From: Neonectria sp. B-13
Taxonomy: Eukaryota > Ascomycota > Sordariomycetes > Hypocreales > Nectriaceae
Reading direction: 5' to 3'
Length of the DNA stretch: 64,000 nt
Assembly: GCA_002682825.1 (NCBI GenBank)
Contig: NOKP01000040.1
Location: 154,565 to 218,564, forward strand
Shown here: piece after piece, positions 1 through 64,000 of the stretch
Position numbering within the stretch: position 1 is the stretch's first letter
Layout: every line of letters begins with the position of its first letter
Notes under the pieces: model-generated
Database searches by the model: none
Told to the model about the DNA's origin: nothing
What the model saw: the letters and a program-made list of their open reading frames with translations, nothing else
Position numbers and translations under genes: made by a program

Positions 1-1407
1 AACGTCCCGCAGCATCGCCTTGAGCCGATTCTCTTGATGGAAGCGCGAGAGAAGGGTGCTGATGTGCGCTTCTATCACGAGCTGGTAGACATTGACCAGA
101 CTGACGAGGGGATTGTGGCCCGAGTGCGCGAACGGACAACAAAGGCCGAGTATACAGTCCGCGCTCTTTATGCCGTCGGCGCAGACGGAGCCCGCTCGAC
201 CGTAGCTGAAAAGGCCGGCTTCGGGTTCCAAGGCGAGCCTGGGCTCATGTCCATGTTGAGTTCCTGGCTGGAGATGGATCTCAGCCAATACGTGGCCCAT
301 CGTCCCGCTTGTATCTACTGGATGTTGCAGCCGGGAGATGAGTTCTGGGTTGGCTCGGGAACTTGCGTTACTATGAAGCCGTGGGATGAGTGGGTGATGA
401 ATCGACAATACGACCCGGCAGATGGGGAGCCGGAAACCACCGACGAAGCCATCATCGCACATGTACGCCAGGCGTTGGGGATACCGGAGTCGCTACCAGT
501 CCGTGTCAAGCACATGGCCAAGTGGCAGGTCAACCACGTCGTAGCCACCGAGTACCGTCGTGGGCGGATCCTACTTGCAGGCGACGCGGCCCATCGCCAC
601 CCGCCGGCCAGCGGGCTGGGAAGCAATACCTGTGTGCAGGATGCATACAACCTCGCCTGGAAGCTGGCCCTGACCGTCAAGGGGCAAGCCGGTGAGCGAC
701 TGCTCGATAGCTACAGCCTAGAGAGGCAGCCAGTTGGCAAGCAAGTGGTGGACCACGCCATCATGACCCTCCACGACATGGCCGCGCTCCCAAAGGCCCT
801 GGGTTTCCAGCGAGGACAGTCACGGGAAGCAGGATTTGCCTCGCTGGAGGAGCTGTTCTCCGACGCCGACGGTGCAGCCGAGCGCCGCCTGATTCTGGAG
901 GAGCAGGTAAAGCTGGGCAATCGCCGCTCCAACCCACTGGGCGTGCAGCTAGGCCATCGCTACACGAACTCGCCCGCCGTGGTCGACGATGGGACGCCAT
1001 TCCCAGCTCCCCAGCGCGACCCAGTGCTATACTACGAGGCCACAACGCATCCCGGCGCTTACATGCCACACGCGTGGCTGGAGCACAACCAAGTTCGCAT
1101 GTCGACACTGGATATTATTGAGCATGGCCGCTTCGGCCTTGTCGTTGGTATCGGCGGCAAGCCTTGGGAAGCAGCCGCTGCCACCATCAGCCAGGAGCTC
1201 GGCATTGAGCTTCCTGTCTACTTCGTCGGCTATCGTTGTGCTTACGATGATGTGCTGGGAGAATGGAGGAGCCGACGTGAAATTGGGGACCGCGGCGCCC
1301 TCCTCGTTCGGCCTGACCGTTACATTGCCTGGCGTTCCGCTGACCGTCCCCCAAACCCTGTAGAGGCTTTGCGCTCAGCCTTGCGCCAGATCCTCGCACG
1401 CAACTGA
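1..1407 (+). CDS. FAD-dependent aromatic-ring monooxygenase (TfdB/phenol 2-monooxygenase-like), 5'-partial
   Basis: Reading frame 1 is open from the first base of the window, so the N-terminus with the dinucleotide-binding GxGxxG lies outside; the first in-frame ATG (base 34) is internal, because the residues before it (PQHRLEPILL) match the usual family segment. Visible are the second FAD motif GADGARS (about residues 49-55 counted from that ATG), the third motif GDAAH followed by PPASGLGSN (183-198), and a C-terminal thioredoxin-like tail with GALLVRPDRYIAWR. This is the PF01494 family, flavoproteins that hydroxylate phenolic rings with NAD(P)H and O2. No intron is needed in the 468 visible codons. 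It converges on the FAH-family gene and heads a likely catabolic cluster. The family is firm; the substrate (phenol, chlorophenol, salicylate-like) is not. Confidence 0.9.
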   Translation, partial: NVPQHRLEPILLMEAREKGADVRFYHELVDIDQTDEGIVARVRERTTKAEYTVRALYAVGADGARSTVAEKAGFGFQGEPGLMSMLSSWLEMDLSQYVAHRPACIYWMLQPGDEFWVGSGTCVTMKPWDEWVMNRQYDPADGEPETTDEAIIAHVRQALGIPESLPVRVKHMAKWQVNHVVATEYRRGRILLAGDAAHRHPPASGLGSNTCVQDAYNLAWKLALTVKGQAGERLLDSYSLERQPVGKQVVDHAIMTLHDMAALPKALGFQRGQSREAGFASLEELFSDADGAAERRLILEEQVKLGNRRSNPLGVQLGHRYTNSPAVVDDGTPFPAPQRDPVLYYEATTHPGAYMPHAWLEHNQVRMSTLDIIEHGRFGLVVGIGGKPWEAAAATISQELGIELPVYFVGYRCAYDDVLGEWRSRREIGDRGALLVRPDRYIAWRSADRPPNPVEALRSALRQILARN

Positions 1408-2447
1408 CTCAAAGTGCCCGGTCAGTCTTGTGGCGGCACTAATCAGCCCGGGCCACGGCTTAGTTAGAGCACGACTGATCTTAAAATGGACACTGGCGAA
1501 TCAGCAGGAGATGGGATCGAGAGTGGCCTTTCATTCAACTGTAGCAGTCGTTAGTTACATAAGTTTAGGGGCAGGACATATGTGACAAACCCAAGAATTA
1601 GGTCAACGACAAATGGGCTTTCTGGTGCATCTGTCAGAAGGCTTGAGCTTGCAAGCAGACTTGTGTAATGTTCCATGTTGGGTCACCGGTCCTAAAACTG
1701 AGTAATAAATGAATTGTGAACTGAACTACCCCATGTCATCTCTAGAACGACTTCAACGGATGACTTGTCTTCCGCAGCAGTGTTTCAGCCAGTTTGTAGC
1801 AGATATTCCAGGGATACCAATCGGTTCATTGCATATGATGACGTGTTTTACTCCAATCGAGGCCTGAACTCTCTCGTGGGGCCCTGACATTCAGTCACCT
1901 GGCCGAAGAAGGCACTTTGAGTGACATCAAATGGAGCAACTCCCTCACATCATCTCCAAAAAGGGGATCTTCTCCCCCACCTTCCAGGCCTTATCTGAGT
2001 ACCGAACCACTCCTAGAGAGGCTGATCTCCGCCCCAGCTGATCAAATCTCGCCGAAATCCCACCCAGCTCCCGCATCGACAACCATACCTCGGCAGTTCT
2101 ACTGGAAACCCCACGCACTTATAACTAGTCATGTTCTTCCTTGCAGTGAGGCGGATTCACGGCCTATCTGCGCTACATTCAAGACATTTTACTGCATCAC
2201 TATTGCCAAGACCTAGCGACTGATAGCAACGAAAATAGTGTTGATTACCGTGCTCTTTTGCTGTCGGATTTTCTTGACCATTCCTCTGAGTGCGTGAGAA
2301 GAGATACAATAGAAGTAATGGTTTCGATCGAATTGAGATCTATTCATTGCTTTTGCCCCTAGACCCTATAGCCCCTGTTCTTGTGCACTGGTCGACCACC
2401 GGCAAGCTCATGTACAATATTTGTCTCAGTCACTGCCACGCAGGCCA
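1408..2447. other. Convergent intergenic region
   Basis: About 1 kb between the stops of two convergent genes. It contains a 99-codon open frame (1917-2216, plus) without recognisable motifs, rich in Ser/Pro/Thr; I treat it as chance. No repeat or RNA gene was seen. Confidence 0.5.
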
Positions 2448-3510
2448 TCACAAGAAGACCATCCTGTTGCGTATCGTACCAATCCCGCTGATGGAGACCT
2501 CGACAACGTCGCCATCAGCCAGCCACTTCGGCGGCTTCATTCCCATACCCACGCCACCCGGTGTCCCCGTCAGAATAACCGACCCCTTCTCTAGTGTTGT
2601 TCCCTGACTCACAAATGCAATGATGTCTCTCACTCTAAAGATCAAGTCGCTCGTGCTTGACTCTTGGCGAAGATCCCCATTTACTCTTGTCTGTAGTAGG
2701 AGATCATCGGCTTCTCCGAGTACCTGTCATTTAAAGTCAGCCTTATCCTGTGAGTTGTGATTTGTTGGCTTACTCACGCTTGGTGAGACAAGCATCGGGC
2801 CCATCGGCGCAAAACAATCAAACCCTTTGGAGAAACACCACTGGGGGACTGCGCCCGCGAAGCTGGGATCTCTTTGCCACGTCCGCGCAGAGATATCATT
2901 TGCAACAGTATATCCCGCCACATGCTCTAGGGCATTCTCGACAGAGATATCCTTACCCTCTTTTCCAATGACTATGGCCTTCGATGAGTTAGCATGATGA
3001 AGTCCAGTGGCACCGTAAGTTATGACACCTACCAGCTCGCCCTCGTAATCAAGTTGGTCGTGCTGTGCAATTTTTGGTACGGGAATATCACTGGCCATTC
3101 CGGTAACTGACGGAGACGGTTTGGTGAAGATTGACGGATATGGCGGCGGGGCCCTCCCTGTCTCCTTGACTGGTATTGTCAGTGAACGAACGGAAGTTTT
3201 CTTCCGGCCTGGAGCAACACGGAGAGGGGGGAAGTAAAGTGGCGCCCAACATACTATGCTTGGCGTAGTTCAAGCCGACGCAACGCAGAATCGGGACGTC
3301 TTCTGGACTTAGAGGCCCAACAAGCTCTTGGACCCGAAATACTTTGTCCGTTGGTCTCGCACTGAACAAGTCAGGGCCGACCAGCTCTCGAGCTGTCAAT
3401 TTCCCTGCTTGAAGCAAAGTTACCAAGTCTTCAGCGGAATCCACCAACGCGTCACCAAGACGAAGATGATGATCCTCGTCAAGAAATCTGATAAATCGTC
3501 TCCAAGACAT
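2448..3510 (-). CDS. Fumarylacetoacetate hydrolase (FAH) family protein
   Basis: Three exons on the minus strand: 3510-3255, 3169-2778 and 2723-2448, with GT-AG introns of 85 and 54 bp, give 307 aa. The ATG at 3510 opens MSWRRFIRF; an upstream in-frame ATG at 3777 would add 89 residues of unlike composition and is rejected. The N-terminal lid (1-85, ending GLNYAKH) is followed by the FAH_C domain: the metal-binding acidic pattern D126-x-E128-x-E130 (LDYEGEL), YTVANDISAR with D177, PMGPMLV, then ILTGTPGGVGMG and a closing GIGTIRN. The family cleaves C-C bonds of acylpyruvates or hydrates/decarboxylates oxo-acids with Mg2+ or Mn2+. Next to a ring hydroxylase it plausibly acts on a ring-fission product such as fumarylpyruvate. 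The splice model restores every conserved block in frame. Exact reaction unknown. Confidence 0.9.
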
Positions 3511-3959
3511 GGTTCTTGTTCTGCAAGGGATAGGATGTGGTGGGAAAGAGAGCCACTCGTTGGGATGAGTTTCCTTGGAGACGCAAGATGTCGGGTGGGG
3601 AGGATCCAGGGACCTTTTGAATGAACTCAAACGTCGTTGCATGTGGGGCCTCAATGTGGCTTGGACTGTGTCACACCAGATGCCAAAGCTCTTGGGCCCG
3701 ATCTGAGCTTCTGTTATCTCATCCGAGTCCAGTATTGCCCCTGAGGGATTAATGGTACCGAAGCCAATCGCCCGCACAACATGGCACGCCCAAGCGCACT
3801 ATGCCCTAGCATTTCACTCACTGGCTATGCGAATGGAACACTGAAGCGCAGTATCTGATCCAAAAACAAATGTTTACTGTTCTAAGCGAGTAGCTCAAGC
3901 AAGCTATAGCGTCTACCAAATCTCCAGAGCTCCGCGTCGCAAACATGACTAGGAGGCCG
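3511..3959. other. Intergenic region (FAH-family promoter)
   Basis: 450 bp upstream of the FAH-family ATG and downstream of the next minus-strand gene. It probably holds the FAH-family promoter. No clear TATA box or repeat was identified. Confidence 0.4.
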
Positions 3960-4903
3960 TCATTTCTTCAGGGCATCCTGGATCTCCAGAGAGAGGCCAT
4001 CTACGTCAAAAACTGCAATTGGGCGACCTGCCCACTCGGCAATCCTCGTGACAGTTTCCAGCATGTCCTTGACGCATGCGACTGAGTTCCCAATGCCCAG
4101 TGTGGCTTTGATGTGGCTTTTGGTCTGCCGGACAGCCCCTAATGCAGCTATGGACGCTGCAATAACCAGATGCGACTGTTGCGGCTCAAAGACTTCCTCA
4201 TTTGCTTTCGAAATGAGATAGCCCCACGTAACAACCGTTGAGCAAGTGACTAGGGGAAACGAGGTCAGACGGGGCCACAGCTCAATAATGATATACTGCA
4301 GCCGACTTACACAAATCAGTGAAATACCTGTCCATTAAGCTGAAGATATCCGAGTTCCCAACTCCACTGTAAATCCGAGAACGTAGCTCTCGGCCTTTCC
4401 TAACGTCTTCCTCATCAATCGTCGGCTTGCGTAGGACTTTAGTCGAGGCATATGCTGGGCCTTTGCGCTGCACGACGCCAATCATCCCGTAGCATGCAGG
4501 AATACAGGTCGGCATCCCTAGGTATGGGAAGACGATGGTGATTGCTTCTCTCAGGCAAAGAAAGGCCTTTTCCGAGGCCTCTGGCGTCGAACCGAACGTG
4601 GTGTCGTCAAAAAGCCGCCCGACGACATCTGCACGGCCGACGGCGCAGCATGCAGCTGCCTGTTGACGGCTGTTGTTAGTAATCATTGGCATCCAGAATC
4701 TAACAGAGAGAGCGACTGTGAGAAGCCCAACGTACAATAATTGCGACGCTGTGCTGTTGTAGATCCGGATGCGCAGCGGCGAGCTTGGCATTGAGTGCCA
4801 TGAAGAGATCTCTGTCGTATGGTCGTGAGCCGGCCTTGACGTTGGTGGAAACGAACTTCTTGTCCCATTCGGACATGAACGAATCCGTATCCCAGTCGAA
4901 CAT
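3960..4903 (-). CDS. Carboxymuconolactone decarboxylase / AhpD-fold family protein
   Basis: Minus-strand exons 4903-4736, 4659-4311 and 4249-3960 (introns 76 and 61 bp, the first with a perfect TACTAAC branch site) give 268 aa. The ATG at 4903 lies in a good context (ACCAAGATGT). The protein is all-helical looking. Residues 105-135 (LREAITIVFPYLGMPTCIPA) and the C-terminal block HLVIAASIAALGAVRQTKSH ending at H218, then IKATLGIGNS, match the CMD/AhpD pattern. The redox CxxC of true AhpD is replaced by RQTK before the conserved His, so a peroxidase role is unlikely; this resembles fungal CMD-like proteins of unknown activity. There is no signal peptide. It is co-oriented with the FAH-family gene and divergent from the DUF3500 gene. 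Family call fairly sure, function inferred from context only. Confidence 0.75.
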
Positions 4904-5404
4904 CTTGGTCTCGCCTACTCACAGTGAAGAAAGAATTAGATGACTGTAATGCAGTAGAAAGCCCGGAAGCTGGTTGAGAACAGCGGAGGATGCGGTGGGC
5001 AGAGTAGAGTGAGTAGTGTACCTGTCTCTTACTACCTTGGCTATGTACATAGTCTAGCTATTCCAGCTTAGAGAAGTGGAGGCCCCACGTTGGTGTGTGG
5101 GGAGTATGTTCTGTGTCTGCGGTGTGTGGGTGGGGACAGTCTCCCATTGGTGGTTGGGGACTCTTCCTCGTCAACGCCACAGTCCCTCCGTCGGAATAAT
5201 CCGTCACTTGTAACATATATTGACTTGGTAGTCACTCATGTGGTTGTCGAGCTCCTAAATACATCGACTAATGCATCCATTACTGTAACATCAGTCTCAA
5301 CTTCGTGTCGTCAATCGGAAGCAAGACACCTCTTTGCTGTTTTGTACCACGCAAATCTCGCCAATACCGGAATCATCAACTGGCGTCAATCAACTATTCA
5401 GACC
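4904..5404. promoter_or_regulatory. Bidirectional promoter between CMD-like and DUF3500 genes
   Basis: 500 bp separate the two divergent start codons. A run of open frame upstream of 5405 (from 5090) is low-complexity and lies in the promoter. A CGG/CCG inverted half-site (5192-5203) typical of Zn2Cys6 regulators is present. Confidence 0.5.
5192..5203. promoter_or_regulatory. CGG-N6-CCG candidate Zn2Cys6 site
   Basis: Reads CGGAATAATCCG. A related element, CGGAATAACCG on the minus strand at 7259-7269, lies upstream of the cluster's MFS gene. The shared CGGAATAA core suggests a common regulator, but short motifs like this also arise by chance. Confidence 0.35.
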
Positions 5405-6682
5405 ATGGAAGGAATACGGAAAACATCGGCATTCCGGGAATACATCCCTCCACAAGACGCTCAGAGAAGCATCGAGCTTGCAAGATGTGACACGTACCAG
5501 TGGGCGAAGGTGCGCTGTGCCGAGCCGTTCATGGTTAAGTGGATGAACGACTGGGAACGGCTAGTCAACGAGCCTTACCAGGGCATCACCGTTGACGGCC
5601 ATGTGATACCCAATCTCTACCGCCTAGCCGACGAGTCTGAAGACCGCGAGTCACCTACCACGGAGATGGTGGCGGCAGCGCAAAGAGTGCTCGATATTGC
5701 AACCCCAGAGCAAAGGCAAGCCCTGTGCAGACCCATTGATGCTCCAGAATGGCGGCGCTGGATCAATCCGGAGATCTACGTATTCAGGCACGGCATTCGC
5801 CTCGAGGAGGTTCCAGAAGTGCTAGTTATAGCATTACACCATCTCATGCAAGCAAGCCTATCTCAAACCGGATACGAAAGGGCGAGCGGATGCATGAACA
5901 CCAATCAGTTTCTTGGCGAGATTACAAATGGCCAAGGGGTTTTAAACAGAAACTCATACAATTTTACCATCTTTGGTACGCCTTCGGAACAGGAGCCATG
6001 GGGCTGGCAGCTCTTTGGCCATCATCTAGACTTAAACGTCTTTGTTGTTGGGAAACAGATGGTGATATCGCCTGTGTTTATGGGAGCAGAGCCCAACATC
6101 ATTGACGAGGGACCCCATGAAGGCACTGAACTCTTTGTCAATCAAGAACAGGTGGGCATGGAGCTGATGCGGTCAATTGACATGGCGCAGCAAAGCAGGG
6201 TGCGCATCTTTTCCGAACTGAGTGGTCCAGAATATCCCGAGGGGCGCTTTCATCGCGCTGATCAACGACATTTGGGGGGAGCTTTCCAGGACAACCGTGT
6301 GATTCCATACGAGGGTGTCAATGTGACAGAGTTCAACGAACCTCAGCAGGACTTGGTCCGCAGACTACTAGTCTTGGGTCTTAGTTACCTTCCAGAGAAA
6401 GTGCTGGGTGTCAAGATGGAGGAAATCGCGCATCATTGGGAGGACACATATTTTTGCTGGATCGGCGGATGCCAAGTGGGAGATGCCTTCTATTACAAAG
6501 TGCACTCTCCTGTTGTCATGATCGAGTTCGATCATCACAGTGGAGTGTTTTTGAACAACAAAGTTCCCTTGCCCTTTCACATCCATACTCTGGTAAGGAC
6601 ACCGAACGGGAACGACTATGGCAAGGAACTTGTCAAGCAATTTCAGCAAAAGCGAGATGGGGCATCACGCAGCACTGCATGA
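5405..6682 (+). CDS. DUF3500 domain protein
   Basis: Intronless, 425 aa. The start was set at 5405 (ACCATGG, excellent context) rather than the longer in-frame ATG at 5090, whose extra 105 residues are Ser/Thr/Val-rich and lie in the promoter. The whole protein fits the DUF3500 family (PF12006). Visible are the central MNTNQFLGEITNGQG and GWQLFGHHLDLN blocks, an HH-rich segment near VMIEFDHHSG, and the C-terminal signature HIHTLVRTPNGNDYG at about 392-406. The many conserved His/Asp/Glu suggest metal binding, but no reaction is established for the family. No signal peptide or membrane segment was seen. Position between a CMD-like gene and a transporter suggests a role in the same catabolic cluster. 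Confidence 0.85.
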   Translation: MEGIRKTSAFREYIPPQDAQRSIELARCDTYQWAKVRCAEPFMVKWMNDWERLVNEPYQGITVDGHVIPNLYRLADESEDRESPTTEMVAAAQRVLDIATPEQRQALCRPIDAPEWRRWINPEIYVFRHGIRLEEVPEVLVIALHHLMQASLSQTGYERASGCMNTNQFLGEITNGQGVLNRNSYNFTIFGTPSEQEPWGWQLFGHHLDLNVFVVGKQMVISPVFMGAEPNIIDEGPHEGTELFVNQEQVGMELMRSIDMAQQSRVRIFSELSGPEYPEGRFHRADQRHLGGAFQDNRVIPYEGVNVTEFNEPQQDLVRRLLVLGLSYLPEKVLGVKMEEIAHHWEDTYFCWIGGCQVGDAFYYKVHSPVVMIEFDHHSGVFLNNKVPLPFHIHTLVRTPNGNDYGKELVKQFQQKRDGASRSTA

Positions 6683-7518
6683 TAGTGGTTCGGCACTGGC
6701 TCTGGAATGATTTGGAAAACCCCATTACGTATGCTCGTTGCCGCCCAAGCAACAAAGACTAGACGGACTGAATATGAATGAAACCAACCTTTTCAACCTC
6801 GCCCAGCTAAACCGTGATTCTGATAATGTTTGATTAGCTAGTGGCACGCAATCACACCGGATGCGCCACAGTTTCAATGTCGATTAACCTCAATATCCAG
6901 CTCTTTCCTATGAACAAGTTGCCTAGCAGCAGGCGGACCGAAACGTGGGTCCCGGCATGGCTCTGAGAACTGCCGTGAGGGCGGTCTTGGCAGTTGACCT
7001 TAAGAAGCCATGTTCGTGACGACGGTCTCGGACTCTCGGGGCCTTGACCCCGGTGTATTCAAACCTTCTTCGTATGTACCAGTATCCGGTAGGAAGCTTG
7101 GCGGCGACATCCAAGGGCCGCGCTTCGGAAATTGATGTGCGGAGGCGTCGCCTCTTCCCTTCTGGCGTACCTGGGACGTACTCTACGGCGAGTCCTGGCT
7201 AGTCAAGAGGAGATGCGCCGCCGTAACTGCTTCAAAATTAGTCCATGGTCACTACATGCGGTTATTCCGTCACGATTCCGACGCCGCACTTGACATGGTG
7301 CGGAGAACAGCCAACTCTTGTCCGTGCCCGTTAAGCGATGCGGAAACCCCGAGGCTTCTGCGGTAGCACTACTCCAGCCAGCCCGCGGGTTCCCAGCCAT
7401 CCTCAGTTAGGTTGGGACTTATAAGAAATGATCCAACGCTTGAAAATACTAAAAATTGGATCCTGCAGCTGTAGTCTTTCCTCAAAACTGACCCTCTGCT
7501 TCTTCCTAGTGCTCGACA
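6683..7518. other. Intergenic region with MFS promoter
   Basis: 836 bp without a convincing gene. Minus-strand frames at 6923-7114 and 7203-7400 have no recognisable motif. The half nearer 7519 probably holds the MFS promoter. Confidence 0.4.
7259..7269. promoter_or_regulatory. CGG-N5-CCG candidate regulator site
   Basis: CGGTTATTCCG on the plus strand (CGGAATAACCG on minus), 250 bp upstream of the MFS start. It shares CGGAATAA with the site at 5192-5203. Confidence 0.35.
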
Positions 7519-9198
7519 ATGAGTGAAAAACCAGACCTGGCGCATTGTGAAGATGGCAGCATTGCGACCGTCAAGGCCCTCCCGGACATTGTGCGGAGGG
7601 ACGCAGGCTTGCTTCTGGATACTGAAGGCTTGGATGGCCAACTCTCGCTCAAAGTCGCCGCTGATGGACATGTATGGCCAGATTGTTTCCCCTGTGTCAA
7701 TCAACTCTTACACTAACACCCCACAAACTAGACGGTGCTTCTTCCCCAGCCGACTGAAGATCCCTTTGATCCTCTCAACTGGTCTTGGAAACGAAAGCAT
7801 CTCATTCTCCTCACCGCCGCTTGGGCCGCCCTTTGTTCCGATTTCACTGCTGCCGCTGGGTCAGCCATCATATTCAACCAAGCTGAGCAATGGCATATAA
7901 CTCCCAACCGAGCCAACGACCCGAACGCCATATGTGTCTTGTTCAACGGACTTGGGGGTCTCCTCTGGGTGCCGCTGAGCTCCATCTGGGGTCGAGCCCC
8001 AGTGCTCTTCTGGACTACTGTCGCGGGTTTGGCAGTCAACATCGGCTCGGGTGCTGCTAATTCATACGGAATCTACTTCGCCATGCGAGTTCTCTCGGGC
8101 CTGTTTCTGACGAGTGGCCAAACCATGACCATTGCCATACTCAAGGACCTCTTCTTCTTCCACGAACGCGCCCGCAAGATCGGTCTCTGGGCGGTCCTTT
8201 ACGTCGCCTCGCCGTATCTCGGACCCTGTTTTGCCAACTTCATCATTTACGATACGCACCACTGGCCAGACGTCTGGTGGATGTGCTCGGGTGTCGTCGC
8301 TCTGCAGCTCCTCTTGGTCGTGGCATTCATGGACGAGACGTGGTACAATCGCGACTTGTCAATTCAACACCAGCCTCCTCGAGGCCGTGACTTTTCTGGC
8401 CGGCTGGCGAGACTCACGGGCATCTGGCAAATCCGAAATGAATCCTACTTCCCCGACTTGGTGCCAGTTTGCAAGCGATTCTTTGCCACCATTACGAAGC
8501 CTGCGTTTGCTCTGATCTGTTTTGCCTAGTGAGTCAACTCCTTTTGTGACCTTGGCAAGTCCTTGTAGCTGACAATTCTTAGTTTTCTCTGCTTCGCCTG
8601 GGTCATCGGCATTAACATCTCGACCAATTTGCTCTTCTTCAAGCCCAAGGAAGTCGGTGGCTATGGGTTCACAACCAAACAAATCGGCTTCCTGTACTTC
8701 TCTAATGTCGTTGGCGTGTTTTTAGGTGAGGTCTTTGGACACTATTTCAATGACTTCATGGCACACCGCTACATTAAGCGACACAAGGGAGTTTTTGAAT
8801 CAGAAGTCCGCCTCTGGACCATCTACATCTCCATCATGTTCATGGTGCCTTCTCTCATTCTTCTCGGCCAGTCGCTTCAAAAGACGCTGCCGGTAATCGC
8901 TGTCGTTTTTGGCTTGGGTATCTTCGCTTTTGGGGTAATGATCATGTCTGTCTCCGTCACAGCTTACGGGCTTGACTCGTATCCCAACGCGCCCGCAGAG
9001 ATCAGTTGCTGGATACAGTTTGCGCGTACCGCTGGTGGGTTCAGTGTGGGCTATTTCCAGGAACCGTGGATAAACCGCGTGGGTGCCGATGTAAGCTTCG
9101 GGACACAGGCGGCTATTGTGGCCTTTGCTGCCATCCCGGTGGTGCTGACGCACATTTACGGTCCTTCTCTGAGGCAGAAACATGGCCCAATTGAATGA
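7519..9198 (+). CDS. MFS transporter (fungal DHA1-type drug/organic-compound H+ antiporter-like)
   Basis: Exons 7519-7671, 7732-8528 and 8583-9198 (introns 60 and 54 bp; the first acceptor follows CACTAACACC) give 521 aa. The cytosolic N-terminus carries the fungal DHA1 signature DPFDPLNWSWKRK (residues about 60-72). Next come TM1, a WGRAP loop (variant of the MFS GxLaDrxGrr motif), RVLSGLF, and roughly 12 hydrophobic segments with a long central loop (about residues 230-290) that holds the second intron. The C-terminus is short and basic. Location in the plasma membrane is expected. As the last gene of the left cluster it probably imports the aromatic substrate or exports toxic intermediates. 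The family is certain, the substrate unknown. Confidence 0.9.
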
Positions 9199-9404
9199 TT
9201 TCCAAGGGCCTTTGCTACCAAGTCAGGTCCATGATCAACTACACCGAGACGGTTGAGCTGCATCGATGCTTGTTCTCCATAATCAATATCACGATAACCA
9301 CTGGGCTGACATGTGTCATCGATGACTTGGAGCTAGGATTTCTGAGAACTAGTCTCGTGGAAATGACAAAGACAGCGATAAGAATATATAAAGATTTTCA
9401 CACC

Positions 9405-9535
9405 CTAGTGTCCAATTCATGAAAGTTTATTCTATACTATAGACATAGAAATGAACTATCTATCTCTTGTTAAGCTGACAATTCAGACCAGTCTTCTTAT
9501 CTCTTTATTAATATCTTATAATATAACTATAGTAT
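9405..9535 (+). mobile_element. RepB copy B1, internal fragment
   Basis: Matches RepB B3 around 9958-10080 (shared GTCCAATTCATGAAA, then AAGCTGA and CTTCTTA blocks). Moderately RIP-mutated. It sits about 200 bp after the MFS stop codon and marks the island border. Confidence 0.6.
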
Positions 9536-9742
9536 TTATAGTAATTTTAGCTTTAGTTAATATTATTTAATAGTTTAAAATAATATAGTAAATAATATAT
9601 AATAGTTAATATAATAAGATATTATACTTAGTACTATTAGTCTTAATAACTTAAATATAATAAGCTTTCTTAATAATATAGTTTATATTAATATTATATT
9701 TTAAGCCTATTTTTATTTAGATATAATAGTCCTTAGTAGTAT

Positions 9743-10776
9743 TTATAGTAATTTTAGCCTTAGTCAATATCATCTGATAGATTAAGACAACATAGTAGAT
9801 AACATATAGCAGTTAACACAGTAAGATGCTATGCCCAGCACCATCAATCCCAATAACTTAAACACAGTAAGCTTTCCCAGTAACATGGTTTGCATCAATA
9901 TCGTACCTTGAGCCTGTTTTTGCAACCCATCTAGGTCCCTCTCTCTGACCTTAATGTCCAATTCATGAAAAGCTTATCCTAAACCATAGCATATATAAAT
10001 GACTGTCTTTCGTCAAGCTGATAAGTCCGGCCAGCCTTCTTCCCTCCTTCTTAATACACTATAACACAGCATAATACAACCACAATGCATTCCGCTTTTC
10101 CCATTACCCACTGCATCTTGCAACCTAATGGCAAGAAATAGAGCCAAAAGGCATACAAAACAGGATACCATCACTCTCTAGATAGAGAGATCAAGCCTGC
10201 CAAGTACAAGCGGCAGCTTTACCGGGCCGGAATCTACAGCCTCAGCAGCTTCAAGTCCAGCCGCACAGCAGTCAGCACCATCCAAATGGTGCATCTAGCT
10301 ATATTCGGCTGCTGCTTGCTCCTTAACGATGGAGCTACTGAGGTCGATAACATCGGCTTCATCATGGAGGAGAAGACGCTGCTCAAAGCCCTTACCAAGC
10401 GATTAGAGGCTGGGTTAGACGATGAAGATAACGAAGTCATCGTCAACGAATTATCCAGAGAGGAATACGCCCTATGGTTCCAGGAGCTGCTGGGGTACGT
10501 GGAGCTGGTGCGGATGGCCAGCTAGTCTGCTGCGTCGAAGACAATGAGTCTTGGCCTGATGGGCATGGTACGAAAAGACTTACGCATCGTGAAATCGGGG
10601 GGAAGGATCATGTGCTGGGAATAGGGTTAAGGAAAAACTTAGACTGGACGGAAAAGGTAGATGGGTTCGGGTCAGATGCAAAGGTTAATAAAGAACTTTA
10701 AAACCAACCAGGCTCAAGACAAAGAAATCGATGCGTGACACAGTAATCATTACACATTAGGTTCCCTCATAGAGGG
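9743..10776 (+). mobile_element. RepB copy B3 (complete, lightly mutated reference copy)
   Basis: 1034 bp, from TTATAGTAATTTTAG to CATAGAGGG, flanked by the 14-bp duplication GTCCTTAGTAGTAT (9729-9742 and 10777-10790). It entered RepA A1 only 12 bp inside A1's left end. No terminal inverted repeats and no poly-A tail. Layout: 342-bp leader (its first 60 bp still AT-rich), a 146-codon frame interrupted once (10085-10525), 251-bp tail. GC content is far above the surrounding RIPed copies, so it is a young insertion. Confidence 0.85.
10085..10525 (+). pseudogene. RepB 146-residue protein frame with one in-frame TAG
   Basis: From ATG 10085 (context CCACAATGC) the frame runs 146 codons to the TAG at 10523. 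A single internal TAG at codon 19 (10139) fits a former TGG. The uninterrupted part from 10286 alone is 79 codons. The protein is probably helical and ends acidic. Landmarks: ILQP (11-14), KYKRQLY (41-47), VHLAIF (69-74), LLKALTKRLE (99-108), YALWFQELL (128-136). I recognise no named domain. It aligns over its length with the RepA frame (see the 37260-37700 entry). The same TAG occurs in copies B2 (13277) and B5 (47969), so it may be ancestral, a recoded or read-through stop, or a repeatedly hit RIP site. Confidence 0.6.
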
Positions 10777-11237
10777 GTCCTTAGTAGTATATATCTAAAG
10801 AAAGAGCTAAAGATTAAATAATATAAAAGAAAATAGAAAAAGCAATAGTATAATAGGCTTAATACTTAAGCCTAAAATAATAATAACATAAGAAGATAAA
10901 AGTTTTTACTATAAAGTTAAAATATAAGTTTTATTATTCTAATTAGCTAGAAAAGCTAAATCTTAAAAAAGCTAAACCTTAGAAAAGTTAAACCTTAGAA
11001 AAGCTAAATCTTAAAAAAGCTAAATCCTAGAAAGGTTAGATCTTAGAAAAAGCTAAAATCCCTTAGGATAAAAGCTTAACCTATAAGGTAACTTTTATAC
11101 TTTTTAGGCTTTTATATTCTATTTAACCTTTTATATAATATAATAACTATATTATTAATTATATAAAATAACTACTTTCTTCTAAATTATATTATAGCTT
11201 AATAAGCTCTTATTAAACAATACTTATAAGTACTTAT

Positions 11238-11367
11238 TTAGATATAATAGTCCTTAGTAGCATACACCTAGAGAAGGGGCTAAAGGTTAAACAGTATAAA
11301 AGAAAACAGAAAAAACAATAGTATAATAGGCTTAATACCCAAGCCTAAGGCAATAATGACTCAAGGA
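11238..11367 (+). mobile_element. RepA copy A2, 130-bp left-end fragment
   Basis: Begins TTAGATATAATAGTCC and stops at GACTCAAGGA, with a 14-bp duplication TTATAAGTACTTAT on both sides (11224-11237, 11368-11381). So it inserted as a truncated copy. It is little mutated, as expected of a repeat too short to trigger RIP. Confidence 0.8.
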
Positions 11368-11932
11368 TTATAAGTACTTATATAACCTATATAGCTTATT
11401 TTAAGTAGATTTAAGTGTTATTTCTAAGCTATAAAGTATAATTTAAAAGTTTAATCTATAAGATATAAAAGAGATTAAAATTGATTAATACTCTAAAGCT
11501 AAAGAATTAATCCAGTTAATAGTCTTTAGTTATTATATTCTACTATAAGATAGAATTTAGTCTAATAGAGTAATAGCTTAATAGATTATAATAGAATATA
11601 TCTTTCTAAAGGAGCTAGCTTTAAAGCTAGAAAGAAATAATATTATTATTAATATAAAGAAAAGGTTTATTAATAGTCTAAAGTATAATAATTATATCTT
11701 ATAGATTATATAGCTAATAAGTAATATTATATTAACTAATCTATAACTAAAGGAATAATACATTAGAAAGTAAAAGAATCCTATTATAATTATCTTTAAT
11801 ATTAACTATGAAGCTATATAGAGGGATTTAATAGAGAGAGTTTGAAGAGAGTAAAGGTTAATAATTAGATTTAAAATTTAAAGATGTATCCCTTTATTAA
11901 GCTTAAGCAAAGGAAATATATAACTATTTAAT

Positions 11933-12976
11933 CACTATTAAAACTACTATTTAAATTACTATTTCTATTTATCTATAATTACACTAAATAGTTATATATT
12001 TCCTTTGCTTAAGCTTAATAGGAGGATAGATCTTTGGATTTTAAACCTAATTATTAACTTTTACTCCCTCTAACTTCCTAGAACTCCCTCTACTAAATCT
12101 CTCTATACAGCTTTATAGCTAATATTAAAGATAACTAGATTCCCTTAGTTTTTAATATATTACTCTTTTAGCTATAGGTTAGTTAGAATAATATTATCTA
12201 TTAACTATATAATCTATAAAGTATAAATAGGATTATATAGCTTCTTAAGGAACTTTTTCTCTATAGTAGTAATATTATTATTCCTTTCTAGCTTTAGAGC
12301 TAGTCTCTTTAGAAAGAGCTATTCTATTATAATCTATTAAGCTATTATTATATTAAGTTATATTTCCTTTTATAATAGGATATTATAGCTAAAGACTACT
12401 AATTAGACTAACTCTTTAGGTTTAAAGTAGTTAATTATAAGCTATTTTATATACTTTAGGTTAAACTTTTAAGCTATAATTTATAGTATAGAAATAAAGC
12501 TTAAATATTCTTTTAATTTATTATATAGATTATATAAAAGCTTATATATATAGTTTAATAAGAGCTTATTAGGCTATAATATAATTTAAATAATAGTTAT
12601 TTTATACAATTAGTAGTATAGTTATTATATTATATAAAAGGTTAAATAGAATATAAAAAGGTAACCTAGAAAGTATAAAGATTACTTTATAGGCTAGGCT
12701 TTTATCCTAAGGGGTTTTAGCTTTTTCTAAGATCTAGCTTTTTTAAGATCTAGCTTTTCTAAGATCTAGCTTTTCTAAGATCTAGCCTTTCTAGCTAATT
12801 AGAGCAATAAAACTTATACTTTAACTTTATAGTAGAAACTTTTATCTCCTTGAGTTATTATTGCTTTGGGCTTAAGTATTAAGCTTATTATATTATTATT
12901 TTTTCTATTTTCTTTTATACTATTTAACCTTTAGCCCCTTCTCTAGGTATATACTACTAAGGATTATTATATCTAA
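11933..12976 (-). mobile_element. RepA copy A3, reverse, nested in A1
   Basis: Full length (about 1044 bp), four 16-bp leader repeats, flanked by the 15-bp duplication ATATAACTATTTAAT (11918-11932, 12977-12991). Heavily RIPed. Opposite orientation to A1 creates a long imperfect inverted repeat. Confidence 0.85.
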
Positions 12977-13862
12977 ATATAACTATTTAATATAATTATA
13001 GATAAGTAGAAATAATAGTTTAAATAATAGTTTTAATAGTAAAGCCTATTTTTATAATCTATTTAAGTTCTTTTTTCTAACCTTAATATCTAATTTATAA
13101 AAAGCTTATTCTAAACTATAGTATATATAAATAACTTAATTATCTTTTATTAAGTTAATAAGTCTAATTAGTCTTTTTTTTCTCTTTTTTAATATACTAT
13201 AATATAATATAATATAATTATAATACATTCTACTTTTACTATTACTTATTATATCTTATAATCTAATAGTAAGAAATAGAGCTATAAAGTATATAAAATA
13301 AAATACTATTACTCTTTAAATAGAAAGATTAAGTTAATTAAGTATAAGTAGTAACTTTATTAAACTAAAATTTAAAACCTTAATAGCTTTAAGTCTAACT
13401 ATATAATAATTAATACTATCTAAATAGTATATTTAGCTATATTTAATTATTATTTACTTTTAAATAATAAAAGTACTAAAGTTAATAATATTAGCTTTAT
13501 TAAAGAGAAAAAGGAGTTTGTAAATAAGCTTACTAAAAGATTAAAAGCTAGATTATATTAGGATAAAGCTATTATTAATATATTAACTAAAGATAAATAT
13601 ACTCTATAGTTCTTAGAGCTATTAAAGTATATAGAGCTAGTATAGATAGCTAGTTAGTTTAGTATTATAAAATTAGGAGGAAAAGAACTAATAAGAGTAG
13701 GATTATATAGATTTAAGAAAAGGCTTAGACTGAATAGAAAAGATAGATAGGTTTAGGTTAAATATAAAGATTAATAAAGAACTTTAAAACTAACTAAGCT
13801 TAAGATAAAGAAATTAATATATAATATAGTAATTATTATATATTAGGTTCTCTTATAAAAGA

Positions 13863-14305
13863 GTACTAATCCCTTATATATATATATATATTTATTTAAT
13901 ATATTAAATAAAAGCCTTAAGCTCTTTAGCTGTTAATACTTTAACTTAATTATTTATAGTAATTTTAGCCTTAGTTAATATTATCTAATAGATTAAGATA
14001 ATATAGTAAATAATATATAATAGTTAATACAATAAGATACTATACTTAGTACTATTAATTCTAATAACTTAAATATAGTAAGCTTTCTTAATAATATAGT
14101 TTATATTAATATTATACTTTAAGCCTATTTTTACAACCTATTTAGGTCCTTCTTTCTAACCTTAATGTTCAATTTATAAAAAGCTTATCCTAAACTATAA
14201 TACATATAAATAACTATTTCTTATTAAGTTAATAAGTTAATTTAACTTAATTATATAATAACTTACTATTATATATTACTATTATAATTTATATTACTTA
14301 CTATT
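13863..14305 (-). mobile_element. Gypsy-type LTR fragment (RepC), reverse, split by B4
   Basis: 13863-13953 plus 14255-14305 match the reverse complement of the LTR sequence at 31.68-31.88 kb (shared blocks around AAAAGCCTTAAGCTCTTTA and ATATAATAACTTACT). RIPed. Confidence 0.6.
13954..14240 (+). mobile_element. RepB copy B4, left-end fragment
   Basis: 287 bp starting TTATAGTAATTTTAGCC, truncated on the right, with a 14-bp duplication TTTAACTTAATTAT at 13940-13953 and 14241-14254. Like A2, it keeps the left end and loses the right. Confidence 0.8.
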
Positions 14306-15023
14306 CACTATTAAAACTACTATTTGAACTACTATTTCTACTTATCTATAATTGTACTAAATAGTTATATATTTCCTTTACTTAAGCTTAATAAGGGAAT
14401 AGATCTTTAGATTTTAAACTTAATTATTAACTTTTGCCCTCTCTAGCTTTCAACTCCCTCTACTAAATCCCTTTATATAGCTTTATAACTAATATTAGAA
14501 ATAACTATAATAGGATTCTCTTGCTTTCTAATATATTACTCCTTTAGTTATAGGTTAATTAGTATAATATTACTTATTAGCTATATAATCTATAAGATAT
14601 AGTTATTATACTTTAAACTATTAATAAACCTTTTCTCTATATTAGTAATATTATTATTCCTTTTTAGCTTTAAAGCTAGTCTCTTTAGAAAGACTTATTC
14701 TATTATTATCTATTAAGCTATTATTCTATTAGACTAAATTCTATCTTATAGTAAGATATAATAATTAAAGATTATTAATTAGACTAATTCCTTAGCTTTA
14801 GAGTATTAATTAGTTTTAATCTTTTTTATATCTTATAGATTAGACTTTTAAACTATAATTTATAGCTTAGAAATAAGGCTTAAATCTACTTAAAATAGAC
14901 TATATAGGTTATATAAGAGCTTATAAGTATAGCTTAATAAAAGCTTATTAGGCTATAGTGTAATTTAGAAGGAAGTAGTTATTATATATAATTGGTTGTA
15001 TAATTGTTATATTATATAGTATT
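14306..15023 (-). mobile_element. RepA copy A4, reverse, truncated
   Basis: Starts with the RepA right end (ACTATTAAAACTACTATTTG) and breaks off where the next copy, A5, begins at about 15024. The leader with its 16-bp repeats is missing. Confidence 0.7.
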
Positions 15024-16003
15024 ACTATTAAAACTACTATTTAAACTACTATTTTTACTTATCTATAATTATACTAAATTATATATTTCTTTTACTTAAG
15101 CTTAATAAAGGGATAGATCTTTAGATTTTAAACCTAATTATTAACTTTTACCCTCTTTAGCTTCCTAGAACTCCTTCTATTAAATCCCTCTATATAGCTT
15201 TATAGCTAATATTAAAGATAATCAGATTCTCTTAGTTTCTAATGTATTACTCCTTTAACTATAAATTAGTTAGAATAATATTACCTATTAACTATATAAT
15301 CTATAAGATATAAATAGGATTATATAGCTTCTTAAGGAACTTCTTTTCTATAGTAATAATATTATTATTCCTTTCTAGCTTTAGAGCTAGCCTCTCTAGA
15401 AAGAGTTATTCTATTATAATCTACTAAGTTATTATTATATTAAGCTATATTTCCTTTTATAATAGGATATTATAGTTAAAGACTACTAATTAGATTAACT
15501 CCTTAGGTCTAAAGTAGTTAATTATAAGCTATTTTATATACCTTAAGCTAAATATTTAAGTTATAATTTATAGTATAGAAATAAAACTTAAATATTCTTT
15601 TAATTTACTATATAGATTATATAAAAGCTTATATATATAGCTTAGTAAGAGCTTACTAAGCTATAGTATAATTCAAATAGTAGTTATTTTATACAATTAA
15701 TAGTATAATTATTATATTATATAAAAGGTTAAATAAAATATAAAAAGGTAAGTTAAGCTTTTATCCTAAGAGGTTTTAGCCTTTTCTAAGATCTAGCTTT
15801 TCTAAGATCTAGCTTTTCTAGCTGATTAAAGTAGTAAAACTTATACCTTAACTTTATAGTAAAAACTCTTATCTTCTTAAGTTATTATTACCTTAGGCTT
15901 AGGTATTAAGCCTATTATATTATTGTTTTTTCTATTTTCTTTTATACTATTTAATCTTTAGCTCTTTCTTTAGCTATATATTACTAAGAACTATTATATC
16001 TAA
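15024..16003 (-). mobile_element. RepA copy A5, reverse
   Basis: Both ends present; only two 16-bp leader repeats. No convincing target duplication: the left side joins A4, the right side the copia LTR region. Confidence 0.75.
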
Positions 16004-18547
16004 ATAGTATAAATAGTACTATATTATGTAATATTTATAGATATTTTCCTAGGACTTATTAAGCCTAATTATAGTTTATTAGCTTTAATAGCCTCTCTTA
16101 AAGATATAAGAGCTATATTAATACTTTTAGTATAGAAAAATATATAGGCTTATAGAACTCTTATAGCTTTATAATTATAGAGAAAAAATAAACTCTATTT
16201 ATAGGTTATAATAAGAGAAAAAATAAAAACTCTTATTCTTTTAATTTTAATCTTTTAAGATTAAAGAAAAAGGGTTATAGTTATAGTTATAATTATATAT
16301 ACTTAATAAAACCTTTATAATAAGAAACTTAAGTATTATTTATATATACATATTTTAATAAAAAACCTTTTAAGGAAAAATTAAAAGTTATAGTAAAGGA
16401 AAAGCTTTTAAGCTAGAAAAACCTTTATTATATTATCTAAGAAATAGTAAGTCTTTTAGTCTTATAAAGTCTATAGGTCCTAGGCTTTTAGTAAAGAAAT
16501 TAGCTATATTATCTTTACTTCTTATAGAAAATAGTTTAATATTTCCTTTTTTAACCTTATCTTTAGTAAAATAATAGGCTATATTAATATATTTAGATTT
16601 CTTATGAAATTCTGAATTTTCTACTATTTTCTTAGTAGCTTTATTATCTGTTAAAATAGGAGGAATAGTCCTATTATAACTTAAAGAGAGATTAATATTT
16701 AAATATTTATATAAATAAGATAAATATTTAGCCTCTTTAGTAGTCTTTCTTAGGGCTATATATTTAGATTTATAAGAGCTTAAAGCTACTGATTTCTATT
16801 TTATAGTATTCTAGCTAATAAGGTTATTAGCTATATAGAAATAGTATCTATTAGTAGATTTACTATCTTTTAGGCTAGAGCTCTAATTAGTATTAGTATA
16901 GCCTCTTAGAATACTAAAATAAGATTCTAGATTTATATTATAGTTATAATAAAGTCCTAAAGTAGGATATTTATTAAGGTATTTCTATATCTTATTTAAA
17001 GTATTAAAATAGCTTTTATTAGGTTTAAATGTAAATCTAAAGTAGTTATTAACTAGATATACTATATTAGGCTTAGTCTTTATAGATAGAAATAGTAAAG
17101 AACCTATTTCTTCTTAAAACTCTAGTATATCTTCCTTAGAAGCATTTATTTTAGCTTTTATAAGCTTTTCTCCTGCTTATAAAGGAGTATTAAAGATTTC
17201 TATAGATCCTTTATTATGCTATATAATTTTATTATATAGATATTTATTTTGACTTATATATAAGCCTTTTTTCTCTCTGTTTATAGTTATATACATTCCT
17301 AAGAAGTCTTTAACTTCTCTTAAAGACTAAACTTTAAGGTCTTTAAATAGCTTATAGATTATATCTTCTATATCTTTATTATTAGACCTAATAAATAGAA
17401 GATTATCTATATAAATAATTATACTTATTTTATAGTTATTATTAATAAATACCTCTTTATTAAATAGTATAAACTTAAATCTTAGATTATATAATTTATT
17501 AGAGAGATATTTATACTAGAGTTTAAGGCTCTATTTAAGGCTATATAAAGCTTTATTAAGCTTTAGAACTATAGAATTCTCTTCTAATTTATCTATATAT
17601 TCCTTTTTAAGCTTATAATAAGACTTTATATAGTCTTTACAGCCTATAGGTAATATAGTATAAATTTCTTTATTTATATTAGTATATATAAAAGCATTCT
17701 TTATATTATACTATAATATAGAATAATTATTAATTATAGCTAATATTAAGAGAATTCTTATAGTCTTAAGTCTAGCTATAGTTATAAAGGTTTTATTATA
17801 GTCTATACTAAATATTTAATTATAGCCTTATACTATCTATCTAGACTTATACTTAATAATAATATTATTATTATTAGTTTTTATCTTATAGACCTATTAG
17901 CCTCTTAAGGCTTTTCTTCCTTTAGGAAGGGTTTTTATAGTCTAACTATTTTGCCTTATAAGTTTATCTATTTCTGCTTTTATTAAAATATTCTATTTAT
18001 CTTTATCTATATTAGATAAAGCTTCTTTATAGGTATTAGGTTCTAAAGGATTTCCTTTATTTACTAGAGCTAGTATATTAGGGTATTCCTTATAATCCTT
18101 ATAGAAATTAACTAGCTTCTTAGGAATATTAACTAATAGTTTAGGCAAATTAGCCTCTCTTAATTTAATAGGCTAATTTATATTCTTATTAATAGTAGAG
18201 TTCCTAAGAATAGAAAGAGACTTAAAGTCTAAGCTATTTTTATAGTCTAGAAAGCAGTTTTCTAGTATAACTATATCCCTAGATATTATACTTTAGTGTT
18301 TATTATAGTCCTAGATTTTATAGCTATTTTCTAAATAGCTTATAATAATGCCTTTATATGCTTTAGTATTTAGTTTATTACTAAGGGTTTTATTCTTATA
18401 ATATATTATAGATTTAAAAACCTTTATATTTTCTAGATCTTCTAGTTTTATATATATATTATCTCTCTTTTCTAAAGAAGATAAATAGTTAATACTAGAA
18501 TGTAGGATTCTATTATAAATATAAGTTATAGCTTTTAAAGCTTCTCC

Positions 18548-18859
18548 CTATAGGTATTTAGGCAGATTAGCTATAAATAAAATAGCCCTTATTTTATTTA
18601 ATAAAGTCCTATTTATTCTCTTAGCTGCCCTATTAAGCTCTAAGGTATTAGGAGGGTTAGAATTATATTGTATACTACTTTTTAAGCAAAAAGGCCTTAA
18701 ATTATAAAGATATTCTTTAGTATTATCTAAAAAAACCTCCTTAATTTTTAAATTAAGACTATTATTTTTAGCTTTAGCTTTAAATTCTTTAAATTTAAGT
18801 AAAACCTTACTTTTATTCCTAATTAAATAGCTTTCTAAATATCTAGTCCCTTTATCCAT
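18548..18859 (-). pseudogene. Copia integrase core fragment
   Basis: Longest surviving open piece (103 codons) of the copia pol. It carries the integrase C-half pattern KSKVLLKFKEFKAKAKNN, a D-N-T near a former DNGGEY site, and RINRTLLNKIRAIL (family: ERxNRTLLexaRaml). It is continuous in the same sense with degraded pol sequence on both sides. Confidence 0.8.
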
Positions 18860-19470
18860 AAAGCTTATAAAGTAATAGTATTTATTGTATATAGGGATCC
18901 TAATAGGGCCTTAAATATCTATTACTATTTTATCTAGATATTTATAATCTTTATTAGAGCTTTTTCTATTAATTTTATTAATAGCTTTAGCTTTTATATA
19001 GTTTTTATACTGAATTACTTTTATAATATCTACCTTTTTTATATTATAATATTTATCTCTATTTCTATAGAGTATTTTCTTTAAGGATTTATAATTTAAA
19101 TACTCTAATCTTAAATACTAATTATATAAGTCTATATCTATAGCCTTATTATTATTATTATTTTCTTTATCTATAGATAAGATATTAGTAGTAAAGAAAA
19201 GACTTACCTTAGTCTTATCTTTATTACTAATAATAATAGGTATATAGTATAGATTATTCTCTTTAATTCCTTTAGTTATAATATCTTCTTTATTATTTAT
19301 AAGAAATAGCTTACTATTTCCTATAAAGGAATATCTATTATATAAAGAGAACTAACTAAGAATATTTACTCTTAATTTAGGGATAAAATAGTAGTTTCTT
19401 AGAATATATTTATTCTTATTATCTAGGAATCTAATAATTATATCTTTATAGCCTTTTATAATTAAGAAAG

Positions 19471-20531
19471 CACTATTAAAACTACTATTTGAACTACTGT
19501 TTCTGCTTATCCACGATTGCACTGAATCATGTGTTTCCTTTGCTTAAGCTTAACAGGGGGATAGATCTTTGGATTTTGAACCTAATTATTGACTTTTGCC
19601 CTCTCTAGCTTCCTAGAACTCCCTCCGCCAAATCCCTCCATGCTTTATAGCTAATGTTAAAGATGACCAGATTCTCTTACTTTCTAATACAGTCATTACT
19701 CCTTCAGTTGTAGGTTGGTTATTATAGTATTGCTTATTAGCTGTATAACCTATAAGATATAGTTATTATGCTTTAGACTATTAATAAACCTTTTCTCTAT
19801 ATTAGTAGTATTATTATTCCTTTCTAGCTTTAAAGCTAGCTTTTCTAGAAAGACCTATTCTATTATAATCTATTGAACTATTGCTTTATTAGGCTAGATT
19901 CTATCTTATAGTAAGATATAATAACTAAAGACTACTAATTAGACTAATTCCTTAGCCTTAGAGTATTGATTAGTTTTAACCTTTTTTATATCTTATAGAT
20001 TAGACTTTTAAACTATAATTTATAGCTTAGAAATAAGGCTTAGATCTGCTTGAAATAGGCTATATAGGTTATATAAAAGCCTATAGGTATAGCTTAGTAA
20101 GGGCTTACTGGGCTATAGTATGATTTAGAAGGCAGTTATCTTATATGATTGGTTATATAGTCTTTGTGTTATATGGAAGATTGGATGGAATGCAAAGGGC
20201 CTGGAAAGTATAAAGGCTAAGCTTTTATCCTAAGGGGTTTTAGCCTTTTCTAAGATCTAGCTTTTCTAAGGTCTAGCTTTTCTAAGATCTAGCTTTTCTA
20301 AGATCTAGCTTTTCTAAGATCTAGCTTTTCTAAGATCTAGCTTTTCTAGCTGATTAAGGTAGTAAAACTTATACCTTAACTTTATAGTAGAAACTTTTAT
20401 CTTCTTAAGTTATTATTACCTTAGGCTTAGGTATTAAGCCTATTATACTATTGTTTTTTCTATTTTCTTTTATACTGTTTAACCTTTAGCCCTTTCTCTA
20501 GGTATATATTACTAAGGACTATTATATCTAA
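19471..20531 (-). mobile_element. RepA copy A6, reverse, inside copia
   Basis: About 1061 bp with six 16-bp leader repeats. Flanks share ATAATTAAGAAA (left 19458 on, right 20532 on; right copy expanded by A-run slippage). Partly unmutated stretches near the right-end sequence (e.g. TGCTTATCCACGATTGCACT) mark it as younger than the copia host. Confidence 0.8.
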
Positions 20532-21366
20532 ATAATTAAGAAAAAAGCTTTTCCTTAATTTTCTTTCTAATTTATAGACTTATAATTAAGAAAATAACTT
20601 TTATTAGATACTATATGCCTAATAGTACTTATATTATATATAGATTTAGCTATTTATTTATTATTATTATAGAAAGATAAGGGATTTACTTTTATTTCTT
20701 TAAGAAGTTTCTTTAAAGAGGGTAAATAGGATATTAGATGCCTTAAAGTATTATTAGCTTTTCTTTCTTTTAAGGAAAATTTAAAGAGATATACCCTAAT
20801 ATCAAAATCATTTTCTAATATTTCTCTAAAATCTCTATCTAATTCTATTATAGAATTAGAATAAGATATAGAGCTTTTAGAGCTATTTAAAGGGCTTTCT
20901 TCTATAGGAGTATTTTCCTTTAGGGAAAATAGCTTCTCTTACCTTTCTTCTCTTTCTTCTCTTTTAGAAGGACTAGTCTTTTCTTTATCTTTTTCCTTTT
21001 CTTGCCTATTTCTAGGTTTAGAAAAAGGGGTCTTTTTAACCCTATTATTATCTCATATTTTAAAGCCCTTAGGAGCTTTATTAGAATATAGAAAATAGTA
21101 ATCTTTATCTAAATAGCCTTATATTTTGCAATAGGAACATTTAAGTGCTATTTTCTTCTTCTTCTAGGGCTTTTTAGTTATTTTAACTAAATTAACCTAA
21201 CTTTTATTACTTTTAAGTCTTTTAGATTTATTTATAAGACTAAAAGATAAAGATTTAAGGTTATAAGCATTAGGATTAGATCTTAATGCTTAGGAAATAT
21301 TAGTTATATAGCTATTAAAAGATTCATTAAGGTTATTAAGAATTCAAGCTATTATAACCTTTTTAG

Positions 21367-22408
21367 CACTATTAAAACTACTATTTGAACTATTGTTTCT
21401 ACCTATCTATAATTGCACTAAATCATATATTTCCTTTGCTTAAGCTTAATAGAGGGATAGATCTTTGGATTTTAAACCTAATTATTGACTTTTGCCCTCT
21501 CTAGCTTCTAACTCCCTCTACTAAATCCCTTTATACTTTATAGCTAATATTAGAGATAACTATAGTAGGATTCCCTTAGTTTCTAATGTATTACTCCTTT
21601 AGCTATAGATTGATTAGAATAATATTATCTATTAACTATATAATCCATAGAGCAAAGATAGGATTATATAGCTTCTTAAGGAACTCCTTCTCTATAGTAG
21701 TAATATTACTATTCCTTTCTAGCTTTAGAGCTAGCCTTTCTAAAAAGAGCTATTCTATTATAATTTACTAGGCTATTACTATATTAAGCTAGATTCTATC
21801 TTATAATAGAATATTATAGCTAAAGACTACTAATTAGATTAATTTCTTAGGTCTAAAGCAATTAATTATAGACTGTTTTATATGCCTTAGGCTAGAATTT
21901 TAAGCTATAATTTATAGTATAAAAATAAGGCTTAAATGTTCTTTTAATTCAATATATAGATTATATAAAAGCTTATATATATAGCTTAGTAAGGGCTTAC
22001 TAGGCTATAGTACAATTCAGATAGTTATCTTATGCAATTAGTAGTATAATTATTATATTATTTAAAAGGTTAAATAGAATATAAAAAGCCTAGAAAGTAT
22101 AAAGGTTAGCTAGGCTTTTATCCTAAGGGGTTTTAGCCTTTTCTAAGGTTTAGCTTTTCTAAGATTTAGCTTTTCTAAGATCTAGCTTTTCTAAGATCTA
22201 GCTTTTCTAAGATCTAGCTTTTCTAGCTGATTAAGGCAATAAAACTTATACCTTAACTTTATAGTAGAAACTTTTATCTCCTTAAGTTATTATTACCTTA
22301 GGCTTAAGTATTAAGCCTATTATACTATTGTTTTTTCTATTTTCTTTTATACTATTTAACCTTTAGCCTCTTCTCTAGGTATATACTACTAAGAACTATT
22401 ATATCTAA
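21367..22408 (-). mobile_element. RepA copy A7, reverse
   Basis: Both RepA ends present, five 16-bp repeats. The left flank is copia gag, the right flank unrelated sequence, and there is no target duplication. This implies a recombination or deletion boundary. Confidence 0.75.
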
Positions 22409-23793
22409 ATATACTATTTAGTATAGTTTTAGGCTAATTAACTAAGATATTTATATAATATATTTCTATATACTTTACTAAGGGATTATTATCTATTTAA
22501 GGTATTATTTCTTATTTCCTTTTATTATTAAACTATTTATTTACTTTACTAATACTAAAGTAACTAGCTCTAAGTATTAACTATTTACTATTTACTAAAA
22601 GATTATATTTAGTATTATTATTCTTAATTATTATCCCTTTCTTAGTATTTCCTATTAGTAGCTTAAGCTTTTAAAAAACTATTAATATATCCTAAGTAAG
22701 CTATAACAGGAATTAGCTATTAGTTATATCTTTTATAAGATATAGTATATTAATAACTTATCTATCTATAATTATACTTATACTTATACTTATATTAAAT
22801 ATAATAATACTCTTTATATTATTAGAATCCTTTTAATATTCTTATTAAAGCTATAATCTTTCTAAGAAGTACTTAAAAGAAATAGCTAAAACTTAATAAA
22901 GAATATTTCTAAATACTTAGAACTTACTATTTAATTTAGAATAGTATAAAAATAGATTTATTCTTCTTATTAAATATTTAGTTACTAATATAATAGAATT
23001 AAGCTTAATAGTAATACTTTATATACTTTATTATTATTATTTTTACTTTTAGCCTTCTTAATAATAATATATATTACTTTATATATCTTTCAGTCTATCT
23101 TTTAATATTCTATCCTATAATACCCTATAGCTCTATATTACCTATATTGCTTAATTCCTTCTATTCTACTATACATTTAACAAGCCCCTTTATATTCCTT
23201 TATAATAAGCTCTAATATCTTTAAAAACAGTTCATTATACTAAGCATTCTTATCTATAATAGTAATATTAATAATTAGACTAGAGAGGATCTTATATCTA
23301 TAGGTAAGCATCTTAGTCTTATTATAGAAGAAGTTAAAGCGAATAGTATAAATAGCTATAATAAACAAATTTCTTAATAGATAAACAAATGCTAATTCTA
23401 GTCTAGCTAGATTATTAAAGAAAGATAAAATAGAATACTACCTTAGAAGAGAGGTTATTATCTAATGATAAGATCCATTCTTTACTATAGAATATTTCAA
23501 TAACCTCTTATTTCTCCCTTTCCTAGCCTTTATACTCTTTGACTATTCCCTTAGTAAAACAATCTAGGGTAAGATATAGAAAAAGATTAACAGTTAAAAC
23601 AATTGCCCTTTTGTATAACTTAATAAGCACTCATTTTAGCCCTACTATAAGTCATATCGATTGACCATTACTTTATCTTATTCTTAATACCTAAGATTTA
23701 TAACCTATATCTAATAAAACCTTAGACTTTTAAAGTCAAGCTTTAAAAATTGAAATCGACTACTATAGGCTTCATTCCTCAAGGCTGTTTTGC
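22409..23793. other. AT-rich transition sequence left of the HET gene
   Basis: 22409 to about 23.1 kb is strongly AT-rich and unidentified. It begins with about 50 bp (ATATACTATTTAGTATAG then TAATTAACTAAGATATTTAT) that recur as a direct repeat at about 27283-27335 on the other side of the HET block. From about 23.1 kb composition gradually becomes normal. No coding signal. Confidence 0.5.
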
Positions 23794-23813
23794 GCAAACC
23801 GCGACCGGTTTGC
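23794..23813. promoter_or_regulatory. Inverted repeat upstream of the HET gene
   Basis: GCAAACC-6 bp-GGTTTGC, perfect 7-bp arms, about 130 bp upstream of the TATA-like box. Candidate dimeric factor site; function unknown. Confidence 0.3.
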
Positions 23814-23928
23814 CTCTCCTGTAGATAGATTCCCCACCCTGAATACGAGCAACACCATTGGACTAAATTATCCATGCACGCGCGAATATTGGTCCTGGCG
23901 TAGTTTCCTCACGTGTCAGGCTGTCAGC

Positions 23929-23936
23929 TATAAAAG
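23929..23936 (+). promoter_or_regulatory. TATA box of the HET gene
   Basis: TATAAAAG, 88 bp before the chosen ATG (24024). It argues against the longer in-frame ATG at 23940, which would lie before the expected transcription start. Confidence 0.6.
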
Positions 23937-24023
23937 TGGATGGTGAAACTAGAGCCTGAGTGCCAAAAACTTGTCCTCTACATCTACACAAAATTCGGGT
24001 GTTCCAAATTCGTGCTTTTCACT

Positions 24024-26167
24024 ATGTCAACCGCGCCTGATAGGCTTTGCGTCTTCTGTCGCAGGCTCGAGTCGACTTCCCTGCCGTGTCCTCGGCTACT
24101 ACACGACTACCAAACGCTCAGCAACTCGAAAACTACGCCAAGTCTAACCGCTGCTTTACCTGCCAGCGACGAGGCTCTGCTCGCGTCGCTGCAGAAGAAG
24201 GCTAGTCAGCTATGCCAGCGTTGTCGAGAATTCGGCATCATCAGAATCTCCGGACATCGTCCTAATCTCGACCAATACCTTGGGCATAACAAGCAGTACC
24301 GGATGCCTTTGGGGAAACTGTCAAATCTCCTTCTCTCGCCCGCATGCCAACTTTGCCGTTTGATCTATCGCATAATGCCCCGCCACGGTCTTGACCCAGA
24401 CGACGATGCGGCGGAGCTAGTATCCATTCCATCCTACATTCGGCAAACTGGATGGGAGACGATCTCACGACAGGATATGTCGAATGCCGCAACTTTCCTT
24501 GTGATCGACTTTTTAACCTTCAGCCTCCCTTTTAGTCTTGGCCTCCCGGAAGATGAGCTAACAAGGATTGCTGAAAACACGGGAGAAGCAATCGCGGTTG
24601 TTTCTCACCGGACGGACCCTTGTCGCACACTGGGCAATATGCGCTTAGTGTCCCCATTGATTGACTTCCAAATGGTGAAGGAAAGGCTTGACTTTTGTGA
24701 CAAGAACCACGGTGGCGATTGTAGAGCTCCTCTTGCGAGGGAAGTACTCACTGCCAAGATGGTTGACGTTGAGACGCGGAAAGTCGTCCCATGCCCGCCG
24801 CATTGCGAATATGTTGCCTTGAGTTATGTCTGGGGCGGCGTTATTCCTGCTCAAGGAGCACTAGAGTCGAAGCAACTGCCTCCAACAATTGAAGATGCCA
24901 TCGCAGTAACCAGTAAGCTGGGCAAACGGTATCTCTGGGTTCGTGTGTCTTGAAAAGTCCAAGCTACTCAACTGACAGTTCTAAGGTTGATAATCTATGC
25001 ATTGATCAGAGTCTGTCGCCAACCCCCGAGCAAGCCGCCGCTAGACAGCAGCAACTCAAGATCATGGACTTGATCTACGGCAGCGCCACTATCACGCTTG
25101 TTGCTACGCAGGGCGCCAGCTCCAACTCGGGGCTACGAGGCGTCTCCCCTGCCTCTCCACGCCCGGGACAAATTGAGGAGACCATCGATGGACATACCTT
25201 CTTCACGATTCCGCCAGCCCATGACGCCGAGTTTGACAACGCAGTGTGGAGAAGCCGCGCGTGGACATTACAGGAGTTGGTCTTGTCGAGAAGAAGTCTT
25301 TTTTTCAACGACAATCAGTTCATTTTCGCGTGCCCTGAAACACAGATTCCCGAGTCTGTGGATATCAACACCATAATACCGAGAAAGCCACGGCCATCTG
25401 ACCTCTTTGCTGTTTTCTCTGGGGCGGTCAACCATCAGGACGCAAACAATGACAAAGACAAGGTCAAAGTGGCCGGCGCAATAATGCACGTCTACATCGT
25501 CTTGGTCGAGGACTACACTCGGCGCAGCATGACTCGAGATGACGATGCTTTAAACGCAATCTTGGGGATCCTATCGGCATTACAGAGGTTCGCTATTCCC
25601 AGTGGCTTCATACTCGGCCTGCCGCTAGAGAGCTGCCCGGAATCCCTTGGCTGGATGCACGATGAGTCCCAAACTGTCAGGCGGCGAGCAGGTTTCCCAA
25701 CTTGGAGCTGGGCTGGGTGGTCTGGAAGGGTTGTATTTGACGAGGCGTTGATCAATCCCCGAGAGGACCGGGGGCAACGCAGCGTGCGCACTGATCTCAA
25801 GCTGCAATTTGTTTCCATCGCAGGGCAAAGTCTGGTTGTTGAAGGATGGGTCGTAGAGCTTGATATCCTCACTGAACCTTTCAGCGAGGTGCTGCACCCC
25901 GAAACTCAAGAGGTCGTAGGCTCCATCAGAGAAGGCAACTGTTTCCACAACAACACCGTCCCATCTGGGAAATACAGCGCTCTAATAGTGGAGAGAGTAA
26001 AGTATTTGCTCGGAACGGATGGCCCTGAGAGACAGCGCGTCTTTATGGTTTTACTTGAATGGAACGGACAAAGGGCTCAGCGGAAGACGGTGGTGGTGTG
26101 TGCACCATTTTCTAACCATGACGTTCAAGAACTTCACTTGAAAAGACAAGAGATTACTTTAATATAA
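24024..26167 (+). CDS. HET-domain (heterokaryon incompatibility) protein
   Basis: Two exons, 24024-24938 and 24986-26167 (47-bp intron, donor GTTCGT, CTGAC branch), 698 aa. The intron falls exactly inside the conserved LWVDNLCIDQ motif, which splicing restores. HET blocks (PF06985): EYVALSYVWGG, a spacer with LPPTIEDAI, LWVDNLCIDQ, MDLIYGSATITLVA and WRSRAWTLQE. The N-terminal half has paired cysteines (CVFCRR, CQRCREFG, CQLCRLIY, DFCDKNHGGDCRAPL) typical of fungal HET proteins. A C-terminal TWSWAGWSG also fits the family. HET proteins act in non-self recognition and can trigger cell death. The gene has normal GC, no RIP-type stops, and sits alone between mobile-element blocks. ATG 24024 was chosen because a TATA box lies 88 bp upstream. 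Confidence 0.9.
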
Positions 26168-27336
26168 TTAGGAGTATTACTATTCAGGCTATAAGGTATT
26201 ACTATTCGGGCTATAACTCTACCTTTTCTATATGTATATAATACATATAACATAGTGTGACCCTACTCAAGCATTATACGTAGAAACGGGCCCCGTTTCC
26301 ACTTTTGGCCCAATTATATTTTTGGACCTCTACTAGGTTTATCGTTCTTAGAAACAGGGCCCGTTTCTACTTTTTGCATATTTCTGAAAACAATATGAAC
26401 AAAACACGAAACGCGCCCCGTTTCCAGTATGCTAAGACACGTACCCTTGTACAATCCCTGTAAGAATAAACTAAGTACTATATGTTAATCAGTCTATAGG
26501 GTTCTATTCCATCCTATTGCTTTACTAAAAGATACTAGCTTAGGCCTAACTTTAACATTAAAGAGTCTATTCTCATTGGATTAAACCCTAGCATCCTACT
26601 ACCCTATACTATATTAAGCAATTATTGCTAAAAAAAAAAAAGAATTCACTCTATACTCTATTAGATAATAATTTATACTGAGAAAACCAGGTTAGGATTA
26701 GGGAAAAAAAGGGAAATCTTTTTTTAAAAGTAGGGCAAATTTTTATTTAAGATAAAACTTTAGGAAAAATGTTAATAATTAGTATAGCTTTTATCTTAAT
26801 AGCTTTTTCCTAGATTTAATTAAAAAGGCTTTTATATTCTATTTTCTAATTAAGTTAAAGTATTATAATAAGGGCTAAGGGCTAAGTAGGCTAGCTGATT
26901 GCTAGTAAGGATATTATTGGATATAGAAGGGGGTAGCTATAAGGGAGGTTAAGAAGGGAAGAAATAGAGAGGTTTTTCTTTTTATTATTATCTTAAGAGA
27001 TAAAAACTAAAGAGCTTCTTACTATAGAAAGATAAGAAGGATAAGCTTATTAAGCTTAAAGCTCTTATCTTTATCTTTATTTACTAGAAAGAATTCTATA
27101 ATTATATTTAAATCTTTACTTAATTCTAAGTTAAACTTCTATCTTTTATAATACTAATTATTAAGCTAACTATAAGCCTTTTTAATACTTAACTAATATT
27201 CTTTTTTATTTATAACTTAATAATTAATCTTATAAGATATATTTTTATTAAAAGGTATTAAATACTAAATTGCTTAACTATATATATACTATTTAATATA
27301 GCTTAAAGTTAATTAACTAAGATATTTATAAGATAT
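26168..27336. other. Region downstream of the HET gene
   Basis: 26174-26215 holds a 20-bp unit repeated twice (GTATTACTATTC[A/G]GGCTATA). 26283-26424 holds three GC-rich palindromes. From about 26.64 kb the sequence is AT-rich, starting with an 11-bp A-run, and ends in the 50-bp direct repeat at about 27283-27335. No gene. Confidence 0.5.
26283..26424. repeat. Three spaced 17-bp GC-rich near-palindromes
   Basis: GAAACGGGCCCCGTTTC (26283-26299), GAAACAGGGCCCGTTTC (26351-26367) and GAAACGCGCCCCGTTTC (26408-26424), spaced 68 and 57 bp. They stand out in AT-rich 3' sequence; possible hairpins or protein sites. Confidence 0.6.
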
Positions 27337-28120
27337 TTAAATATAATAATCTTTAATAGTATATATCTGAAAAAAAAGAGTTAAAGATTAAATAATATAA
27401 AAGAAAATAGAAAAAACAATAGTATAATAGGCTTAATATCTAAGCTTAAGATAATAATAACTTAAGAAAATAAAAGTTTTTATTATAAAGTTAAAGTATA
27501 AGTTTTATTACTTTAATTAGCTAGAAAAGCTAAATCTTAGAAAAATTAAATCTTAGAAAAGCTAGATCTTAGAAAAGCTAAACCTTAGAAAAGCTAAATC
27601 TTAAAAAAGGCTAAAACCTCTTAGGATAAAAGCTTAATCTTTATACTTTCTAAATTACTCTTTTATATTCTATTTAACTTTCTATATAATATAATAATTA
27701 TATTATTAATTATATAAAATATTACTATTTGAATTATACTATAGTCTAATAAGCTTTTATTAAGCTATATATATAAGCTCTTATATAATTTATATAATAA
27801 ATTAAAAAAGTATTTAAGTTTTATTTTTATATTATAAATTATAACTTAAAAGTCTAATCTAAAGTATATAAAATAGTTTATAATTAACTACTTTAGACTT
27901 AAGAAATTAATCTAATTAATAGTTTTTAATTATAATATTTTATTATAATATAGAATTTAGCTTAATATAATAATAGTTTAATAGATTATAATAGAATAAT
28001 TCTTTCTAAAAAAACTAGTTTTAAAGCTAGAAAGAAATAATAATATTATTCTTATAAGAAAAAAGTTTCTTAAAAAGCTATATAACTCTATTTATACTTT
28101 ATAAATTATATAATTAATAG
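27337..28120 (+). mobile_element. RepA copy A8, right end missing
   Basis: Starts TTAAATATAATAATC (RIPed RepA left end) and runs through the leader repeats and the decayed frame to the point where A9 begins. Severely RIPed. Confidence 0.7.
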
Positions 28121-28123
28121 ATT

Positions 28124-28773
28124 ACTATTAAAACTACTATTTAAACTATTATTTTTACTTATTTATAATTATATTAAATAGTTATATATTTCCTTTGCTT
28201 AAGCTTAATAGAAGAATAGATCTTTAGATTTTAAACCTAATTATTAACTTTTATTCTTTCTAGCTTCTTAGAACTCTTTCTACTAAATCCTTTTATACTT
28301 TATAGCTAATATTAGAAATAATCATAAGATTCTCTTAGTTTCTAATATATTACTCCTTTAGCTATAAGTTAATTAGAATAATATTATCTATTAACTATAT
28401 AATCTATAAAGTATAAATAGGGTTATATAGCTTCTTAAGAAACTCCTTCTTTATAGTAGTAATATTATTATTCCTTTCTAGCTTTAGAGCTAATCTCTTT
28501 AGAAAGATCTATTCTATTATAATTTATTAAGCTATTATTATATTAAGTTATATTTCTTCTTATAATAGAATATTATAACTAAAAACTATTAATTAGATTA
28601 ATTTCTTAAGTCTAAAGTAATTAATTATATACTATTTTATATACTTTAAGTTAGATTTTTAAGCTATAATTTATAGTATAGAAATAAAACTTAGATATTT
28701 TCTTTAATTTATTATATAGATTATATAAGAGCTTATATATATAGCTTAATAAGAGCTTATTAAGCTATAGTAT
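28124..28773 (-). mobile_element. RepA copy A9, reverse, truncated
   Basis: Begins with the RepA right end and stops at GCTATAGTAT where A10 starts. With A10 it forms an inverted pair. Confidence 0.7.
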
Positions 28774-29819
28774 TTAAATATAATAGTTCTTAATAATATA
28801 TACTTAGAGAAAAGACTAAAGATTAAATAGTATAAAAGAAAATAGAAAAAACTATAGTATAATAAGCTTAATACTTAAGCCTAAAGTAATAATAACTTAA
28901 GGAGATAAAAGTTTCTATTATAAAGTTAAGATGTAAGTTTTACTATCTTAATCAACTAGAAAAGCTAGATCTTAAAAAAGCTAAATCTTAGAAAAGCTAA
29001 ATCTTAGAAAAGCTAGATCTTAGAAAAGCTAAACCTTAGAAAAGGCTAAAACCCCTTAGGATAAAAGCTTAGCTAACCTTTATACTTTCTAAGTTACTTA
29101 CCTCTTTATATTCTATTTAACCTTTTAAATAATATAATAATTATATTACTAATTATATAAGATAACTACTTCTATCTAAATTGCACTATAGTCTAATAAG
29201 CCCTTACTAAGCTATATATATAAGCTTTTATATAATCTATATATTAAATTAAAAGAATATTAAAGCTTTATTTCTATACTATAAATTATAACTTAAAAGT
29301 CTAACCTAAAGCATATAAAATAGCCTATAATCAATTACTTTAGACTTAAGAAATTAGTCTAATTAATAGTCTTTAGTTATAATATCCTACTATAAGATAG
29401 AATCTAGCTTAATATAGTAATAGCTTAGTAGATTATAATAGAATAGCTCTTTCTAGAAAGGCTAGCTCTAAAGCTAGAAAGGAATAGTAATATTACTACT
29501 ATAGAAAAGAAGTTCCTTAAGAAGCTATATAACTCTATCTCTACCCTATAGATTATATAGTTAATAGATAATATTATTCTAATTAACCTATATCTAAAGG
29601 AATAATACATTAGAAACTAAGGGAATCTAGTTATCTCTAACATTGGCTATAAAGCATAGAGAGATTTAATAGAGAGAGTTCTATAGAGGGGGCAAAAGTT
29701 AATAATTAGGTTTAAAATCCAAAGATCTATCCTTCTATTAAGCTTAAGTAAAGGAAATATATAATTCAGTATAATTGTAGATAGGTAGAAATAGTAGTTT
29801 AAATAGTAGTTTTAATAGT
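28774..29819 (+). mobile_element. RepA copy A10
   Basis: Both ends present (TTAAATATAATAG to TTTTAATAGT). No target duplication, so its flanks have been rearranged. Confidence 0.75.
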
Positions 29820-30460
29820 AATTATATATTTATATTAAAGATAAATTAATATTATAGTTTTAAATATTATTAAGCTTTAAAGTCTTAAAGTTTAATTATT
29901 TATTAAGAATATTAATCTTATTGATTAGTCTTTATTATAACTTTATATTCTTTAGAATAAGTATAAAAGGTATTTGTTTTTTTTTTCTTTTTAAATTATA
30001 GTAATAATCTTACTATTAATTGATTTTCTAGGTTTTCTTTTAAGAATAGAAATCTAAAGATTATAGATTTCTTTTAGGAATCCCTTATTATTCTTAGAAG
30101 GTTTTAGAATTCTATATTATATCTTTTTAATATACTTACTATCTTTTTCTATTATATATTATTCTATATTAAATAGAAATAATATTATATTAAAGTAATT
30201 AATACTTATTATATTATATAATCCTTTAGCTATAATAATAGTTTTTATATATTAATAGTTAGTAAATTAGATATCTTTATCTTTTAATACTAATTTATAC
30301 TTTTATTTAAACTTAGGCTTTTAATACTTACTTTTAAAATATCTTATTTCTTTATAGTTTTAATATTTAACTTAAGAATAGTTTTATTTTATAACTCTTA
30401 GTTCTATAGGACTAAGCTATATTTCTTAAAAGGTATTCTTATTTCTTTTCTTATTATTAT
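29820..30460. other. Unidentified AT-rich sequence
   Basis: 640 bp of heavily RIPed sequence between two RepA copies. Minus-strand translation has Lys/Ile/Leu-rich stretches that could derive from a retroelement gag, but no motif is convincing. Confidence 0.4.
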
Positions 30461-31479
30461 TTAGATATAATAATCCTTAGTAGTATATACCTAAAGAAGG
30501 AGCTAAAGGTTAAATAATATAAAAGAAAATAGAAAAAACAATAGTATAATAAGCTTAATACTTAAGCCTAAGGTAATAATAACTTAAGAAAATAAAAGTT
30601 TCTACAATAAAGTTAAGATATAAGTTTTATTGCCTTAATTAGCTAGAAAAGCTAGATCTTAGAAAAGCTAGATCTTAGAAAAGCTGAATCTTAGAAAAGC
30701 TAAACCTTAGAAAAGCTAGATCTTAGAAAAGGCTAAAACCCCTTAGGATAAAAGCCTAGCTAACCTCTATACTTTTCAAGTTACCTCTTTACATTCCATT
30801 CAACCTTCTACCTAATACAACAATTACATAACCAATCATATACAATAACTGCCTTCTGAATCACACTATAGCCTAGCAAGCCCTTACTAAGCTATACCTA
30901 TAGGCTCTTATACAACCTATATAGCCTATTTTAAGTAGATTTAAGTCTTATTTCTAAGCTATAAATTATAATTCAAAAGTCTAACCTATAAGATATAAAA
31001 GAGGTTAAAACTAATTAATACCTTAAGGCTAAGGAATTAGTCTAATTAATAGTCTTTAATTATTATATCCTATTATAAGATAGAATCTAGCCTAATAGAA
31101 TAATAGCCTAATAAATTATAATAGAATAGATCTTTCTAAAGGGGCTAGCTTTAAAGCTAGAAAGGAATAATAATATTACTAATATAGAGAAAAGGTTTAT
31201 TAATAGTCTAAAGCATAATAACTATATCTTATGGATTATATAACTAATAAGTAATACTATACTAACTAACCTATAACCAAAGGAGTAATATATTAGAAAG
31301 CAAGAGAATCCTACTGTATAGAGGGATTTAGTGGAAGGAGTTTGGAGGGGGCAAAAGTCAATAATTAGGTTTAAAATCCAAAGATCTATCCCCCTATTAA
31401 GCTTAAGCAAAGGAAATATATAATTTAGTATAATTGTAGATAAGTAGAAACAATAGTTCAAATAGTAGTTTTAATAGTG
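30461..31479 (+). mobile_element. RepA copy A11
   Basis: Full length, flanked by the 14-bp duplication TTTCTTATTATTAT (30447-30460, 31480-31493). Moderately RIPed. Confidence 0.85.
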
Positions 31480-31972
31480 TTTCTTATTATTATTTAAATA
31501 GCTTTTTTTACTTTTCTAAACCTTAAAAAATTCTTTTTTCTTTTTAATTTATCTTTTAAGTAGTTAATTATTAATAGTTATATAGAGCTTAGTATAAGTA
31601 TTAAAGCTTATAGATTAATCTAAAATCTTATAGATTTTATTTTTAACTTTATTATAATAGTTAAACTTAACTTAAAAGTCTAAAGTAGGTCTAAAGTATA
31701 TAAGTTAATAATTAAGTAAATTAGAATATTATAATAAGTAATATAGATTATAATAATAATATATAAAAGTAAGTTATTATATAACTAAGTAATATTATTA
31801 ATAGTTAAAGAGCTTAAGGCTTTTATTTAATATACTAAAGGAATATATATATAGATATAAGACTAATATAATTAAATAGTATTAAGTTATATTAAATAGT
31901 ATTTATTTAATATATATATACTTATAGTATTAAACTATATTAAATAAAGCTTATTTAATATATAAGTATTAT

Positions 31973-33032
31973 TTAGATATAATAGTCCTTAGTAGTATAC
32001 ACCTAGAGAAGGGGCTAAAGGTTAAACAGTATAAAAGAAAACAGAAAAAACAACAGTATAATAGGCTTAATACTCAAGCCTAAGGCAATAATGACTCAAG
32101 GAGATAAAAGTTTCTACTGTAAAGTTAAGGTGTAAGTTTTACTGCCCCAATCAGCTAGAAAAGCTAGATCTTAGAAAAGCTAGATCTTGGAAAAGCTAGA
32201 CCTTGGAAAAGCTAGATCTTAGAAAAGGCTAAAACCCCTTAGGATAAAAGCCTGGCCTATAAGGCTCTGCGCTTTCCAGGTTACCTCTTCACATTCCATC
32301 CGACCTTCTAAACAATATAATAACTATACTACTGATCGCACAAGATGACTGCCTTCCGAATCGCACTACAGCCCAGCGAGCCCTTGCTAAGCTATACCCA
32401 TAGGCTCTTATACAACCTATATGGCCTATTTCAAGAGGATCTAAGCCTTATTTCTAAGCTACAAATTGCAGTTTAAAAGTCTAACCTATAAGATATAAAA
32501 GAGGTTAAAACTAATTAATGCCCTAAGGCTAAGGAATTAGTCCAGTTAGTAGTCTTTGATTATTATATCCTACTATAAGATAGAATCTAGCCTAATAGAG
32601 TAATAGCCCAGTGGATTACAATAGAACAGGTCTTTCTAGAGGGGCTAGCTTTAAAGCTAGAAAGGAATAATAATACTACTAATATAGAGAAGAGGTTTAT
32701 TGATAGTCTAAAGCATAATGACTGTATCTCATAGGTCATACAGCTGATAAGCAACACTGTAACAACCAACCTGCAACCAAAGGAGTAATGACTGTATTAG
32801 AAAGCAAGAGAATCCTACTGATCGGCCATGAAGCGTGGAGGGATTTGGCAGAGGGAGTTGGAAGCCTGATGGTCGTTCCTAGCGTCAGCAGATGGAGGGG
32901 GCAAAAGTCAATAATTAGGTTCAAAATCCAAAGATCTATCCCCCCATTAAGCTCAAGCAAAGGAAACACGTGACTGTTCAGCGCAATCGCGGATAAGCAG
33001 AAACAGTAGTCCAAACAGTAGTTTCAACAGTA
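31973..33032 (+). mobile_element. RepA copy A12 (weakly mutated) inside the gypsy LTR
   Basis: 1060 bp, four 16-bp leader repeats, 13-bp duplication ATATAAGTATTAT at 31960-31972 and 33033-33045. Stretches such as the right end are nearly RIP-free, so it is a recent insertion. Confidence 0.85.
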
Positions 33033-33045
33033 ATATAAGTATTAT

Positions 33046-34860
33046 ATATTATAATAAGAAGGAAAAAGTAAGTACTAAGATAATTCTATTAATAGTAACT
33101 ATTTAGTTTTAACTTAAGCTATAATATAATATTTCTTTTCTATTAGTTTTATTCTTAAGGCCTATTAAATAGACCTTTTTTCTAAGAGGTAAGTCTTTAA
33201 TGTTTTTAGTCCTATAATTATTCTTATCCCTTTAACTAACTATAATATTCAATTATATCTTTAAGAACTTATTATATCTTAAAGTTTTATTTACTTATTA
33301 TAGTAATATTATTAATATTATTAAAAAGTTTAACTTTAAGATACTTTATTATTCTATTTATTTTAAAGTAAATTACTATTTCTATATTATTATAAAGAGA
33401 AAGTTATAATATAATTTCTATATAGAGAAAAAGTATATAAATTGTAATTTTAATAGTATATCTTTATAAGCTTATAGGTTTCTTATACTTATAGTATCTA
33501 TAGTATTAATTTATTATAGTTATTTATATTTCTTAAGAAAAGAATTATTTAAAGAAGTAAAAAGAGTAAGTTAAAACTAATCTCTTTAAGGCTTTTATAT
33601 ACTTATAATGTTTATATTATTAAGAGAAGTATCTTTATAAGAAGATAGCTAAAATAACTCATTAGAATTATAAGGATTTAAATGAACTAAAAGCAATAAA
33701 GTAATAGAATATTATTACTTACTTTAAGGCTCTTTCTAAGATTTAATTATTAAAGGATTATAAAGTAATTAAGTAAAGTACTATTAATTTAAGTACTTAT
33801 TTTATTTTATTTAACTTTAGTATTATTAGTAAAAGTTCTTTAGGAAGTATTATATATAAGTAAGGTTTTTAGTAGATTTCTATTAATTATTACTCTTAGG
33901 ATAGTTTTTCTATTTAATAAGATACTTAGTTTAATTATTTACTTTTTATATATCTAAAATTACTTTTACTATATACTCTTTTAATTCTTTAATTTTAATT
34001 TTATATTTATTATTAAATTTAGTATAAAGTATATCTTTTACTATCTTAAGAAGTAAGATATAAAAAACTAAGTAAAGTTTAACTTTTAATAGTAAGTTTA
34101 ATTAATAGTTATTTTCTAATATTTTCTTAATAATTTTATAAGATCTAATAAACTAATAATCTAATATTTTATTTTATTATTTTATTTTAATATTCTTTAT
34201 TATAAGATAGATTATATCTCCTTTCTAAAAGGATAGTCCTTTTATTCTTTTTAGATTATAGTATTTCTTTATCTAGTTTCTAATGAATTTAAGCTTAGTC
34301 TTAAGTTCTTTATATAGATTTCTTAATTTTTCTAATATAAGAATAGCTTTAAGAATGATTAATCTATCTTAGCTTATTCTATAAGTATTAAGATTAAATC
34401 TAAAGTTAATATATATTAGAGTAAGCTTTATACTTTTATTTATAATTATATTATAGTTTAATTATATAATTAATAGCTTTTTAATCTAATTATTCTATTT
34501 ATAGTTAATATAATATTAAAAGTACTATTCTAATATTTAGTTTATTTATTCTATTTAATTATCTATCTATAGTTAAAAAGCTATAGTAAGTTAATAGTTT
34601 AATCTTATATAGTTTATTAATAATTATTAAAACTTTAAAGTAAATAAAGATTCTTAGTTAAAGAGAATTTCTATAGAAAGCCTATAAATACTAATAATAT
34701 TTTATAAGAAGATATAAGTAAACTACTCTATATTTATTAATTCCTAGTAAGACATAAAATAGGAAAATTTTATAAGTCTATTTATAATAATAAGAATATT
34801 ATTATAAAAAGTTCTAATTATAAGGTTTTCTAATAGAGATAGTTTTATAATAAAGTCTAT
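33046..34860 (-). pseudogene. Gypsy integrase core, C-terminal domain and chromodomain, degraded
   Basis: Minus-strand translation from 34860 downward shows the integrase AYNN..H..GxSP region in decayed form, an ERxxKYYxxxR-like helix, KGDIIYL (family: xGDxVYL), a VFYILLLK block (family: HPVFHVSLL), and a chromodomain-like run with ILDI then YLIK-KNYPKSNN. All are interrupted by stops from C-to-T changes. Confidence 0.75.
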
Positions 34861-35894
34861 TACTATTAAAACTACTATTTGAACTACTATTTCTACTTAT
34901 TTATAATTATACTAAATTATATATTTCTTTTGCTTAAGCTTAATAAGGGGATAGATCTTTGGATTTTAAACCTAATTATTAACTTTTACCCCTTCTATAG
35001 AACTCCCTCTACCAAATCCCTCTATACAGCTTTATAGCTAATATTAAAGATAATTAGATTCCCTTAGTTTCTAATGTATTACTCCTTTAGCTATAAGTTA
35101 GTTAGAATAATATTACCTATTAACTATATAATCTATAAGATATAGATAGAATTATATAGCTTCTTAAGGAACTCCTTTTCTATAGTAGTAATATTACTAT
35201 TCCTTTCTAGCTTTAGAGCTAGTCTTTCTAAAAAGAGCTATTCTATTATAATCTATTAGGCTATTATTATATTAAGTTATATTTCCTTTTATAATAGGAT
35301 ATTATAGCTAAAGACTATTAATTAAACTAATTGCTTAAGTCTAAAGTAGTTAATTATAAGCTATTTTATATGCTTTAGACTAAACCTTTAAGCTATAATT
35401 TATAGTATAAAAATAAGATTTAAATATTCTTTTAATTTACTATATAGATTATATAAAAGCTTATATATATAGCTTAGTAAGAGCTTACTAAACTATAGTA
35501 TAATTTAGATAGAAATAGTTATCTTATATAATTAATAGTATAATTATTATATTATATAAAAGGTTAAATAGAATATAAAAGAATAACTTAAAAGGTATAA
35601 AGCCTTATAGATTAAGCTTTTATCCTAAGGGGTTTTAGCCTTTTCTAAGATCTAACTTTTCTAAGATTTAGCTTTTTTAAGATTTAGCTTTTCTAAGATC
35701 TAGCTTTTCTAACTGATTAGAGTAGTAAAACTTATATTTTAACTTTATAGTAGAAACCTTTATCTTCTTAAGTTATTATTACCTTAGGCTTAAGTATTAA
35801 GCTTATTATATTATTATTCTTTTTATTTTCTTTTATACTATTTAACCTTTAGTCTTTTCTCTAAGTATATACTACTAAGGATTATTATATCTAA
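34861..35894 (-). mobile_element. RepA copy A13, reverse, in gypsy integrase
   Basis: 1034 bp with the 14-bp duplication ATAATAAAGTCTAT (34847-34860, 35895-35908). Heavily RIPed. Confidence 0.85.
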
Positions 35895-36895
35895 ATAATA
35901 AAGTCTATAATAATAAAGTCTTAAGGTTATTTAGTAACTAATAGAAACTATAATTCTCTATAGAGTTTATAGTATTAAGCCTTAGTTTTATAATATTTAT
36001 TATATTAATTAGTAATAGTTTTTATTATTACTTTTATCTTAGAAAATTAATATATTAATCTAACTTTATTAAGAGTTTTATTAACTCTTTAATATCTATA
36101 AAATAGATACTTATATATTTCTTATATAAGTTAATATTAAAGTTCTTTAAGAACTTATTACTTATTAGTTTTCTTATCTTAAAGTAACTTATTATTATAT
36201 TATTAAATCTAAGTATAAAAGTTATTATAATTTATAATAATATAAGTATTTCCTAGTGTTTTTCTTATATTATCTACTACCTATTATATAGCTTTATACC
36301 TTAAGTATTCTATACTAAAGTCCTATTAATAGTAGATATTATTTAGATATAATAATCCTTAGTAGTATATACCTAGAGAAAGAACTAAAGATTAAATAGT
36401 ATAAAAGAAAATAGAAAAAATAATAGTATAATAGGCTTAATACTTAAGCCTAAGGCAATAATAACTTAAGAAGATAAAAGTTTCTATTATAAAGTTAAAG
36501 TATAAGTTTTACTATCTTAATCAGCTAGAAAAGCTAGATCTTAGAAAAGCTAGATCTTAGAAAAGCTAGATCTTAGAAAAGCTAAATCTTAAAAAAGCTA
36601 GATCTTAAAAAAGCTAGACCTTAGAAAAGCTAGATCTTAGAAAAGGCTAAAACCCCTTAGGATAAAAGCTTAGCCTTTATACTTTCTAGGCTCTTTATAT
36701 TCCATTCAACCTTTTACCTAATACAATAACTATACAATCAATTATATATAATAACTACCTTCTAAATCACACTATAGCTTAGTAAGCCCTTACTAAGCTA
36801 TATCTATAGGCTTTTATATAACTTATATAGCCTATTTCAAGTAGATTTAAGCTTTATTTCTAAGCTATAAATTATAGTTTAAAAGTCTAATCTAT

Positions 36896-37957
36896 TTAGA
36901 TATAATAGTCCTTAGTAGCACACACCTAGAGAAGGGGCTAAAGGTTAAATAATATAAAAGAAAACAGAAAAAATAACAGTATAATAGGCTTAATACCCAA
37001 GCCTAAGGCAACAATGACTCAAGGAGATAAAAGTTTCTGCTGTAAAGTTAAGGTATAAGTTTTGCTGCCCCAATCAGCTAGAAAAGCTAGATCTTGGAAA
37101 AGCTAGATCTTGGAAAAGCTAGACCTTGGAAAAGCTAGATCTTGGAAAAGGCTAAAACCCCTTAGGATAAAAGCCCGGCTAACCTCTGCGCTTTCCAGGC
37201 TCTTCACATTCCATCCGACCTTCCAAACAACACAACAACCACACCACCAATCGCACAAGATGACCTTCCGAATCGTACTACAGCCCGGCGAGCCCTCGCC
37301 AAGCTACACCCACAGGCTCTTATACAACCTATATAGCCTATTTCAAGAGGATCCAAGCCTCATTTCTAAGCTGCAAATTGCAGTTCAAAAGTCTAACCTA
37401 CAAGATATAAAAGAGGTCAAAACCGATCAATGCCCTAAGGCTAAGGAATTAGTCCAATTAGTAGTCTTTAGTTATTATATCCTACTATAAGATAGAATCC
37501 AGCCTAATAGAGTAATAGCCTAGTAGATTACAATAGAACAGATCTTTCTAAAGGGGCTAGCTTCAAAGCTAGAAAGGAACAGCAATACTACCAATGTAGA
37601 GAAGAGGTTCATTAATAGTCTAAAGCACAATAACTATATCTTATGGGTCATACAGCTGATGAGCAACGCTGTAACAACCAACCTACAACCGAAGGAGTGA
37701 TGCATTAGAAAGCGAGAGAATCCTACTATGGTCATCTCTAACATCGGCCATGAAGCTGCGTGGAGGGATTTAGCAGAGGGAGTTCTAGGAAGCCTAATGG
37801 TCGTTCCTAGCGTCAGCGGATGGAGGGGGCAAAAGTCAATAATTAGGTTCAAAATCCAAAGATCTATCCCCCTGTTAAGCTCAAGCAAAGGAAACACATG
37901 ATTCAGCGCAATCGCAGATAAGCAGAAACAGTAGTCCAAACAGTAGTTTCAACAGTG
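36896..37957 (+). mobile_element. RepA copy A15 (complete, least mutated reference copy), nested in A14
   Basis: 1062 bp from TTAGATATAATAGTCC to GTTTCAACAGTG, flanked by the 15-bp duplication AAAAGTCTAATCTAT (36881-36895, 37958-37972). Leader 364 bp with four tandem AAAAGCTAGATCTTGG units (37081-37148), then a 146-codon frame (37260-37700) and a 257-bp tail. No terminal inverted repeats, no poly-A. GC content is much higher than in the host copy A14. Confidence 0.9.
37260..37700 (+). pseudogene. RepA 146-residue protein frame, broken by a few RIP-type stops
   Basis: From ATG 37260 (ACAAGATGA) the frame runs exactly 146 codons to the TGA at 37698. It is broken at codon 77 (TAA, from CAA) and at codons 88-89 (TAG TAG, from CAG/TGG). 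Landmarks: IVLQP (5-9), ISKLQIAV (35-42), VQLVVF (65-70), LKGLASKLE (97-105), YILWVIQL (126-133). Both the length and the spacing of these blocks match the RepB frame (ILQP, VHLAIF, LLKALTKRLE, YALWFQELL), suggesting distant homology. No named domain recognised. The open track upstream of the ATG (from 37110) covers the 16-bp repeats and is probably leader. Confidence 0.6.
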
Positions 37958-38519
37958 AAAAGTCTAATCTATAAGATATAAAAAAGATTAAAACCAATTA
38001 ATATCCTAAGGCTAAGGAATTAGTCTAATTAATAGTCTTTAGTTATTATATCCTACTATAAGATAGAATCTAGCCTAATAGAGTAATAGCTTAATAGATT
38101 ATAATAGAATAGGTCTTTTTAGAAAGACTAGCTTTAAAGCTAGAAAGGAATAGTAATACTATTAATATAGAAAAGAGGTTTATTAATAGTCTAAAGTATA
38201 ATAATTATATCTTATAAGTTATATAGCTAATAAGTAATACTATACTGACTAACCTATAATCAAAGGAGTAATACATTAGAAAGCAAGAGAATCCTACTAG
38301 AACTATAAAGGGATTTAGTGGAGGGAGTTCTAGGAAGCCTAATGGTTATTCCTAGTGTTAGTGGATAGAGGGGGCAAAAGTCAATAATTAGGTTTAAAAT
38401 CCAAAGATCTATCCCCCTGTTAAGCTTAAGCAAAGGAAATATATAACTGTTTAGTGCAATTATAGATAAGTAGAAATAGTAGTTTAAATAGTAGTTTTAA
38501 TAGTAATAGTAGATATTAT

Positions 38520-39602
38520 ATTAGTAGTAGTTATTAAGTCCTTTCATATTCTATATAAAATAATTATTAAGATAATTTTAAAACTATTTATTTAACTATT
38601 TGCATTAATATTTAATAGTTTAATAATAATATTTAATAAAGTCTTTATAATGCTTTAATAGAATATATAGACTTTCTTTAACCCTAATTATACCTTAGTC
38701 TATTATAACTCAGTCTAATCTATTAAATATTATTTATTATAGTTCTAGATTATATAATTGCATTTAGAACTTCTTTTTCTATTTAAGGGTAATACTTTCT
38801 TAAATAGGTTATATCTTATAGTATATTCTATTTTTATTAATGAACAATTATCTAATAGTAGTAATATACTTCTATTTAAAGTATCCTTTAGGTATAAAGT
38901 ATAAAAGTTATTTATTAATCTTTTATTTTTTATTATTAAAGTTATATTAATAGCTTATAATATTAGCTTATTTATTTTTAGATCCTTTCTAATAGATAAT
39001 TATATAGTTAAATTCTAAAAGGTATTTAGTATAATATAGCTATTATTTAGTAAGTTATTATATAATTATAAAATAAGTAATATTCTTATAGTCTATATAG
39101 ACCTTAACTTAATGTTTATTTCCTAGGAAATAATATTAGAATTCTTTAAATAAGTTCATAATTATAAGGAATTCTTTATTATAGATAAGATAGTTAAGTT
39201 TAGCTTTATACATTTTATAAGAAAAAAAGGTAATAGGGTAAAAAATATTATTATTATCTTATTATCTAATCTAAGAACTTTATATATAGTCTAATAAGTT
39301 TATCTTAAGTTCAATTTCTTATTTAAGGTTAAAAGTAGCTAATACTAGTTTACTTAGAATAATCTTCTTAATATTATTAAATACTTTGTTAATAGTTATA
39401 TTCTATCTAAAGTCTTTTCTTTTCTTTATAAATTTAATAAGTAGAATAATATAATTACTAAAGTTTCTAATAAATCTTTAATAGTAATTTATAAACCTAA
39501 GGAAAGATTATACTTTCTTAATATTCTTTAGTCTTAGCTATTTACTAACTGTAGTAATTTTCTTTAGATCTATCTTAACTTAATTATATAAGATTATATA
39601 TT
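38520..39602 (-). pseudogene. Gypsy RT C-terminal part and RNase H, degraded
   Basis: Minus strand from 39602: SFLRFINYY (family: FLGFxNYYRRFI), KKRKDF, KLVLATFNLK (family: PVLAxFDP), then RNase H PITFFSYKMYKAKLNY and YNKEFLIIM (family: FxSRKLxPAExNYxxxDKELLAIV). It continues the RT of 41760-42315 across the A16 insertion. Confidence 0.8.
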
Positions 39603-41744
39603 ACTATTAAAACTACTATTTGAACTACTATTTCTACTTATTTATAATTATAGTAAATAGTTATATATTTCCTTTGCTTAAGCTTAATAGAAGAATAGAT
39701 CTTTGGATTTTAAACCTAATTATTAACTTTTGCTCTCTCTAGCTTCTTAGAACTCCTTCTACTAAATCCCTTTATATAGCTTTATAACTAATATTAACAC
39801 TATTAAAACTACTGTTTGGACTACTATTTCTACTTATCTATAATTGTACTAAATTATGTATTTCCTTTGCTTAAGCTTAATAGAAGGATAGATCTTTGGA
39901 TTTTAAACCTAATTATTGACTTTTACCCCCTCTAAACTCCCTCTATCAAATCCCTTTATATAGCTTTATAGCTAATATTAGAAATAACCAGATTCTCTTA
40001 CTTTCTAATGCATTACTCCTTTAGTTATAGATTAGTTATTATAGTATTACTTATTAGCTATATAATCTATAAGATATAGTTATTATACTTTAGATTATTA
40101 ATAAACCTTTTCTCTATATTAGTAGTATTATTCTTTCTTTCTAGCTTTAAAGCTAATCTCTTTAGAAAGACCTATTCTATTATAATCTACTAAGCTATTA
40201 CTTTATTAAGCTAGATTCTATCTTATAGTAGGATATAATAACTAAAGACTATTAATTAAACTAATTCCTTAGCCTTAAGGTATTAATTAGTTTTAACTTC
40301 TTTTATATTTTATAGGTTAGACTTTTAAACTATAATTTATAGCTTAGAAATAAGGCTTAAATCTACTTAAAATAGGCTATATAGGTTATATAAGAGCCTA
40401 TAAGTATAGTTTAGTTAGAGCTTACTAGGCTATAGTGTAGTTTAGAAGAAAGTAGTTATTTTATATAATTAGTTATATGATTTTTATATTATATAGAAGG
40501 TTAGATAGAATGTAAAAAGCCTAGAAAGTATAAAGGTTAACTAGCCTTTTATCCTAAGGAGTTTTAGCCTTTTTTAAGATCTAGCTTTTCTAAGGTCTAG
40601 CTTTTCTAAGATTTAGCTTTTCTAAGATCTAGCTTTTCTAAGATCTAGCTTTTCTAAGATCTAGCTTTTCTAGCTAATTAAGGTAGTAAAACTTATACCT
40701 TAACTTTACAGTAGAAACTTTTATCTCCTTGAGTTATTATTACCTTAGGCTTAGGTATTAAGCCTATTATACTATTGTTTTTTCTATTTTCTTTTATACT
40801 ATTTAACCTTTAGTCTCTTCTCTAGGTATATACTACTAAGGACTATTATATCTAAATAACTAATATTAAAGATAACTAGATTCTCTTAGTTTTTAATATA
40901 TTACTCCTTTAGCTATAGATTAATTAAAATAATATTACTTATTAATTGTATAATTTATAAGGTATAAATAGGGTTATATAGCTTCTTAAGGAACTCTTTC
41001 GTTATAGTAATAATATTATTATTCCTTTTTAGCTTTAGAGTTAGCCTCTTTAGAAAGAGCTATTCTATTGCAATCTATTAAGCTATTATTATATTAAGCT
41101 ATATTTTCTTTTATAGTAGAATATTATAGCTAAAGATTACTAATTAGACTAATTTCTTAGGTTTAAAGTAGTTAATTATAGGCTATTTTATATACTTTAG
41201 GCTAGACTTTTAAGCTATAATTTATAATATAGAAATAAGACTTAAATGTTTTATTAATTTATTATATAGATTATATAAGAGCTTATATATATAGCTTAGT
41301 AAGAGCTTATTAAGCTATAGTATAATTTAGATAGAAGTAATTATTTTATATAATTAGTAGTATAGTTATTATATTATATAGAAGGTTAAATAGAATATAA
41401 AAGGCCTAGAAAGTATAAAGCCTTATAAGCTAAGCTTTTATCCTAAGGGGTTTTAGCCTTTTCTAAGATTTAGCTTTTCTAAGGTCTAGCTTTTCTAAGA
41501 TCTAGCTTTTCTAAGATCTAGCTTTTTTAAGATTTAGCTTTTCTAAGATCTAGCTTTTTTAGCTAATTAAAGTAGTAAAACTTATACTTTAACTTTATAG
41601 TAAAAACTTTTATCTTTTTAAGTTATTATTATCTTAAGCTTAAGTATTAAGCCTATTATATGATTATTTTTTTTATTTTCTTTTATACTATTTAACTTTT
41701 AGCTCCTTTTCTAAATATATACTACTAAGAACTATTATATCTAA
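39603..41744 (-). mobile_element. RepA copy A16, reverse, in gypsy RT, split by A17
   Basis: 15-bp duplication ATAAGATTATATATT at 39588-39602 and 41745-41759. Its own sequence is 39603-39797 and 40870-41744. Heavily RIPed. Confidence 0.85.
39798..40855 (-). mobile_element. RepA copy A17, reverse, nested in A16
   Basis: 1058 bp, 14-bp duplication ATAACTAATATTAA at 39784-39797 and 40856-40869. Less mutated than A16. Confidence 0.85.
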
Positions 41745-41759
41745 ATAAGATTATATATT

Positions 41760-42315
41760 TAAGAAATTCTACTTTCTTAATATAAAAATAACTTTTCTTT
41801 AGTATAACTAATAATTTATTATCTTATAATACTTATAATATCTTATAGATATATTCTATATATTTTTCTTTATTCTTAGAAAAGATTAAAATATTATTTA
41901 AATAGTATATTATAAATATATCTAAGTATTCTTAAAGTATATAGTTAATTATTTACTAGAATATTACTAATATATTTATAAGTGTAAAGAGTATAATAAG
42001 GTATTTATAGAGTTTATACTTTATTTTAAAGATAGTTTTCTATTTATCTTCTAACTTAATATAAATAAGATTATATATTCCTTTAAGATTTAATATTATA
42101 AAGACCTTTATACTATAAAGCCTATCCTTAAGCTTAATAATAAGAAATAATAAAGTTTAATCTGTTAAAGTAATTATATTTAACTATTTATAATCTATAA
42201 TAAGTCTAAGTTTACTATTTTTCTTAGGAATAAATATAACTAAATAATCTATTAAGAACTTAGATTATTTAATATATCTTTTCCTTAATATATAATTAAG
42301 GTATTCTTTAAGTAT
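41760..42315 (-). pseudogene. Gypsy reverse transcriptase core, degraded
   Basis: Minus-strand translation from 42315: LKEYLNYILRKRYIK, FIPKKNSKLRLIIDYK (family: FVPKKDGxLRxCVDYR), LKDRLYSIKVF and IYNLIYIKLEDK-KTIFK (family: YHQIRIxxxDExKTAF), then IILFTLINILVIF. The catalytic YxDD box lies in a further decayed part. Stops at former Trp/Gln/Arg codons. Confidence 0.85.
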
Positions 42316-43358
42316 TTAGATATAATAGTCTTTAGTAGTATATACTTAAAGAAAGAGCTAAAAGTTAAATAGTATAAAAGAAAATAGAAAAAACAATAGT
42401 ATAATAAGCTTAATATTTAAGCCTAAAGTAATAATAACTTAAAGAAATAAAAGTTTCTATTATAAAGTTAAAGTATAAGTTTTACTATCTTAATCAGCTA
42501 GAAAAGCTAGATCTTAGAAAAGTTAGATCTTAGAAAAGCTAAATCTTAGAAAAGCTAGATCTTAGAAAAGCTAGATCTTAGAAAAAGCTAAAACCCCTTA
42601 GGATAAAAGCCTAATCTTTATGCTTTTTAAGCTTTTTATATTCTATTTAACCTTTTATATAATATAATAATTATACTATTAATTATATAAGATAATTATT
42701 ATTTAAATTATATTATAGTCTAATAAGCTCTTACTAAGCTATATATATAGGCTTTTATATTATTTATATAATAAATTAGAAGAATATTTAAGCCTTATTT
42801 CTATACTATAAATTATAACTTAAAAGTTTAACCTAAAGTATATAAAATAGCTTATAATTAACTACTTTAAACCTAAGGAGTTAGTTTAATTAGTAGTCTT
42901 TAGCTATAATATCCTATTATAAAAGGAAATATAACTTAATATAGTAATAGCTTAATAGATTATAATAGAATAGCTCTTTCTAAAGAGACTAGCTCTAAAG
43001 CTAGAAAGGAATAATAATATTACTACTATAGAGAAAAAGTTCCTTAAGAAGCTATATAATCCTATTTATACTTTATAGATTATATAGTTAATAGATAATA
43101 TTATTCTAACTAACCTATAGCTAAAAGAGTAATACATTAGAAACTAAGAGAATCTAGTTATCTTTAATATTAGCTATAAAGCTATATAGAGAGATTTAAT
43201 AGAGGGAGTTCTAGGAAGCTAGAAAGAGTAAAAGTTAATAATTAGGTTTAAAATCCAAAGATCTATCCCTCTATTAAGCTTAAGCAAAGGAAATATATAA
43301 CTATTTAGTATAATTATAGATAAGTAGAAATAGTAGTTTAAATAGTAGTTTTAATAGT
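42316..43358 (+). mobile_element. RepA copy A18
   Basis: Both ends present, five 16-bp repeats. Left flank is gypsy RT, right flank is gypsy LTR-like sequence, with no target duplication. Gag and protease, expected here, are absent, so a deletion ends at this copy. Confidence 0.8.
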
Positions 43359-43664
43359 AATTATATATATTATATAAGGCTTTATATAATACTAGGATTT
43401 CTATATACTATTAATAGTTTATATATTTAAGATTAATAATATCTTTTTTATTATTATTATTAGATTTTAAGTTCTTTAAAATATTAATATTCTTTATACT
43501 TATATCTTTCTTAAGGTTTTTACCTTTAGAAGTATTTAAGCTAAATAAGATTACTAAAGCTATAATAACTATTTAAGTATTACTTAAGTTAATATAATAA
43601 TATACTAAATAAGAGCTATTAATATATAATAGTTAGGCTTAATCTAAGAGTTTAAGATAGGTTT

Positions 43665-43837
43665 TATAAGGAGATGCACTAGAGGCCGGCCAGGGGCCGA
43701 GCGCTCAGCGGCGCTCTGCCTTATAACCAATTGTATAGCACGATTCAGGTAACGCTAGCTTACTTGAATTGGTTGATCTTTTAGTCTAACAGCTGATTAG
43801 TCTATTGAAGGTTGGGTACATTACCCCAACTCTTACA
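43665..43837 (+). repeat. TRIM 5' LTR
   Basis: 173 bp. At eight sites it has A where the 3' LTR has G, including the first dinucleotide (TA for TG). Confidence 0.8.
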
Positions 43838-43886
43838 ATTATTCAAGTACGCATTGGGTTAGTGGCTGTGCAGGAGGTTATGGGTT

Positions 43887-43899
43887 CGAATCCCCTCTG
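43887..43899 (+). promoter_or_regulatory. tRNA-like B-box motif in the TRIM interior
   Basis: GGGTTCGAATCCC matches the RNA polymerase III B-box/T-arm consensus and lies just inside the 5' LTR, preceded by GGGTTAGTGG, which is A-box-like but too close for a tRNA gene. It may be a captured tRNA fragment related to priming. Confidence 0.4.
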
Positions 43900-44196
43900 A
43901 ACCTTGTGACTGCGATAGGCTACTGGCTCACAGGGCAGCCAATGTGCAGTTGCTGCTGCGATTGGTCCTGGGGGTTGACAATTGCGGTTATCTTCAATTG
44001 GTCCGGAGGCCAGACCAAGCTCTCTGACGGCGAACGTACGAGTGCGGCTACGGCCGTTGTGTTCCTGGCCACTGTAGCGGAGACCCCGTACAGTTGGTTG
44101 CAGAAGGGGGACCTAGGCCCTATCAAGCTAGAAGGGGTTGCGCTAAGCCTGTTCAAGTTAGCAGCCCGGGACGTGCTGTTCAGAGAGGGGGATAAT

Positions 44197-44369
44197 TGTA
44201 AGGAGATGCGCTAGAGGCCGGCCAGGGGCCGAGCGCTCGGCGGCGCTCTGCCTTATAACCAATTGTATAGTGCGATTCGGGTAATGCTAGCTTACTTGAA
44301 TTGGTTGATCTTTTGGTCTAACGGCTGATTGGTCTATTGAAGGTTGGGTATATTATCCCAACTCTTACA
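44197..44369 (+). repeat. TRIM 3' LTR
   Basis: 173 bp with intact TG...CA ends. At four sites it has T where the 5' LTR has C. Confidence 0.8.
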
Positions 44370-44526
44370 GGTTTAAAGTATATAATTTAATAATTAAATA
44401 GATTAGAATATTATAGTAAGTAATATAAGTTATAATAGTAATATATAAAAGTAAGTTATTATATAACTAAGTAATATTATTAATAGTTAAAAAGCTTAAG
44501 GTTCTTATTTAATATACTAAAGGAAA

Positions 44527-45165
44527 CCCTTCTATAAGGAAACCTAATGTATAATAATTACTGTATTATGCATTAATTTCTTTATCTTAAGCCTAATTGG
44601 TTTTAAAGTTCTTTATTAACTTTTATATTTAACCTAAACCTATTTACCTTTTCTATTTAGTCTAAGTTTTTCTTTAACCCTATATAATCCTTCCCTCTAA
44701 TTTTATAATACTAGACTAGCTAGCTATCTATACTAGCTTTATATACTCTAGCAGCTCTTAGAACCAAAAGGTATATTTATCTCTAGATAATTCTTTAATA
44801 ATAACTTTATTATCTTTATTATCTAACTTAGTTTTTAATTGCTTAATAAGAGCTTTAAGTAATATCTTTTCCTCTATAATAAAGCTAATATTATTAATCT
44901 TAGTAGCTCTATTATTAAGAAGTAAGTAGTAGCTAAATATAGCTAGATATACCTTTTGAATAGTACTAATTACTATATAGTTAGACTTAAAGCTATTAAG
45001 GCTATAAAGTCTAGCTTAGTAAAGTTACTATTTATACTTAATAGCTTTTATTTCTTTATTTAGAGAATAGTAGTATTCTATTTTATATATTTTATAACTT
45101 TATATTTTACTATTTAACTATAAGGTATAGTAAATAATTAGAAAAGTAATATATATTATAGTTAT
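44527..45165 (-). mobile_element. RepB copy B6, reverse, cut by A19
   Basis: Reverse complement of the right two-thirds of RepB, from its right end (CCCTTCTATAAGGAAACC) to the PNGKK-coding part. Moderately RIPed. Confidence 0.75.
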
Positions 45166-46279
45166 TTAGATATAATAGTCCTTCGTAGTATACACTTAGA
45201 GAAGGGGCTAAAGGTTAAATAGTATAAAAGAAAATAGAAAAAACAATAATATAATAGGCTTAATACCTAAGCCTAAGGTAATAATAACTCAAAGAGATAA
45301 AAGTTTCTATTATAAAGTTAAGGTATAAGTTTTACTGCCTTAATCAGCTAGAAAAGCTAGATCTTAGAAAAGCTAGATCTTAGAAAAGCTAGATCTTAAA
45401 AAAGCTAAATCTTAGAAAAGCTAAACCTTAGAAAAGCTAGATCTTAGAAAAGGCTAAAACCTCTTAGGATAAAAGCTTAGCCTTTATACTTTCTAGGCCC
45501 TTTGCATTCTATCCAACCTTCTATATAATACAAAGATCATATAACTAATTATATAAGATAACCTTCTGAATCGCACTATAGCCTAATAAGCCCTTACTAA
45601 GCTATACTTATAGGCTCTTATATAACCTATATAGCCTATTTTAAGTAGATTTAAGCCTTATTTCTAAGCTATAAATTGCAGTTTAAAAGTTTAACCTATA
45701 AGATATAAAAAAGATTAAAACTAATTAATGCCCTAAGGCTAAGGAATTAGTCTAGTTAATAGTCTTTAATTATTATATCCTATTATAAGATAGAATCTAG
45801 TCTAATAAAGTAATAGTTTAGTAGATTATAATAGAATAGGTCTTTCTAGAGGGGCTAGCTTTAAAGTTAAAAAGGAATAATAATACTACTAATATAGAAA
45901 AAAGGTTTATTAATAGTCTAAAGTATAATGACTATATCTTATAGATTATATAGCTAATAAGTAATATTATAATAATCAATCTATAACTGAAAGAGTAATG
46001 CATTAGAAAGTAAGAGAATCCTATAGTTATTTCTAATATTAGCTATAAAGCATAGAGGGATTTAGTAGAGGGAGTTCTAGGAAGCCTAATGATTGTTCCT
46101 AGTATTAGTAGACTAATAGTAGCTATTATAGAAGGGGTAAAAGTTAATAATTAGGTTTAAAATCCAAAGATCTATCCCCCTATTAAGCTTAAGTAAAGGA
46201 AATATATAACTATTTAATGCAATCATAAATAAGTAGAAATAATAGTTTAAATAGTAGTTTTTTTTTTTTTTTTTTTTTT
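45166..46279 (+). mobile_element. RepA copy A19, ending in a T-run
   Basis: Full leader with six 16-bp repeats. The right end, normally GTAGTTTTAATAGT, is replaced by GTAG followed by 22 T (46258-46279). No target duplication found. Confidence 0.8.
46258..46279. repeat. Poly-T tract (22 nt)
   Basis: Replaces the last 10 bp of RepA A19. Could be slippage of the TTTT in the right end, or an assembly artefact. Confidence 0.8.
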
Positions 46280-46298
46280 ATAGAGTATTATAATTTAT

Positions 46299-47371
46299 TT
46301 AGATATAATAGTCCTTAGTAGTATATACCTAGAGAAGGGGCTAAAGGTTAAATAGTATAAAAGAAAATAGAAAAAACAATAGTATAATAGGCTTAATACT
46401 TAAGCCTAAGATAATAATAACTTAAGAAGATAAAAGTTTCTATTATAAAGTTAAGGTATAAGTTTTACTGTTCTAATTAGCTAGAAAAGCTAGATCTTAG
46501 AAAAGCTAGATCTTAGAAAAGCTAGATCTTAGAAAAGCTAGATCTTAGAAAAGCTAGACCTTAGAAAAGCTAGATCTTAGAAAAGGCTAAAACCCCTTAG
46601 GATAAAAGCCCAGCCTATAAGGCTCTATACTTTCTAGGTTACCCCTTTGTATTCTATCTAATCTTCTATATAATATAAAGATTATACAATTAATTATATA
46701 AAATAACTACCTTCTAAATCATACTATAGCCTAGTAAGCCCTTACTAAGCTATACCTATAGGCTCTTATATAACCTATATAGCCTATTTTAAGTAGATTT
46801 AAGCCTTATTTCTAAGCTATAAATTATAGTTTAAAAGTCTAATCTATAAGATATAAAAAAAGTTAAAACTAATTAATACTCTAAGGCTAAGGAATTAGTT
46901 TAGTTAATAGTCTTTAGTTATTATATTCTACTATAAGATAGAATCTAGCCTAATAAAGTAATAACTTAATAGATTATAATAGAATAGGTCTTTCTAAAAG
47001 AGCTAGCTTTAAAGCTAGAAAGGAATAATAATACTATTAATATAGAAAAGAGGTTTATTAATAGTCTAAAGTATAATAACTATATCTTATAGGTTATATA
47101 GCTAATAAGTAATACTATAATAACTAACCTATAATTAAAGGAGTAATAACTATATTAGAAAGCAAGAGAATCCTACTATGGTTATCTCTAATATCAGTCA
47201 TAAAGCTATATAGAGGGATTTGATAGAGGGAGTTTAGAGGGGGTAAAAGTCAATAATTAGGTTTAAAATCCAAAGATCTATCCCTCTGTTAAGCTCAAGC
47301 AAAGGAAACATATGATTTAGCACAATCATAAATAAGCAGAAACAGTAGTCTAAATAGTAGTTTCAATAGTG
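46299..47371 (+). mobile_element. RepA copy A20
   Basis: Both ends present, six 16-bp repeats, partly unmutated right end (CAGAAACAGTAG, TTTCAATAGTG). Flanks do not match each other. Confidence 0.8.
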
Positions 47372-47911
47372 ATATTTTCTTTAAAGATTCTTTCTTTAAA
47401 AGTATTTAAACTAAATAGAATTACTAAAGCTATAATAACTATATAAGTATTACTTAAGTTAATATAATAATATACTAAATAAAAACTATAAATATATAAT
47501 AGTTAGGCTTAATATAAGAGTTTAAACTAAATCTAAAATATATAATTTTATAATTAAATAGATTAGAATATTCTAATAAGTAATATAAATTATAATAATA
47601 ATATATAAAGATAAATTATTATATAACTAAGTATAATTATTAATAATTAAAAAGTTTAAAGCTCTTATCTAACATATTAAATAAATATATATATATATAT
47701 AAAAGACTAATATAATTAAATAGTACTAAGTTATATTAAATAGTACTTATTTAATGTATATATACTTATTAATATTAAACTATATTAAATAGAGCCTATT
47801 TATTATATAGATATTATATACTTATAATAGGAATGAAAAAGTTGGCACTGAAATGATTCTACTAATTATAACCGCTTAATCCCAACCTGGGCTGTAACAC
47901 CTTATAGAGGG
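47372..47911 (-). mobile_element. Gypsy-type LTR copy (RepC)
   Basis: Same sequence order as 43.49-43.66 plus 44.37-44.52 kb and 31.66-31.97 kb. Ends GCTTAATCCCAACCTGGGCTGTAACA with normal composition, marking the right border of the island. Confidence 0.65.
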
Positions 47912-48302
47912 ATAACTACAGTATATAACACAATTATCTACTATGCCCTATGGCCAGACGGTAAGAAATAGAGCCGCGAAGCATATGAAACCGGGTATTG
48001 CTATTCTCTAGATAGAGATCAAGCCTGCTCAGTACAAGAAGCAGCTTCGAGCATATAGCCTCAGCGGCTTGAAGCCCAGCCGAACAGCGATGAGCACCAT
48101 TGAAATGGTGTATCTAGCCAAATTCGGCTGCTGCTTGCTCCGTAACGATAGAGCTACTAAGGTAAATAACATTGACTTCATCATGAAAGGGAAAGGCTGC
48201 TCAGAGCCCTTTCCAAGCGATTGAAGGCTGGGTCAAACAATGATAATGACGAAGCCATCATCAACGAATTATCCAGAGACGAATATGCCGTGTAGTTTGG
48301 GA
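47912..48302 (+). mobile_element. RepB copy B5, fragment
   Basis: From about 47930 it matches B3 10090-10490 (coding part: AGAAATAGAGCC, CGGCTGCTGCTTGCTCC, AACGAATTATCCAGAGA). Not much RIPed but broken by small deletions. It carries the same in-frame TAG as B3. Confidence 0.75.
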
Positions 48303-48590
48303 GTTATAGCGGCCTTCGATACAGCACCTTGTTAGCAGAACGCACACTTCACTGCAAAGACACCACACTGGAGAAAGGCGGTCTTAAAATGTGAAGCTGG
48401 AAGGATCAGATGATAATACAACATTCAAACAAGAGTAGGAAATGGCTACTGTGATAGTGGTCGTTATTATGAAATACAAGATATGAAAATGTCAGTTTAA
48501 AAAACAGTTGTAAAATTAATGAAGGAGAAAAGAGATGATAGCTAATACGTGGCTTTACTAGTCCTTTAAGTAGAGACCGCTAATTGCAGC
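48303..48590. other. Unique spacer
   Basis: About 290 bp of near-normal composition with no repeat match or coding signal seen. Confidence 0.4.
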
Positions 48591-48918
48591 TATGTGTAAC
48601 GGTCGGGTCTAACCTAAGGGTGTAGGGTAGGTCTAGGGCGTAAAGTGTATTAATCAAGTAGATCGGGATGTTATAATAAGCATTGTAGGTAAGGAAGAAG
48701 TCTCAATATAACCAAAGTGTGTTAATAACTAAGGAGCTTAAGGCCCTTATCTAATGTGCGAAATGAATGTGTATATACACTAGGTGCATTGCATGGGCTC
48801 ACTAGGTGATGGTGAGTCTGTTATCGCGCTTCATCATGATAGAGTGAGTCGTGTAGCTAACTCACGCAGTCCGGGTCATGGTTGTGCCGATTGTGACCGC
48901 CTAGTCCTAAGCTGGATT
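48591..48918. mobile_element. Solo LTR-like copy of RepC, hardly RIPed
   Basis: Starts TGTAACGGTCGGG and ends CCTAGTCCTAAGCTGG. Blocks TAGGTCTA, ATTAATCAAGTAGATC, ATGTTATAATAAGCATTGTA and GGAGCTTAAGGCCCTTATCT align with RIPed LTR copies at 31.68 and 44.38 kb. Ends about 10 bp before the GH16 stop codon. Confidence 0.65.
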
Positions 48919-48928
48919 CCTAGAAAGC

Positions 48929-50211
48929 TCAGCAGCTCTTCTTAACAGTTGACAACTGGTAAAGCTTAATCGAGTTGATGAGCCAATACGCCTGCTTGAA
49001 TGCTCCGGGGTTGTTGGTGACATAGGCATCACAAGTATTTGCCCCAGTGGAAGCCTTGCATTCCTGATTCCAAGTGCTCGAATCAATATTATCTCCGCAA
49101 AAGGCCGTGTTGATGATCTGGGCCACGATTAGTATCTGCATGGTTCAACGATACTGTCTGTAACTTACGATAGTCTGCCCTTTGAAGTATTTACCAACAT
49201 TGCAGCCTTTTCCGCTGATGAACTGTGTGGCGGGTTTGCCCCATTTGGTCGGGTCTGGTTTCCCGGCGGTGATGTCGGCGGGGATATTCTTGCGGCTCCA
49301 CCAGTAGATCTTGAGAGCGTCTGCCTCGAGCCAGGTTGCGTAGACGCCGCCCTCGGCCTTGTTGAACGATGATCCGTATGAACCCTCAGTCATTGTGTTG
49401 CCGCATCCGTCACTGACGCATTCAAGTTAGCTTCGATTAGGTCTTGTGCTCGGGGATGTGACGAACTAATTCTTGCCATCCTCGCACTGAGCAGACTCTG
49501 TTCCGCCATTGTTGCAGTTGGGTCGACCGTCAATGCCGCCGATGTCGGTGAATGAGCAGGCGCCACATGTGTGCAAGGATACCACATTTTGACTCTGTTC
49601 GTTAATGCCTTCGATGATATCAATCTCCCCAACGGGATCTTCGTCATTGTTGTACGACCAGCTGTAATAGCACAAGTGTCAGCGTCGCACGCATCTCTTC
49701 GGAGAGCTCACAAATAGACGTATTTTCCCCCACTTACAAAGATGGCCAAACACCACAGGCAGTACCAGGCATGTGCGCGATATCAGCGATCAGGATCCCC
49801 GAGCTCCATGTCGCCTTCGACTCCAAGCGAATGCTATCCCTGCCGTGAATGGTCTTGCTATTGCCGCGAAGCTTGGCCTTGTTATCGGAGTCTACACCCA
49901 GGTAGACTTGGCCGTTGCTCGCCTTTGCAAGACCAGAGGAGATGGCTTTGCTTTTGCTCAGGTAGTTGACTGAGCCGTTGGTGGGGTCGCCTCCGTAAGC
50001 GGGATTGATGCTGTTGAAGTACGCAGCCTATCATGTCAGATTCGTGTGGTGTCTTCGTTAAAGATCTCGAGCTCACATCTCTGAAGTTGAACTTGTCGAA
50101 AAAGTTGGTCGAGTCGTAGGTGGTCTTGAGGGAGAACTGACGAGTAGCTTTGGAAGATGCATCATGGGCAGAAGCCACCACTAGCAACAATGGCATCCAG
50201 AACTGATACAT
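48929..50211 (-). CDS. Secreted GH16-family glycoside hydrolase (endo-1,3(4)-beta-glucanase type)
   Basis: Five exons on minus: 50211-50077, 50027-49738, 49661-49467, 49412-49169 and 49117-48929 (introns 49, 76, 54 and 51 bp), 350 aa. The N-terminus MYQFWMPLLLVVASAHD is a signal peptide. The catalytic motif GEIDIIEG lies at 153-160 with nucleophile E154, D156 and acid/base E159 (GH16 ExDxxE), preceded by GTACGVWPS and followed by SLHTCGACSF. Further family marks are YDGCGNTM, GGVYATW, WWSRKNIPADI, and the Cys-rich end INTAFCGDN. Introns restore each block in frame; the last acceptor could alternatively be 15 bp upstream, adding 5 residues. It acts outside the cell or in the wall on beta-1,3(1,4)-glucans. 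Its 3' UTR must lie in LTR-derived sequence. Confidence 0.9.
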
Positions 50212-51472
50212 GGCGAAAGCTGTTGTTCTGATGCCAAGCGATGGGTCTTCTTTCTTGGTGGCATGGCTGTCTTTTATTACAAGTTCGCTGACGGAGTTGG
50301 CGCCAGATTCGGGCAGGGGTATCTCAACTAAGCCTCAATAAATGCCCCCCTCGAAATCCATATTTGAAACAATATCATTCCAATCTGCGACGCCCTATGG
50401 AATACGAGCTCTTTTTACCGACCTCACCTATCCGAAAGCAGTTGGCCGAGTTAGTGCTTATGCGGGCTGAGTGGCCCCCTGAGAAACGGCCGTATACAAA
50501 CGGGGCTGAGTGGCTCCTAAAGGAATTGCGGGAATCCAATGTTATGATGTACGACCAGTATGGGCAGACTGCAAGGTATCCAACGCCCCATCGAGACTAG
50601 TGTCAGGACTGAGCCACCAACTAATACTCACGGCGAAGCTAGTGCCTATGAGGACTGCAGAAACGTGCTTATAGCGTTACTCCTGAATTGGTAAAAGCCG
50701 AAGACGGTTTAAAATTCTTTACTTGTCTGTGGGGGAACTTGGTAGATGCAACCTTGTAACCTCTTGACCGATACTAGCTCCTTGGATATCGGCACTTGTA
50801 GGGATGACGTCGCAGTATCTTGGTTTTGAGTAGCGAGGCAGAAAACTTAAACGGCACGATAACCATAAGGCTGCAAACCTTATGTTGGCGACAAAAGGCC
50901 CGGCCCCCTTCCGGGTATGCCGACAAAAAGGCCGCTTCCTCCCGGTTTTGCCGACAAGATGGCGCTGGGACCAGACATACGAGAGAGCCAGCGGCTGTCC
51001 GCCAAAGGCTGCGACATCAGAGCGTACGTCTTCAATCCCATGTCTCGATCAATACCAATGAAAAGACAAGAGACAGCTGCTTCTGTCAAATCCTAGTGTT
51101 CGGTAGAATGGAACGTTGCATTGCGAAGCTGATGTGGTGATGAAGGATCATGTTCTCGGCGGAGTGGATGGGTCAACCACAGATTTTGGCATCGTAGAGG
51201 CAAACTTGATTCACGTCGGTCATGACATGTTCAAGAAAAGTTCAGTTTACTAGCGTTTATCCTAATATGACTACTAAGTACTTGTTAGGACTCGGACAAC
51301 GAGGGAGCGGGTACCCTAGTAGTTCTCACGGTACTTGAAACCATGGAGAGTTCCCATCGGCTCTCATCTATTCTGCCTGGTATCTCTCTCCTAAAGCCCA
51401 ACGCCGAAGCCATCCATATTTTTCCAAAACCATCCTTCTTTCATCTTAAAGTCTCGAGTTGACGCCGACGCG
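50212..51472. other. Intergenic region (divergent promoters)
   Basis: Holds the promoters of GH16 (minus) and the methyltransferase (plus). A 78-codon frame at 50364-50600 has no recognised motif. 50887-50964 contains three spaced copies of GCCGACAAAAGGCC-like sequence (50887, 50919, 50950). Confidence 0.4.
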
Positions 51473-52180
51473 ATGGGCTCAACCACGCCCCAGCCTCCAG
51501 TCCCGAGTCAAAATGCCGGGTCTCGCATCTACTCATCCCTGCCGTTCTCCATGTACGACTTCTGGGTCCTATGGTTCTCCAACAACTATGCATGGAAGTG
51601 CCCGACCGAGGACATCCTGCTGCCCCTGTTCCGCGAAACAATAGGCGAGCGACACCTCGACGTAGGGGTTGGGTCGGGATACTTCCCTGGCAAGACCCTC
51701 GGCAGCACGGGGTGCAAGGAAATGACGCTGCTGGATCTGAATCCAACGTCCCTCGCCGCATCGGAACGCTGCATCGCCTCCGCAGTAGGAACCTCAGTCA
51801 AAGTCGACATCACAATCGCCGATGCCGCAGAACCACTACCATTCTCGCCATCTCGCAAGTTCGACTCCATCAGCCTCTACTACCTACTCCACTGCATGCC
51901 CGGCCCGCCATCGCGCAAGAACGCCGTTTTCAGCACAGTACGGCGCCATCTGGCAGACGACGGAGTTCTCATCGGAGCTACAATCCTGGGACGGCAGGCG
52001 CCGATGAACTGGATCGCGTGGGCGTTGATGAGCTTGTACAATCGCAAGGGGATCTTTGACAACTGGGAGGACACGCAGGAGGAGTTTGAAGCGGGTTTGA
52101 GGAGCCAGTTTGATGAGACAGACCTGCGGGTTATAGGGAGGGTCATGGTGTTTACAGCCAGGAAGCCCAAAGCTGGTTGA
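51473..52180 (+). CDS. Class I SAM-dependent methyltransferase
   Basis: Intronless, 235 aa. ATG context GACGCGATGG. Motif I HLDVGVGSGYF at 61-71 (glycine-rich SAM loop), motif II acidic end LLDLNPTSL (about 86-94), post-motif DAAEPLPF, motif IV-like FDSISLYYLLHCMP, then LADDGVLIGATIL. The N-terminus (SMYDFWVLWFSNNYAWKCP) resembles small fungal methyltransferases found near secondary-metabolite genes. No signal peptide. Substrate unknown; no synthase gene is visible in the window, so a biosynthetic role is open. Confidence 0.85.
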   Translation: MGSTTPQPPVPSQNAGSRIYSSLPFSMYDFWVLWFSNNYAWKCPTEDILLPLFRETIGERHLDVGVGSGYFPGKTLGSTGCKEMTLLDLNPTSLAASERCIASAVGTSVKVDITIADAAEPLPFSPSRKFDSISLYYLLHCMPGPPSRKNAVFSTVRRHLADDGVLIGATILGRQAPMNWIAWALMSLYNRKGIFDNWEDTQEEFEAGLRSQFDETDLRVIGRVMVFTARKPKAG

Positions 52181-53468
52181 TTATGATGGCTGTAGAGGAG
52201 AACAATCGTGGTGAGTTCCCAGAGCTGTTTAGTGTGGAAGATATTAGATCATGTTAGATTCATAAAATTTATATGTAACAAAGATTAGCGTTAGCTTCCC
52301 CTTGCCTGAACATCCCCGTCTCTTCGAGTCTCGTCGTTTACCCGAAGGCGCCATGTCGTCTCTCTTGGATATGCTCGTGTTTGTTGTGAGGCCGCAAGAC
52401 AAGGCATGTAGTGTTAGATACTAACAATCATAGGATCGGCGATTGGATTCTCTTCGCCCGGGCGGCCTGTGAAATCATCACGCAGAATCGCGCACGTCAA
52501 CTCGCAGCCAGCCATGCCCTCATATCATTCATGAATGTCCACGTTACACGATGCTCAACTGATATTAGAGCTCTATCTGCGCCGAGAACCATCACTTCGA
52601 GTCGTCAACCTAAAAAGAAGAACCGTAACAGCCCGCTCCACTCCCTCCTACATGCGAACAGGCCGGATGATGGCCAAGTGCGCTGAGTTAGCATCTTGAC
52701 CTCTACCCTGCAACCCGGTGACCAATACTTCCTAGCCGCTCCCAAGTTTTGCTGTCTATGGTATTTTACATGGCGCCGAACCAAACGAAAATTGGTCAAC
52801 TCGGACGAAACCAATCGACGTTGCGGCTCCTCGTAACAGCCACCCTGGTCGCCATTTCCTGTTGTCGACACACTCCAATTCTTGTTTTCTTCACATCTGA
52901 GGCAACCAGCTTTCCCGCTCTACTATATTGTTCATACTGATACACTGAGGTCAATTCTTCGCCCGACTGGAACCTCCCAGACCCTGGTCATACAGAGTCG
53001 CTCAAGGTTACAGCGGATGTGGGTCCGGTAAGAATAATGCATAATGCTAGGTAGGACGTGCCATTATCCACAATCTGCTAGCTTGGTCTAACGTTACGCC
53101 TCCCTCAGACCTGCCAGAAACGGAGGCCGGCAATCACATTCTCAACTTGGCCGGTCAGGTGTTCATTTCAGATTACACTATACGGTCAGCGTACTTAAAA
53201 CCCCCGAATCCCCCGGCAGACCCGGCGAAATCGTTTCCCGACCTGCCAGAAACTAAAGCCGGCAATCACAATGTCAACCTAGCCGATCAAGTGTTCATTT
53301 CAGATCAGACCACACAATACGACCAACATACTTAAAACCCTCGAATCCCCCGGCAAACCCGGCGAAATTATTTCCTGGCCTGTAGGATTCCCCGGATTCC
53401 CCGGATCCCCTCCCATTTCATTGCAGGCAGTGGGTTTGCAGAGTCCAATACCCCCACCTCGAACCACA
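52181..53468. other. Intergenic region with promoter duplication
   Basis: About 1.3 kb. No gene is convincing: the open frames at 52411-52686 and 52605-52871 carry no motif. Contains the tandem duplication at 53108-53378. Confidence 0.4.
53108..53378. repeat. About 132-bp tandem duplication upstream of the Zn2Cys6 gene
   Basis: Unit 1 53108-53239 and unit 2 53240 to about 53378. Each begins GACCTGCCAGAAAC, contains GTGTTCATTTCAGAT and TACTTAAAACCC, and ends CCCCCGGCA-ACCCGGCGAAAT. About 80% alike by eye. It lies 90-360 bp before the start codon. Confidence 0.75.
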
Positions 53469-55565
53469 ATGCCTCTGCCGGATCAGCTGGGAGATGCCCC
53501 ACCGGGCGACGAGCCGATGAAGTCCCGGAAAGCTTGCGGTGAGACAACAGCATCATCACGTTGGTGTCTGATCGGATGCGAGTGCTAACAACGGATTCCG
53601 GAACAGTCAATTGCCGGCGACAAAAGGTATGCATGTTTCAAGCCGTTTTGGTCCATTACTGTTCTTCCCGTCCTAGCTGACCTCGGGTGTTACCAGATGA
53701 AATGCCGAGTCGACAATGGTTCATCATGTCGACGATGTCTTAGGACAGGGGTATCGTGCGTCTTTGTGCCACGAGCAAACGTATGTGATATTGAGCCCAC
53801 ACTATCGATATTGGAAGCAAACTCATCTGACGTGCATGATGTTTCTCGTGCCCAGGCTGCTTCCTACCATGAAGCCGAATCTATCGTACCAGGAACTCAG
53901 CAGCAGGAATCGGCGCATACATGCGATGCCGCCGTGCTATACCGACTGAAGAGACTTGAGGAACATGTCGGCCTGTCAAATATTGACATTGAGGATCAAG
54001 CCACTGTCCAGGGCCAAGATGATGAACTCAACCAATATCCCGAGGACTTAACACTTGACCCACTGCAGCCGGCAATTCACTTACTTAGATCGAGTTGCTC
54101 CACTGATACCGATCCAAAAATATGGAAAAGGTCTCTCATAAAGCGACTATGGCTAACGTATGGTTTCCCTCAACACTATCTGGCGATTGCTGACTTTCTT
54201 TGTTGGTAGCTTTCACGACACGATGTTCGAGATGCATTTTCTGCCTAATAGGCAGTTATTCTCATCTCCCACGCCTTTACTCCTAGCTTCTATGTTGTAC
54301 TGTTCAAGCATCAGAGGTTCACCCGAAGTAGGTGAGTTCGCATCCGAGTACTTCAAAGTGCTATGCAGTGCGATCGCACAACTGTGCATACCCGGTAGCG
54401 AAATCGGGAAAGATGCCCAGGATCCCGCAAGGGCCGAGCAGTGGGCATTTAGAACAATTCTAGGCATCATACTCGCTGGCCTCTTGAGAGAGGGCATCAG
54501 CAGGGAAACTGGGATATGGATTTCAGTGGCATATCGACTCCTATTAGAGCATTGCCCCCTAAATGTGGATGAAAGATCCTTGGAGTGGCAAAGGCTTTAC
54601 GCCGGGCTCCAGGTTTGAAACCCCATAACAAATAATTATCAGCAGTACGATCACTAACATGTTAGAAGATTGTAGATCTGGAACACGCTGCCATTCACCT
54701 GTCTTGTCCAACCATTCCCGTAACAGCACCTTTCACTTGCCTTCGAGTATCGCTCCAGGACCAACTGTGTAGATTATCCCGGATGATGCACACTGGTCTG
54801 AGTCATTTCACTGGACGAGGTCTGCCCACCATTTGGTCCTACTTCTCAGGAGAGACAGTACCTCCTATCGACGCCGCCATGCCATTCAGCGACATCGACG
54901 GCGCCGTCATACGCGACTGGGCACGAAAATTAGACGATTGGCTAGTCGACTTTGGGGTCCGAACAGACGAGCCAGACATTGAAAGAAAGCTCACGTTTAG
55001 GCAGTACGTGCTTCACCGTGTGCTCGTTCTGTCCATATACCTACCAGCAAAGGGGAGTTATATCTTCTCCAATACAACCCTCAAAGAGCAACATGAGCTT
55101 CTAGCCTCGGCCCGGGCGGCTGTAAAACTTCACATAGCAGACTCTTCGATTTGGGCCAACTTTGATCTTGTTATCATCGCTTGGGCCGCTCTCATTGTCA
55201 TTCAAGGAGTTGAAGGTGGAGTTGGACAACCGGATGGTAAGTATCTCAAACATGAATCCTCGCCTCCAAAAATCATCGGACCCTAGCGACGCTACTATTA
55301 GGCTAACAATAATGTCTGTGCATCAGATTTGGAAAGTGTTCAAGCTCACTTATCCAGCATTCAGGGGGAAAGTAGGCAGTACTCAAATCTCCACGTAATG
55401 CTAGCTGCCCGGCTTGAGGAAAAACTACAGGCGTCGAGCACTCCGGTGTTTGAAGACTTAGGGATACATATTGACGGTAATTTTGATAGTTCTTGGTACC
55501 TTTTTAACCAGTCCAGCTTACAAACCGGCTATGATTTGTTGTCTTTCGAAGCATGTATCAATTAG
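53469..55565 (+). CDS. Zn(II)2Cys6 transcription factor
   Basis: Six exons: 53469-53538, 53607-53626, 53697-54157, 54210-54612, 54666-55236 and 55327-55565 (introns 68, 70, 52, 53 and 90 bp), 587 aa. The zinc cluster is split over three exons and only appears after splicing: C23-x2-C26-x6-C33-x7-C41-x2-C44-x6-C51 (ACVNCRRQKMKC...CRRCLRTGVSC). The 20-bp second exon carries the first-loop basic residues. The middle region has LWLTFHDTMFEMHFLP and TPLLLASMLYCSS, usual in fungal regulator middle domains; a C-terminal coiled-looking SVQAHLSSIQGES follows. Branch sites CTAAC precede several acceptors. Convergent with GH31, which it may regulate; this is inference from position only. Confidence 0.85.
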
Positions 55566-56782
55566 CGCCCCAATAGATACGAGGGGAGGGGGCGAAAACT
55601 TGGTCGTTCTGGAAAGGCAAACTTCGTGCACCTTCGTAGGAGCTGGCAAGGAATGCGGCGAGGTCCGTTCATTTCGAAAAAAACAAGTTACAAACATCTG
55701 GCCTGCAGTAATTGTTCAGTTAAATGTCGTGATGAGACTGACGAGTGTTGCGGTCTCGACTCGCCTTCTGAGTTCACACGTTCCAGCCTACCCTTTTCCG
55801 GGCGTATCAACTGCTTTTTCTTTCTGTGGTGCTGCACGTTGGGAAATGTGTCTGTTTAAAATGGAGTCGTGCGAAGCCGAATAATCCTAGATTTAACTTC
55901 TGCTCAAATGTAGGCAATGATGTCGCTTGAAGCGTCAAGATTCTTTCTGAACAGGTCTACAGGAGTTGGGAAGGCAACGGCATTGTATTTTCTCCTCGCG
56001 GGGATGAGAATCTTCAATCTCTGCAGTGAGGTCCTTTGATTTGGTGCCAAGCTTCTCGTTGCAACATTTGGACGGCCTGTAGCCGACGAGCCACCATGCA
56101 GGCTTGGGAGGCCTCATATGTATACGCACAGATGACTATTCACGCCAGTAAGGAGGGCCTGATCTTTAGATGCCTAAGCGAGTAGTCGGTGGTCATGTCT
56201 GTGGAATCAGAAATGTCTCATTCATGTAAATGGCTGATGCGAGGAATTGTGTCCATGTTCTTTCTGAAATATGCATTTGTCTCCTCTCAGTCTAGTCACA
56301 AGCTGTAAATCACTTGAGGGTTTTGATCAAAAGGCTTCCCTACATTGCCACCACAGATGTATCTGCTCTTCCCGTTTTGGGATGGACCTATTTTACTTAC
56401 ATCACTCAACATCAAGAATCACCTATCACGTTGGAATATGGCGTATGTGTCGGTATCTGGATGAACCTGGGTCCTCTTCAGGATCTGGTTAGTGCACGTG
56501 AGAAATAGAAAAGTGAGGGCAAACATGCGATGATAGCAAGTTAGATACGTGTGGGCGTGGGTCCTGAGCAGAACGCATACAGACCTGACTCGTTCACGGC
56601 ACTTTGAAGTAACACAGCCGTTCCAATTTGCACTCCTTATCGCACACGGCATGGTTTATATAGCTTCATGATCGTTTGATGTATGCTAACTGCAGGTGTT
56701 GTCTGAAAAACTGAAGGCGAGGAATTCTTTCAAACGACAAACTGGGCGCTGGTGCAGGTCCTCAACCAGTCACCGATATAAT
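55566..56782. other. Convergent intergenic region
   Basis: 1.2 kb between the stops of the Zn2Cys6 gene and GH31. Several short frames overlap (55471-55884, 56271-56508) but none has a motif or splice support. Likely UTRs. Confidence 0.4.
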
Positions 56783-59326
56783 TCACTTTAGCTCAAATCG
56801 CTTCCTTCCCTGTTCGTCAAGCTCTAAAGGTACTACCGTCCTCTCATCTCCACTGGTAACTGTCCTGGTATCTCCAGAAGGTAACACTACCATGAGTGTC
56901 TTCCACAGTGCCTTGAAGCCGGAAGACTCGTCCCTCATCAGCTTAACGATAACCTCGACTTCTGTAGCGGTGTACGCGATCGTGTAGGAAGAAATCTTGT
57001 TGTTAGCCACTGCCGACATACCGTCGTCCTCGTACCACGTTGTCACATGCCACTTGTCTCCTCGGGATGCTCTCTGCGGTGGAAAAATCTCAACAGCCCT
57101 ATAGTCATCCAGAGGAAGATCTGCCACGTTCTCTTTTTCACCTGGTGAGAGAACTTGCACATCCCGTCCGACAGGAATAGCGGCTCCTACCTTACCAAGG
57201 ACCGGGATACCAGCTCCATGCCACTCAGCGTCTACATCGACCCATTGACCTGACTCGAGATATTGATATGGTGCGTTGAGGTTCAAGAAACCTTCATCAC
57301 CCTTTGCCTTAGGCAGATAGATCCTTCCCTTTGCAGCCCCAGGCTCGTACACGCCTCCGATAAGAAGAGAGTCACCTAGCCAGTATTGGGACTCTCCATC
57401 CATAATCTCTGTTGTCCAGACCTCTGGATCTGATTCGTAGCCCCATCCCGTCCACCGTTGAGGGGGCGTGGCGTTCTGGTGACTCTCCAGTGATAGAGAG
57501 TAGAGGTACGGAATGAGGGCATAGCGGCGCTTGATGGTCTTGCGTACTAAGTGCGTAATGGACGGATACATCCAGGGCTCAATGACATCGCCAACCGAGT
57601 TATCATCGCCAGTCTTGAAACAGTTGATGGCAAATCGGGGCGAGTAGATTCCCAGCTGAACCCATCGAAGCAATAGTTCCGGAGACGGCTGTTGGCCTTC
57701 AAAGCCACCAATATCATGGCCGTAACACTGCATGAGGCACATACCGGCTGTCAGCGATAACGCATTGGAGCCTTTCATGCTAGCCCAGCTCGTTGTGTTG
57801 TCGCCACTCCATGAGCTACAGGCATACCGCATTGTTCCTGCTGTAGCACTGCGGGTGAGGACAAAGGGGCGGATGTCAGGGTTGGTAGCAACGAGTGCGT
57901 CATGGGATGCTTTGCCATGCAGCTCAGTATGCACACTGCGCCCCCAGAAGCCAACCTGGGGCCGTTGCCTTAGACCGTCAGGGATTTTGATAGAAGGAAG
58001 ATCTAGCGCACACTCCCAGTCGTCGTCCGTGATGGTGTATTCGTTGTTGTCGTTCCAGATGCAGTCAATGCCTTGCTCTGCCAGCACTTTGACGCCTTCA
58101 TACCACCAGTTGAAGCCAGCAGCCGAGGTGAAATCAATATGGCCACCATCGTCGCTTTCGCCGCCTCCAGCACTCCACAGCTTCGTCACGGCCGGCTGGT
58201 TCGTATGAGGATCCGTAAACAAGCCTCCGGCGGTCTTTAACTTTTGGTACTCAGGGTGGCTACCGATAAGGTACGGCTTGACGTTGGCGATCAGCCTCAT
58301 GCCTAGCTTGTGGTACTCTTTGATCCAGCCCTCGGGATCAGGGAAACGGTGGCGGTTCCATGTAAAGACATTGCGGGTCTTGGGTGGCTGTTCAGCAACA
58401 GTATATCCAGACGACATCTGGTAAGCTGAGCAAGGAATGTCATGCTCTTTCATCTTGTGGGCTAGCTCCAGGAGCGCCTCACTGGCAGGCGGATCATCTA
58501 ACATGGAGTATTTCATGCCACCTGACAAGTAACCAAAAGCCCAGCGAGGAACAAGAAGCGGGTAGCCCGCTACGCCAGCGTAGGCTTGGACAATGTCCTT
58601 GAGTGTTTTGCCAACGATGATGTACTCCTCCAGACCTCCGTAGTCCTGGCGGTAGACCTTGTAGAAGCCCCACATGCCATCCATCTCGGAGCCGATGGAG
58701 TACTGACCTCTGCCATGACTAGTTGAGACCATGGCTACACAGCCTTCTGGAGTGGCGTTGATCAGTAGGGGGATGTTCTTGTAGAGAGGATCGGTTCGGT
58801 AGACATCATAGCCAAAGCTATCTGTGGCGGACAGTTCGAAGCGCCTGCCAGAAAGGTTCATTGGGGCTGCTTTCTCTCCCAGTCCCACGTGCAGTGTCCC
58901 TCGGTTATAGCGTGTGTAGTGTGCGACGCCATCCCCGTTGACAGTGTATGAACGATTTGGGACGTCTTGTAGGATGGGGGACTTTTGTCCGTCGAAGGTG
59001 ATTGAGAGCAGTGGTGTTTCTCCCGTATAGTTGACTTCGGCGATTACACCGCCGACATTGATCTTCGTACTTTTCTCAGAAGACGTGACCACGGGCTGAA
59101 CACCATCCAGCTTTGTCTCAGCATGAGGAATACTGGGGTGTGGTGGCTTGGGATGGGTTTCGGATGTGAAAGTCGTTCTGAAAACATTTGGACGAACAGT
59201 TTCAAATGAAAACTGAAATGGAAGAGCAGCGTCGACACAAGTGAGGCGGACTGCTGGCGTCACTTCATTGTCTGCCTGAGACGAAGTGGGGACCCAGGAG
59301 GAGGGGATACGTTCGCGTTGAGGCAT
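56783..59326 (-). CDS. GH31 family glycoside hydrolase (alpha-glucosidase type, intracellular)
   Basis: Intronless, 847 aa. No signal peptide (starts MPQRERIPSSW). Domain order: N-terminal beta-sandwich (1-250, with a galactose-mutarotase-like fold), (beta/alpha)8 barrel (about 255-640), C-terminal beta domains. The catalytic nucleophile is D426 in DCIWNDNNEYT (GH31 W-x-D-x-NE) and the acid/base D509 in SSWSGDNTTSW; GYLSGGMKYS and DIGGFEG also match family substrate-pocket segments. The WNDNNEY variant is usual in fungal cytosolic alpha-glucosidases; alpha-xylosidase activity cannot be excluded. It hydrolyses alpha-linked glucose from short oligosaccharides. Divergent from the ACS-family transporter, with 637 bp of shared promoter. 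Confidence 0.9.
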   Translation of the reverse strand: MPQRERIPSSWVPTSSQADNEVTPAVRLTCVDAALPFQFSFETVRPNVFRTTFTSETHPKPPHPSIPHAETKLDGVQPVVTSSEKSTKINVGGVIAEVNYTGETPLLSITFDGQKSPILQDVPNRSYTVNGDGVAHYTRYNRGTLHVGLGEKAAPMNLSGRRFELSATDSFGYDVYRTDPLYKNIPLLINATPEGCVAMVSTSHGRGQYSIGSEMDGMWGFYKVYRQDYGGLEEYIIVGKTLKDIVQAYAGVAGYPLLVPRWAFGYLSGGMKYSMLDDPPASEALLELAHKMKEHDIPCSAYQMSSGYTVAEQPPKTRNVFTWNRHRFPDPEGWIKEYHKLGMRLIANVKPYLIGSHPEYQKLKTAGGLFTDPHTNQPAVTKLWSAGGGESDDGGHIDFTSAAGFNWWYEGVKVLAEQGIDCIWNDNNEYTITDDDWECALDLPSIKIPDGLRQRPQVGFWGRSVHTELHGKASHDALVATNPDIRPFVLTRSATAGTMRYACSSWSGDNTTSWASMKGSNALSLTAGMCLMQCYGHDIGGFEGQQPSPELLLRWVQLGIYSPRFAINCFKTGDDNSVGDVIEPWMYPSITHLVRKTIKRRYALIPYLYSLSLESHQNATPPQRWTGWGYESDPEVWTTEIMDGESQYWLGDSLLIGGVYEPGAAKGRIYLPKAKGDEGFLNLNAPYQYLESGQWVDVDAEWHGAGIPVLGKVGAAIPVGRDVQVLSPGEKENVADLPLDDYRAVEIFPPQRASRGDKWHVTTWYEDDGMSAVANNKISSYTIAYTATEVEVIVKLMRDESSGFKALWKTLMVVLPSGDTRTVTSGDERTVVPLELDEQGRKRFELK

Positions 59327-59963
59327 CGTGGAATACTGCTAAGCTCACATGAAGCGATGCCTGACTTCCGAGTGCAATGAAGAAGACTTAAAGAGAGAAG
59401 TCGAGGGCTGTGGAGACGACGGAGGGGAATTTACCCTCCTTTTCAACTCAACGCGATCTTGACACCTGTGAGGAGAAAGTTGAGCTACAATTATGGGGAT
59501 ATGCACTGCATGTACCATTGGCCGTCTGGGATTTGTCCGAGGCCGGACACATGACGAAGAGCTGCCTCTGACGGAAACGTGGTATCGCTCTTTTGGTGTT
59601 ATCTCCGTAGGAGAAACAAAGTGGATTCGGAGAAATTTACCGAAGTCCGATCCCTGCTTACCGAGGACTCCTTGAGTTCAGCATCGTTACATCCCCACAA
59701 ACGAATGACTTGGAGAAAACTACCGAAGTCCGACTGTTCCCTTAGCGTCACTCCATGCTTTGACTCGCAATCTCCCCGCAGTTTGCCCCTGCTAGCAAGG
59801 TAAACCCCATGGGGACCCCGGCTCTAGTCACCAGACTACACCGGGAGGGCTTGCGTATATGTATCATGGACGATCTCCTTAGGAGTTCCGCCCAGAAATC
59901 AACAACTGCCACCTACATTGTTTGGGCCAATCTTAACATTGAAATCTCGCCCTTCTACTTAAC
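59327..59963. promoter_or_regulatory. Shared promoter of GH31 and MFS transporter
   Basis: Divergent starts 637 bp apart. Contains a 22-bp element repeated at 59629-59650 and 59712-59733. Confidence 0.6.
59629..59733. promoter_or_regulatory. Repeated element with TACCGAAGTCCGA core
   Basis: Two same-strand copies, 59629-59650 and 59712-59733, start to start 83 bp. Each has GGAGAAA then TACCGAAGTCCGA, with few mismatches in 22 bp. The CCGA-N2-CCGA half-sites are compatible with a Zn2Cys6 regulator. Confidence 0.5.
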
Positions 59964-61990
59964 ATGGCTCTGCCAGCAGAAGACAAGAACAACCCTGAGA
60001 CCCACCAGGTTGAAAATGCTGATTTGCCAGATATCGAGGCCCGCCCCCGGACTGGCATCGCCGGCGAAGACAAAGATGCCATAGAGCCTGCCCTCACTGA
60101 GGTCAAAGGCATGGATAAGGCCGCGCAGTTTCTCAAGGAGGCTGATCATCAAGTTGTCGTGACGAGATCCGAGAACCGCCGCGTGCTAAGGTTGATCGAC
60201 TGGAGAATCCTTCCCCTTCTCCTGTACGTTCAACGCATCTTCCAACTCTTAATTCGGCTGACCGAGATCCTCCAGTGTTGTGTACTGCTTGCAATCTCTC
60301 GACAAAAATACCCTGTCTTATGCTGGCGTCTTTGGCCTTATTGACGACGCTAAGTTGGTGGGAGACCAATTTTCCTGGCTTGGATCTATCGTCTACGTGG
60401 CACAGCTCGTCTTTCAGCCGCTGGTCGCTTATATCCTCGTCAAATTCCCGGTTGGAAAGTTCATTTCTTGCATGGTTCTTGCTTGGGGCGTGATTCTCTG
60501 CTGCATGACTGCTGCCCACAACTTTTCTGGTTTGCTGGTTGCGAGGCTTTTTCTTGGAGCCTTTGAGTCTGCTGTGGGTAGGTCACTTTGCTTCCCTTCA
60601 TCTGTGGCTCTATACACTGCAATCTCCCAATCGAAAGGCCACGACGTCGGCAGTGCTAACAAATCTCACCGACGACAGCCCCTACATTTGTTGCAATCGT
60701 TCAGATGTGGTACCGACGAAGAGAACAAACTCTACGAAATTCGTTCTGGTACGCTCAACTAGGTGTCGTGAACATTGTAAGTTCTTTTATGTGTCTCCTG
60801 TGGCCCGCATTTTGTGACATGTCTCTGACCTTGACCTACAGCTGGGAAGCCTGTTGTCCTACGGCCTAGGGCATATAGACTCAGTTGTTCTGCATTCTTA
60901 CCAAATAATTTTTCTATTCTGCGGCTGCCTTACACTCGCTTGGTCGGTAGTCATGTTGTAAGTCATCCCTCCGGCTCAGAAAGCGTTGCCCTGACCCAAA
61001 CTCCACTCGGCCTCAAGTTAGTAACCATCGTATAGTCTGCTAATGCCCGACTCGCCTATGACTGCCAAGTTCTTAAAGGGAGAAGACAAGCTTGTTGCTG
61101 TAGAGCGCCTCCGAATGAACCAGCAGGGCATTGGTTCTGGTGTCTGGAAATGGGATCATGTGAAAGAGTGTATGATTGATCCCAAAACCTGGCTGTGGTT
61201 CTCGACCATCTTTGTGATTTCGTGAGTTGTCGGTCGAAATCTATTCGTTACCCGAGCATGACTGACTTGTTTACTCGTATGCAGAATCCCTAGTGGCGGC
61301 ATCTCGACATTCGGCCCCTTAATCATCGAGTCCTTTGGTTTCGACCGATTCACGACGATTCTCTTCAACATGCCGTTCGGCGCTATTCAAATGGTTTCCA
61401 CCATTGGTGGCGCCTGGCTGTCCGACAAAATCAAGATGAAATCCCCTGTCCTAATGCTACTCTGCCTGGGTCCAATTGCGGGTTGTTCCATTCTTCTTGC
61501 TATCGGTCGCGAGCCGAGCGACCGCGCTCTTCTCCTCTTCGGGTACTATATCATCTCGATTTATCCGGGTATCACTCCATTAATCTACTCTTGGTCGGGT
61601 CAGAATACTGGTGGTGATACGAAGCGCAAGGTCACGACAGCCATGATCTTCATTGGCTCCAACGCCGGAAACATCATCGGCCCACACCTATTCCGCCCAG
61701 AAGAGAGTCCTCGGTACACTCGTGGCTTGACGGCCAATTTGGTTCTTTTTGTGGTGCTGGCAATCCTGTTTGCTTTTGGCACGCTGTTGATTAAGGCGCT
61801 GAACAAGAGGCATGCGCGCAAGCGCGTCGCTCTTGGTAAGACTGAACACCTTGTCGATCTTAGCATGGTGGACAACAGAGAGTTGGAGAACGATGACGAT
61901 GTTATCAATCAAGCCGAAGACCAGGCAGGAGAGAGGGGCTTCGAAGACCTGACTGATTTGAAGAACGAGGACTTCATTTACGTATACTAA
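59964..61990 (+). CDS. MFS transporter, anion:cation symporter (Dal5-like) family
   Basis: Six exons: 59964-60223, 60276-60577, 60679-60776, 60842-60957, 61036-61221 and 61285-61990 (introns 52, 101, 65, 78 and 63 bp), 555 aa. The N-terminal cytosolic tail is acidic. Then come RRVLRLIDWRILPLLL, LDKNTLSYAGVFGL (the ACS-family DKxxLxyA signature), ARLFLGAFESAV, WYRRREQTLRNSFWYA, FLLMPDSPMTAKFL, GFDRFTTILFNMPFGAI and GSNAGNIIGP. About 12 membrane segments and a basic then acidic C-tail. The family imports allantoate, vitamins, sugar acids, peptides or similar organic anions. Position divergent from GH31 suggests import of a sugar-related or co-regulated nutrient, unproven. Confidence 0.88.
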
Positions 61991-62727
61991 GTTCTTGTTT
62001 ATTCGCATTCTTTTATTGTATGAATACGGCGTCTTTGGAGTGTGATCTCCGGGTTTGTCATTGGCAAATCTATAGTAGATATGCTAACTCCATAACACCG
62101 TTGATCTGCTGAGAAATGAGAAGTGGCGCTGCAACAGCTTCCTCTTTTTAAAAGTAAGGTTATATGAGTAAACAATCGTGAATAGCCGCATCTGCTGCCA
62201 ATTGAGCAGCCCTGAGACCTGTAGTTGGAATTGGCGACCGTCTACTTGTGATTATCACTGATGATCGCCCCAAATCCAAGTAACTAGCAGGATTATTACC
62301 CCGCAGTACCGGCCCAGCGCTTTATCTCTTCCTTCCCATGCGACTAGACCCCCAAAGCGCCAAGAAACGCCTCGACACCTCTTTTGGGGGTGCTGTCGCG
62401 GCTGGATTTTTACGCCTGTCCGAGATAAGCTTAGGTGGCAATGAAGTGGGAGTCCATCCATGGTCATTTTATTCGCTCTGTCCTGAATAGCAAGCCCTTG
62501 CCCCATGTCGTCTCAAACCCCGCACGAGGCTTACCGCATCGTACGGTTGTACGACTTCCTTTGTTGCACCGCCTCATCACTACACCATCAGCATTGTATA
62601 CAAGAGACGACCCAGAGACAGACACCGAGCATCCGCAGAGGGCACGGAAACTCCTCCTACCGAACCTTGAGTCGCCATCGATGTCACAAGAAGTTGGGAT
62701 GGTTTGAGTCCGCTAGCATAGCCCAGA
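61991..62727. other. Intergenic region
   Basis: 740 bp between the transporter stop and the next regulator. Open frames here (62255-62506, 62435-62707) overlap each other and lack motifs. Probably terminator and promoter sequence. Confidence 0.4.
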
Positions 62728-64000
62728 ATGCTGGAAGAGGACGTAGCTGAAGACGCCTCCTCACCACGAGCGCGCAAGAAACGAATTCCGGTATCTATAT
62801 GCCCGCCTGCAGGGTGACAGACCCCTGCAGACCCTGATCACTTCTGTTTGATGACGGTGGCTGATTCTATAAACATCCAAAGAAAGCATGCGGCTCCTGT
62901 CGTCAAAGCAAGGTGAGTCCTAGAAAGGTTAACTGAGGAAAGCGTTTGACCACCAACAGGTCAAATGCGATGGACTACGGCCATGCTCACGGTAGATGGC
63001 CACTGCCCACTCTAAAATAGATAGTAATATTAACTGATCCCCTTGAAGATGTCGGACACTGCAGAAAGAATGCAACTTTATGGAGAGACCCAAAGATGCT
63101 ACTGAAACGTCAGTCTTGGCCCTGCACTAATTTGGTACTTCAGAACAAGTAGCTTACAGATGAATTGTCTAGGAAGATCGCAGCCCTCGAGAAAGAGATA
63201 GAGTTTCTCAAGGCCCATCTACCGACGAATGCTACTTCCTCCAGCCCAACGAATATGGCACACGCTGTGGCCCCGGGCATCTGGTCCCAGGTTGGAGAAT
63301 CATCTAGCGCAGGGTCTCCAACCACTTCCTTACTGCCAACAAGAACCCAGAAGCGGAAAATCTCTTGCTTCGAGACTGAGAGTCCGGAGACGCCGGACTT
63401 GTTGATAATGGGCCTGCTCAGTGCCGAAGAGGCGGAGGCCTACTTCAACGCCTTCTTCTCCGGCTGTGATCGCTACGTTCCAGTGTTCGACCCGAAGTAC
63501 GATTCAATGCAAAGCATTCGAAACAGAAGCAGCTTATTGTTCAGCACCGTCTGTTCTGTTGGATGCCGCGTATTAAACGGAACGGATTCTCCGCACTGGC
63601 GTGCACTCAGCTTCCACACTCAGCGCATGCTCAACGCTGCCATCACGACCCCGGCGAAGGCTTGTCTAGAATCTGTGCAGGCGATTCTTGTGCAAGCATG
63701 TTATGCGTCCGAGAGATCGCTTCTCATAGCCATCGCCACTCGTATGGCATTGGAACTTGGATTCCCCCAAGCTTACGACACGCTCAGCGCGCGATTTGTC
63801 TCGAGAGATGGACAATACAATGAGAAAGATCAAGAAGTGTCCGAGGATGATGCGATGCTGATGCGCAAGACGCGGACTTGGTTGCATCTGCTGGTCATGG
63901 GACATATTCTGCAGGTCGACGCTGGTGGATTGCCGACTTTTCGATTCCGAGGTGCCTCACGCAGGTGCAGAATCCTTCTGCAGAGTCCCTCTTCTACCGA
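62728..64000 (+). CDS. Zn(II)2Cys6 transcription factor, 3'-partial
   Basis: Predicted exons 62728-62790, 62883-62912, 62960-62991, 63049-63108 and 63173 to the window edge (introns 92, 47, 57 and 64 bp). Spliced, the N-terminus reads RKKRIPKACGSCRQSKVKC, then DGLRPCSRCRTLQKEC: zinc cluster C24-x2-C27-x6-C34-x5-C40-x2-C43-x6-C50, again split by introns. A Leu/Glu-rich linker (KIAALEKEIEFLKAHL) forms a dimerisation coiled coil. The long last exon enters a fungal_trans-like middle region (LLSAEEAEAYFNAFFSGCDRYVPVFDP, ATRMALELGFPQAY). It stays open to base 64000, so the C-terminus is outside. The first exon (MLEEDVAEDASS) is the least certain part. Confidence 0.8.

Follow-up and report, generated by a model that had tools for sequence, protein, structure and literature searches.

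Retrotransposition assays make use of an engineered antisense gene that is split by a sense intron. In SINE/LINE pairs, a short non-autonomous RNA uses the 3' recognition sequence of a LINE, and poly-A or microsatellite tails are missing from the 3' end of some LINEs. In the mneoI indicator cassette, an antisense gene with its own promoter lies in the 3'UTR of a LINE, is interrupted by an intron in LINE orientation and is restored only after retrotransposition (PMC5860796). The same source describes the SpIREs of human LINE-1, which are retrotransposed copies of spliced L1 RNA with splices within the 5'UTR or from the 5'UTR to ORF1 (PMC5860796). Eg-R1/ROPIP1 of barley powdery mildew is described as a fungal retroelement that is non-autonomous and codes for a small protein (PMC6022598), and nuclear group I introns are reported to carry antisense homing endonuclease genes with spliceosomal introns (PMC9548176).

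Here, two repeat families, RepA and RepB, are described from a stretch of 64,000 nt of Neonectria sp. B-13 (GCA_002682825.1, contig NOKP01000040.1, positions 154,565-218,564; hereafter the window), together with their sources in two LINEs, LINE-A and LINE-B. Like SpIREs, RepA and RepB are retrotransposed copies of spliced LINE RNA that lack introns present in the source; unlike SpIREs, they do not keep the LINE 5' end and coding region but begin at the end of ORF2, and they are further set apart by nine introns in the 3' region (RepB), by their short RNA, whose 5' end is fixed, and by an antisense frame that is conserved. The RepB source resembles mneoI in that an antisense coding sequence is split by introns in LINE orientation and is free of them in the copies. 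However, mneoI is man-made and has one intron, whereas the RepB source is natural and has four, three that interrupt the frame and another that precedes it, its putative promoter and poly(A) signals being recognised only as motifs. Tad1-like fungal LINEs share with LINE-A and LINE-B an ORF2 with endonuclease (EN) and reverse transcriptase (RT), TSDs and 5' truncation of mobilised copies, but LINE-A and LINE-B differ from Tad1, as judged by the layout generally known for that clade, in having introns in ORF2 and the 3' region, in amplifying only the spliced 3' end and in lacking a poly-A tail. With SINE/LINE pairs the two families have 3' recognition in common, but they follow the 3' region of the LINE collinearly as far as it was read, have no tRNA or Rfam match above chance and carry a protein frame. 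The group I intron case likewise has a mobile element whose antisense gene holds spliceosomal introns, but the element there is not a retrotransposon and is apparently not gated by copying. No antisense layout with sense introns is mentioned for Eg-R1/ROPIP1 in the abstract and outline of PMC6022598. Among the matches listed from the PMC literature, neither a natural antisense gene gated by LINE-sense introns nor an intron-rich 3' region of a fungal LINE was found in titles and the starts of abstracts.

Two dispersed families and their mode of insertion

RepA and RepB are dispersed families, with 685 and 181 genomic matches, respectively, to their left ends at ≤2 mismatches, counts that mirror-image contigs inflate by up to about twofold. 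The copies B3 and A15 (Table 1) agree with the original prediction in coordinates, lengths, TTA starts and CCTTAGT motifs; the prediction also gave leaders of 342 and 364 bp (RepB and RepA) and tails of 251 and 257 bp. It noted almost no DNA similarity between the families, and against a RepB DNA profile the scores of RepA copies do not exceed those of shuffled controls. The 146-codon frames are present in both copies, but they are not open, with one stop in B3 and three in A15.

Table 1. Features of RepA and RepB copies in the window (positions count from its first nucleotide; LINE sense of B3 is the minus strand).
Feature	Position	Strand	Remark
B3, RepB copy, 1034 bp	9743..10776	-	retrocopy from spliced 3'-end RNA of LINE-B; RNA 5' end 10776, RNA 3' end 9743
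B3 TSD, first copy, GTCCTTAGTAGTAT	9729..9742	.	B3 nested inside a RepA copy
B3 TSD, second copy, GTCCTTAGTAGTAT	10777..10790	.	
B3 antisense 146-codon frame	10085..10525	+	one internal RIP-type stop
B3 TATAAA motif of antisense gene	9994..9999	+	91 nt ahead of ATG; same 91 nt in spliced source
B3 AATAAA, poly(A)-signal-like motif	10687..10692	+	downstream of antisense frame; homologous motif in L089
B3 retained intron 5, 54 nt, GTAAGT..GCAG on minus strand	10530..10583	-	13 of the 16 distinct full RepB copies lack it
A15, RepA copy, 1062 bp	36896..37957	-	retrocopy from spliced 3'-end RNA of LINE-A; RNA 5' end 37957, 3' end 36896
A15 TSD, first copy, AAAAGTCTAATCTAT	36881..36895	.	A15 nested inside another RepA copy
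A15 TSD, second copy, AAAAGTCTAATCTAT	37958..37972	.	
A15 antisense 146-codon frame	37260..37700	+	three internal RIP-type stops
A15 ATAAAA motif of antisense gene	37167..37172	+	93 nt ahead of ATG
5'-truncated RepA copy, TSD TTATAAGTACTTAT	11238..11367	-	reveals which end is the RNA 3' end
5'-truncated RepB copy, TSD core TTTAACTTAATTAT	13954..14237	-	one mismatch in 17

TSDs of 12-18 bp flank 29 of 43 distinct 3'-anchored loci, 26 of the 29 being 13-16 bp long, and none was found at the other 14; in controls with swapped left flanks, a 12-bp match arose in 5/94 and 6/110 cases. The RepA copy that hosts B3 picks up again at 10777. Where TSDs resolve the insert, truncation lies solely on the side opposite the left end. 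In family A, all 15 resolved inserts (of 20) stop at the RepA 5' terminus, and in family B, where 14 of 23 were resolved, nine stop at GAGGG and five break off earlier, at 32-272 nt; none of the resolved inserts extends past the RepA or RepB 5' terminus. Both families thus combine TSDs with truncation at one end only, which shows that insertion takes place by target-primed reverse transcription starting at the left end. The orientation first proposed is therefore reversed, the "left" end being the 3' end of the reverse-transcribed RNA. TSDs, this orientation and the introns of the sources had all been overlooked. As originally stated, no poly-A and no terminal inverted repeats are visible when the end sequences are compared by eye, and no microsatellite tail was found either; copies end in ..CTAA or ..ATAA directly against the TSD.

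A pol III SINE is ruled out, as no tRNA was found in the 64-kb window and the Rfam search of positions 9000-48500 returned two chance-level matches (E 2.2 and 3.1), both outside B3 and A15, so that no pol III head derived from tRNA, 5S or 7SL is seen. The RNA 5' end lies 17 nt before the ORF2 stop in RepB and 31 nt past the probable ORF2 stop in RepA. A ribosome footprint as the origin of the fixed 5' end, suggested by the RepB -17 position, fails for RepA, and a hairpin stop is unconvincing (CCCTC-TAT-GAGGG at the RepB 5' end, z -1.53; RepA, z -1.45).

Source LINEs and spliced copies

At their sources, both families continue upstream into LINE loci. RepB starts close to where ORF2 ends in a single LINE at C114, and RepA does likewise in one at C35; the 152 nt upstream of the RepA 5' end were found once, at C35, and one intron-bearing RepB locus was found, at C114 (two places through mirror duplication). 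Both loci carry an APE-type endonuclease and a reverse transcriptase in one ORF, with matches to RVT_1 (E 9e-35) and PF14529 (E 2e-17) in LINE-B, and EN and RT matches each within a 1238-codon open frame in LINE-A. The two putatively Tad1-like LINEs, for which relatives P0001-P0005 were found, among them P0003 of Fusarium nematophilum with a similar C-terminal HSLFEGT, are 51% identical in their RTs, as against 36-39% for the next-scoring LINEs (the 39% ceiling applying to long matches only).

All nine introns of the RepB region in the source are GT..AG, and, save for intron 5, which three copies retain, they are missing from all 16 distinct full RepB copies. Source intron 4 was found solely at C114 and its mirror. 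ORF2 of LINE-B holds two introns as well, each backed by homologues whose alignments run across the junction. Introns 2 and 3 of the RepB region each show two alternative acceptors, and four copies carry a 19-nt cassette exon that lies within intron 4. In three of the 16 copies, 5 nt remain at intron 9 for which the L089 acceptor does not account, and L070 carries a short insert at intron 4 that is likewise unexplained. A second RepB subgroup differs by transversions from the first, L089-like one, and today's L089 is therefore not its direct template. In LINE-A, 351 bases were read, 150 of them in the RepA region, and these 150 hold one GT..AG intron, GTAAGT..GCTTAG/TGACAG/CCACCGTCAG, which fits the three acceptors used by RepA copies. 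The RepA region of LINE-A spans 2027 bp. With 351 bases read, introns within the RepA frame are suggested by this span and by 3-nt length variants at the N-terminus; two search patterns derived from one RepA subfamily gave no match inside the C35 source among the first 100 places listed. The template RNA is shown to be spliced, often alternatively, and its first base is fixed and lies close to the ORF2 end.

The antisense frame

The 146-codon frame is antisense to the mobile RNA in both families. In accordance with the related proteins that had been predicted, the hhalign comparison of RepA and RepB frame profiles gave a probability of 95.1 (E 3.2e-8) over 71 columns with 32% identity, and the other 35 frame pairs reached at best a probability of 1.39 and an E of 0.037. 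In 52/52 and 15/16 copies the frame length is divisible by three, with leader and tail lengths varying; the one RepB copy of 16 to have lost the frame is L077. Stop columns without a RIP precursor number 0/16 in A1, 2/15 in A2 and 1/9 in B, as against 4-13 in the five remaining frames of A1 and of B; coding on the sense strand, whose frames hold 4-13 such columns, is ruled out. GC content by codon position is 0.57/0.38/0.69, and codon choice is closest to ORF2 in this frame. From the profile match, the length in multiples of three and stops that are nearly all of RIP type, the antisense frame looks like a genuine protein-coding gene, and in the copies it behaves, by its sequence, as a conserved one.

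In the RepB source, three sense-strand introns cut the frame and a fourth lies between the TATA motif and the ATG. Unspliced, the source frame meets a stop after 11 codons; spliced, it has 146. Promoter-like motifs stand at -91 (TATAAA, RepB) and -93 (ATAAAA, RepA), and AATAAA follows 108 nt past the RepB frame stop, A15 having only AATAAT; all of these are motifs only. This is the layout of the mneoI reporter, in which the gene is complete only once its RNA has been spliced, reverse-transcribed and integrated.

No known protein family or fold matched the antisense protein above chance, and structure prediction, which the original prediction had proposed as a check, was uninformative (AlphaFold2, mean pLDDT 40.6). 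A database search with RepB alone found no such protein, and a six-sequence alignment gave one match, P0063, which is a RepA-type frame of 92 residues from an ENA contig 1133 bp long.

Discussion

The best explanation, at a probability of roughly 80%, is that RepA and RepB are non-autonomous retrocopies of the 3'-terminal RNA of two sister LINEs, whose antisense gene would be expressed only from new copies. The earlier suggestion of parasites mobilised by an unseen partner is supported. In this mechanism, source LINE RNA is spliced, has its 5' end fixed near the end of ORF2 and is reverse-transcribed at the target from the left end, and the antisense gene would be expressed from new copies until RIP mutates them. 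Such a LINE would carry a gene that its own retrotransposition turns on, and the leading guess for the protein is feedback on retrotransposition or on host silencing. By splitting the source into exons of 19-192 nt (the last about 261 nt), the introns may also hide it from RIP, even though the copies are RIP-mutated. That this is a natural retrotransposition-gated gene, with frame and promoter region split by sense introns and protein made only by newly inserted, spliced copies, seems on balance a little more probable than otherwise.

RIP has length limits, and a possible, though doubtful, alternative holds that the introns exist or survive chiefly by shielding the source from RIP, with the antisense gene secondary: spliced copies share just short blocks with the source, which would therefore not be seen as a duplicate. 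In its favour, the short source exons are unmutated (RIP index -0.79) beside many mutated copies (RepB copies, -0.68 to 1.21). Most copies are RIP-mutated, and the frame stops of B3 and A15 are of the type that RIP makes. The ORF2 bodies of both LINEs are single copy, save for the mirror place and one fragment, which fits the shield. Against it, ORF2, which is not amplified, also holds introns, and the length limits are general ones for RIP rather than those of this fungus; the shield is moreover compatible with retrocopying of a gated gene.

The same single copies with long open frames, and the two LINE-B ORF2 introns across whose junctions homologues align, would also suit domesticated host genes with accidental copies as by-products. 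This is unlikely, as the copies, which number in the hundreds and have exact ends on both sides, look like the outcome of a process that is efficient and specific, and other LINEs with long open frames are also present in the genome.

Also unlikely is a passenger antisense gene in the same anatomy, captured long ago by the 3' region of the LINE, with a RepA-RepB similarity that is inherited and an expression from copies that has no role. Transversions are not concentrated at third positions between RepA (15/7/6) or RepB (4/4/6) subfamilies, so that recent purifying selection is not seen, and the RIP mutation of most copies and the lack of a known domain point the same way. However, similarity is specific to the frame where DNA similarity is undetectable, frame length is kept in 67/68 copies though leader and tail lengths shift freely, and promoter-like motifs precede both ATGs at 91 and 93 nt. 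Within subfamilies, transversion rates per site are 0.002-0.006 for the frame, compared with 0.0003-0.0056 for its flanks, the frame lying below both flanks in A1, above both in A2 and B2 and between them in B1; ORF-specific hypermutation is ruled out, there being no consistent excess in the frame.

A DNA transposon, or the originally proposed new superfamily, in which small autonomous elements would move in the frame direction, can be dismissed despite two families with one layout, since truncation occurs only away from the left end in TSD-resolved copies and both families continue into LINE loci at their sources, making them 3'-terminal LINE pieces, although spliced and unusual ones with a frame antisense to the mobile RNA, and, as regards element class, the parts of longer transposons that the prediction had itself named as evidence against it.

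If the gating is true, the element could monitor or regulate its own mobility, and where the fungus has active RIP, expression would be limited to the interval between insertion and the next sexual cycle. As each insertion fixes one splice form, the copies archive how the source RNA is alternatively spliced. A split antisense gene appears to have arisen by evolution, with a protein still recognisable across two LINEs sharing only 51% of RT residues, and, if it works, retrotransposons can carry genes expressed only by offspring copies, with introns that may also hide the source from RIP.

Probable origin of the two families in LINE 3' ends

RepB almost certainly consists of LINE-mobilised, spliced retrocopies of a LINE 3' end, and the same reading is very likely for RepA. 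LINE endonuclease domains were found at 21 places in the genome. At one of these, L089 (the LINE-B locus on contig C114), ORF2 carries both endonuclease and reverse transcriptase (RT) domains; RepB starts 17 nt ahead of the ORF2 stop codon and is collinear with the locus as far as this was read; the final 128 nt of RepB lie beyond the sequence read. On C35, the contig with LINE-A, the 5' end of RepA lies 31 nt past the point where a LINE frame of 1238 codons probably ends; the stop was assigned to this frame from coordinates, the gene having been read in part. The 152 nt directly upstream of RepA have a single genomic occurrence. The RTs of the two source LINEs are 51% identical; the next-scoring LINEs share 36-39% in alignments covering most of the query, identity rises to 47% in shorter matches, and among the matches listed none other exceeds 51% besides mirror places and a fragment on C114 (see table).

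Further LINEs on C103, C106, C102, C6 and C51 have open frames of 517-899 codons and RT identities of 36-43%, and their 3' regions may contain further spliced families.

Features in the window and on contig C114
Feature	Location	Coordinates	Description
B3	window	9743..10776	RepB copy
A15	window	36896..37957	RepA copy
16-bp array	window	37080-37150	variable array of a unit of about GGAAAAGCTAGATCTT in RepA, upstream of the antisense promoter-like motif
AT-rich repeats	window	16000-19400	outside RepA/RepB assignment
AT-rich repeats	window	33000-34900	outside RepA/RepB assignment
AT-rich repeats	window	38500-39600	outside RepA/RepB assignment
AT-rich repeats	window	43400-44500	outside RepA/RepB assignment
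LINE-B fragment	C114	973817-974157	65-76% protein identity to the LINE-B RT, ~8 kb from the source LINE

Splicing of copies and of ORF2

When 16 distinct full RepB copies were compared with L089, nine segments were found to be absent, all bounded by GT..AG after sliding, and a CTAAC- or CTAAT-like branch site is present in seven of the nine. The copies vary as splice forms do: introns 2 and 3 each have two acceptors, a 19-nt cassette exon within intron 4 is included in four copies, and intron 5 is retained in three (B3, L007 and L078) and removed elsewhere with neighbouring acceptors. L089 does not account for three features: three copies carry five additional bases at intron 9, seven lack a further six at intron 8, and one, L070, has a short insertion at intron 4. 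Intron 4 sequence was detected in the genome only at C114 and its mirror, which makes the C114 locus, an earlier state of it or a lost twin the source of the RepB copies.

Combinatorial variation at several positions was likewise seen among 52 distinct full RepA copies, partial copies and longer joins being excluded. The C35 source (150 bases read) has the form GTAAGT...CTAAC...GCTTAG/TGACAG/CCACCGTCAG, and all three acceptors are in use among RepA copies; against a spliced source at C35, patterns for RepA exons gave no match there among the first 100 places listed.

Two introns also interrupt ORF2 of L089 itself, and their removal gives a 1211-residue reading with its start not fixed and another GT..AG stretch, seen by eye, directly upstream. 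This reading aligns across both junctions with relatives from Fusarium, Monosporascus, Colletotrichum and Neonectria, though not all of these span both. In P0003, a LINE protein of Fusarium nematophilum, there is an apparent unspliced stretch at the position of the second intron, which suggests that this intron is old within the clade; the C-terminal ends are also alike (HSLFEGT in P0003, HSLYEGT in L089).

Copy number and assembly

In the 61-Mb assembly of 123 contigs, left-end matches with at most two mismatches occur at 685 places for RepA and 181 for RepB, and right-end patterns, which differ in stringency, at 859 and 117, all of these counts being inflated by contigs such as C20 and C114 that mirror themselves. 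In these two contigs, the coordinates of paired matches add up, give or take 10 bases, to the length of the contig; C1, C63 and C64 are also partly mirrored, with pairs around an inner centre. Because the duplicates are unmutated in a RIP-active genome, the self-mirrored contigs suggest an assembly artefact.

Orientation of the mobile RNA

Duplications of ~14 bp lie on both sides of copies, and in several copies the left end is intact but the right part is missing, with matching duplications at the break. These were sought at 43 distinct left-end-anchored loci (30 fetched per family, identical sequences dropped) and found at 29, while exchanging left flanks among loci gave a 12-bp match in 5/94 and 6/110 control cases. 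Of the 20 loci of family A, 15 were resolved, every one ending at the RepA terminus (one measures 1463 nt); of the 23 of family B, 14 were resolved, nine full and five truncated at 32, 70, 73, 179 and 272 nt. Because of the duplications and the right-side truncation, the left end is the RNA 3' end, where reverse transcription starts. The frame of the original prediction is thus antisense to the mobile RNA.

The probable antisense gene

The original description of B3 and A15 holds on re-reading both copies, and their 146-codon frames are present; they are not open in these copies, having one internal stop in B3 and three in A15. The proposed relationship of the two 146-residue proteins was borne out by profiles built from 21 of 52 RepA and 9 of 16 RepB copies (regional GC at least 0.30, frame length a multiple of three), which match in the antisense frame at E 3.2e-8, as against 0.037 at best for the remaining 35 frame pairs; the DNA profiles gave no match above shuffled controls.

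An antisense gene is likely to be real. The frame length is divisible by three in 52/52 RepA and 15/16 RepB copies, and RepA lengths leave residues 0/1/2 in 13/24/15 copies for the leader and 11/19/22 for the tail. On single-length copies (14 of subfamily A1, nine of A2, six of B), stop columns without a RIP precursor codon number 0/16, 2/15 and 1/9 in the antisense frame, and 4 to 13 in other frames of A1 and B. In one sequence, the antisense frame has a GC content of 0.57/0.38/0.69 at the three codon positions and is the frame most similar to ORF2 in synonymous codon usage. TATAAA at 91 nt and ATAAAA at 93 nt precede the ATGs, one per family, AATAAA lies 3' of the RepB frame, and a 92-residue stop-free RepA-type frame is present on a 1133-bp ENA contig.

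Between subfamilies, a comparison restricted to transversions, which excludes RIP, found differences at 28 of 432 sites in the frame and 1 of 578 outside it in RepA, and at 14 of 429 and 0 of 527 in RepB, with no concentration at third positions in either family, so that recent purifying selection is not evident. This excess would fit a frame that evolves fast or diversifies between constrained flanks, and it would also fit an exchanged middle segment.

RIP, possible gating and known systems

The composite RIP index is -0.79 in the source exons and -0.74 in ORF2, and ranges from -0.68 to 1.21 across RepB copies. With exons of 19-192 nt and a last one of ~261, the source may be kept under the length needed by RIP, a limit known from Neurospora. 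To our knowledge, the closest natural relatives of these families are the SpIREs (spliced integrated retrotransposed elements) of human LINE-1.

Without introns 6, 7 and 8 (52, 55 and 52 nt), the L089 frame has 146 codons, whereas unspliced it meets a stop after 11 codons, and intron 9 sits between the TATA motif and the ATG. This arrangement need not be a product of selection, because with nine introns spread over roughly 1 kb of exons, some would fall within any frame of this size. Gating of the antisense gene by retrotransposition would follow from this anatomy of the RepB source, as a mechanism that may be in use; the closest design is the mneoI cassette, an engineered retrotransposition reporter described in the SpIRE paper (PMC5860796).
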